The position numbers and the translations under genes were made by a program. This document shows positions 1 through 36,882 of a stretch of DNA of 36,882 bases, in pieces. The notes beneath the pieces are model-generated. The model did no database searches. It was not told the origin of the DNA and was given only the letters and a program-made list of their open reading frames with translations. Every line of letters starts with the position of its first letter. Positions within the stretch are counted from its first letter, which is position 1. Origin of the DNA: Candidatus Vecturithrix granuli (GTDB lineage: Bacteria > Moduliflexota > Moduliflexia > Moduliflexales > Moduliflexaceae); the NCBI GenBank assembly GCA_000739535.1, contig DF820475.1, positions 151,685 to 188,566 on the forward strand. The letters are read 5' to 3'.

Positions 1-10
1 TGCTTTGACA

Positions 11-34
11 GCGAAAGCAGAGCTTTCGCACTCC
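11..34. repeat. Small palindrome (GCGAAAGC-AGA-GCTTTCGC) plus ACTCC tail
   Basis: An 8-bp perfect stem with an AGA loop, followed by ACTCC. It is half of the larger palindrome seen at 3193-3241 and of the core of the element at 26340-26469, with stem changes that keep pairing. It directly abuts the stop codon of the truncated GNAT fragment at 35-187. Confidence 0.75.
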
Positions 35-187
35 TCACCTGCAAACTTTTAAAACAGCTTCTAAGTATTTACGATCCTCTTTCTCTATCAATCGAAATTG
101 TTCTAACCACCCATAGTTAATTTTTGCAAAGTCATCTGCAAACCGATCTTCATACAATAGAAATTTCATGTGTGTATTCTCGAACAT
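35..187 (-). pseudogene. Truncated GNAT-like acetyltransferase, N-terminal remnant
   Basis: A 50-codon reading frame with ATG at 187 and TGA at 37-35. Residues 16-43 (FADDFAKINYGWLEQ...EKEDRKYLE) resemble the opening segment of a common GNAT family in which a conserved 'LN.EW...(F/Y)..E..D...L' stretch precedes the acetyl-CoA-binding core. The core itself is absent: the frame stops where a palindromic repeat (11-34) begins. I infer a gene fragment left after loss of the 3' part. It lies downstream of the cyclo-ligase on the same strand. It could instead be an unrelated small protein, because the match rests on one short motif recognised by eye. Confidence 0.4.
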
Positions 188-214
188 CTTATATTACGCA
201 CCATAGATGCCTCA

Positions 215-796
215 TTACAAAAGCGTTTCTTGTTCAGTGATCACAGCATCTACAGGAAGATCGTATGGTCTCACCGGAATGTTGTCAAGCAGTTGCTCAG
301 AAAAACAAAGGCCGAGGCGAAATGCATTCACACCTGAACAGGCGTTGAGATTCGCAAAAAATCGATCATAAAAGCCTTTCCCCCGTCCCAGGCGATATTT
401 CTGGCGACTATATGCCAGACCCGGCGTAATGATCAGCAGCCTTTGTCCGGCCAGGTGACAAGGATTAAGAACCGGCCAACTCTCAGCAGGTTCCAGGATG
501 CCATAGCTGTGCTGCACAAATTCCTGGTCAATTTGCGTCAAATGGTGAAAGATCAAATCTGCCCCGGTTATTCTTGGAAGCCCAACCTGTTTGCCCTGAT
601 CCAGGGCTGCCTGAATCAGATCGCGCGTCTCGACTTCGCCGGGCATTGAGCAAAACGCAAACACAATCTCAGCCTGCTGCCACCAATCAGAGGCAAACAG
701 GTGAGTTGTAATCCGTTGACTTTTTTGCTGAATATCTTCAGGAGACAGTGCGGCAAGACGCGCGCGCATGAATTTTCTGAGTTCCGGCTTGTTCAT
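215..796 (-). CDS. ygfA: 5-formyltetrahydrofolate cyclo-ligase
   Basis: Predicted ATP-dependent cytosolic enzyme that converts 5-formyl-THF to 5,10-methenyl-THF in folate one-carbon metabolism. The 193-residue length is normal for the family. An N-terminal basic helix (LRKFMRARLAALSPE, residues 6-20) resembles the family's usual N-terminus. The family signature is clear at residues 122-146: ITPGLAYSRQKYRLGRGKGF followed by YDRF, the glycine-rich nucleotide/substrate loop. The C-terminal PVRPYDLPVDAVITE is also typical. The start codon overlaps the stop of the upstream flavin-reductase-like gene (ATGA, 4 bp shared), and a GGAGG at 806-810 sits nine bases before the ATG, so the two are probably translationally coupled. 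Related functions are not obvious; this looks like a small housekeeping operon with nadE. Confidence 0.93.
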   Translation of the reverse strand: MNKPELRKFMRARLAALSPEDIQQKSQRITTHLFASDWWQQAEIVFAFCSMPGEVETRDLIQAALDQGKQVGLPRITGADLIFHHLTQIDQEFVQHSYGILEPAESWPVLNPCHLAGQRLLIITPGLAYSRQKYRLGRGKGFYDRFFANLNACSGVNAFRLGLCFSEQLLDNIPVRPYDLPVDAVITEQETLL

Positions 797-1308
797 GCAA
801 ACCTGCCTCCATAGACCTGACGCGGGAAATCTCCGGCCGCATATTCAATAATACGCTCGCCTTTGTGCACGTCTTCATCAGCATACGCTTCCAGCACTGT
901 GCCGATAAACAGGCGTTTATCGCCGGTATCAATCGCTTGCGTGACCTGACATTCTAAAAACGCCGTACATTCCTGAATAATCGGGGCCTTGACGCTGCGT
1001 GCAGTTTGCGCAGTTAAACCGCTTTCCTGGAATTTATTGACAAAGCGTCCGGAATGGAACCCACAGTAATAAATTTGTCGTTTCAACTCCTTTGGCGGAA
1101 CATTGACGACAAATTCCCCATTCTGTTCAATCAGGCCGCAGGAATACGCACTTTTCCCAATCGCGCAGGCGACCATCGGCGGTTCTTTTGAGACAGGCAT
1201 ACAAAAGCTGACAGCGATAATATTCGCCGTGCCCTTAAAATCGCCGCAAGTGATCAAATAATGGCGCATGGGCCACAGATACTCGAGATACTCAACATCA
1301 ACTCGCAT
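793..1308 (-). CDS. Flavin reductase-like (FMN-binding split-barrel) protein
   Basis: A protein of 171 residues from the ATG at 1308. It matches the flavin reductase-like domain family, which binds FMN in a split beta-barrel and usually reduces free flavin with NAD(P)H or serves as a flavoprotein of unknown substrate. Visible family features are the early strand FKGTANIIAVSFCMPVSKEP (substrate/FMN side), the segment QNGEFVVNVPP, and C-terminal strands LECQVTQAIDTGDKRLFIG. I prefer this ATG over one 17 codons upstream, because the upstream codons are made of the palindromic repeat at 1317-1374. No strong Shine-Dalgarno precedes 1308. The 3' end overlaps the cyclo-ligase start. The exact substrate cannot be told from sequence. 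Confidence 0.85.
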   Translation of the reverse strand: MRVDVEYLEYLWPMRHYLITCGDFKGTANIIAVSFCMPVSKEPPMVACAIGKSAYSCGLIEQNGEFVVNVPPKELKRQIYYCGFHSGRFVNKFQESGLTAQTARSVKAPIIQECTAFLECQVTQAIDTGDKRLFIGTVLEAYADEDVHKGERIIEYAAGDFPRQVYGGRFA

Positions 1309-1316
1309 GATGCTGT

Positions 1317-1374
1317 GTACCCCGGACAGCCTTGTCCGGCCTGCAAATAGACCGGACAAGGCTGTCCGCGGTAC
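1317..1374. repeat. 58-bp palindrome of the GTACCCCGGACA family
   Basis: Arms GTACCCCGGACAGCCTTGTC and the complementary sequence flank the spacer CTGCAAATAGA. Each arm is itself palindromic (CCGGACA...TGTCCGG). A second copy of identical length is at 24196-24253, and variants are at 10124-10176, 11188-11235 and 15381-15439. It lies between nadE and the flavin-reductase-like gene and may attenuate the operon. Confidence 0.9.
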
Positions 1375-1406
1375 GCCTGGATAATTACTCTCTCACTTAT
1401 GATGCC

Positions 1407-3179
1407 TTACCCTTTATACTTATTCGTAATCGGCAAACGGCGATCCGGCCCAAAGGCTTTGCATGTCACTTTTAATCCGGGCGCTGCCTGCTGCCGTTTG
1501 TATTCACTTTTATCAACCTTGCGCACGACATCTTTAACCATCGCAGGTTCATAGCCGAGGGCAATCATATCGTCAATACTTTTGTCATGTTCGATATAGG
1601 CGCGTAAGATCTCATCCAACACAGAGTATTCCGGCAAGCTATCACTGTCTTTTTGATTGGCGCGTAATTCCGCCGACGGCGCTTTTTCAATCGTATTGCG
1701 CGGAATCAAATCAAAACCTGCGATAAGATTGCGATATTCCGCCAGGGCATAGACCGTCGTTTTCGGCACATCGGAAATCACGCCCAGGCCGCCGGCCATG
1801 TCGCCGTACAGTGTGGCATAGCCCACGCTGACTTCTGATTTGTTGCCGGTGGTTAACGTGAGATAGCCGAATTTGTTCGATAAGGCCATCAGAATAGTGC
1901 CGCGGCAGCGCGCTTGAATATTTTCTTCTGCCACATCCGGCTGGCGGCCCTCAAATGCTCCAGACAGTTGAGCAACAAAGGCGTCATAGATCGGAGAAAT
2001 CGGAATCACGTGATGGTGGATCTTCAAATTTTCAACCAACGCATGGGCGTCATCAAGGCTGCCTTGCGATGAATACGGGCCGGGCATCAGCACGCCGACC
2101 ACATTGTCCGCGCCTAAGGCGTCAGCGGCAATTGTCGCTACCATCGCCGAGTCAATTCCGCCGCTGAGCCCGAGTACGACTTTTTGAAAGCCGTTTTTAC
2201 GCACGTAATCGCGCAACCCTAACGTCAACGCTGCATAGATTTCTTTCGCGCGCAGCATGTTCGGTGATAACGCTGGTTCATGCGCTTTCCGATCCTGAGA
2301 GGAACATGTTGGTGTAAGGACCGGACGATTCCGGCGTGCAGGCAATGGCTCTGCACATATACGCTGACACATCGAGGCATCGTCTAATTTCATCTGTAAT
2401 ACGGCCTTGCGATGGCGCGGATCATTGAGTTTGGCGATGGACACATCATCCAAATCAATATCTGCCGTGACAAAATCCTCTTCAAAGAGTTTGCCCTGCG
2501 CCAGGGTTTGTCCGGCCTGATTGACAATGACGCCGCCTCCGTCAAAAATCAGGCGATCCTGCCCGCCCACAAGATTATTATACGCCACCACGACCACGCT
2601 GTCAGCCGCCCGCACCGAAATCATACGGCGTCGAAATTCCGGTTTCCCCACATAATACGGCGACGCTGATAAATTGAGAATGAGATCGGCCCCGCTCAAG
2701 GTCTGAATTACGGTTGGCCCTTCAGGATACCAGATGTCCTCACAAATATTGACGCCAAAGGTAATGTCTCCGATCTGATAAATGTGTTTTGTGACTCCGG
2801 CTTGAAAATAGCGGTTTTCATCAAACACGCCATAATTCGGGAGATAGTTTTTATGATGAACTCCCAACAATGTTTGATGATGGATAATGGCAGCAGCGTT
2901 ATAAATATCATCTTCTTGATCCACAAAACCGACAATGGCGGTAATCCCGTCGGTCTGCGCAATAATGCGCTCTAAAGCCAGACGATTATCGTGTAAAAAT
3001 TGGGGTTTGAGCAGCAAATCCTGCGGAGGATAGCCTGTGATCGCCAATTCCGGAAAGGTGACAATATCCACGTCTTCCTGTTTCGCGCGTTGAATCGCAT
3101 GAAGAATTTTGGCGGTGTTTCCTTCTAAATCTCCGACAGTCGTGTTGATTTGCGCCATCGCAATGCGTACCTGTCTCAT
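1407..3179 (-). CDS. nadE: Glutamine-dependent NAD+ synthetase
   Basis: Catalyses the last step of NAD biosynthesis: deamido-NAD is amidated with ammonia from glutamine, driven by ATP. The 590 residues comprise two domains. Residues 1-265 are a nitrilase-type glutaminase with the Glu-Lys-Cys triad visible at E44 (FPELAITGYPP), K110 (HKNYLPNYG) and C146 (VNICEDIW). Residues 305-590 are the synthetase domain with the PP-loop SGGIDS at 339-344 and the conserved LYGDMAGGLGVISDVPKT. The ATG at 3179 has a GGGGAG motif six bases upstream and begins with the family start MRQVRIAMAQIN. A longer frame exists, but its first 24 codons are palindromic repeat (3193-3241). First gene of a minus-strand group with the flavin-reductase-like gene and the cyclo-ligase. 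Confidence 0.97.
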   Translation of the reverse strand: MRQVRIAMAQINTTVGDLEGNTAKILHAIQRAKQEDVDIVTFPELAITGYPPQDLLLKPQFLHDNRLALERIIAQTDGITAIVGFVDQEDDIYNAAAIIHHQTLLGVHHKNYLPNYGVFDENRYFQAGVTKHIYQIGDITFGVNICEDIWYPEGPTVIQTLSGADLILNLSASPYYVGKPEFRRRMISVRAADSVVVVAYNNLVGGQDRLIFDGGGVIVNQAGQTLAQGKLFEEDFVTADIDLDDVSIAKLNDPRHRKAVLQMKLDDASMCQRICAEPLPARRNRPVLTPTCSSQDRKAHEPALSPNMLRAKEIYAALTLGLRDYVRKNGFQKVVLGLSGGIDSAMVATIAADALGADNVVGVLMPGPYSSQGSLDDAHALVENLKIHHHVIPISPIYDAFVAQLSGAFEGRQPDVAEENIQARCRGTILMALSNKFGYLTLTTGNKSEVSVGYATLYGDMAGGLGVISDVPKTTVYALAEYRNLIAGFDLIPRNTIEKAPSAELRANQKDSDSLPEYSVLDEILRAYIEHDKSIDDMIALGYEPAMVKDVVRKVDKSEYKRQQAAPGLKVTCKAFGPDRRLPITNKYKG

Positions 3180-3192
3180 ATTTTCTCCCCAC

Positions 3193-3241
3193 GGAGTGCA
3201 AAAGCTCTGCTTTTGCAGCAAAAGCAGAGCTTTTGCACTCC
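3193..3241. repeat. 49-bp perfect palindrome in the nadE leader
   Basis: Two 24-bp arms (GGAGTGCAAAAGCTCTGC followed by TTTTGC, and its complement) are separated by a single A. Each arm is itself a hairpin with a TCT or AGA loop. It starts three bases upstream of the nadE Shine-Dalgarno, so it would form a stable hairpin next to the ribosome site of nadE mRNA. Same family as 11-34 and as the core of 26340-26469. Confidence 0.95.
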
Positions 3242-3263
3242 GGATTTTCATCTTGTATATGTA

Positions 3264-3296
3264 AGAAACCGGGTTTTTGGCAAAAACCCGGTTTCT
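3264..3296. repeat. 33-bp palindrome of the AGAAACCGGGTTTTTG family
   Basis: Perfect 16-bp arms around a one-base loop. A second, imperfect copy forms the centre of the composite element at 5518-5635. It lies in the divergent gap between nadE and the first small heat-shock gene. The rest of that gap (3297-3486) holds one further weak hairpin (CTCTGCCA/TTGGCAGAG near 3294-3334) and no gene I can support. Confidence 0.9.
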
Positions 3297-3486
3297 CTGC
3301 CAGATTGTTCATATCTGATGAAATTGGCAGAGAACCGAGGAAAAATGGCAAGGAAAATCACGCCGATTTTATTCTTATCATATTATCCATGTATTTCGAA
3401 AATCCGTTGTTGCTCGGAAATACGAGTGAATTTAGGAAAAACTGGGACAGTCGTTAAAAAAATATGAAATTTTTTTTAAAGAAGAC

Positions 3487-3515
3487 TTGACAAATGGATA
3501 CTAAGATATTATGTT
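3487..3515 (+). promoter_or_regulatory. Candidate sigma-70-type promoter for the small heat-shock cluster
   Basis: TTGACA at 3487-3492, then a 17-base spacer and TATGTT at 3510-3515, about 108 bases before the first Hsp20 start. The -35 is perfect and the -10 matches four of six. A heat-shock-type sigma-32 promoter or a CIRCE operator was looked for and not found. Confidence 0.5.
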
Positions 3516-3622
3516 TAGTGTGCAAGCAGAAAATAGCATAACATAGAAAGATAGTAAAAGTAAGAACTCATTGGTATGTACCGCATACCGTCATTTATAA
3601 GTTCAAGAAGGAGGAAAACATT

Positions 3623-3979
3623 ATGGCACTCACAGCAAGACAATATATGCGCGCCTGGTCGCCGCGCGCGGACGTGTATGAAACTGAAGACCATGTGGTT
3701 GTACAACTCGACATTCCTGGTGTGAAAATTGAGGATGTAGATGTACAATGTGAAAAGGGCATGCTGAGCGTGAAAGGCGAACGGAAGTTCACTGAAGATG
3801 AAAAACGGCAATATTACCGGGTTGAGAATGTGTATGGCCCCTTTGAACGGTACTTTGAAATCCCCAGAACCTTAAATGTCGAGAAGATTGAAGCGAAATA
3901 CAATGCCGGAGTGTTGACATTGACATTCCCGAAAACTGAAGAAGCAAAACCCAAAAAGATTGCGATTCAGGCAAGCTAA
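3623..3979 (+). CDS. hsp20: Small heat-shock protein, Hsp20/alpha-crystallin family (copy 1)
   Basis: ATP-independent holdase chaperone expected to bind unfolding proteins in the cytosol as oligomers. The protein is 118 residues and nearly all alpha-crystallin domain: residues about 13-112 run from RADVYETEDHVVVQLDIPGV to the conserved YNAGVLTLTFPK, the family's A-x-x-x-G-V-L hallmark. The C-terminal IAI near the end is the I-x-I tail that docks on neighbouring subunits. The N-terminal arm is very short. A strong AAGGAGG (3608-3614) precedes the ATG. First of three tandem paralogues; it is separated from the second by a 115-bp inserted element. Copies 2 and 3 are longer. Confidence 0.95.
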   Translation: MALTARQYMRAWSPRADVYETEDHVVVQLDIPGVKIEDVDVQCEKGMLSVKGERKFTEDEKRQYYRVENVYGPFERYFEIPRTLNVEKIEAKYNAGVLTLTFPKTEEAKPKKIAIQAS

Positions 3980-4024
3980 CTCAAAACACAAACATAAAAT
4001 TTGCAACACATACAAAGAACAACG

Positions 4025-4139
4025 GGTAGTGGTTCAATGATAAGTGATCCCGTTCCCTGAGCGGAGTCGAAGGGAACACTTCCAGGCTCGTTTCGACTTC
4101 GCTCAACGAGCGGATGTCACTTACCGTTTAACCATTACC
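4025..4139. mobile_element. 115-bp MITE-like element with 8-bp target-site duplication
   Basis: The ends are GGTAGTGG and CATTACC, with imperfect terminal inverted repeats of about 23 bp. The element is flanked on both sides by the same 8 bases, GAACAACG (4017-4024 and 4140-4147), a clean insertion footprint. Inside are two hairpins whose loops are GAGCGGAGTCGA and TCGACTTCGCTC and whose stems are GTTCCC/GGGAAC and CTCGTT/AACGAG. A second 115-bp copy is at 19736-19850. It has no coding capacity, so a transposase would have to act in trans. It sits between hsp20 copies 1 and 2; the rest of the gap (3980-4235) has no other feature. Confidence 0.85.
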
Positions 4140-4235
4140 GAACAACGAATACTCTACCAGGGCAGCAGAGAGACAGGTAGCAGCCCAGGAGCTTGTTGCG
4201 TGTTCCCTGCTGTCTTGAAGAGGGAGGGATACACT

Positions 4236-4706
4236 ATGTTAACTCGTTGGGAACCTTTCGGCGGTATTCGACAACGGGGTGATGTATTTAGCGAACTCAC
4301 CCGAATGCAAGAGGAAATGAATCGGTTTTTTGATGACTTTTTTGGCGAACAGCGGCGCGGCCTGACAGAAGGTGCGTGGCTGCCGGCTGTGGATGTGTCG
4401 GAAACTGACGCTGAATTCGTGGTACGGGCCGAATTGCCTGGCATGACGCAGGAGAATATCGAAATCAACGTGCAGGATAACATCCTGACCCTGAAAGGCG
4501 AAAAGAAACAAGAGAAGAAAGAAGAGAAGGAAAACTTCCATCGCCTGGAGCGCAGCTATGGCAGTTTCAGCCGTTCCTTTACACTGCCGGCCGGCGTCAA
4601 ACCGGAAGACATCAAGGCCAGCTTCAAAGATGGTGTGTTGGAAGTGACGATGCCGAAAACGGAAGAAGCGAGACCTAAAAAGATTGCAATTACCGCCGGA
4701 TCCTAA
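4236..4706 (+). CDS. hsp20: Small heat-shock protein, Hsp20/alpha-crystallin family (copy 2)
   Basis: A 156-residue holdase of the Hsp20 class A type. An amphipathic N-terminal arm (MLTRWEPFGGIRQRGDVFSE, then RMQEEMNRFFDDFFG) is followed by the alpha-crystallin domain from about residue 45 (WLPAVDVSETDAEFVVRAEL) to the FKDGVLEVTMPK hallmark, and the tail ends with the I-x-I motif KKIAI. The ATG at 4236 is chosen because GGGAGGG (4222-4228) precedes it and the paralogue start aligns. A longer in-frame extension to 4044 runs through the inserted element and the gap, and is unlikely to be translated. The lysine/glutamate run near residues 88-98 is a charged loop. Closely similar to copy 3 downstream. 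Confidence 0.96.
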   Translation: MLTRWEPFGGIRQRGDVFSELTRMQEEMNRFFDDFFGEQRRGLTEGAWLPAVDVSETDAEFVVRAELPGMTQENIEINVQDNILTLKGEKKQEKKEEKENFHRLERSYGSFSRSFTLPAGVKPEDIKASFKDGVLEVTMPKTEEARPKKIAITAGS

Positions 4707-4717
4707 ACCTCTGATTG

Positions 4718-4740
4718 CCGGGTGCGCTTGTCGCACCCGG
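4718..4740 (+). other. Intercistronic hairpin between hsp20 copies 2 and 3
   Basis: Nine-base-pair perfect stem CCGGGTGCG with loop CTTGT. No T-run follows, so it is more likely an mRNA-stabilising or attenuating structure than a terminator. The next gene starts 26 bases later. Confidence 0.6.
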
Positions 4741-4766
4741 TATGGGCGTGAAAGGAGGGAGATGTT

Positions 4767-5255
4767 ATGCTTGAAAAACTGGCAAAATGGAATCCTCTGA
4801 AAAGCGTCCGAGCAAAAGGAGAACACAACAGTGCGAAACTCAAAGAACTGGGACAGTTGCAAGACGCGCTGAACCGTCTGTTTGACAGGTTCTTTCAAGA
4901 TCGCTATACCGAAAGCGAAGACGCCCTCTGGTTCCCGGCCGTTGATATGGCAGAAACGGATACAGCAATTGTGATACACGCCGAATTACCCGGTATGACC
5001 AAAAAAGATGTGGATATTTCCTTACAGGACAATATCTTGACCATCCAGGGGGAGAAAAAACGGAAGAAGAAAGCCAAACATGAAGATTTCTATCTTGTGG
5101 AACGCAGTTTTGGACGCTTTTACCAGGCATTCACACTACCGGCCGCTGTGAAGAGCGACAAGATTACCGCGACCTTCAAACATGGGGTGCTGACGATTAC
5201 GTTGCCCAAGTCAGAAGGAGCGCAGCCGAAACGGATTGCAATTTCGACCTCATAG
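4767..5255 (+). CDS. hsp20: Small heat-shock protein, Hsp20/alpha-crystallin family (copy 3)
   Basis: Third tandem Hsp20, 162 residues. The N-terminal arm carries LQDALNRLFDRFFQDRYTE, the same amphipathic helix type as copy 2. The alpha-crystallin domain starts near residue 51 (LWFPAVDMAETDTAIVIHAE), includes a basic run (EKKRKKKAKHEDFYLVERSF), and ends with FKHGVLTITLPK and the I-x-I tail RIAI. A strong AAAGGAGGG (4751-4759) lies eight bases before the ATG. Copies 2 and 3 are more alike than either is to copy 1, suggesting a later duplication. Such paralogues often co-assemble. The cluster ends at a strong terminator (5475-5508). Confidence 0.96.
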   Translation: MLEKLAKWNPLKSVRAKGEHNSAKLKELGQLQDALNRLFDRFFQDRYTESEDALWFPAVDMAETDTAIVIHAELPGMTKKDVDISLQDNILTIQGEKKRKKKAKHEDFYLVERSFGRFYQAFTLPAAVKSDKITATFKHGVLTITLPKSEGAQPKRIAISTS

Positions 5256-5474
5256 AAACTTGTTCATCTATTTTAGGATGCAGATAACGATGAGTCGTGG
5301 TTCTTTGACTTTATGAAGCAAGTAATGGTGGGTATGAACTGTTAATACCATCTCTCGTATTCGAACGGTTCTTAGTGACTGACTTTGTTGCAGCAGCACT
5401 CAAAAAAGATTGCATTAACACTTCATCATCATCTCAGTGAGAACAAAAATGTATGTTCTCAATGGGATGTTCAA

Positions 5475-5508
5475 ACGGCAGGGTGAGTCACTCTGTCGTT
5501 TTTTTTTT
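5475..5508 (+). terminator. Rho-independent terminator of the small heat-shock cluster
   Basis: A 12-bp stem (ACGGCAGGGTGA against TCACTCTGTCGT, two G-T wobbles) is followed by ten T residues. It lies 220 bases after copy 3. The intervening 5256-5474 holds only an 8-bp hairpin (TGAGAACA...TGTTCTCA, 5438-5461) and no gene. Confidence 0.88.
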
Positions 5509-5517
5509 GCTCACTCT

Positions 5518-5635
5518 ATTGTTATACTTGAGGCCGGGTAAATTTGTGAAACCAAAGAAACCGGGTTTTTCGGAAAAACCTCGGTTTCTCGCCGTGCTCA
5601 AATTCACAAATTTATGTGGTCTCAAGTATAGCAAT
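5518..5635. repeat. 118-bp nested palindromic element (MITE-like, no clear TSD)
   Basis: Three nested inverted repeats are present. The outer pair is ATTGTTATACTTGAG with its near-complement (5518-5535 and 5618-5635). The middle pair is AAATTTGTGAA with TTCACAAATTT (5540-5550 and 5603-5613). The centre is the AGAAACCGGGTTTTT palindrome also found at 3264-3296. No target-site duplication could be recognised. It lies between the heat-shock terminator and groES. Confidence 0.75.
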
Positions 5636-5718
5636 AAAACACTTTGAGTACTGGTTATAAAACTGAGAAACATTGAAAAGGAGTGATTATGAGCCAAGGC
5701 TCGCCCGACGTCTGTAGC

Positions 5719-5818
5719 GCGAAACTCCAGTTTCGCGGTTGTCAACGGATGCGCGAAACTGGAGTTTCGCACTACATTTTCAGCGGTTGTCAACGGATGC
5801 GCGAAACTGGAGTTTCGC
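5719..5818. repeat. Three palindromes in the groES leader, partly a 48-bp direct repeat
   Basis: GCGAAACT-CC-AGTTTCGC at 5719-5736, 5753-5770 and 5801-5818; the second and third have GG at the centre. The second and third copies sit in a 48-bp direct repeat that also contains GGTTGTCAACGGATG. Just upstream is a well-placed AAGGAG and ATG (5689) opening a 59-codon frame that runs through the repeats and overlaps the groES start. This may be a leader peptide or chance. I see no CIRCE operator here. Confidence 0.85.
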
Positions 5819-5845
5819 GCTACATTTTCAAAGGAGGCTACCTGT

Positions 5846-6133
5846 ATGAAACTTCGTCCATTACATGATCGAGTGCTCGTCAAACGCCTTGAAGCAAAAG
5901 AGGTCATGAAAGGCGGAATTATTATCCCGGATACCGCGAAAGAAAAACCCCAGGAAGGAAAAGTCATCGCGGTCGGCCCTGGAAAAGCGGGTGATGACGG
6001 CAAGGTACGGCCAATGAATGTTAAAGCCGGCGACCGGATTTTGTTTGGGAAATACGCCGGAAATGATGTCAAAATTGACGATGACGAATATGTGATCATG
6101 CGTGAAGATGATATTCTTGGCATCCTGGAATAA
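5846..6133 (+). CDS. groES: Co-chaperonin GroES (Cpn10)
   Basis: The heptameric lid of the GroEL folding chamber, cytosolic. It has 95 residues, the normal length, and begins with the family start [19 protein letters not shown]. The flexible mobile loop that contacts GroEL is visible at about residues 19-33 ([17 protein letters not shown]), and the C-terminal [20 protein letters not shown] is typical. AAGGAGG at 5831-5837 sits eight bases before the ATG. Upstream lies an array of repeats (5719-5818) instead of a recognisable heat-shock operator. groEL follows after 114 bases containing a stem-loop. Confidence 0.98.
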
Positions 6134-6180
6134 AGTAAGGATTATGATTCAAAAATTTCCTATACAATAGATGGAGGAAA

Positions 6181-7870
<1,690 letters not shown>

Positions 7871-7891
7871 TCTGAAAAAACCACGAAAATA

Positions 7892-7922
7892 AACCTGCCA
7901 GGGCTTTAATCCCGGGCAGGTT
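7892..7922 (+). terminator. Stem-loop after groEL, possible terminator
   Basis: AACCTGCC-A-GGG pairs with CCC-G-GGCAGGTT around a 7-base loop, 21 bases after the groEL stop. A T-run is absent on the plus strand, so termination is uncertain. The rest of the gap to 8133 holds a CCCTTTCAGGG motif at about 7973 (REP-like) and a G-rich stretch at 8012-8031, and no gene. Confidence 0.45.
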
Positions 7923-8133
7923 ACAACATAATAACTCGACAATTGGGGGATTCATCTGGCTCTATTCCGCTGCCCTTTCAGGGCACAAACCCAAAACCCA
8001 TACCTGTAAGAGGGGTGGGGGTGGGGGTGCCTGAAATGTCGAGAATTTAACGGTATCGAGATAATAACATCTGCCCGTTTTTGAGGGCCACAGAAGGAAT
8101 AAAGCAAAAAAATAGTTGCAGGAGGTACTTGGT

Positions 8134-9357
8134 ATGAAAACGAGAAAGGCATGTCTGAAACACCTGTTGAGCATTTTGCCTATACTTACTGTTGGATTGA
8201 TGCTGTGGACAGTTCCTTCCTTTGCTCAGGAAACCGAAGAGGAAAAACCTGAGAGACTGGTAACGATGGCAATTGAATATCCGGGAATCAAAATTCCTAC
8301 AGAAAAAAATGTGTCAATGAAAATCCTGTTGTATAACAACGGGAAAACCGGCGAAGATGTTGAAGTCTGGGTCGCCGAAGCCCCTGAAGGATGGGACGCT
8401 GTGATTAAAACCTATAAATTTACGGTTACCGGTATTCATGTTCCCTCGGGTGAGACAAAAACGCTTGATTTTGAAGCTGAACCGGACGAAACGATTACAC
8501 CTGGAAAATATGAGTTCAGGATTGAAGCGCAAACGCCGGATCAACGCTTTAAAATGGCGCAACTTCTCACGGTGACGGTTGAAAAGAAACAAGAAGAAGC
8601 AAAAGAATCAAAAGATATTACCTTGAATACCACCTACCCTGTCCTGCGAGGACCAACGGATGCCAAATTCGAGTTTTCTGTGGAAGTAAAGAGCGATTTA
8701 GATGAAGATGCGGTTTTCGATCTGGCTGCCAATGGCCCAGAAGGATGGGAGATCAACTTTAAACCAGGGTACGAGTCCAAGTATATTTCCAGCCTCCAAA
8801 TCCAGGCGAACCAGAGTAAGAACGTTTCGGTGGAAATAAAGCCGCCTATCACGGCCAAAGCCGGTGAATATCCGGTTACAGTGCGGGTGTCTTCCGGCGA
8901 CGAGGCCAAGGCTGAAATCGAGTTGAAAGTGGTGCTTACCGGAACGTATGGGCTTCAAGCCGGAACTCTGAATGATCTCCTGTCGCTGGATGCAAAACCG
9001 GGGAACCCTTCGATGGTCTCGGTCTATATTAAGAATACTGGCTCAGCGCCGAATCAGAATATTCAGTTTATGACCTTCAAACCGGAAAATTGGAAGGTTG
9101 AATTCGAGCCTGAAAAACTCGACGTCCTGAATCCAGGAGAAGTGAAACAGGTAGAAGTCAAAATTACGCCCTACGAGGAAGCCCTGGTGGGAGATTACTC
9201 GGTCGCTGTTGAAATTCAGGGGGAAAAAGCCTCAAAAACCCTGGAATTCAGAACAACCGTCAAGGCGTCAGCCGCCTGGGGCTGGATTGGGATTCTGATT
9301 ATTGTGGCGGTCGTTGGTGGATTAACAACCTTATTCAAAAAATTAGGAAGGCGATAA
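8134..9357 (+). CDS. Secreted, membrane-anchored NEW3 (Ig-like) domain protein
   Basis: A 407-residue exported protein. An N-terminal signal sequence (basic MKTRK, hydrophobic core to about residue 28, likely cleavage after PSFA) is followed by three Ig-like repeats of the NPCBM-associated NEW3 type, roughly residues 40-150, 155-270 and 275-380. Each contains the GW/NW pattern (PEGWDA, PEGWEI, PENWKV) and a proline-glycine strand late in the repeat. A C-terminal membrane helix (WGWIGILIIVAVVGGLTTLF, about 382-401) is followed by a basic stop. AGGAGGT precedes the ATG at 8134. The three-base gap to the ABC ATPase indicates an operon. In such operons the NEW3 protein is probably an extracytoplasmic component of the exporter. 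The substrate is unknown. Confidence 0.88.
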   Translation: MKTRKACLKHLLSILPILTVGLMLWTVPSFAQETEEEKPERLVTMAIEYPGIKIPTEKNVSMKILLYNNGKTGEDVEVWVAEAPEGWDAVIKTYKFTVTGIHVPSGETKTLDFEAEPDETITPGKYEFRIEAQTPDQRFKMAQLLTVTVEKKQEEAKESKDITLNTTYPVLRGPTDAKFEFSVEVKSDLDEDAVFDLAANGPEGWEINFKPGYESKYISSLQIQANQSKNVSVEIKPPITAKAGEYPVTVRVSSGDEAKAEIELKVVLTGTYGLQAGTLNDLLSLDAKPGNPSMVSVYIKNTGSAPNQNIQFMTFKPENWKVEFEPEKLDVLNPGEVKQVEVKITPYEEALVGDYSVAVEIQGEKASKTLEFRTTVKASAAWGWIGILIIVAVVGGLTTLFKKLGRR

Positions 9358-9360
9358 ATT

Positions 9361-10113
9361 ATGGAAACACAAGCAGTCATTGCAACCGAAGGTTTAACCA
9401 AGATGTACAACGGACAAACCGCTGTGGATCATCTGTCCTTTCAAGTGAATGAAGGCGAAATCTTCGGATTCCTGGGACCCAACGGCGCAGGCAAAACCAC
9501 AACCCTCTTAATGCTGCTCGGTTTGACCGAACCGAGCAGCGGTACAGCCCGCGTATTGGGGCTTGAACCGATCCGCCATCCGATTGAGGTCAAGCGCATG
9601 ATCGGGTATCTCCAGGAAAACATGGGGTTTTATCAGGATTTAAACGCCCGGCAGATGCTCAGATATATCGCGGACCTAAACCACATTCCGTCAGATGTGG
9701 TCAACGAACGGATCGAACAATCCCTGGAAACCGTGGGGCTTGACAAAGAAGCTGAAAAGAAGATCGGGGCGTATTCACGTGGAATGCGCCAACGCCTGGG
9801 CATCGCTGAGATTTTGATCAAACAGCCGAAAGTCGCCTTTTTAGACGAACCGACCCTGGGGCTTGATCCGGATGCCACTAATCGCATGATGGCTCTGATC
9901 CAGACCCTGAGCAAGGAGCAAAAGATGACGATCCTGCTCTCCTCGCACCTCTTGTATCAGGTCGAGAAAATCTGCGATCGGGTTGGGATTATGCTCAACG
10001 GACGGATGGTGGCGCAGGGACCGATGGAACAACTCGCCCATGAAAAGTTTGGAGTAGGCAAAGAAAAATATACGTTAGAAGAAATTTACATGAAGTATTT
10101 CCAGGAGGGATAA
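9361..10113 (+). CDS. ABC transporter ATP-binding protein
   Basis: The 250-residue nucleotide-binding subunit of an ABC-2-type exporter, acting on the cytoplasmic face of the membrane. Motifs appear in order: Walker A GPNGAGKTT at 39-47, Q-loop Q85, ABC signature YSRGMRQR at 138-145, Walker B VAFLDEP at 158-164 with catalytic E163, and H-loop H196 in LLSSHLL. The pattern YLQENMGFYQDLNARQML resembles the CcmA/NatA-like drug and antibiotic exporter group. Its ribosome site (AGGAAGG, 9345-9351) lies inside the end of the NEW3 gene, so translation is coupled. The permease follows after a repeat. The transported substrate cannot be inferred. Confidence 0.95.
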   Translation: METQAVIATEGLTKMYNGQTAVDHLSFQVNEGEIFGFLGPNGAGKTTTLLMLLGLTEPSSGTARVLGLEPIRHPIEVKRMIGYLQENMGFYQDLNARQMLRYIADLNHIPSDVVNERIEQSLETVGLDKEAEKKIGAYSRGMRQRLGIAEILIKQPKVAFLDEPTLGLDPDATNRMMALIQTLSKEQKMTILLSSHLLYQVEKICDRVGIMLNGRMVAQGPMEQLAHEKFGVGKEKYTLEEIYMKYFQEG

Positions 10114-10123
10114 TTGCTCCAAC

Positions 10124-10176
10124 GTACCCCGGACACCCTTGTTCGGAAAGAACCCCGGACGGGAATGTCCGGGGTA
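10124..10176. repeat. 53-bp palindrome of the GTACCCCGGACA family
   Basis: A diverged copy: GTACCCCGGACACCCTTGTT, spacer, then GGGAATGTCCGGGGTA. It is placed between the ABC ATPase stop and the permease ribosome site, where it may form an intercistronic hairpin. Confidence 0.85.
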
Positions 10177-10207
10177 GGAAGCTTGAATCGTTATCAGGAG
10201 GAATAAT

Positions 10208-11164
10208 ATGCATGGTATTACAGTGATCTGGAAAAAAGAATTGTCTGATCATTTTAGCAGTTATCGCTTTTTGCTGCTCTTTGCGTTAATTGCCATGGTC
10301 AGCCTAATTACCGTCTATATGGCGGGGATCAGTATTACAAAGGACTTGCAAGGCGTGGCGAAACCGGAGTATGTGTTCTTAATGCTCTTTACCGCCTCCG
10401 GGGTCCGTTTTTCTCTGGTGCAGTTTGTGTCGTTTTTCGGGCCGTTGATCGGCTTGATCTTAGGCTTCGATACGATTAACCGGGAACGGAACGAGGGCAC
10501 CCTGAGCAAATTACTCTCCCAGCCGATTTACCGCGATGCGGTCGTCAATGGCAAATTTTTGGCCGGCGTCAGCGTGATTGCCATTATGATGGCCGCGATT
10601 GTCCTGATCATTACCGGCTTAGGGTTGATCATGATGGGCGTTGTTCCCGGCATTGAGGAAATCTGGCGCATCCTCATCTATCTGGTCATCAGCGTGTGCT
10701 ACATTTCCTTCTGGCTTGGGTTAGCGATTCTGTTTTCGATTCTCTTTCGCAGCGTAGCAACCTCAGCCCTGGCAGCCTTAGCGATTTGGATCTTTTTTTC
10801 CTTTTTCCTGTCTCTGGGCGCAGGTGCCATCGCGAATGCTTTGACCCCTGAGGCGGGCGCCACTGATCCTGAAGCCTTGCTGCGACGCATCAAGATCGAG
10901 CATGCAATTACCTTGGCATCGCCAATGGCGTTATATACGGATTCCACGGCAACCATTATTGATCCGATGCGACGCACAACTCGCACCGTGATGCAGATGG
11001 GGATGATGGAGCAAATTTCCATGAAACGCTTCTCAGGGCCCCTGCCCCTGAGCCAGAGCTTCCTGGTAGTCTTGCCCTACATCATCACGCTGGCGGCGAT
11101 CACCATCATCTGCTTTGCCATCTCTTATACGGTCTTTATGCGTCAGGAAATCCGATCGATCTAA
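10208..11164 (+). CDS. ABC-2 type transporter permease
   Basis: Integral-membrane partner of the upstream ATPase. The 318 residues contain about six hydrophobic segments: 20-41, 68-88, 117-145, 153-181, 184-209 and 288-312. The cytoplasmic loop at 88-110 (DTINRERNEGTLSKLLSQPI) is the NosY/ABC-2 hallmark that contacts the ATPase. A loop of about 75 residues lies between helices 5 and 6. AGGAGG at 10197-10202 gives a strong start. The order NEW3 protein, ATPase, permease implies one exporter unit. The gene could also be called a Cu-processing NosY-like permease, but no copper genes are nearby. Confidence 0.92.
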   Translation: MHGITVIWKKELSDHFSSYRFLLLFALIAMVSLITVYMAGISITKDLQGVAKPEYVFLMLFTASGVRFSLVQFVSFFGPLIGLILGFDTINRERNEGTLSKLLSQPIYRDAVVNGKFLAGVSVIAIMMAAIVLIITGLGLIMMGVVPGIEEIWRILIYLVISVCYISFWLGLAILFSILFRSVATSALAALAIWIFFSFFLSLGAGAIANALTPEAGATDPEALLRRIKIEHAITLASPMALYTDSTATIIDPMRRTTRTVMQMGMMEQISMKRFSGPLPLSQSFLVVLPYIITLAAITIICFAISYTVFMRQEIRSI

Positions 11165-11187
11165 GTGTAACGTGGGATTATTCTGTC

Positions 11188-11235
11188 GTACCGCGGACAT
11201 CCTTGTCTGCCCCCGGAAAGCGATGGCCACGGTAC
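11188..11235. repeat. Degenerate GTACC-GGACA palindrome
   Basis: GTACCGCGGACATCCTTGTC on one side and GGCCACGGTAC on the other, the most decayed copy of this family. Flanking GGATTATTCTGTC (11175-11187) and GACAGAATCC (11256-11265) form an outer imperfect inverted repeat. Confidence 0.65.
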
Positions 11236-11290
11236 AACTCCATCAGTTTTACCTTGACAGAATCCTACGGCGCGTATGATGATTTTCCTC

Positions 11291-11323
11291 AGACTTGTCA
11301 GGGGTCGAAACCCTGGCAAGTCT
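11291..11323 (+). promoter_or_regulatory. Hairpin in the J-protein leader
   Basis: AGACTTGTCAGGG pairs with CCCTGGCAAGTCT (13 bp, one G-T wobble) around GTCGAAA. It ends four bases before the AAGGAGG of the next gene, so it may govern ribosome access. It is not related to the other palindromes in this window. Confidence 0.6.
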
Positions 11324-11338
11324 CAGAAGGAGGATGAT

Positions 11339-12049
11339 ATGAAGAAAAATTATTACATCATTCTCGAAGTGACCAGAGATGCCAGTCCGGAAGAGATCAA
11401 GTCGGCCTATCGCCGTAAAGCCAAAGAATTGCACCCTGATCACTACGGCGAAAACCGTGAACCCTTTCAGTCGGTGCAGGAAGCCTATTCAGTTTTAAGC
11501 GACCCAACCCGCCGGAGGGCGCATGATGAGACCCTGGATCGAGAACAACACGGGCAGGTACCTATCCGACAAAGGGCAACACAATACCCCCGGCATCCGA
11601 AAGCCGAACCGCTGATCCCTGAAGAACGACCCTTCGATGTTGAAGATCTTTCGCTGTCCCAATCTTTTCGAACCTATCGCCCATCGTTTGAGGAATTCTT
11701 CGACCGCCTGTGGAATAACTTCAGCCTGTTCGGGCATCCAAAGGCCGAAGAGCGGGAAAACCTGACAATCGAGATTCCTCTGTCATCAGAACAAGCCCGG
11801 CGCGGCGGCCGGGTGCGCATCGCGCTTCCGGCGCAAAAGCCCTGCCAGACCTGTGGAGGGCGAGGCTGGATTGGTCCCTTCCCGTGTCTGCGGTGCGATG
11901 GAGGAGGCGTGATCAGTGGAGAAGTTCCGGTTGAGGTCTCCTATCCGGCCGGGATTTCCGGAAGTTATATTACCCAATTACCTCTTGATCAATTTGGCAT
12001 CCATAACTTTTATCTGACAGTGTATTTCAGAGTGAGTGGTTGGGAATAG
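11339..12049 (+). CDS. J-domain (DnaJ-like) co-chaperone with a reduced zinc-finger region
   Basis: Predicted to stimulate the ATPase of a DnaK-type Hsp70. The 236 residues begin with a J domain (about 3-66) with the essential HPD at 32-34. A linker with KAEPLIPEERPFDVEDL follows, then a C-terminal domain (NLTIEIPLSSEQARRGGRV...) with only two CxxCxG-type motifs, CQTCGG and CLRCDG, where classical DnaJ has four, and a last segment (PLDQFGIHNFYLTVYFRVSG). The ATG at 11339 follows AAGGAGG. No grpE or dnaK lies in the window. It is downstream of the ABC genes but behind its own hairpin, so operon membership is uncertain. A complete short J-protein, not an obvious truncation. Confidence 0.9.
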   Translation: MKKNYYIILEVTRDASPEEIKSAYRRKAKELHPDHYGENREPFQSVQEAYSVLSDPTRRRAHDETLDREQHGQVPIRQRATQYPRHPKAEPLIPEERPFDVEDLSLSQSFRTYRPSFEEFFDRLWNNFSLFGHPKAEERENLTIEIPLSSEQARRGGRVRIALPAQKPCQTCGGRGWIGPFPCLRCDGGGVISGEVPVEVSYPAGISGSYITQLPLDQFGIHNFYLTVYFRVSGWE

Positions 12050-12088
12050 AAACATGTCATTATGAAGTTTTGCTCACAATAGAAAAAA

Positions 12089-12206
12089 ACTACAGCGGAT
12101 GGGAGAATGGAACGGATGGGATACCTACACCGGATTGAAGAAAAGAACGGATTTCTGTCCGCTGTAGTCCTTCTTTTATCCGTTCCTTTCTCTAATCCGA
12201 TGTAGT
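12089..12206. repeat. CTACAGCGGAT-family palindromic repeat cluster (left of the GxxExxY gene)
   Basis: Arms of the form ACTACAGCGGAT...GGAACGGAT: one intact (12089-12117), a CTACACCGGATTGAAG variant, and two inverted arms ending at 12206. The outer arms pair imperfectly over 29 bp. The last base overlaps the stop codon of the minus-strand GxxExxY gene. Related clusters are at 13028-13170 and 33889-34118. 12050-12088 holds nothing else. Confidence 0.85.
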
Positions 12207-13009
12207 CATTCCTGCAACCTCATCATTTCAATGTTTGGGGTTGTTCCGTAAAAATTGACCATCACCCCGAATGGCATACCGACACGCCGGACACGCGCCT
12301 TAAATTCTTCACGCAGGCCATCATCTATGTGTTGAAGTGCAAACGCGGCAACGGCGATTTTGCCATCAACCACTATCAGACGAGCGGGTTGTTGACCCAG
12401 AATATGTCCTTCATACTCTACCGGCAGAAATTTGATATAATCGTACCCCAATCCTTGACGACGAAACTCGATCATCACGGCCCGCCGGTAAATCTGGTGG
12501 AGAAAGCCTGTGCCTAGCGTAAAATGGACACGATGGCAAGCGTGTTGGATGACATTCACCAATTCGGGGTAAAGCCACTGCGGATTCACAGGCGGCTGAT
12601 GCCAGATGAAGTCTTTTTGAGACATATCTCTCACGAAATTGGGCAATCGTTCGATTTCAAGGGATTTTTTCCCATAATTGACCAGCAGAGCCAGATCCGC
12701 GTCCGTCACCTTCAGATACGAAATAGCCTGAGCTTTATGCAGAGGCGCAAGCATCGGGGTTACTTTGAGTTCCAGCAGCATTTTTCCCTGTTCGACCCAC
12801 ACATCAACATAGTACAGCCCCACGCGTTCTCCTTCATACGCCACTTCGAAGCCCTTTTCCTCCTCACAGGCAATGCCGCGCTTTTTCAACTCAAGTGCAA
12901 TTGCATTACGATAATATGCCTCTTTTTACAATGGTCCCAGCGCATTATGCACGTGAAAGAGAACGCCTCGCACCCGATAACTCAATTCAGCATGTAAGAG
13001 TTTTGTCAT
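12206..13009 (-). pseudogene. Tandem GxxExxY (PDDEXK_3-like) protein, broken by an in-frame stop
   Basis: The frame from ATG 13009 runs 267 codons to TGA 12208-12206, but codon 28 is TAA (12928-12926). Before it is MTKLLHAELSYRVRGVLFHV and then HNALGPL; after it is KEAYYRNAIALELKKRGI. Together these form the normal opening of a GxxExxY domain, so this is a nonsense mutation and not a frameshift. Domain 1 retains the PD-(D/E)xK-like residues (YVDVWVEQGKMLLELKV). Domain 2 (about residues 145-265: GTGFLHQIYRRAV...) lacks the second acidic-x-lysine, showing AAFALQ there. GxxExxY proteins are common in uncultured bacteria and their role is not settled. A restart inside codons 40-50 could make a partial protein. 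Palindrome clusters flank the gene on both sides. Confidence 0.8.
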
Positions 13010-13027
13010 GGTGTAAACGCTTAGATA

Positions 13028-13170
13028 GCTACAGAATGGAACGGACGTAAACCTACACCGGATTGAAGAAAGGAACGGATGGGGAAGACTACAGCGGATG
13101 AGAGAATGGAACGAATTTTTGTCCGGTGTAGTCCTTTCTTTATCCGTTCCATTCTCTCATCCGCTGTAGT
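13028..13170. repeat. CTACAGCGGAT-family palindromic repeat cluster (between GxxExxY and NACHT genes)
   Basis: Contains a perfect 26-bp inverted pair (13088-13113 with 13145-13170, ACTACAGCGGATGAGAGAAT and onward) plus CTACACCGGATTGAAGAAAG and a partial arm at about 13030. It ends nine bases before the stop of the NACHT gene. Confidence 0.88.
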
Positions 13171-13178
13171 CCACATTG

Positions 13179-15248
13179 TCAGGAACGAACAACGCGGACG
13201 GAGTTCATGTCGTCCATAGTGCACCAGCCCACGTCGCCAGTGGTGAAATGGACGAGCCACGCCGACGATGACGAACGTTTATCACCTGACCAGCACCATG
13301 TCTGATTGCTGTTAAATACCGAATTGATATACAATCCATTCGATTGCTTTTTCGGTTCCAGCAGCGACATCAATTCCGGCATGGTCGGCAGGCGCCAGTC
13401 GTAAAAACCAGCAAACTCTTCCCGGTTCAGTGTGTCAACATATTCCTCGGCTTGTTCATAGGTTAAAAAGCCTTCCGAACCTGACTTCTGCCACAGTAAG
13501 CCGGTCGCCCTGTCGAACACAACATTGCCCCGATCTTCATAGTCATTCCGAATATATTCCAAGGGTCGCCAAACGTCAAATTTTTCCCATTTCGCTGGCT
13601 TCAATCCGAGTACTTTTACAGCATCGACATCTGAAATTGTCAGAGGTTCACGTCGCAACAACCCCATTTTTATTTCACAGGTTTCAGGCAAGGCGGCTTG
13701 CAATTCCTGTTCTTGCGCTGAGGTCACGGGTTTGATCAGGTGTAACTGCTGTAAATTTCTGAGTCCCCGCAACAGCAGCACCTCATCCTCTGCTTTCCAT
13801 TCTTGCAGTTTCAGCGTGGTGATCTCGGGCAAAACTTTCGCAGGCAGCCTGGTCAACACCCGTGTTTTGCCATCTTTGACGCTATACTCGCCGTTCAAAT
13901 CACTGCGTTCGAAAAAGGGGACGGTGAAGTTTTTCCAGATCATTTCCTCAAAAAAGGCTTTGGCCTGATCCATGCCGTCGAAATCTAATTCTTGCCGGAA
14001 CGCCGCATTGAAAACCGCTTCTTCGGCTAAAAAATATTCCAGCACCGATTTGTGGGAGAATTTGTACTCTTCACGGGCGCTGCGATTGAGCAGCGAGCGG
14101 CTCTTCATCTCCATCTCGCTCAGTTTAATCCCATGCTTTTCAGCAAAGGGTTGAATTTCCCGGCCGCTGATTAACAGGCTGCTTTGCCGTTCGCTGCGCC
14201 AGCGCCGGTAAAGATCAACCGCGATCTCACGGGAAAACTGGTATAACTGCTTCATATAGTCGTCAGGACGGTCTGGCGCGACTTTTCGCGCCTCGCGTTC
14301 GACCCAGCGGTTGATCAATTCCGCGTACACTTCAAAGGCGGCGTTGTACGGGCGATCGTGTTTCAAAAGGTCTTCGATATAGCTGAGCAGCATCGGCCGC
14401 ACCATCAGGTTCGGGCAGGACTCCACAATCTGCTGCGCTTTCCGCCGTTTCGCCCTTTGCAGCAGGGAAAAGCGTTTACGTAAATACACCCGGATGTCCT
14501 GTGCGTCAAAGGGTGAAAGATAGAACTTGCGAAACAACCGCTCCCCGCCTTCGCCGCCAAAGCGCATCACGCCGGTTTCATGCGGTTCTTCATCTTCACT
14601 GGGGAAAAACTGCGTGCGGCAGGTCAGCACCACTTCCCGAAAATGCACGACTTTCAAGATTAACTCCTGCAAACGCTTTTTGTAATCCTGTACCGCCTGA
14701 TGATCCTCATCAAAGGCATCCAGCAGCAGAATCGTGTTCGCTTTGTCCTCTATCTTTTCGATTTCCTTGTCAATATCCGGGAAACCTAAGGGAAAGAGTT
14801 TGATCTGATACGGCGCGCCGAAGAATTGCTCGTGATAGCGCCGATAGAGATTGAGCAGAAAGGTGGTTTTGCCCATGCCGGAATCCGCCAGCACAATGTA
14901 AAACTGACAATCGTCCTGATGCGGCTTAAACGCTTTTTTGAGGAAAAACGGAATGACTTTTTCCCTGGCGGCAAAGGCATACGTGCGTCCCGGTTCTTCA
15001 TCCTGAGAGGGCGCGACGTTCTGACATTTGGTTTCCACATAATAGCGCGTCGCGCGTTCGATTTCCAAATCCGTGTAAAAGGGGTGCAGGCTGCGCTTCA
15101 ATTTCCGATCCTGATACAACTTATACAGCTTTGTAACAAGCGTCGCCGCCGAACCGAACCCTGCCGCGATTGCCATCAACAGAGTTACGAGTTTCGGATA
15201 GCCAAGTGGTGCTAATTTTTCAATAAGGTATTGCAGTATATCGTTCAT
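13179..15248 (-). CDS. Membrane-anchored NACHT/STAND NTPase with C-terminal Lcl (DUF1566) domain
   Basis: A 689-residue multidomain protein. Residues 19-42 form a membrane helix. The NTPase follows with Walker A ADSGMGKTTF (121-130), NACHT-type Walker B TILLLDAFDED (172-182) and sensor VVLTCRTQF with R211. A helical/winged region ends with FSHKSVLEYFLAEEA (397-411), typical of NACHT ATPases. A short linker with a few leucine-rich turns (GLRNLQQLHLIKP) leads to an Lcl/DUF1566 domain (about 574-689: FDRATGLLWQ, YDWRLPTMPEL, WCWSGD, VRVVRS). Bacterial NACHT proteins are often anti-phage sensors. Lcl domains have C-type-lectin-like folds and are sometimes targets of diversity-generating retroelements. 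No reverse transcriptase is visible here. The start at 15248 follows AAGGGA. The function is inferred only from domain architecture. Confidence 0.85.
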   Translation of the reverse strand: MNDILQYLIEKLAPLGYPKLVTLLMAIAAGFGSAATLVTKLYKLYQDRKLKRSLHPFYTDLEIERATRYYVETKCQNVAPSQDEEPGRTYAFAAREKVIPFFLKKAFKPHQDDCQFYIVLADSGMGKTTFLLNLYRRYHEQFFGAPYQIKLFPLGFPDIDKEIEKIEDKANTILLLDAFDEDHQAVQDYKKRLQELILKVVHFREVVLTCRTQFFPSEDEEPHETGVMRFGGEGGERLFRKFYLSPFDAQDIRVYLRKRFSLLQRAKRRKAQQIVESCPNLMVRPMLLSYIEDLLKHDRPYNAAFEVYAELINRWVEREARKVAPDRPDDYMKQLYQFSREIAVDLYRRWRSERQSSLLISGREIQPFAEKHGIKLSEMEMKSRSLLNRSAREEYKFSHKSVLEYFLAEEAVFNAAFRQELDFDGMDQAKAFFEEMIWKNFTVPFFERSDLNGEYSVKDGKTRVLTRLPAKVLPEITTLKLQEWKAEDEVLLLRGLRNLQQLHLIKPVTSAQEQELQAALPETCEIKMGLLRREPLTISDVDAVKVLGLKPAKWEKFDVWRPLEYIRNDYEDRGNVVFDRATGLLWQKSGSEGFLTYEQAEEYVDTLNREEFAGFYDWRLPTMPELMSLLEPKKQSNGLYINSVFNSNQTWCWSGDKRSSSSAWLVHFTTGDVGWCTMDDMNSVRVVRS

Positions 15249-15380
15249 CGTGTCCCTTTCTATGTGCGCTGCGCTCTGCTGAAAATCGTCTTATTTTCTC
15301 CTCTCCAAAACACATCATCACCTTATTTCATCATTTTCGTCAACTTAATTTTTTCCTGATTTCGCCTTTGAAAATACACA

Positions 15381-15439
15381 TACCCCGGACAGCCTTGTCC
15401 GGGGGTGCTCATCTTCCCGGACAAGGCTGTCCGGGGTAC
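15381..15439. repeat. GTACCCCGGACA-family palindrome upstream of the NACHT gene
   Basis: CCCCGGACAGCCTTGTCCGG, spacer GGTGCTCATCTT, then the complementary arm. 15249-15380 is AT-rich leader of the NACHT gene with no clear promoter. Confidence 0.88.
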
Positions 15440-15450
15440 GAATTCACCGT

Positions 15451-15595
15451 TTTCATCGCGCCGGGTGAACAGATGCTTATGATAGCTCCTTTGAAACTAC
15501 AAGGATGACTCATAAGCAAGGATGAGTGATCCCTGGTGATGTGAAATCCTTGTCGTTTCATCGCGCCGGGTGAACAGATGCTTGTGATAGCTCCT
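15451..15595. repeat. 40-bp direct repeat, two copies
   Basis: 15451-15490 and 15556-15595 (TTTCATCGCGCCGGGTGAAC and onward) are identical except for one base, with a period of 105. The spacer carries CAAGGATGA-type repeats. No coding sequence is supported in 15249-15913. Confidence 0.85.
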
Positions 15596-15763
15596 CCTCT
15601 GAAAATGACTTTTTTGGGCGAACAACGGCGGGATAGAATTTGTTTCCCTCCTGGGAGCAGGTTTGTGAAGTTCTCCGTGGGGTCCACCTTCCGAGGCGGC
15701 CTCCACGTGAGCGAATGTCTTCAGGACTTACGCAGTCCCCCCCTCAACCCCCCCCCGTAAACG

Positions 15764-15877
15764 GCAGGGCTGTGAAGTTCTCGCAAAACATACCGTCTCG
15801 ACTCCGCTCGACGTCCGTCGTTGCGGTCATCGAGCGGAGTCGAGATGACAAACATCCGCAGAACTTCACAGCCCTGC
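15764..15877. repeat. 114-bp composite palindrome with paired conserved-loop hairpins
   Basis: Perfect outer arms of 18 bp (GCAGGGCTGTGAAGTTCT at 15764-15781 and its complement at 15860-15877). Inside, two hairpins carry the loops TCGACTCCGCTC and GAGCGGAGTCGA with stems CGTC/GACG and GTCATC/GATGAC. It is the same loop family as the 115-bp elements at 4025 and 19736, but the ends differ and no target-site duplication is seen. C7 and C9 tracts lie just before it (15737-15756). Confidence 0.82.
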
Positions 15878-15913
15878 TCTTGAAAGGGGCCTGCTTGCAA
15901 ATACCGGATATGA

Positions 15914-17074
15914 TTACGAGGCATTCCAGAGAGATGTCAACACCGCCAGATAATCGTTTTTCTGCATGGGGCGGGGGTTATCCGGGTTGCTGCCGTTGAT
16001 GGCAGAATTATGCGCCAATTCTTCAAAGTCTTCTGCCTTGATCCCCAGACTCCGAAAATCGGGCAATTGGACATCACGCGCAAGCTGTCGCACGGCCTCA
16101 ACCGCTTTCTGCGCGCCTTCTTCAAGGCTTGCGTAGGTTATGCCCATGGCCGTGGCAATGCGGGCGTAGCGTTCCTGACAGTATGCCATGTTATAGGCCA
16201 TCATCTCCGGCAGGACAACCGCATTGCAGACGCCATGCGGGGTATCATACTTTCCGCCCAGGGCTTCCGCAATGCAATGCACCGCGGCCACATCAGAATG
16301 ACTGAAAGAAATCCCGGCCAACAAACTCCCCAATAACATCCCGGCGCGGGCTTCCATATTCTTACCGTCAACAAAGGCCGTTTTCAGATATTTCGTAATT
16401 AATTCAACCGCATATAACGCCGCAGCATCCGCCAGTGGTTCGGCGACCGTGGCAGTATAGCCTTCAATTGCATGGGTGAGCGCATCCATGCCGGTAGCGG
16501 CAGTTAAGGCCGGCGGCATGGTCACGGTTAAAGCCGGATCCACCAGCGCAATTTTGGGGGCCGTATTAGCATGTTTGACAGTAAATTTAAAATGCTCCTG
16601 AGTATCAGTAATGACCGCACCAAACGTCACTTCACTGCCAGTGCCAGCGGTGGTCGGGATGGCAAGCAGCGGCAGAATTTTTCCGGTAATATTTTTGCGA
16701 TCCGCAAAGCGACGCACAGGGCCGTCATGGGTTGCGACCACGCTGATCGCTTTGGCGCAGTCGATCGGACTTCCTCCGCCAATTGCCACGATACAATCGG
16801 CGTCTAACAGCCGCGCCTGTTCCGCGCCGTGCTGAACATTCCGGTCTTTGGGATTCGGCTCGACTTCATCAAAGATCACAAATCTGGAATTCGCTTCTTC
16901 CAATTGCTGTTCAATACCAGCCAGAAGACCGGATGAACGAATCCCCCTGTCTGTCACCACCAGCACATTTTTCGCTCCCCATTGTTGGATATGATCGCGC
17001 AAGGTCCCGGAAACTCCCACTCCATACTCTATTTTCGTGGGCAATTCATACGTAAAAGATTTAAGTAGATTCAT
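15914..17074 (-). CDS. Iron-containing alcohol dehydrogenase
   Basis: A group III NAD(P)-linked alcohol/aldehyde oxidoreductase of 386 residues, the usual length. The nucleotide-binding GGGSPID is at 99-105 and TTAGTGSEVT at 141-150. The metal ligands match the family pattern: D197 and H201 in GMDALTHAIEGY, H266, and H280 in DTPHGVCNAV. The start at 17074 lies about 115 bases after a good promoter (17189-17217). Substrate specificity (butanol, propanediol, lactaldehyde or other) cannot be decided from sequence. The downstream side is a repeat-filled gap. No aldehyde dehydrogenase neighbour suggests a pathway. Confidence 0.95.
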   Translation of the reverse strand: MNLLKSFTYELPTKIEYGVGVSGTLRDHIQQWGAKNVLVVTDRGIRSSGLLAGIEQQLEEANSRFVIFDEVEPNPKDRNVQHGAEQARLLDADCIVAIGGGSPIDCAKAISVVATHDGPVRRFADRKNITGKILPLLAIPTTAGTGSEVTFGAVITDTQEHFKFTVKHANTAPKIALVDPALTVTMPPALTAATGMDALTHAIEGYTATVAEPLADAAALYAVELITKYLKTAFVDGKNMEARAGMLLGSLLAGISFSHSDVAAVHCIAEALGGKYDTPHGVCNAVVLPEMMAYNMAYCQERYARIATAMGITYASLEEGAQKAVEAVRQLARDVQLPDFRSLGIKAEDFEELAHNSAINGSNPDNPRPMQKNDYLAVLTSLWNAS

Positions 17075-17188
17075 TGATTAAGTTGGTTGATTCGAGTGCA
17101 GCGGGACTGACAACGCCAGGAAATCAGTTCCGTTGCGCCTGAACAACTCCACTCTACGAGTAATTTCAATTAAATTGAACCAGTGCGT

Positions 17189-17217
17189 TATATAATGGGA
17201 AGATAATTTTTTGTCAA
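17189..17217 (-). promoter_or_regulatory. Candidate sigma-70-type promoter for the alcohol dehydrogenase
   Basis: On the minus strand TTGACA (17217-17212), a 17-base spacer, then TATATA (17194-17189). It lies between the chemotaxis receptor stop and the dehydrogenase, so the two genes can be transcribed separately. Confidence 0.6.
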
Positions 17218-17242
17218 CCTCAATTTTCCTGGTTGTCGCATA

Positions 17243-19168
17243 TCACATATCCTCAGAGCTCTGCTCATGTAGGTCTTCGCGGGACAAAGGAGTAGAGTCT
17301 GAAGTTTCCTTTCGGGAACCATCCGGATGCTCATCCTGTCCGCTGTTGAAAAAGGCCAGAAGTTCTTGAAGTTGTTTGGCCTGGGCAGACAGATCTTCCG
17401 CTATCGTGGCTACTTCTTCCGAGGTCACCGAGTTTTGCTGCGTGACCTGATCGAGACGTTGGAGCGCCAGATTAATTTGTTCGCTGCTTGCGTGCTGCTC
17501 CCGGCTGGATGCGCTGATTTCCTGTACAAGCTCTGCGGTTTTTTGAATATCCGGGACGAGTTTTTTCAACATCGCTCCGGCTTTTTCACTAATACCGACC
17601 GAAGAGGCGGATAATTCATTGATTTCAGTCGCCATTGCCTGACTGTGTTCCGCAAGCGTACGTACCTCGGCCGCTACGACCGCAAAGCCCCGGCCATATT
17701 CCTGGGCGCGGGCTGCCTCAATCGTTGCATTTAGAGACAACATGCGAGTTTGGCTGGCAATGTCTTCGATCATCGCAACCCGCTCAGCGATTAGCTGCAT
17801 CGAACTCACCGCTTCGCGGACGGCAATGCCGCTTTCGTCAGCATCGCGCGCCGCCTGCATTGCTATTTTTTCCGTCTGGGTTGCATTGGTGCTGTTCTGC
17901 GCGATATTCGCCACCATTTGTTCTATTGAAGACGAAGCTTCTTCAGCCGCTGCGGCCTGTTGTGTCGCGCCTTCGGCCATGCGCGTGGAACTCGTATTCA
18001 TTTGCTGGCTGCGCGCCACCAGATTGGCAGCGACCCCCTGCACATTGACGGTAAATTCGCGGAGTTTGCCGATCATCCCTTCAAACGCGGCCGCGAGTTG
18101 TCCGATCTCATCGTTGCGCCGCGCGGGCAGTTTGACGTTCAATTCTCCGGTCGCCAGTTGCTGCGCCACATTCACGATGGCATGCACTGGTTGAATGACT
18201 GACAGGTTCAAAGAAAACATGACGATCACAGTGAGCACCGGCAACAGGATCATCGAAATGAACAGCAGGAACATGGTGAGTTGGCCCACCTGTTCCAGAC
18301 GCCGTGTGGCCTGTTCCGCTTCGGTTTGCCTCTCCTCTCCGAGCGTTTGTAAAGACAACTGCGCTGCTGCGTTGGTAAACTGTTCGTTGGCTGTTGCGAT
18401 CATGTCCACGATCAGGCCTTGCGCCTGATTCGAACTGTTCTGAAAGGCTTTCAGGGTTTCGATTTGTTGAAAGAGTTGTTGAAATAAGGGATCAATGCGC
18501 TGATCCTTGTCAATTTTCGTGATTTCAGTTCGCAGAAATTGTCTGTTTCGCGCAATAATCCCCTCGTCTTCTTCCCGGAAACTTCCTGATATCAGGGCAT
18601 TTAAGGCCAGTAACGTTACCTGATTTAAACTTTTGAGCACATACGCAGAAAGCGCGCTCTCCGCGCTGGTATTCGCGCCGAGCACCTGGCCCATCTCGGC
18701 TTCTGCGAGTACGGTGGCTATTTCACTCTCAAGCTGCTGATACAGGTCGTTGATAGTTTGCCGCATGGTCGTCAGGACCACTTCCCTTTCCTGGGCGAGG
18801 CGTTCCTGTTCGTCCACCAGGTTAAATACATTTTGACTGGCGTTGATAAATTTTGGGGTTTGTTCGCTGAGGACGTTTTCTTGTTCGACCTCCGCGTAGT
18901 CTTTCCGAAGGGCTTCACCTTTTGCCGATAACTCAGCTTGTTCGTTCCGCGAGAAACTGCCGGCAGCGACGGCCTCAGTCACCAGGCGCATCATAGCATT
19001 CTTCCAGGCACTGAGTTCTTGAATAATGGCAAGTTTTTCGTTCACCTGCTCGCGTACACGCTGGCTGTTTTGCAGCACTCGATAGGTAAACACGCTAGTA
19101 ATCAGCAACGCGAGCGACGCGAACAGAGTAATTCCTCCCATGATCCTGACTTTCTGTTTGATCGTCAT
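17243..19168 (-). CDS. Methyl-accepting chemotaxis protein
   Basis: A transmembrane chemoreceptor of 641 residues. The first membrane helix is at about 10-29 and the second at 298-320, enclosing a helical sensor of about 265 residues with no recognised ligand domain (probably four-helix type). A HAMP linker (321-372, [20 protein letters not shown]) is followed by the methyl-accepting signalling domain. Its hairpin tip, [20 protein letters not shown] then [20 protein letters not shown], at 467-506 binds CheA/CheW. No C-terminal CheR-binding pentapeptide is seen. No other chemotaxis genes are in the window. The ribosome site is weak. Confidence 0.96.
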
Positions 19169-19378
19169 CTCAAGGAACGCCTCGCCTCTGATCAGCCTGC
19201 GAGCACGGCTGGCTGACCGAGGGGGCGCATTGTGAAAGATCGCGGATTATCTATACTCAATGATGGCGTACTCGCCGACTTTACTCGCAGTACCCGCCAT
19301 CTGGAGAATTATATCCTACAGCGATTCAGATCTATTTTTTCCAGTACCCGCAGCCGACCCAGGTATTTCTTCCGTCTT

Positions 19379-19615
19379 TCAGGACAATTTTTTGAAAAGA
19401 GGCTCTTTCATTTCGACCTTTTTTGTGTATGGATTGATCCTGTCATATTCCAACCAGAATTCGTCATGCTCTTGAATGAATTTGACTTCCTCGACGATCA
19501 CTTTAGCGTTTTGGGCAAGCGGCGAAAGCTCTTCTGTGGCAGGGGAAACAGCGGGCAAACCAACGATCCCCAGGATAAGCAGAACAATGACACACCATGC
19601 GAGGTATGTGAACAT
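19379..19615 (-). CDS. Small single-span membrane protein, possibly frameshifted at its C-terminus
   Basis: 78 residues from the ATG at 19615, chosen because AAGGAGAG sits seven bases upstream. An N-terminal hydrophobic stretch (about residues 3-23, YLAWCVIVLLILGIVGLPAV) is a signal anchor or signal peptide, followed by a soluble charged part (EEVKFIQEHDEFWLEYDR). The frame ends shortly after a run of six A. One extra A would continue it through VLKDGRNTWVGCGYWKK to a stop at 19332, which looks like real protein, so a one-base loss or sequencing error is possible. Family not recognised. The 115-bp element at 19736 lies in its upstream region. 19169-19378 holds no other gene. Confidence 0.55.
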   Translation of the reverse strand: MFTYLAWCVIVLLILGIVGLPAVSPATEELSPLAQNAKVIVEEVKFIQEHDEFWLEYDRINPYTKKVEMKEPLFKKLS

Positions 19616-19735
19616 AACACACTCTCCTTGCGGTTCGGAAGGTTTACGATAAAGGAATTCATATTCCCCCCAGGTCAGATGAACGCACTGCGTTCCCGGC
19701 ACACGCCGTGCCATCGAAGGATACATAAAAATATG

Positions 19736-19850
19736 GGTAGTGGCTACCTTGTACATGATGACCGGTCGTCGAGCGGAGTCGAGACGAGCACGCAGACGTT
19801 CCCTTCGACTTCGCTCAGGGAACGTTCATCATGTACAGAATACCACTACC
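19736..19850. mobile_element. 115-bp MITE-like element, second copy, with 8-bp target-site duplication
   Basis: GGTAGTGG...CCACTACC ends with imperfect inverted repeats of about 25 bp, flanked by AAAATATG on both sides (19728-19735 and 19851-19858). Same length and ends as 4025-4139, but the arms between the ends and the loops have different sequence while still pairing. The two internal hairpins have stems TCGTC/GACGA and ACGTTCCCT/AGGGAACGT around the conserved 12-base loop. It supplies the TAG that ends the relic frame at 19851-20346. Confidence 0.85.
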
Positions 19851-20346
19851 AAAATATGGACATGGAAATGGATTTGTCAACGATTTTTTGGCGGAATTTT
19901 ATCTCTTCCAGCAGATTGACAAAGGCGCAGCGGATCGAACTCTCGTTGCGCGTGCCGCCAAAGCTTTTATATTGAATGTTTTCATCTATCGAGGGTAAAT
20001 CCGGCCGGTCATCCCACACACTTGAGGCAATCATGGTCAATGCGGATACTCATTCCGGATTTCTCAGGGCGACAAGCTGGGCAATCATCCCACCTAAGAA
20101 CATGCGTACGATATGGGCTTTGAGGACATGATAGAAATTCAGGACTCTCACCGCATCGTCAGCCATACCTTCCATATCATATTCCGGCTGACCCGGCTGG
20201 TATGACGTCGAACGACCGACATCACGCTTGTCATATCGCATGACAAGCCTTCCCCTATCAGCCAATCGCTGACAAAATTCCGCATCCCATTTGATACTAC
20301 CCATTGATGCCGTGATAACGGGGCGTCCGAACAAAATACCTACCAT
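19851..20346 (-). pseudogene. Decayed alpha/beta-hydrolase fused to a restriction-type relic
   Basis: One reading direction with several lesions. From 20346, EFCQRLADRGRLVMRYDKRD then VGRSTSYQPGQPEYDMEGMA matches the N-terminal half of an alpha/beta-hydrolase. The nucleophile elbow normally reads GMSLGG; here it is RMFLGG, so the catalytic serine is lost. An in-frame TGA (20052-20050) replaces the Arg of the usual HPERV, after which VSALTMIASSVWDDRPDLPS continues in frame. Another TGA lies upstream (20352-20350). The frame then switches to YKSFGGTRNESSIRCAFVNL, which resembles the N-terminus of type ISP/IIG restriction-methylase proteins. The end is cut by the 115-bp element. Two gene relics joined by deletion; not functional. 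Confidence 0.75.
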
Positions 20347-20420
20347 AGTTCAAGCGTGTACTTGAATCGCCAGTGCCATCCCGCGATGTGCCCTGTCTTA
20401 CCAAACGACTGGGGCTGAAT

Positions 20421-22961
20421 TTACTTGGTCAGCACACCTTTCATGCCCCCTGAAATCAGCGCGGAGAGTCCGGCTAAGACCTGGGGTAGTCTGATGCCGC
20501 CAGGCGAGGCCAGATATTTCGGTTCCCACACCGGATCAAATTTCTCTTTGTACTGACGTAATCCCTGGAAATTATAAAAATGTTCGCCATGTTGAAATAA
20601 AAGATTGCTTACGCGATTCCACAATGGCGCGGCAATCCGATTTTCGATACCGGAGAGTGGGGCCATGCCTAAACTAAACCATGCATACCCCTGCTGTTTA
20701 CCCCACAACATTAATTGCACAAACAGATATTCCATGACATTCGCTGGCGCCTCCGATGTATAGCGCATCAGATCAATAGAGAGTTCTGCTTGCTGTCCGC
20801 TGCACCAGAGATTAGCAAAGGCGACAATATTACCCTGGTGGTGGACAATCCCTAATGGTGTTTGCATCAAATACTCTGGATTGAAAAATCCCAGTGAGAA
20901 CCGCTTTTCACTGGTGTTTTTCCGGGCCAACCAATCATCCGAAATCCGCTGGAGTTCCGGCAACAGGGCCGCAACCGCATCCGCCGGTAAGACCTCAAAC
21001 TGGCTGCCTTCCTTTTCAAATTTCCGCACGATATACCGTTGACTCTTGTGCTGGCTGCCTTCCAGCGAAAAAGTTGCCAGAGGCACGCGGGCATCTTCCC
21101 CAAGCTTTAAAAGGGTGAGTCCTTGATCAATGTATAACGGCAGATAACGCGTACTCACCTCATGGAATACCGGCCACCCATCATGACGATCGCACAGCTC
21201 ACGAAACTGCCAGACCAATTCGGCATACTCGGATTCTGCGCCGATAGGATCGCCCAGCGCGATCCAATTTTGGCCTTCAACCCCATACATGATAAACGCA
21301 GTGGCCTGTGGACTTAAGAGAAAGCGTTTATCCCCCAACAAAGCCAGGTGTGCCTCACTGCGAGGCGATGTGCTGACCAGACTACGGATTTTGGACAGAT
21401 CTTCCGGAGAGACACTAACTGGTGGAGGGGCGACAGGACGCAAAAGTTTCACAAACGCCAGACAACCAACCACGATGATTGCTCCCACCGAAGCCCGTAG
21501 CGCCCGCGGCGCATTGCCGTGCAGACTGAATTGCCACCAGAGTTCATGCGCATAAGTCACATGTTTATGCGCGAAAAACCCTAGCCAGAGAGAACAGACC
21601 AGGACGCCAGCAATCGCAATCCCCCATCCCGGCGTAAAACGTTCATTCAGAAACGAAGTTTGCCGGTAAAATTGCGTCCGGCAGAGGAATAAGGCGAATA
21701 ACATCAGTGTGAGAATGAGCGCTTCTTCATAATCGAAACCTTTCAACACCGAGAACACAGTCCCCGCGCCTAACAGAATCATGGTCAATACATACGCCCC
21801 GTCCAAACGGCGTTGTAACCCTCGCGCCAGCAGCAGTAGACCAACGCCAGCGATACTACCCAGGAAATGCGAGAGTTCGATCACCGGCAGCGGCAATAGA
21901 TCTTTCAGTACCTCAAACCGGCTTCCTACTGGAGGAGTCGCTCCGGAAAATAACAGAATGATGCCGCCGAGGAAGATCATGGCGGCAAACAGTTCAGGAA
22001 TGATGGGGGATAACCAGCGGTTCACCAGTTCGAACGTCTGTTGCAAGGCTGTCTGACGTCGCCGAAATTCCTGGCCGGTCAGCAAAATTCCGGCTATCGC
22101 CAGAGGGAACAGGTAATAAATGACGCGGTAAACCAGAATTGCACCTAACACAGCATCCGCCGGTAGATAAGGCTTCAATAAGACAATCAGGAGGGTTTCC
22201 AACACGCCGACGCCGCCCGGAACCTGGCTTAGGATGCTCAGGGTGTAGGCTAACAGAAAAAGCCCCAAAAAGTGCGGATAAGAGATCGCCTGATGCGCAG
22301 GGAGCAAGACATAAAACGTCCCACTGGCGCAAACCCAATCCAGGCTTGAGGCGAGAATCTGACCGAGGGCAATCGGCGGCGCGGGCAAAGCAAATTCCCA
22401 GTTGGCAATGGTTAATCGCCGTTTGTATAGCCATACACCTGCCACATAGCTGCTGAGCACCAGCAGGAAGATAGCGCCTAAGCCGCGCGTCGAGAGGCCA
22501 TGCACCGAGAACGATGCTGGCAGCACAGGGGGAGCAAATGTAAAGATAAATCCGCCTAACGCAAGTATCCCCAGCCAAAACGTCGCGCCACAAAAGGCCA
22601 CAAGCTGTGCAACCTCGATCGCCGATAATCCTAGAAGGGAATACAACCGGTAGCGGAGCGCGCTCGTGACCACCGGATGGCTGATCGTATTGCCCAGCGC
22701 ATAGACGATAAACGCGGTAAACATCACTTGCGTTCGCCGCAAGGCGTGCCCCAGATAGCGTATGGCTAACAGATCATATCCTGTCATCATCGTGTAGCCG
22801 CCCAACATGAGCACGAACGCAGCCAGGATTTTGGCAGCAGACAGGTTTTTGATTTGCCGGAAAATGTCATGATAATGATAGGCTTTAAGTTCATGATACA
22901 AGAGCCATAAAGCCGCGGCAAAGATCGCCAGACTCAACCATTGCATAAGTTTTTTCTTCAT
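20421..22961 (-). CDS. mprF: Phosphatidylglycerol lysyltransferase/flippase MprF
   Basis: Membrane protein expected to add lysine (or another amino acid) from tRNA to phosphatidylglycerol and flip the product, which lowers susceptibility to cationic peptides. The 846 residues match the usual size. About 14 hydrophobic segments span residues 8 to 515, including the flippase motifs ALGNTISHPVVTSALRYRLY (90-109) and SQVPGGVGVLETLL. The soluble C-terminal DUF2156/GNAT-like synthase domain (about 545-830) shows WIALGDPIG, FHEVSTRYLPLYIDQGL, SEKRFSLGFF and SLGMAPLSG. It is complete, with no lesion. A 14-bp hairpin lies just upstream of the start (22987-23030). The amino acid used cannot be told from sequence. 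Confidence 0.95.
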   Translation of the reverse strand: MKKKLMQWLSLAIFAAALWLLYHELKAYHYHDIFRQIKNLSAAKILAAFVLMLGGYTMMTGYDLLAIRYLGHALRRTQVMFTAFIVYALGNTISHPVVTSALRYRLYSLLGLSAIEVAQLVAFCGATFWLGILALGGFIFTFAPPVLPASFSVHGLSTRGLGAIFLLVLSSYVAGVWLYKRRLTIANWEFALPAPPIALGQILASSLDWVCASGTFYVLLPAHQAISYPHFLGLFLLAYTLSILSQVPGGVGVLETLLIVLLKPYLPADAVLGAILVYRVIYYLFPLAIAGILLTGQEFRRRQTALQQTFELVNRWLSPIIPELFAAMIFLGGIILLFSGATPPVGSRFEVLKDLLPLPVIELSHFLGSIAGVGLLLLARGLQRRLDGAYVLTMILLGAGTVFSVLKGFDYEEALILTLMLFALFLCRTQFYRQTSFLNERFTPGWGIAIAGVLVCSLWLGFFAHKHVTYAHELWWQFSLHGNAPRALRASVGAIIVVGCLAFVKLLRPVAPPPVSVSPEDLSKIRSLVSTSPRSEAHLALLGDKRFLLSPQATAFIMYGVEGQNWIALGDPIGAESEYAELVWQFRELCDRHDGWPVFHEVSTRYLPLYIDQGLTLLKLGEDARVPLATFSLEGSQHKSQRYIVRKFEKEGSQFEVLPADAVAALLPELQRISDDWLARKNTSEKRFSLGFFNPEYLMQTPLGIVHHQGNIVAFANLWCSGQQAELSIDLMRYTSEAPANVMEYLFVQLMLWGKQQGYAWFSLGMAPLSGIENRIAAPLWNRVSNLLFQHGEHFYNFQGLRQYKEKFDPVWEPKYLASPGGIRLPQVLAGLSALISGGMKGVLTK

Positions 22962-22986
22962 AAAGATGACCCCAGGAGTAATATTC

Positions 22987-23030
22987 GTGACAGAGAAATT
23001 ACGTCTCTATCTCTGAAATTTCTCTGTCAC
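22987..23030. promoter_or_regulatory. Perfect 14-bp inverted repeat upstream of mprF
   Basis: GTGACAGAGAAATT (22987-23000) and AATTTCTCTGTCAC (23017-23030). It lies 25 bases before the mprF start, in its leader, and could be an operator or a small inserted palindrome (ATATT/AATAT extends the arms). A weak TTGACA on the minus strand at 23094-23089 may be the mprF -35. Confidence 0.6.
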
Positions 23031-23134
23031 AATATATGGATGGGTTTCAGTAAGATATTTGCGAGATAGAATTCTCCTTTGCGCTCATTGTCAAATATTT
23101 TTTCTAGAAACAATTCGTTGCTATAAAATTAAAC

Positions 23135-23163
23135 GTGACAAATTTGTTGTGAAGGGCTATACA
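23135..23163 (+). promoter_or_regulatory. Candidate promoter for the DUF1003 gene
   Basis: GTGACA (23135-23140), a 17-base spacer, then TATACA (23158-23163), 86 bases before the start codon. Five and four matches of six to sigma-70 boxes. Confidence 0.4.
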
Positions 23164-23248
23164 GCTCTCCTGATCCGCGCAATGGTCGTATAAGGCAAAA
23201 AGGGGATATGTGCCCATCTTCAAATGAGAATACGAGAAGGAGTGTGAT

Positions 23249-24004
23249 ATGGAACAACGTCGTAAAATTCTGCCTGGAGAACGCGTGTGCCAAATTTGCG
23301 GGAAAGATGAACACACCACTGAAATTGTCCCTGCTGTGCTCGTCAGGCCTGCTGTTGCAAAGATCATTAAAGAGAAATATCCTGAGTGGTCATCAGAATG
23401 GTTTATCTGTATGGATGATCTGAATCATTACCGTAATGAATATGTGCGGACCTTGCTTGAACTTGAACGTGGTGAGCTGTCTTCGATAGAGCAGGAGGTG
23501 GTGGACAGTCTGCGAACGCATGAATTGCTGGCTAGTCATGTCACTGAAGAATTTGAATCGCACCTCACGTTTGGTCAGCGTCTCTCAGACCGGATTGCGA
23601 GCTTTGGCGGGAGTTGGAAATTTATTATGATTTTTGCAGGCGTTTTATGCGTATGGATGTTCATCAATACTGTGATTTTAATAAAAAAACCGTTCGATCC
23701 TTATCCGTTCATTTTATTAAATCTTGTGTTATCCTGTTTAGCTGCGATTCAAGCCCCGATTATTATGATGAGCCAAAACCGTCAGGAAGCCAAGGATCGA
23801 CTCAGAGCCACCCATGATTACAAAATTAATTTAAAGGCAGAACTTGAAATCCGTCAACTGCATCAGAAGATAGATCATGTCTTATCTCACCAATGGGAAC
23901 GTTTGGTAGAAATTCAGGAAATACAATTGGACCTGATAGAGGAGATCCGAAAATACCGCTCGAAAGAGCTGGTTCCTATCAAACCAGAATCGTCCGCACG
24001 CTGA
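23249..24004 (+). CDS. DUF1003 membrane protein with N-terminal Cys pair
   Basis: 251 residues. The DUF1003 core has two membrane helices (about 124-145 and 154-175) with the conserved FDPYPFILLNLVLSCLAAIQ and, next, APIIMMSQNRQ. The cytosolic N-terminal part holds a CxxC pair (C14 and C17, VCQICGKDE) and a third Cys at 54, a possible small metal site. The C-terminal region (about 180-240) is a charged coiled coil with repeated heptads (LKAELEIRQLHQKIDHVLSH). The start is clear from AAGGAG (23237-23242). The family's role is unknown. It is divergent from mprF across a shared regulatory gap. Confidence 0.9.
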   Translation: MEQRRKILPGERVCQICGKDEHTTEIVPAVLVRPAVAKIIKEKYPEWSSEWFICMDDLNHYRNEYVRTLLELERGELSSIEQEVVDSLRTHELLASHVTEEFESHLTFGQRLSDRIASFGGSWKFIMIFAGVLCVWMFINTVILIKKPFDPYPFILLNLVLSCLAAIQAPIIMMSQNRQEAKDRLRATHDYKINLKAELEIRQLHQKIDHVLSHQWERLVEIQEIQLDLIEEIRKYRSKELVPIKPESSAR

Positions 24005-24159
24005 AACAATTATGACAAACCCGACCCATCCAGATGATATTCCCGGACAACTGTGATGTGAAGGCACACCATTGATTACTCTCTGAGGTCAAACAACTGA
24101 AATCATACCGCTAATTGAAGAAAGGGGTGGGTAAACACGGGTTCGACTTCGAAAAAATG

Positions 24160-24296
24160 TACAGCATTATTCATTGGTGTTGACCTTCTTTATTTGTACC
24201 CCGGACATCCCTGTCCGGGCTGCAAATAGACCGGACAGGGATGTCCGGGGTACAGGTCTGTACAAAGGTGCGTCAATTTAACTGAATAATGCTGTA
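24160..24296. mobile_element. 137-bp nested inverted-repeat element, MITE-like
   Basis: Outer ends TACAGCATTATTCA and its complement (24160-24173 and 24283-24296), with TTGAC/GTCAA further in. Nested inside is a perfect 58-bp GTACCCCGGACA-family palindrome (24196-24253), the same length as the copy at 1317-1374. No target-site duplication is recognisable. 24005-24159 has no gene. Confidence 0.7.
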
Positions 24297-24306
24297 AGGT
24301 AGTGAA

Positions 24307-24453
24307 ATGAGTACACTAAACGATGTGCCTTCCCATCAGGCCTCTGGGTGGAAGAGTCGCTGGTCTTTTATTACAATAACGGTTTCCTTCCTTATTTCAG
24401 ATATTGCTTGCCTTATTTCAGGTATTGCTGGCAGAATTTATCGGTTTTTGTAA
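24307..24453 (+). CDS. Possible 48-residue hydrophobic peptide
   Basis: ATG at 24307 with a weak AAGG upstream. The translation is basic at the start (GWKSRWSF) and hydrophobic after (ITITVSFLISDIACLISGIA), like a small membrane peptide. The 3' part contains a 21-bp tandem duplication (CCTTATTTCAG-TATTGCT-G, two copies at 24393-24432). No family is recognised and it may be chance. 24454-24684 holds only the degP leader. Confidence 0.2.
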   Translation: MSTLNDVPSHQASGWKSRWSFITITVSFLISDIACLISGIAGRIYRFL

Positions 24454-24684
24454 TTTGGCGCCAGTCGCGTAAATGGCTGTTAAAGCCGTGAACGAGATTT
24501 TCTCAGAATATCCTCACAAGTTGGCATCAGATTTGCTTTTAGATCATGGCAGAATGCGTAATGTGCATTGAGTAAATAGCAAGTTAAATAACATTATCTG
24601 ATGCTTGAAATAAGGGAGTGGAATTCTGCACAGTGTTGTTGGAGAATCTGTTCCCTGTTCTTCAAGTCACAGGAGGTTTCGTAT

Positions 24685-26160
24685 ATGAAATCCGCTAAAT
24701 TCGTTCGCAATTTCATGCTGGGAATAACGGGCAGCGTGTTAGCAGTTATAGTGGTCTTTACCCTATTTAACGCCTTAGGACAGATGGCCGTCGCGCAAAA
24801 CCAGAGTGCAATCGTAAACCCGATCCCGGTCAAAAGTCAGAGTACAGGTCAGTTTCAGGGATTAAGTCAGACGTTTCGCGACGTGGCAAAAGCGGTCAGT
24901 CCGGCCGTGGTTTACATCAGTACGGAGCAGACCATGCAGATGTCGGAACAGTATCAACAATTCTTTAATGACGAATTTTTCCGTCGGTTCTTTGGCGTGC
25001 CGGAGCAACGGGAATACAAGCAACACGCCCTGGGATCCGGGTTTATCGTCGAACCGGATGGGTATATTTTGACCAACAACCATGTGGTCGAACATGCTGA
25101 TAAAATTCGGGTCACGCTACCGGATAAACGGGAATTTGACGCCAAAGTTGTGGGGACTGATCCCAAATCCGATGTCGCGGTAATTAAAATTGACGGTAAA
25201 GATCTCCCGGTCGCGCCGTTAGGTGATTCGGCGGCAGCCGCGGTTGGAGATTGGGTATTAGCGATTGGCACGCCGTTTGGCTTATCGCAGACGGTTACGG
25301 CCGGGATTATCAGTGCGGAAGGCCGGGCTAATATCGGAATCGTGGATTACGAAGATTTTATCCAGACGGATGCGGCCATTAATCCGGGTAATAGCGGCGG
25401 CCCGCTCGTCAATATCAACGGCGAGGTCATCGGGATCAATACCGCGATTTTCAGCCAAAGCGGCGGGTATCAGGGCATTGGTTTTGCGATTCCGATCAAT
25501 ATGGCGAAACATATCATGCAAAGTCTCATGACGCATGGGAAAGTGGTGCGCGGCTGGTTAGGCGTTATGATCCAACCACTGACTCCGGAAATAGCAAAGA
25601 GTTTTGGTCTGAAAGAAGCGACGGGCGCGCTGGTGGGGGATGTTACGAAAGATAGCCCCGCCGACAAAGCCGGCATTAAACGCGGCGATGTGATCATCGC
25701 CCTGAATGGACAGGCGGTTGATACGCCAACCACGTTGCGTAATCTGGTGGCGCAGACTGAAATTCAGAAGAGTGTGCCAGTGACGATAATTCGGAATGGC
25801 GCGGAACAAACCCTGCAAGTGAGCATTGGCGAACAACCGGCCAGTAGCCAGGCGGAAGCGGCGACCTCAGAAATTGAGGATCAGTTTGGGTTGAAGGTGC
25901 AGGAATTAACCGCTGATATTGCCAAACAGTTAGGTTATATGGATGAAAAAGGCGTGGTCATCGTCGCTGTCAAAGCGGGCAGCCCGGCGCAAGAAATCGG
26001 GTTACGTCCCGGAGATTTGATCAAGGAAATCAACCGGCAGCCGATTACATCACTGGCGGATTATCAGAAAGTGATGGCCGGGTTGGAAAAAGATCAGGGG
26101 TTATTGTTACTCGTGCGCCGCGGCGATAACACCTACTATGTGGTTGTGGAAGGGGAATAA
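24685..26160 (+). CDS. degP: DegP/HtrA-family serine protease
   Basis: Periplasmic quality-control protease with 491 residues from the ATG at 24685 (AGGAGGT at 24671-24677; an upstream in-frame start lacks a ribosome site). A hydrophobic signal sequence or anchor covers residues 11-35 and ends near AVAQ. The trypsin-like domain has the triad H133 (LTNNHVVEH), D163 (PKSDVAVIKID) and S237 (NPGNSGGPLV). Two PDZ domains follow, about 295-385 (RGWLGVMIQPL...IKRGDVIIALNGQ) and 400-488 (GVVIVAVKAGSPAQEIGLRPGDL). The LA-loop segment FFNDEFFRRFFGVPEQ matches the DegQ/DegP type. No sigma-E promoter motif could be identified upstream. Confidence 0.97.
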   Translation: MKSAKFVRNFMLGITGSVLAVIVVFTLFNALGQMAVAQNQSAIVNPIPVKSQSTGQFQGLSQTFRDVAKAVSPAVVYISTEQTMQMSEQYQQFFNDEFFRRFFGVPEQREYKQHALGSGFIVEPDGYILTNNHVVEHADKIRVTLPDKREFDAKVVGTDPKSDVAVIKIDGKDLPVAPLGDSAAAAVGDWVLAIGTPFGLSQTVTAGIISAEGRANIGIVDYEDFIQTDAAINPGNSGGPLVNINGEVIGINTAIFSQSGGYQGIGFAIPINMAKHIMQSLMTHGKVVRGWLGVMIQPLTPEIAKSFGLKEATGALVGDVTKDSPADKAGIKRGDVIIALNGQAVDTPTTLRNLVAQTEIQKSVPVTIIRNGAEQTLQVSIGEQPASSQAEAATSEIEDQFGLKVQELTADIAKQLGYMDEKGVVIVAVKAGSPAQEIGLRPGDLIKEINRQPITSLADYQKVMAGLEKDQGLLLLVRRGDNTYYVVVEGE

Positions 26161-26188
26161 CGCTTAATTGGCAAACCTTACCCCTACC

Positions 26189-26215
26189 CCCCTCTCTCCG
26201 ACAAGGAGAGAGGGG
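26189..26215 (+). terminator. Possible terminator after degP / CCCCTCTC-type palindrome
   Basis: An 11-bp stem CCCCTCTCTCC with GGAGAGAGGGG around GACAA, 28 bases after the degP stop, followed by only a weak T-run. It may equally be an intergenic repeat, since similar CCCCTCTCC/GGAGGGG stems occur at 28118-28178 and inside hsdM. Confidence 0.5.
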
Positions 26216-26339
26216 AACTTTCAAAAATAGATCCTGACACTGAACCATCCTCCCTCAAATTCCTCTAGAAAAAATACCGGTAAAACCAATGAAATGCTCT
26301 CGCGCAATTGTAATGGCGGCTATTATAATGAGTTTAATT

Positions 26340-26469
26340 GTTACTGTAAATAATTCTGTGCCGGAGTGCAAAAGTTCTACTTTTGCGTGTCAATTTTCCG
26401 GCAAACACTCACTTGCGAAAGTAGAACTTTCGCACTCCAGCCAGGTGGCACAGAATTATTTACAGCAAC
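26340..26469. mobile_element. 130-bp MITE-like element with 8-bp target-site duplication
   Basis: 23-bp terminal inverted repeats with one mismatch (GTTACTGTAAATAATTCTGT and on at 26340-26362; complement at 26447-26469). It is flanked on both sides by GTTTAATT (26332-26339 and 26470-26477). The core carries a GGAGTGC/GCACTCC palindrome like that at 3193-3241, with hairpins GCAAAAGT-TCT-ACTTTTGC and GCGAAAGT-AGA-ACTTTCGC. Without the insert and one duplication a frame of about 55 codons would join (ATG at 26294 to 26596), but I cannot assign it. 26161-26694 holds no other gene. Confidence 0.85.
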
Positions 26470-26694
26470 GTTTAATTTGATTATCGTGCATCGCGGCCTG
26501 ACCGAACGGCAATTGAAAGAAATCATCAAAAAATACGGAGGAATGGATCATAAAAATTCTCCCCTTTTTCAGAAAACATCATCAAAAAAGATTTGACACC
26601 ATCCTGGAATATAACGAGTGTTAAACATATCATGTCGAGAAAAATTTGCCTTTGGTGTAAGTGTTTTCTCACACTTTGAGAGGAGGAAGATTGT

Positions 26695-27090
26695 ATGCAA
26701 ACCATTGCAAATACACCGAATTATATGTTGGCTGTTGATCCATCCAAAAATCGGATCTATTGGACGCCCAATGGATTATGGGATAAGACAATGAGTGCGC
26801 CGGAGCTTGTGGGTAACTGGGAGAAGGCCCGGCAACGTGTCTTATCAGGATTTACCATTCTGGTGGATGCCAGACAGATCAAAACATTGTCTGCGGAGTG
26901 GGCAGACACGTTTGAGCAAATCCAGGAACTTATGGTGACATCAGGGCTTATGGCATCAGCCGAGGTGCTGCCCGAGGATGCAATTACCAAAATGCAGGCC
27001 AAGCGTGTCGCGCGACAATCGGGGATGCGCAGAGAAGTGTTTGCCAGCGTAGAGGAAGCGGAAAAATGGCTGAACAGCCTGCGAACGTAA
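26695..27090 (+). CDS. Small STAS/SpoIIAA-like domain protein
   Basis: 131 residues, cytosolic, no signal. The arrangement YMLAVDPSKNRIYWTPNGLW (strands), KARQRVLSGFTILVDARQIK (strand-turn) and a C-terminal FASVEEAEKWLNSL recalls small STAS- or SpoIIAA-like regulators seen across many bacteria. In these, 'F..vD.r' and the final 'eeA..WL' are the conserved parts. The ribosome site GAGAGGAGG (26678-26686) is strong. It is convergent with the metalloprotease gene, 25 bases apart. The family match is by eye, and the role is inferred only as a possible regulator. Confidence 0.6.
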   Translation: MQTIANTPNYMLAVDPSKNRIYWTPNGLWDKTMSAPELVGNWEKARQRVLSGFTILVDARQIKTLSAEWADTFEQIQELMVTSGLMASAEVLPEDAITKMQAKRVARQSGMRREVFASVEEAEKWLNSLRT

Positions 27091-27115
27091 ATTATACACA
27101 TCATGGCTGCCGGAA

Positions 27116-27832
27116 TTAATATTTCCAATCCGCATGGCTGATTGGAAGTTTGTTCAATTCGGCTTTCAGATGTTTCCAATTGGGGAGACAGGCGTCCATA
27201 TAAGCCCGGAATCGCTCGTTGTGATGGCGTTCTAACAAATGTACCATTTCATGCACGATGATATATTCCAGGCAGTGCAGGGGTTTTTTGGCTAATTCCA
27301 GGTTGAGCCAGATACGTTGCTTTGGAATGTTACAGGATCCCCATCTGGTTTTCATGAGCCTGACCTGCCAGTCTTCCACCGTGACATTCAGGCGTTCTTC
27401 CCATTTGGCGATCAGGTCGGGAATTGATTTTTTGAGTTCCCGGCGATACCATTCGGTCATGATGTCGTGCCGTTTGGCGGTCGGCGTGCCGGGTCTGACA
27501 TACAGATCAATGTAAGTTTTGCTGCGTAACACCACCTGCGGAGGGGCTTCGCGTTCAATCACGTTCAGCAAATAGCGCCGGCCCTGAAAATAATGACTTT
27601 CGCGGTTTTTGTATTCGCGCGCCGAAAGCCGCTCCTGTCCGTCGAATTGGCGTTGACGGCGTTTAATCCATCCCAATTTCGAAACGGCAAACAGCCGGAT
27701 GGCATCGGCATTCATCCCCAGCGGGGCCGCAAGCCGCACCCGGCCGGTGGGCGGATACACACCCAGATGGATGTTTTTGATGTCTTTGCGAACCACATCA
27801 ATAGTAATATTGTTGATGCTGATCTGTTCCAT
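27116..27832 (-). CDS. YgjP/DUF45-type zinc metalloprotease (M48-like) of the restriction locus
   Basis: 238 residues. The catalytic HExxH is VHEMVHLLERHH (193-204: H194, E195, H198), with the downstream NERFRAYMDACLPNWKHLKA typical of DUF45/SprT-like proteins. The N-terminal half contains VRLAAPLGMNADAIRLFAVS and KTRWGSCNIPKQRIWLNLEL, the family's conserved GSC segment. These genes are frequent passengers of type I restriction operons and may help turn over the restriction subunit; that role is known by association, not proven. It starts 348 bases after the hsdR stop, on the same strand. GGTGGGGG precedes the ATG. A repeat block lies in between. Confidence 0.93.
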   Translation of the reverse strand: MEQISINNITIDVVRKDIKNIHLGVYPPTGRVRLAAPLGMNADAIRLFAVSKLGWIKRRQRQFDGQERLSAREYKNRESHYFQGRRYLLNVIEREAPPQVVLRSKTYIDLYVRPGTPTAKRHDIMTEWYRRELKKSIPDLIAKWEERLNVTVEDWQVRLMKTRWGSCNIPKQRIWLNLELAKKPLHCLEYIIVHEMVHLLERHHNERFRAYMDACLPNWKHLKAELNKLPISHADWKY

Positions 27833-27848
27833 GAGTTAACCCCCACCT

Positions 27849-28110
27849 TCAATCCTGTTGAGTTAAGAGATATCTATCCCTTTCAGGGAAAAATGGTGTG
27901 GGACATCTTCTCTTCCCCCAGGGCGGCGCTGCGCTGACCCTGGGCTAATATATGTCCTCCCTTCGGGGGAAGGATCTTTGCCCTGAAAGGGCTTCATAGA
28001 GTAGCCCAGGGACAGCGTAGCGCCACCCTGGGACATGAAAACCCTCGAAGACCAATATTCCCTGAAAGGGATGCATAATCATACGCTCTCGGTTAAGTCA
28101 ACAGTATTGA
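27849..28110. repeat. 262-bp composite of REP-like palindromes between hsdR and the metalloprotease
   Basis: Outer arms TCAATCCTGTTGAGTTAA and the near-complement TTAAGTCAACAGTATTGA (three mismatches) enclose several hairpins: TCCCT-TTC-AGGGA, CCCAGGG...CCCTGGG (twice), GCCCT-GAA-AGGGC, and TCCCT-GAA-AGGGA. The stem bases change in pairs (G-C to T-A). No clear target-site duplication. Resembles the REP family near the transposase. Confidence 0.75.
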
Positions 28111-28117
28111 CCCCGGT

Positions 28118-28178
28118 CCTCCCTCGAAGGAAGAGGGAGCAGACTCCCCTCTCCTTTGGGGAGGGGTTGGGGGAGGGA
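28118..28178. repeat. CCCCTCTCC/GGGGAGGGG palindrome cluster at the hsdR 3' end
   Basis: CCTCCCTC...CTCCCCTCTCC-TTT-GGGGAGGGG...GGGAGGG. Purine/pyrimidine-rich arms. Similar material is at 26189 and is translated in frame within hsdM at 34590-34635. It lies three bases from the hsdR stop and may act in transcript ending. Confidence 0.6.
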
Positions 28179-28180
28179 TT

Positions 28181-31100
28181 TTAATATTCTCGCTGATTTT
28201 TCACGAGTTCAAGGATGTAGGCCGCATCGGCCTCGTGCACCTGATAGGTTTCCAGCACGTCTTGAATGGCGTACCGGACTTCCCGGGTTTTGATTTTATT
28301 GTCGCGCCAGCCGTCTTTTTTGGTGCTCAGAATTTTTTGGTCTAAGGCGTTGACTAATGCCTCATTCCGGCCCAGATTGTCATATAACGCGCGTTTGGCG
28401 TTCGTGTTAAGCGATGCGGGATAATCCGCGGTGGTGTTTGGTTTTTTCACCTTGCCCGAAAGCGCGATAATTTCCTGCAAATACTGCTCATACTCCAGGG
28501 TAGCTGCTTTTCTCATTTTGATGAGTTCGTCCAGCAACACGCTCATTTTCTCGTAATAGGCCGGGTTGGCCGGGCTTTCTTCGATGATGACTTTGCGCAA
28601 GTTGTTTTCAATGGTTTCGGCCATGGCTTCTTTGTCGTCTCGCATGGTTTTCGGCAGATCATCCACTGCACTTTTGCCTTTTTCGATCAGTAATTCCACT
28701 AAACTCAAATCGTCAAAGTTGGCTAACATGCGGCTTTCTTCGGCCCCGATGTAACTGTCAATCAGATGCCGCATGGCCGGTTCATACTGCTTCAAATCCA
28801 CATAATCGCCGCTGCCAAGCTGGATTTCTTTACGCAGATGTTCGAAGTGCCTGACATCCTCTTTGATCCGGGCGATCTCCTGTTGAGTATATCCGGCTTC
28901 CGGCATTTCATCAGCAATGTTGGCGTAGGCCCGGATCAGGGCCAGCGTCAGTTTATATAACGCCACGCGCCGCGGTTCAGTGTCTTTGAGCAGATCCGGA
29001 TCCTGCGTGCCGCCGCCGCAGAAGTAATGCAGATAGGCCAGAGTGTCTTTCGGCGGCTCTACGGGTTCGCATAAGGCTTTGACCGCTTCCAGGGCTTCAT
29101 CCAGGCGTTCTTTACCTTTTTGCACCCGGTCTTTAAGCAAACCTTCCACATCCGCTTTTTCATAGCCGTCAAAGGCTTCGGAGGTATAATCCTGAAAGGC
29201 TTTTTCCAGGCTGTTGAACAAATCCATGTAATCAATGATATACCCGTAATCTTTATCCTCGCCGTCTAAACGATTGACCCGGCAAACCGCTTGAAACAGG
29301 CCGTGATCGCGCATTTTTTTGTCAATGTATAAGTAGGTGGCCGGCGGCGCGTCAAAGCCGGTCAGCAGTTTGTTGACCACAATCAACAATTTCATCTGCG
29401 CTGGTTCGTTGATAAATTTCTCTTTGACCTCTTTTTCGAACTGTTCCACTTTGTTGAGCGCGCTTTCGGGGTCTTCATGGAAATACTCGGCCAGCATTTT
29501 GCGATAAATTTCAAATCGCTGCAATTTTTCGGTGTAGCCTTCGCCGCTTTCTTCGCCTTTGATGTCAGTATGATTGGGTACAAAGGAGGTCACGATGGCG
29601 CACTGTTTCAGTCCGGCTTGTTGAAACAATTCATAGTAGCGGCAGGCGTTGTAAATGCTGTCGGAAACCAACAGGGCGTTGCCGCGCCCGTTTTGCAGGC
29701 GTTCTTTTTTCGCCATATCGAGCATGATGTCCATCACGATTTTTTCCAGACGCGATTTGGAACTGAACACTTTTTTCAGCGTGCCCCATTTTTGCTTGAG
29801 TTCCGCTTTAACAAAGTCGGTCAGGCCGCGGGTTTTGAGTTCGAACCATTCATCAATCTTTTGCGGGGAAGTTAGTTTTTGCTCCACATCCCGCGCTTCG
29901 TAGCGCAGATCAAGCACGACGTTATCGGCCACGGCTTCGTTGAATTTGTAGGTATGAATGTAGGGGCCAAACACTTCCAGACTGGTTTGTTTATCGGCTT
30001 TCAAGAGCGGCGTACCGGTGAAACCGATAAACACGGCCTCGGGCAGAAAACCTTTCATGGCTTTGTGCAGTTTGCCTGATTGGGTGCGGTGACATTCATC
30101 CACAAACACATACAGGTCGCCTTTGGCCTTGAAATTGGTCGGGATGCTGCGGTGCAACTCCTGCACATAGGCGTCCACATCCCCTTCTTCTTTGCCGCCG
30201 AATTTGTGGATCAAAGAACAGAGCAGCCAGGGCGACGGGTCGTTCAGGGTTTCCAGTACATCTTTGCCGCTTTTGGTGCGGTAAATCGTTTCCTCAACGC
30301 CGTTATAGACTTTTTCAATTTGCTCGTCCAGTTCTTCGCGGTCAGTCAAGATCAAGACTCTGGCGTTGAGGACGTGTTCACGCATCCATTTGGTGAGCCA
30401 CACCATAGTCAGGCTTTTACCGCTGCCCTGCGTATGCCAGATAATGCCGCCTTCGCGGCGTTTGATGAACTCTTGTGCGGCTTTGACGCCAAAATACTGG
30501 TTGTGACGGCAAAGCTTCTTGACGCCGCGATCATAGACGATGAAATCGTGCAGAACCTCGATCAAACGGTCTTTGTTGAGCAGTTGGATGATATTTTGAT
30601 CCAACGGATACTCGTACCGGGTGGCTTTTTCATGGATCAGGGGTGTTAAGTTCCGGGTATTCTGCTCATCTCGACTCCGCTCGATGAACGGCGATTCGGG
30701 CGTCGAGCGAAGTCGAGACGCCGCATACTGCTCATCTCGACTCCGCTCGATGAACGGCGGTTCGGGCGTCGAGCGAAGTCGAGACGCCGCATACTGCTCA
30801 TCTCGACTCCGCTCGATGAAAGGCGATTCGGGCGTCGCGCGAAGTTGAGGCGAATCAGCCTCTTTCCATTTCAAAAAATACTTCTCTCTGGTTTCAATCG
30901 CGCCGTAGGCCAGTCCTTCGATGTCGTTGCCGGCCATGACCAATTGAATCGTGCTGAAAAAGGGCTTGATAAAGAGGTGTTTCTGATTGTCTAAATTCTG
31001 GCGGATGCCTTCGGACACGGACACGGTGCTGCGTTTGAGTTCCAGCACGCCGATGGCGATGCCATTGATATACAGCACTAAATCCGGGCGTTTTTTGTGG

Positions 31101-31486
31101 ATGCCTCTGATCGTGACTTCCTCGGCAATGGCAAAGTCGTTATTTAACGGGCGTTTCCAGTCAATCAGCCACACGGTTTCCTTGTTCTGTCCGATTTCGG
31201 GCTGCACCGTGACGCCGTAGCGCAGCAGGGAATACACTGCTTTGTTGACCTCATACAGCGATTTGCTCTGGTCCCCGGCGGTTTTGCCGAATTGATACAG
31301 GGCTTTGTCAATCAAATTTTGACTGTAGCCTTGTTGCCGCAGCCAGGTCGTGAGGATACCTTCTTCGATGTTGCTGTTGGCATCCCGTTCTTCCCAGTTG
31401 CCGAGATAGCGATAGCCCAATTCCTTTCGAAACAGGGCGATCACCCGTTTTTGCGTTTCCCGTTCTTTTTGGCCGATGTTATGCAT
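28181..31486 (-). CDS. hsdR: Type I restriction endonuclease subunit R
   Basis: ATP-dependent translocase and nuclease of a type I system, 1101 residues. The N-terminal nuclease shows RPDLVLYINGIAIGVLELK at 133-151 (PD...ELK). The motor has Walker A TQGSGKSL (352-359) and the DEAD-box VDECHRTQSG near residue 465, followed by superfamily-2 helicase motifs (VFIGFTGTPLL, LLIVVNKLLTGFDAP, FQAVCRVNRL). Residues about 213-275 are an insertion of three 22-residue repeats (PFIERSRDEQYAASRLRSTP) translated from 66-bp palindromic DNA repeats. The insertion is in frame between nuclease and motor, so the enzyme may remain active. Separated from hsdS by the transposase and repeats. Confidence 0.96.
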   Translation of the reverse strand: MHNIGQKERETQKRVIALFRKELGYRYLGNWEERDANSNIEEGILTTWLRQQGYSQNLIDKALYQFGKTAGDQSKSLYEVNKAVYSLLRYGVTVQPEIGQNKETVWLIDWKRPLNNDFAIAEEVTIRGIHKKRPDLVLYINGIAIGVLELKRSTVSVSEGIRQNLDNQKHLFIKPFFSTIQLVMAGNDIEGLAYGAIETREKYFLKWKEADSPQLRATPESPFIERSRDEQYAASRLRSTPEPPFIERSRDEQYAASRLRSTPESPFIERSRDEQNTRNLTPLIHEKATRYEYPLDQNIIQLLNKDRLIEVLHDFIVYDRGVKKLCRHNQYFGVKAAQEFIKRREGGIIWHTQGSGKSLTMVWLTKWMREHVLNARVLILTDREELDEQIEKVYNGVEETIYRTKSGKDVLETLNDPSPWLLCSLIHKFGGKEEGDVDAYVQELHRSIPTNFKAKGDLYVFVDECHRTQSGKLHKAMKGFLPEAVFIGFTGTPLLKADKQTSLEVFGPYIHTYKFNEAVADNVVLDLRYEARDVEQKLTSPQKIDEWFELKTRGLTDFVKAELKQKWGTLKKVFSSKSRLEKIVMDIMLDMAKKERLQNGRGNALLVSDSIYNACRYYELFQQAGLKQCAIVTSFVPNHTDIKGEESGEGYTEKLQRFEIYRKMLAEYFHEDPESALNKVEQFEKEVKEKFINEPAQMKLLIVVNKLLTGFDAPPATYLYIDKKMRDHGLFQAVCRVNRLDGEDKDYGYIIDYMDLFNSLEKAFQDYTSEAFDGYEKADVEGLLKDRVQKGKERLDEALEAVKALCEPVEPPKDTLAYLHYFCGGGTQDPDLLKDTEPRRVALYKLTLALIRAYANIADEMPEAGYTQQEIARIKEDVRHFEHLRKEIQLGSGDYVDLKQYEPAMRHLIDSYIGAEESRMLANFDDLSLVELLIEKGKSAVDDLPKTMRDDKEAMAETIENNLRKVIIEESPANPAYYEKMSVLLDELIKMRKAATLEYEQYLQEIIALSGKVKKPNTTADYPASLNTNAKRALYDNLGRNEALVNALDQKILSTKKDGWRDNKIKTREVRYAIQDVLETYQVHEADAAYILELVKNQREY
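30664..30853 (-). repeat. Three in-frame 66-bp palindromic repeats inside hsdR
   Basis: Units begin at 30664, 30730 and 30796 (period exactly 66). Each carries the hairpins TCATC-TCGACTCCGCTC-GATGA and GGCGTC-GAGCGAAGTCGA-GACGCC. The third unit is decayed (GCGCGAAGTTGA). They are translated as repeats of 22 residues without a stop. Confidence 0.95.
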
Positions 31487-31510
31487 TGTGATTCACCATG
31501 ATCGTTTCCA

Positions 31511-31627
31511 AAGCCCCGCAGGGGCATCATACGCTAGCATCGGGTGTAGCCCGATGAAACCAATGACCAAAACAATTCCCCAGCCCTGCAGGGGTGTCAT
31601 ACATTAGCATCGGGTAACGCCCAATGA
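31511..31627. repeat. REP-like repeats downstream of the transposase (two copies)
   Basis: AGCCCCGCAGGGGCATCATA with CATCGGG-TGTAG-CCCGATG (31511-31557), and a decayed copy at 31581-31627 (CAGCCCTGCAGGGGTGTCAT, CATCGGGTAACGCCCAATG). 31487-31510 is the hsdR leader. Confidence 0.9.
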
Positions 31628-31633
31628 AAAGAT

Positions 31634-32086
31634 TTAATCCCAGACATACCGTTCATCATATTCGACGTGATATTTTTTCAAAAATACCCGGTATTCCTCC
31701 TGAAATGTCCATCTGGCGTGATGTTCTTTTTGTCTGGCAATATATTGCACCGCAACCTCCACTTCTGTCGGATTGACCGAAAAGGCTCCATAGCCATCCT
31801 GCCAATAGAAGTTTCGCAGCGCTTCCCCCTTCGTCTTAATCCATTTTGAAGAGTGGGATTTTACCTCCTCTAACAGCTTCATTAAGGCGATCTTCTTTGA
31901 CAGCATACAGAGCAGATGGACGTGGTCAGTGTAGCCTCCGATGGTGATGATTTGACATTCCAACCGGTTGCAGATGCCGCCCAAATACGCATGCAGTTCC
32001 TGTTCAATGGAGGCATGGATGAGCGGCTGCCGCTGCTTGGTGCTAAACACGATGTGTATGTAATTTTTAACAAGCGATTGTCCCAT
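31634..32086 (-). CDS. tnpA: IS200/IS605-type Y1 transposase (possibly a REP-associated RAYT)
   Basis: A 150-residue single-strand HUH transposase. The HUH pair is H55/H57 in TDHVHLLC, the catalytic tyrosine is likely Y115 in VQYIARQKEHH, and the family motif FYWQDGYGAFSV is at 93-104. The N-terminal SLVKNYIHIVFSTKQRQPLI is the usual start. The frame is intact. It lies between hsdS and hsdR on their strand. REP-like palindromes flank it: two downstream and at least four upstream. That arrangement is typical of domesticated REP-associated transposases (RAYTs), which move REPs in single-stranded form. It could also be a plain IS200 element; no tnpB is present. Confidence 0.9.
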   Translation of the reverse strand: MGQSLVKNYIHIVFSTKQRQPLIHASIEQELHAYLGGICNRLECQIITIGGYTDHVHLLCMLSKKIALMKLLEEVKSHSSKWIKTKGEALRNFYWQDGYGAFSVNPTEVEVAVQYIARQKEHHARWTFQEEYRVFLKKYHVEYDERYVWD

Positions 32087-32098
32087 AATATGCCTCCC

Positions 32099-32397
32099 CC
32101 CAGCCCCGCAGGGGCGTCATACATCAGCATCGGGTGTAGCCCGATGAAAGGGTGTAGCCCGATGAAAAAGGATAAAACCCGATTCCCCAGCCCCGCAGGG
32201 GCGTCATCCGTCAGCATCGGGTGTAGCCCGATGAAAGGGTGTAGCCCGATGAAAAAGGATAAAACCCAATTCCCCAGCCCCGCAGGGGCGTCATACGTCA
32301 GCATCGGGTGTAGCCCGATGAAGCCAATGGCCCGAAACAATTCCCCAGCCCCGCAGGGGCATCATACATTCGCATCGGGTGTAGCCTGATGATAGAG
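32099..32397. repeat. REP-like array upstream of the transposase (four copies)
   Basis: Copies at about 32100-32166, 32187-32253, 32274-32322 and 32345-32397. Each is CAGCCCCGCAGGGGCGTCAT, a short variable link, then CATCGGG-TGTAG-CCCGATG. The first two also duplicate the GTGTAGCCCGATGAA part and share an 87-bp period. The rest of 32398-32507 is AT-rich with TTTCGCAATA direct repeats. Confidence 0.92.
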
Positions 32398-32507
32398 GAA
32401 CGCCCGATGATACATAATATAATCCATGCATCCATCCCGTCAACAAATTGGTCATCCGGCCACAATCCGTTGGGACGGTTATATTTCGCAATATTTCGCA
32501 ATATTTC

Positions 32508-32552
32508 CGCAGGGCTACACCCTGCGCTGACAGATGTCGCCCTTTCAGGGCT
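32508..32552. repeat. Inverted REP-like copy with a changed, still paired stem
   Basis: Read on the minus strand: AGCCCT-GAA-AGGGC, ACATCTGTCAG, then CGCAGGG-TGTAG-CCCTGCG. The TGTAG loop is the same as in the array, but the stem is CGCAGGG in place of CATCGGG. 32553-32637 has no feature. Confidence 0.85.
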
Positions 32553-32637
32553 ATGTTGGTGCATGTTTACATTCTTGAAATATGGCGCGTGTTTCAATTT
32601 CTGTCAATATATTTCTTGAGGCGTTTCAACGCGGCGC

Positions 32638-33855
32638 TCAATGGGGCAGGCGGATTTTGCCCGTTAACAAATTCTGCATCATGCCTTGCTTGATCTGCCG
32701 GTATTTCGCCAATTGCCGTTCCAGGGCTTCGATTTCGGCGTCCATGTCGGACAGGATGCGGGCGATGTGGGTTTGTTCTTTTAATGGTGGTAAATATAAT
32801 TCTATTTCCTTTAGGTTTGTTTTAGATATACCATAAACCGAAACCCCTGTTGCCATTGCAATTAAAGCATTCTGGACACCATAAAAATTTTTAAAATAAC
32901 CTTTGAATCCATCTGCAATTAATTCTTTATTGCCTCTTAAAAGGAGAGTATGAAGCCCTGAAACTATTTTTTGATCTCCAATATTTTTTATCTCTACACT
33001 TACAGCAAGACCTTCATAATCTTCAGATGCATCAGCAATTATCAAATCACCTTCTTCCAAAAATGGAATTCCTTTAACTTTATTAGCATGAATCAATGGC
33101 AACTCATTTTTGGAACAATCTAAGAAACAATGCCATTTTGTATGAATATCTCCATAGTGAATATACCCTATTTCACCACTTTCAAATAAATCAGCCCTTG
33201 AATTATTAGCGGTATTTAGAAATTTAAAGACCTCCCCTACCTTTTTCACTTCCCACCCTGCTTGCGGTTGCAGCAATGTTTGCATGGCGCCGTGCTTGAG
33301 GCTGCGCTTTTTGGCAATGAGGCGTTCCAGGCTGCTGATGAGGGCGTCGGCGTCGTGCAAGGCCGCGGCAATGGCGCGTTGTTCGGCAAGCGTGGGGGGA
33401 AGAGCAACGGGTATTGTCCAACAAGTTTTTTGATTCAGCTTTGGTTGGGCTGTCCCCGTATTATATTGTTCATAATTTATGCTTTCTAATTTTTCTGCCA
33501 AGTAATCAACATCAAACTCTTCTTTGGGCTTTAAAACATGTGCATGATTATTAACCCAAATTTTATCACTCACTCTGAAAGCGAGACGAACATTTCTACT
33601 TAAAATATTTTCTCCATCTTCCCCAAGAAGAATTAGCTCATCATCAAAAATATAGTCATTAACAAAATCAATGATTCCTGATGCCCCATAATACGGATAT
33701 TGACCTCTCATTTTAGCCCTGGCACTATCCTTAATTGGTCTCCTTTTACCATCAAGAAAATCAACAATTTCTCCAAGAGGTTTTACCTCCCAATCACTCG
33801 GAATAACGCCGACTTCGGTGCGCTTATAACCTTTTGGTATTGCTGTTGTCTCCAT
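32638..33855 (-). CDS. hsdS: Type I restriction-modification specificity subunit S
   Basis: Chooses the DNA target for the HsdM/HsdR complex. The 405 residues follow the standard layout. The N-terminal entry is GYKRTEVGVIPSDWEVKPLG, with recognition domain 1 (about 20-150). The central coiled spacer is PPTLAEQRAIAAALHDADAL through KRSLKHGAMQTLL (about 153-197). Recognition domain 2 spans about 200-355. The repeated C-terminal spacer is PPLKEQTHIARILSDMDAEI through QIKQGMMQNLL. Both recognition domains are visibly richer in A and T than the spacers and neighbouring genes, which fits exchange by recombination. AGAGGT precedes the ATG. The target sequence cannot be predicted. 389 bases of repeat DNA separate it from hsdM. 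Confidence 0.96.
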   Translation of the reverse strand: METTAIPKGYKRTEVGVIPSDWEVKPLGEIVDFLDGKRRPIKDSARAKMRGQYPYYGASGIIDFVNDYIFDDELILLGEDGENILSRNVRLAFRVSDKIWVNNHAHVLKPKEEFDVDYLAEKLESINYEQYNTGTAQPKLNQKTCWTIPVALPPTLAEQRAIAAALHDADALISSLERLIAKKRSLKHGAMQTLLQPQAGWEVKKVGEVFKFLNTANNSRADLFESGEIGYIHYGDIHTKWHCFLDCSKNELPLIHANKVKGIPFLEEGDLIIADASEDYEGLAVSVEIKNIGDQKIVSGLHTLLLRGNKELIADGFKGYFKNFYGVQNALIAMATGVSVYGISKTNLKEIELYLPPLKEQTHIARILSDMDAEIEALERQLAKYRQIKQGMMQNLLTGKIRLPH

Positions 33856-33888
33856 TGTCTGAACCTCTTCCAGGCATGGCTGCTGTGG

Positions 33889-34118
33889 GGCTGACTACAG
33901 CGGATTCAAGAAAGGAACGGATAAAGGAGTTAGAGAACTAATCCGTTCCTTTCTCAAATCCGCTGTAGTGTGTTATTCTCCGATTTCTTATCCGTTCCAT
34001 TCTTGAATCCGCTGTAGTGTGTTATTCTCCGGTTTCTTATCCGTTCCATTCTCAAATCCGCTGTAGTGTGTTATTCTCCGGTTTCTTATCCGTTCCATTC
34101 TCAAATCCGCTGTAGTGA
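33889..34118. repeat. CTACAGCGGAT repeats with a 49-bp tandem array upstream of hsdS
   Basis: First an inverted pair (GACTACAGCGGATTCAAG through ATCCGCTGTAGT, 33892-33970). Then three 49-bp tandem units starting at 33963, 34012 and 34061, each CTGTAGTGTGTTATTCTCCG and on. There are no unique spacers, so it is not a CRISPR. Same family as the two clusters around the GxxExxY gene. Confidence 0.92.
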
Positions 34119-34162
34119 TAGTAAACTACCTCATTCATTGAGGAAATGTTCATCCTCTCGGC

Positions 34163-34232
34163 CGTCCCTGTCGGATCTGTCGGAGCCTGCCGGAACTGTC
34201 GGAACTGTCGGACCTCTCAGACCTCTCCGATA
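34163..34232. repeat. Short GTCGGA-type imperfect repeats downstream of hsdM
   Basis: Successive units such as CTGTCGGAT, CTGTCGGAG, CTGCCGGAA, CTGTCGGAA and CTGTCGGAC, then CTCTCAGAC and CTCTCCGAT, about 9-10 bp each. The same word is in the groES-groEL loop. It lies between the hsdM stop and hsdS. Confidence 0.75.
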
Positions 34233-34243
34233 GAGATCCCCTC

Positions 34244-36715
34244 TCACAGGTATCCCATCCTTTGCAAATGTTCATTCACTCTGGCGCTGAGCGTGTTTAC
34301 GTCTTGGTGCAGTTGCGGCAGCGGCGCGGCGTAACGTTCGGCCAGTTCCTTAATGCGTTGAGTCAGGCGCTGGCTGATGTTGTCCAGTTCGCTGCGGACG
34401 CGCTGTTCAATGCCGGCCATCCATTTTTTCTCTACGACCAGGGTCTTGATTTCCGCCAGGCTCAGGGCCGGATATTGCTTAATAATCAAGGTTTCCAACG
34501 CGGTCATGGCGTTTTTAATCTCCGTTTTGAGTCGGGCTTCCTCATCCAACAGGGTTTTATAGCGGTGAAGCAGCTCGTATTCTTCGGCGTTGTCTCCCTC
34601 GCCCCCGGCCCCTCTCCCGCCGGGGAGGGGAGCAAGTTCTTTGAGGGCTTTCAGCAGATTGCCTTTGCTGATTCTGCCCTTATCGTCCATGGCGCTGCTC
34701 AGTAAGCCTTCTTCGCCGCCGTGCTCTTCGCGCAGTTCCTCCATCTCCGCGTTCAGGGTTTCGACCTGCGCCTGCAACGCATCTATGGCTTGCTGCTCTT
34801 GCGCAAAATATTCCCGGATCAGCAGGGCCGGGGAAATGAGTGTGCCTTCCAGTCCTTCAAGGCCGGGCACCTCTTTTTCAACCTCTTGTTTGCCTTGTTT
34901 GATTTTTCTGGTCAGGCGTTTGATTTCATTGCCGGCCGTCCAGCCGTCGACCGCCAGTTCATACAAATCGTCCTGCATGATGTCAGCCCAGTAGTCCATC
35001 AGATGTTGATACACATCGTATTTGTCGAGCAAGGGTTTGCTGCGGTAAGCTCGCAGCAGGTTTTCAGAAAGGGTGTGAATGACCTGTTTGGGGTGCAGAC
35101 CGGCGTCTAAGGCTTTGAGGTATGCGGCGGATTCGGATTTCCAGTGCGCAAACACAGCCTCCATCTGCTGGCTGAAGGCGCGAAATTCGGGATGATGGAA
35201 GATGACGGTCTTAATCTCTTGCGGCGCTATCGTGAGCCAATAGTATCCGGGACGCTGCTCAACCGGCCTGAAGAGCTGCTGTTTCAACGCAGGATACACC
35301 GCCCAATAGCGCGCCAGGGCTTCGATGTCGCCGGCCGGAATGCCGCCGGACAGATGCGCGCCGATGTCCTGCACGTCTTCGGGTTCCTGGCTGTTAATGT
35401 AGCGCGGAATGTTCAGATTGTAGTCGTTTTTCGAGTCTGCAATTTCCGCAACAGGAATGCGGCGCGCATACCTGGGGATTTCCAGGCGATTGTTAAAGGC
35501 ATCCACGATCTTGTGAATATCCTGTTCGCGCAGGCGGTTTTTATTGCCGTCCTTCATAAAGCCCTTGCTGGCGTCAATCATGAAGATTTCTTTGCGATTT
35601 TCGGCGTTTTCCTTATCAATCACGATCAAACAGGCCGCGATGCCAGTGCCGTAGAATAGGTTGGGAGGCAGGCCGATAATGCCTTTGATGTAGCCTTTTT
35701 GCACGAGTTTCTTGCGGATAATCGCTTCGGTATTGCCGCGAAACAGCACGCCCAAAGGCAGAACGATACAGCCTTTGCCGTTGGCTTTGAGGGATTTGAT
35801 CAGGTGCAGCAAAAAGGCAAAGTCGCCATTTTTCTGGGGCGGCTGGGCGTCGTAGCCATCGAAACGCTTATAGACATCGTTGGCCGGGTCCCATCCGTTA
35901 GTCCAGGCTTTGTAGCTGAAAGGGGGATTGGCGACGGCGTAATCGAACTGTTTCAGTTCGCCGGTGAGATCGTCTGTAAATTGCGGATTGGCCAGCGTGT
36001 TGCCCTGAAAAATATCACAGGTCGGGTTGCCGTGCAGCCACATATTCATGACCGCTAAAGCGCGGGTAGCGTTATCGTTTTCCTGGCCGTAAATGCTGAT
36101 GCCGTGCGGGGCCTCCGCGGCCGCTTTCAAGAGCAGGGAACCAGACCCGCAGGTGGGATCGTACAGGGTGTCGGATTGGCTGGTAGATTGGTTGATGCTG
36201 ATCACCTTTGCCATAATGCGCGACACTTCGGCCGGGGTGTAGAACTGACCTTTGCTTTTGCCGCTCTGGGTCGCAAAATTGCGCATCAGATATTCGTAAG
36301 CATCCCCTAACAGGTCGTCCCCTTCAACGCGGTTGCCCTTGAAATTCAAGGCCGGTTTTTCGAAAATTGCGATCAGGTTGCTCAGGCGGTCAACCTTTTC
36401 CTTGCCTTTGCCGAGCTTTTCGTCGTCGTTAAAATCCGCGACCGTGATCACGCCGGTCAGATCGTTGGCTCTGGCAAGCTCTCCGATGATCTTATTGATT
36501 TTGTCGCCGATTTCGGGGTCGCCTTTCAGTTTCACCATATCCTGGAAACTGCCGCCCGGCGGGATGTCCACCAATTTCCCACCCTTGTCGGAGACATATT
36601 TCATAAAGAGCAGCACCAGCACGTAATCCTTGTACTGGCTGGCGTCCATGCTGCCGCGTAATTCATCGCAGCCGGCCCATAACGAACTGTATAATTCCGA
36701 TTTTTTGATTGCCAT
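34244..36715 (-). CDS. hsdM: Type I restriction-modification methyltransferase subunit M
   Basis: N6-adenine methyltransferase of the type I system, 823 residues, long for the family because of an extended C-terminal helical part. An N-terminal helical domain (KKSELYSSLWAGCDELRGSM) precedes the methylase core: FYTPAEVSRIMA (158-169), SAM motif DPTCGSGSLLL (186-196) and catalytic NPPF (263-266). The C-terminal half (about 440-823) is mostly charged coiled coil (EEHGGEEGLLSSAMDDKGRI). Residues about 692-707, LAPLPGGRGAGGEG, are translated from a CCCCTCTCC/GGGGAGGGG palindromic repeat inserted in frame (34590-34635). The start at 36715 lacks a clear ribosome site. First gene of the hsdM-hsdS-hsdR order. 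Confidence 0.95.
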   Translation of the reverse strand: MAIKKSELYSSLWAGCDELRGSMDASQYKDYVLVLLFMKYVSDKGGKLVDIPPGGSFQDMVKLKGDPEIGDKINKIIGELARANDLTGVITVADFNDDEKLGKGKEKVDRLSNLIAIFEKPALNFKGNRVEGDDLLGDAYEYLMRNFATQSGKSKGQFYTPAEVSRIMAKVISINQSTSQSDTLYDPTCGSGSLLLKAAAEAPHGISIYGQENDNATRALAVMNMWLHGNPTCDIFQGNTLANPQFTDDLTGELKQFDYAVANPPFSYKAWTNGWDPANDVYKRFDGYDAQPPQKNGDFAFLLHLIKSLKANGKGCIVLPLGVLFRGNTEAIIRKKLVQKGYIKGIIGLPPNLFYGTGIAACLIVIDKENAENRKEIFMIDASKGFMKDGNKNRLREQDIHKIVDAFNNRLEIPRYARRIPVAEIADSKNDYNLNIPRYINSQEPEDVQDIGAHLSGGIPAGDIEALARYWAVYPALKQQLFRPVEQRPGYYWLTIAPQEIKTVIFHHPEFRAFSQQMEAVFAHWKSESAAYLKALDAGLHPKQVIHTLSENLLRAYRSKPLLDKYDVYQHLMDYWADIMQDDLYELAVDGWTAGNEIKRLTRKIKQGKQEVEKEVPGLEGLEGTLISPALLIREYFAQEQQAIDALQAQVETLNAEMEELREEHGGEEGLLSSAMDDKGRISKGNLLKALKELAPLPGGRGAGGEGDNAEEYELLHRYKTLLDEEARLKTEIKNAMTALETLIIKQYPALSLAEIKTLVVEKKWMAGIEQRVRSELDNISQRLTQRIKELAERYAAPLPQLHQDVNTLSARVNEHLQRMGYL
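34590..34635 (-). repeat. In-frame palindromic repeat insertion in hsdM
   Basis: GCCCCTCTCCCGCCGGGGAG and flanks form a stem (CCCCTC.CCC / GGGGAGGGG-like). Translated as LAPLPGGRGAGGEG, unlike the surrounding charged coiled coil. Related to 26189-26215 and 28118-28178. Confidence 0.7.
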
Positions 36716-36754
36716 AATTCTACTTTGTTAAATTCGAAAGGCGCTCCATCTCAC

Positions 36755-36862
36755 AGCCCTGAAAGGGCGTCATCTGTCAGCATCGGGTGAAGATGGGATC
36801 GTGGCGTCGTTCGCCTTGAGCCCTGTAAGGGCGTCATCTCCGCATGCTGCCGGGATGCCGCA
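36755..36862. repeat. REP-like copies upstream of hsdM
   Basis: AGCCCT-GAA-AGGGCGTCATC, TGTCAG, CATCGGG (36755-36787), then a second start AGCCCT-GTA-AGGGCGTCATC (about 36819). The hairpin 2 parts are decayed. Continues toward the window edge; 36863-36882 shows no other feature. Confidence 0.82.
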
Positions 36863-36882
36863 TCCCCGAATATCCCGCCCTT

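Follow-up and report, generated by a model that had tools for sequence, protein, structure and literature searches.

The window (by which we mean the whole 36,882-nucleotide stretch of Candidatus Vecturithrix granuli DNA analysed here) contains 11 exact copies of the 12-mer GAGCG[A/G]AGTCGA / TCGACT(C/T)CGCTC, at 4059(-), 4093(+), 15798(+), 15832(-), 19771(-), 19805(+), 30671(+), 30705(-), 30737(+), 30771(-) and 30803(+), and a twelfth copy at 30837(-) that has decayed at 2 bases; in each pair the copies start 34 nt apart. The first pair forms the core (core 1) of a miniature inverted-repeat transposable element (MITE) at 4017..4147, whose end type we refer to as chassis A. In particular, a 115-bp element at 4025-4139 with the ends GGTAGTGGTT...AACCATTACC is flanked by an 8-bp target duplication, GAACAACG, that can be read directly at 4017-4024 and 4140-4147. 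Its hairpin 1 (4052..4077, minus strand) has the stem GTTCCCT/AGGGAAC and the tip GAGCGGAGTCGA at 4059-4070, and its hairpin 2 (4087..4110, plus strand) the stem CTCGTT/AACGAG and the tip TCGACTTCGCTC at 4093-4104. A core-1 pair also occupies a chassis B MITE (19728..19858), which comprises a 115-bp element at 19736-19850 and the 8-bp target duplication AAAATATG at 19728-19735 and 19851-19858; the hairpin pair at 19766..19825 has tips at 19771-19782 and 19805-19816 and the stems TCGTC/GACGA and ACGTTCCCT/AGGGAACGT. These two duplications, around 4025-4139 and 19736-19850, are the perfect 8-bp duplications of the window. The core-1 pair of a chassis C MITE (15763..15878; ends GGCAGGGCTGTGAAGTTCT / AGAACTTCACAGCCCTGCT) has tips at 15798-15809 and 15832-15843 on the stems CGTC/GACG and GTCATC/GATGAC, with the tags of the pair facing inward, and the left end of a second chassis C element nearby, which has another core (core 4, GTGGGGTCCACCTTC), lies at 15656..15691 (plus strand).

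The remaining copies are located inside a gene. An array in which the core-1 pair is repeated 3 times in tandem, at 66 bp per copy (30664..30853), lies within the hsdR gene of a type I restriction system (28181..31486, minus strand); each copy is in frame and contributes 22 codons, and the last tip is the decayed one. Relative to the HsdR of EcoR124I, the encoded protein is longer by about 66 residues in the region that separates the N-terminal match from the ATPase match. At 30636..30654 (plus strand) we find what is probably a relic of a chassis C end, with 4 mismatches of 19, and the 16 nt between this relic and the first tip of the array are identical to the distance in intact chassis C elements. 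The array thus probably derives, judging from these sequence matches, from a decayed MITE. Other in-frame hosts in this genome are the hsdM and hsdR genes of another type I system, together with genes for an HmaB-like methylase, a NACHT-FGE protein, an HmaA-like helicase and a UvrD-exonuclease protein. (Note that no general connection with defence is claimed, since in-frame hosts in other phyla include ordinary housekeeping genes, as judged by reading of the sequences.) MITE cores in frame explain the short repetitive peptides, such as ERSRDEQ and STSLDDR, that occur within otherwise normal proteins of this genome.

Within the window there were 16 matches to the 12-mer at ≤2 mismatches, compared with 5.0 (sd 2.3) in shuffles. 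As a pattern total over the whole genome (8.38 Mb in 21 contigs, a bin with a reported contamination of 10.75%), the exact 12-mer occurs 757 times (374 + 383), whereas the reversed pattern that served as a control occurs 0 + 0 times; the recurrence of the same 12 bases at four sites, which the initial annotation had reported, is therefore genuine. Counts beyond 2.4 Mb are pattern totals of this kind; finer counts come from a 2.03-Mb set (contig 21, most of contig 20 and the window), with a further, separate 400 kb as replicate. In the 2.03 Mb, 165 of 204 tips of the form GAGCGNAGTCGA have an inverted mate within 45 nt, in agreement with the near-constant opposite-orientation pairs described earlier. 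In an unbiased hairpin census covering stems of at least 6 bp, GAGCGAAGTCGA was by far the commonest long loop. Only position 6 of this loop varies freely in the genome: the 204 tips have A (137), G (59), C (7) or T (1) at that position, and single-mismatch variants in the 2.03 Mb number 67 at position 6 and ≤4 at any other, with the same picture in the separate 400 kb. Units are intergenic in 76% of cases, as opposed to 14% for random positions, and, measured against random intergenic positions, favour no gap type (convergent, divergent or tandem) in this genome, as would be expected if insertions are purged from genes. The other three genomes of the same phylum (four were compared in all) contain 0 or 1 copy each, which indicates that the expansion in this genome is recent or local.

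The stems co-vary. Among 91 distinct arm pairs, stem positions 1-6 are paired in 63-91% of cases, compared with 30-71% after shuffling of the arms among copies (z 6 to 11), and stem pairs 7 and 8 show no significant excess in the same test. Pairing is thus far above the chance level at which the idea of compensatory change would have had to be abandoned, and the compensatory change is real. All eight stems originally listed are present; what does not hold is that they change freely copy by copy, as they belong to a few related element families. The bases at -8,-7 of the stem are CG in about 90% of unique copies of this genome.

When aligned, the hairpin pairs sit in the middle of elements of 114-118 bp that have long terminal inverted repeats (TIRs); over all kinds, the elements are ~100-118 bp in size. 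Inverted repeats flank 58 of 91 units and 0 in the control. Both chassis ends could be recognized around 57 of 99 units and at least one end around 76, with 23 of the 99 lacking any. Three unrelated end types carry the hairpin-pair core: chassis A/B (GGTAGTGG...), chassis C (GGCAGGGCTGTTAAGTTCT...) and chassis D (TATAGCGATCCTAAAT...). Exact 8-bp target duplications border 17 of 34 chassis A/B elements and none of 340 controls of that length, and in the separate 400 kb they border 7 of 9. At chassis C, direct repeats of 7-8 bp were found in 8 of 28 cases; at chassis D they never extend beyond 3 bp, and this lack of longer repeats would fit a TA-type target. The elements are thus short and non-coding with TIRs and, for chassis A/B, with a target duplication of fixed length (8 bp), and the TIRs and target duplications together indicate that the copies have spread as MITEs. 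We put at roughly 80% the probability that the copies are the hairpin-pair cores of non-autonomous MITEs, of at least three chassis moved in trans, that have captured an older, REP-like hairpin. A transposase that recognizes the chassis ends would move each chassis in trans and thereby spread the core.

Cores and chassis are combined in more than one way. Chassis A has core 1 or core 2, the latter, a different core with four hairpins, in a version of 183-185 bp, and chassis C has the palindromic cores 1, 2, 3 or 4; a single core thus occurs in several chassis, and a single chassis can hold several cores. Palindromic cores that are common to unrelated MITE ends amount to a modular exchange of transposon interiors in bacteria. 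With respect to the mover, the single IS1-family locus of the genome begins with GGTAGTGG, the 8-base end of chassis A/B; this locus has a stop codon in frame, and its right end falls in a gap. From the shared end sequence, we infer that an IS1-type transposase may mobilize chassis A/B. The search for an intact autonomous element with the ends of chassis C or of chassis D found none. Among the candidate movers considered, ISAs1 (PF13808) is absent, an ISL3 element has different ends (GGCTCTTCCGTAAA), and the IS630-type (PF13358) loci do not have chassis D ends.

The tip is also found well outside this phylum. Among the matches listed from species genomes, it occurs in Spirochaetes, Bacteroidetes, Cyanobacteria, Chloroflexi, Planctomycetes, Acidobacteria, Alphaproteobacteria, Clostridia, candidate phyla and others, and 46 genomes taken from those matches contain from 1 to 851 copies each, with controls near zero. 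The search pattern fixed stem pairs 1 and 2, which leaves pairs 3 and beyond as the informative ones in other phyla; with one hairpin per locus, stem pairs 3 and 4 covary there at z 12.9 and 12.0. Stems in these phyla are about 4-5 bp long, position 6 of the tip takes all four bases, and position 9 also allows C. Most copies there are single and lack flanking inverted repeats, so capture by MITEs does not explain the origin of the hairpin in other phyla; in Pseudanabaena, chassis D-like ends surround a tip pair. The core would be an older hairpin of REP-like type that spans phyla and was captured by MITEs; its stem may keep pairing through compensatory change as the tip stays fixed. The fixed loop on compensatory stems that the initial annotation had taken as the mark of selection or enzymatic recognition is therefore found here and, independently, in other phyla, but the spread in this genome is explained by MITEs instead.

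The two 12-mers of a pair, being inverted repeats, are also able to base-pair with one another. Indeed, the minimum free energy (MFE) fold of whole elements is a long hairpin that pairs both tips together, such that the 12-mer forms a loop in just one of the conformations. With the chassis A consensus, the energies of the two-hairpin form (-33.2 kcal/mol) and of a simple long hairpin (-32.9 kcal/mol) almost coincide, and the MFE fold has -39.3 kcal/mol. The conserved unit is more likely the two-hairpin form, given the covariation within each hairpin and the single hairpins in other phyla. In the single strand, the tip could plausibly adopt a structure in which a tandem G.A is followed by the pairs G3-C10 and C4-G8, a bulge at 9 and a GNA triloop with a free middle base, and such a structure would account for position 6 as the sole free base; the folding energy model did not favour its internal pairs, and the C at position 9 in other genomes counts against it.

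That the tip is kept letter for letter, with one free base, amid compensatory stem drift suggests one conserved reader or an exceptionally favoured fold; the tip may be read by a protein, or it may be held by the stability of an RNA or DNA fold. A bolder proposal, which we regard as possible and hold only tentatively, is that GAGCGNAGYCGA serves as an invariant recognition tip for a class of hairpins, mobile or regulatory, that spans phyla and has not been described, that its reader is a widely distributed factor other than a Y1 transposase that acts on single-stranded DNA or RNA, and that unrelated MITEs have captured the hairpin repeatedly because the pair is beneficial to them. Rfam covariance models gave no match over the copies (the sole window match, Acido-Lenti-1 at 32508-32552, lies elsewhere), and a literal sequence search of the literature for the tip and its sister tips returned no relevant description; the initial annotation's statement that no described family fits is thus upheld for Rfam and the literature searched. 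The accompanying idea of an undescribed system fares less evenly: the tip is indeed without a described family, but the pairs in this genome are the cores of TIR-bounded, target-duplicating MITEs, and their spread here needs no unknown system.

The pair might instead act mainly as RNA, as a bidirectional terminator or an mRNA-stabilizing structure under selection, an explanation that would draw on the strength of the predicted RNA folds (z -9 to -12), the compensatory stems and the intergenic placement. We consider it unlikely, given that convergent or tandem gaps are not enriched over random intergenic positions in this genome, that some copies are in frame within coding genes, that the pair belongs to a mobile element whose TIRs by themselves would form a long hairpin, and that no Rfam match was found. 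A terminator role in particular was rejected because orientation bias is absent in this genome.

The likeness of the hairpins to REP elements (PMC3733652, PMC6006769) led us to test Y1 tyrosine transposases as partner. A gene for such a Y1 (HUH tyrosine) transposase-like protein lies next to hsdR, at 31634..32086 (minus strand), and has the DHVH / WQ / YIxxQKEHH signature of subclass 1.2, a subclass that has been reported without REPs (PMC6006769); the window and two other loci of the genome encode subclass 1.2-like proteins. Were each hairpin a REP, or the pair a REPIN, mobilized as single-stranded DNA by a Y1 protein dedicated to it (a RAYT or the orphan subclass 1.2 protein next to hsdR), this would fit the high copy number, the intergenic inverted dimers, the Y1 genes of this genome and the short 5' tag adjoining the stem (CG here; GTC in 43 of 119 cases elsewhere). 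However, a Y1_Tnp match is absent in 5 of 15 high-copy genomes, and in none of these 15 genomes, nor in this one, do hairpins flank Y1 genes, on which two grounds the RAYT/REPtron model was rejected. Since draft genomes can miss genes, absence from a single genome is weaker than an association test, and across 247 genomes of one Bacteroidota class, subclass 1.2 and the presence of at least 10 hairpin copies were not associated (34/55 vs 100/192, Fisher p 0.22). The suspected link to a nuclease or transposase gene was thus not borne out for the Y1/HUH tyrosine transposases. Moreover, neither superfamily tag, GTAG or CGTC, stands at the stem end in this genome, where it is CG; among the 119 cases from other genomes, the tag is TGTC in 30, CGTC in 9 and GTAG in 3. 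As the mobile unit in this genome is in addition bounded by TIRs and 8-bp duplications, we regard a dedicated Y1 mover as improbable. Pure descent, in which a few ancestral hairpins were recently amplified and the covariation only mirrors a handful of element families, appears equally improbable. Most copies here do fall into a few families whose stems hardly vary; even so, z is 6-11 when distinct arm pairs are tested, and for one-per-locus hairpins from many phyla it is 12-13 at stem pairs 3 and 4, which the search pattern left unfixed.

The reading of the copies as MITE cores that have captured a REP-like hairpin places them between several known systems. In being short, high-copy, intergenic palindromes that frequently form inverted dimers, the hairpins qualify as REPs in the broad sense. 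REP elements, comprising the GTAG and CGTC superfamilies and composites such as BIMEs and REPINs, include CGTC REPs without a transposase, and REPs and the present hairpins alike are 20-40 bp long and intergenic, number hundreds of copies, form inverted dimers and have compensatory stem variants, some of them within genes (PMC3733652, PMC3116915). Unlike REPs, which have a 4-nt tag and mostly a short loop, the present hairpins have a common 12-nt tip and the tag CG, no Y1 partner was found for them, and here they lie within TIR-bounded, target-duplicating elements. The TIR-REP composites of Pseudomonas putida/fluorescens and the TIRYT repeats likewise number in the hundreds and join TIRs to (degenerate) REP units, but they flank or derive from Y1 transposase genes (PMC3733652), an association not found for the present elements, which differ further in their intact tip and fixed-length target duplications. 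The proposed tip recalls the d(GCGAAGC) mini-hairpin, a DNA hairpin of unusual stability (used, for example, in PMC4686876), in the C-GNA-G triloop at its centre, and departs from it in the flanking tandem G.A and the extra pyrimidine. With IS-derived bacterial MITEs, the chassis A/B elements, whose ends are IS1-like, share short length, lack of coding capacity, TIRs, an 8-bp duplication and many copies; what sets the present elements apart from such MITEs is the occurrence of one palindromic core in several unrelated chassis and of several cores in one chassis. The element combines two known kinds, the REP hairpin and the MITE.

In this genome, six of the seven real open reading frames that carry in-frame copies of the tip (the 12-mer GAGCG(A/G)AGTCGA that closes the short hairpin) are, by raw count, anti-phage or restriction genes. 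The defence-type hosts are HsdR, HsdM, HmaB-like, HmaA-like and NACHT-FGE, and the loci concerned are window positions 30664-30853 (within hsdR) and, elsewhere in the genome, C20:456834-465633, C20:142496-145519, C21:412701-415247, C19:255189-258812 and C19:319191-322649. The predominance of defence genes among these hosts may be explicable by long tolerant or horizontally acquired genes. The hairpin pair also occurs as a 53-bp tandem array (C21:998562-999000), and the tip alone makes up a 15-bp minisatellite within a NACHT gene (C20:144392-144460).

The MITE ends of chassis A and C also enclose palindromic cores 2, 3 and 4, in copies on C20 and C21; one such alternative core, CAGGAGTGCGACGAGGTCGTCGC, comprises four hairpins. 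Two sister tips, GAGCGNAGCGA (11 nt, with the bulged base absent) and GAGCTTGTCGA, are present in 16 and 11 copies, respectively, in other genomes (loci L121-L239), and are scarce in this one (5 and 1).

Elsewhere in the window, a STAND-like NTPase with an Lcl_C domain (13179-15248, minus strand) gave a weak NACHT match and no match in PADLOC, and an Acido-Lenti-1 RNA (RF01687; 32508-32552, plus strand) scored 37.5 bits against a gathering threshold of 37. The genome encodes three diverged Y1 (HUH tyrosine transposase-like) proteins, at window positions 31634-32086 (minus strand) and at loci L070 and L072. The window gene is adjoined by a tandem repeat (CCCCAGCCCCGCAGGGGCGTCAT... ATCGGGTGTAGCCCGATGA; 32080-32340) in which several reading frames are open, and all three proteins are of the orphan subclass 1.2 type.
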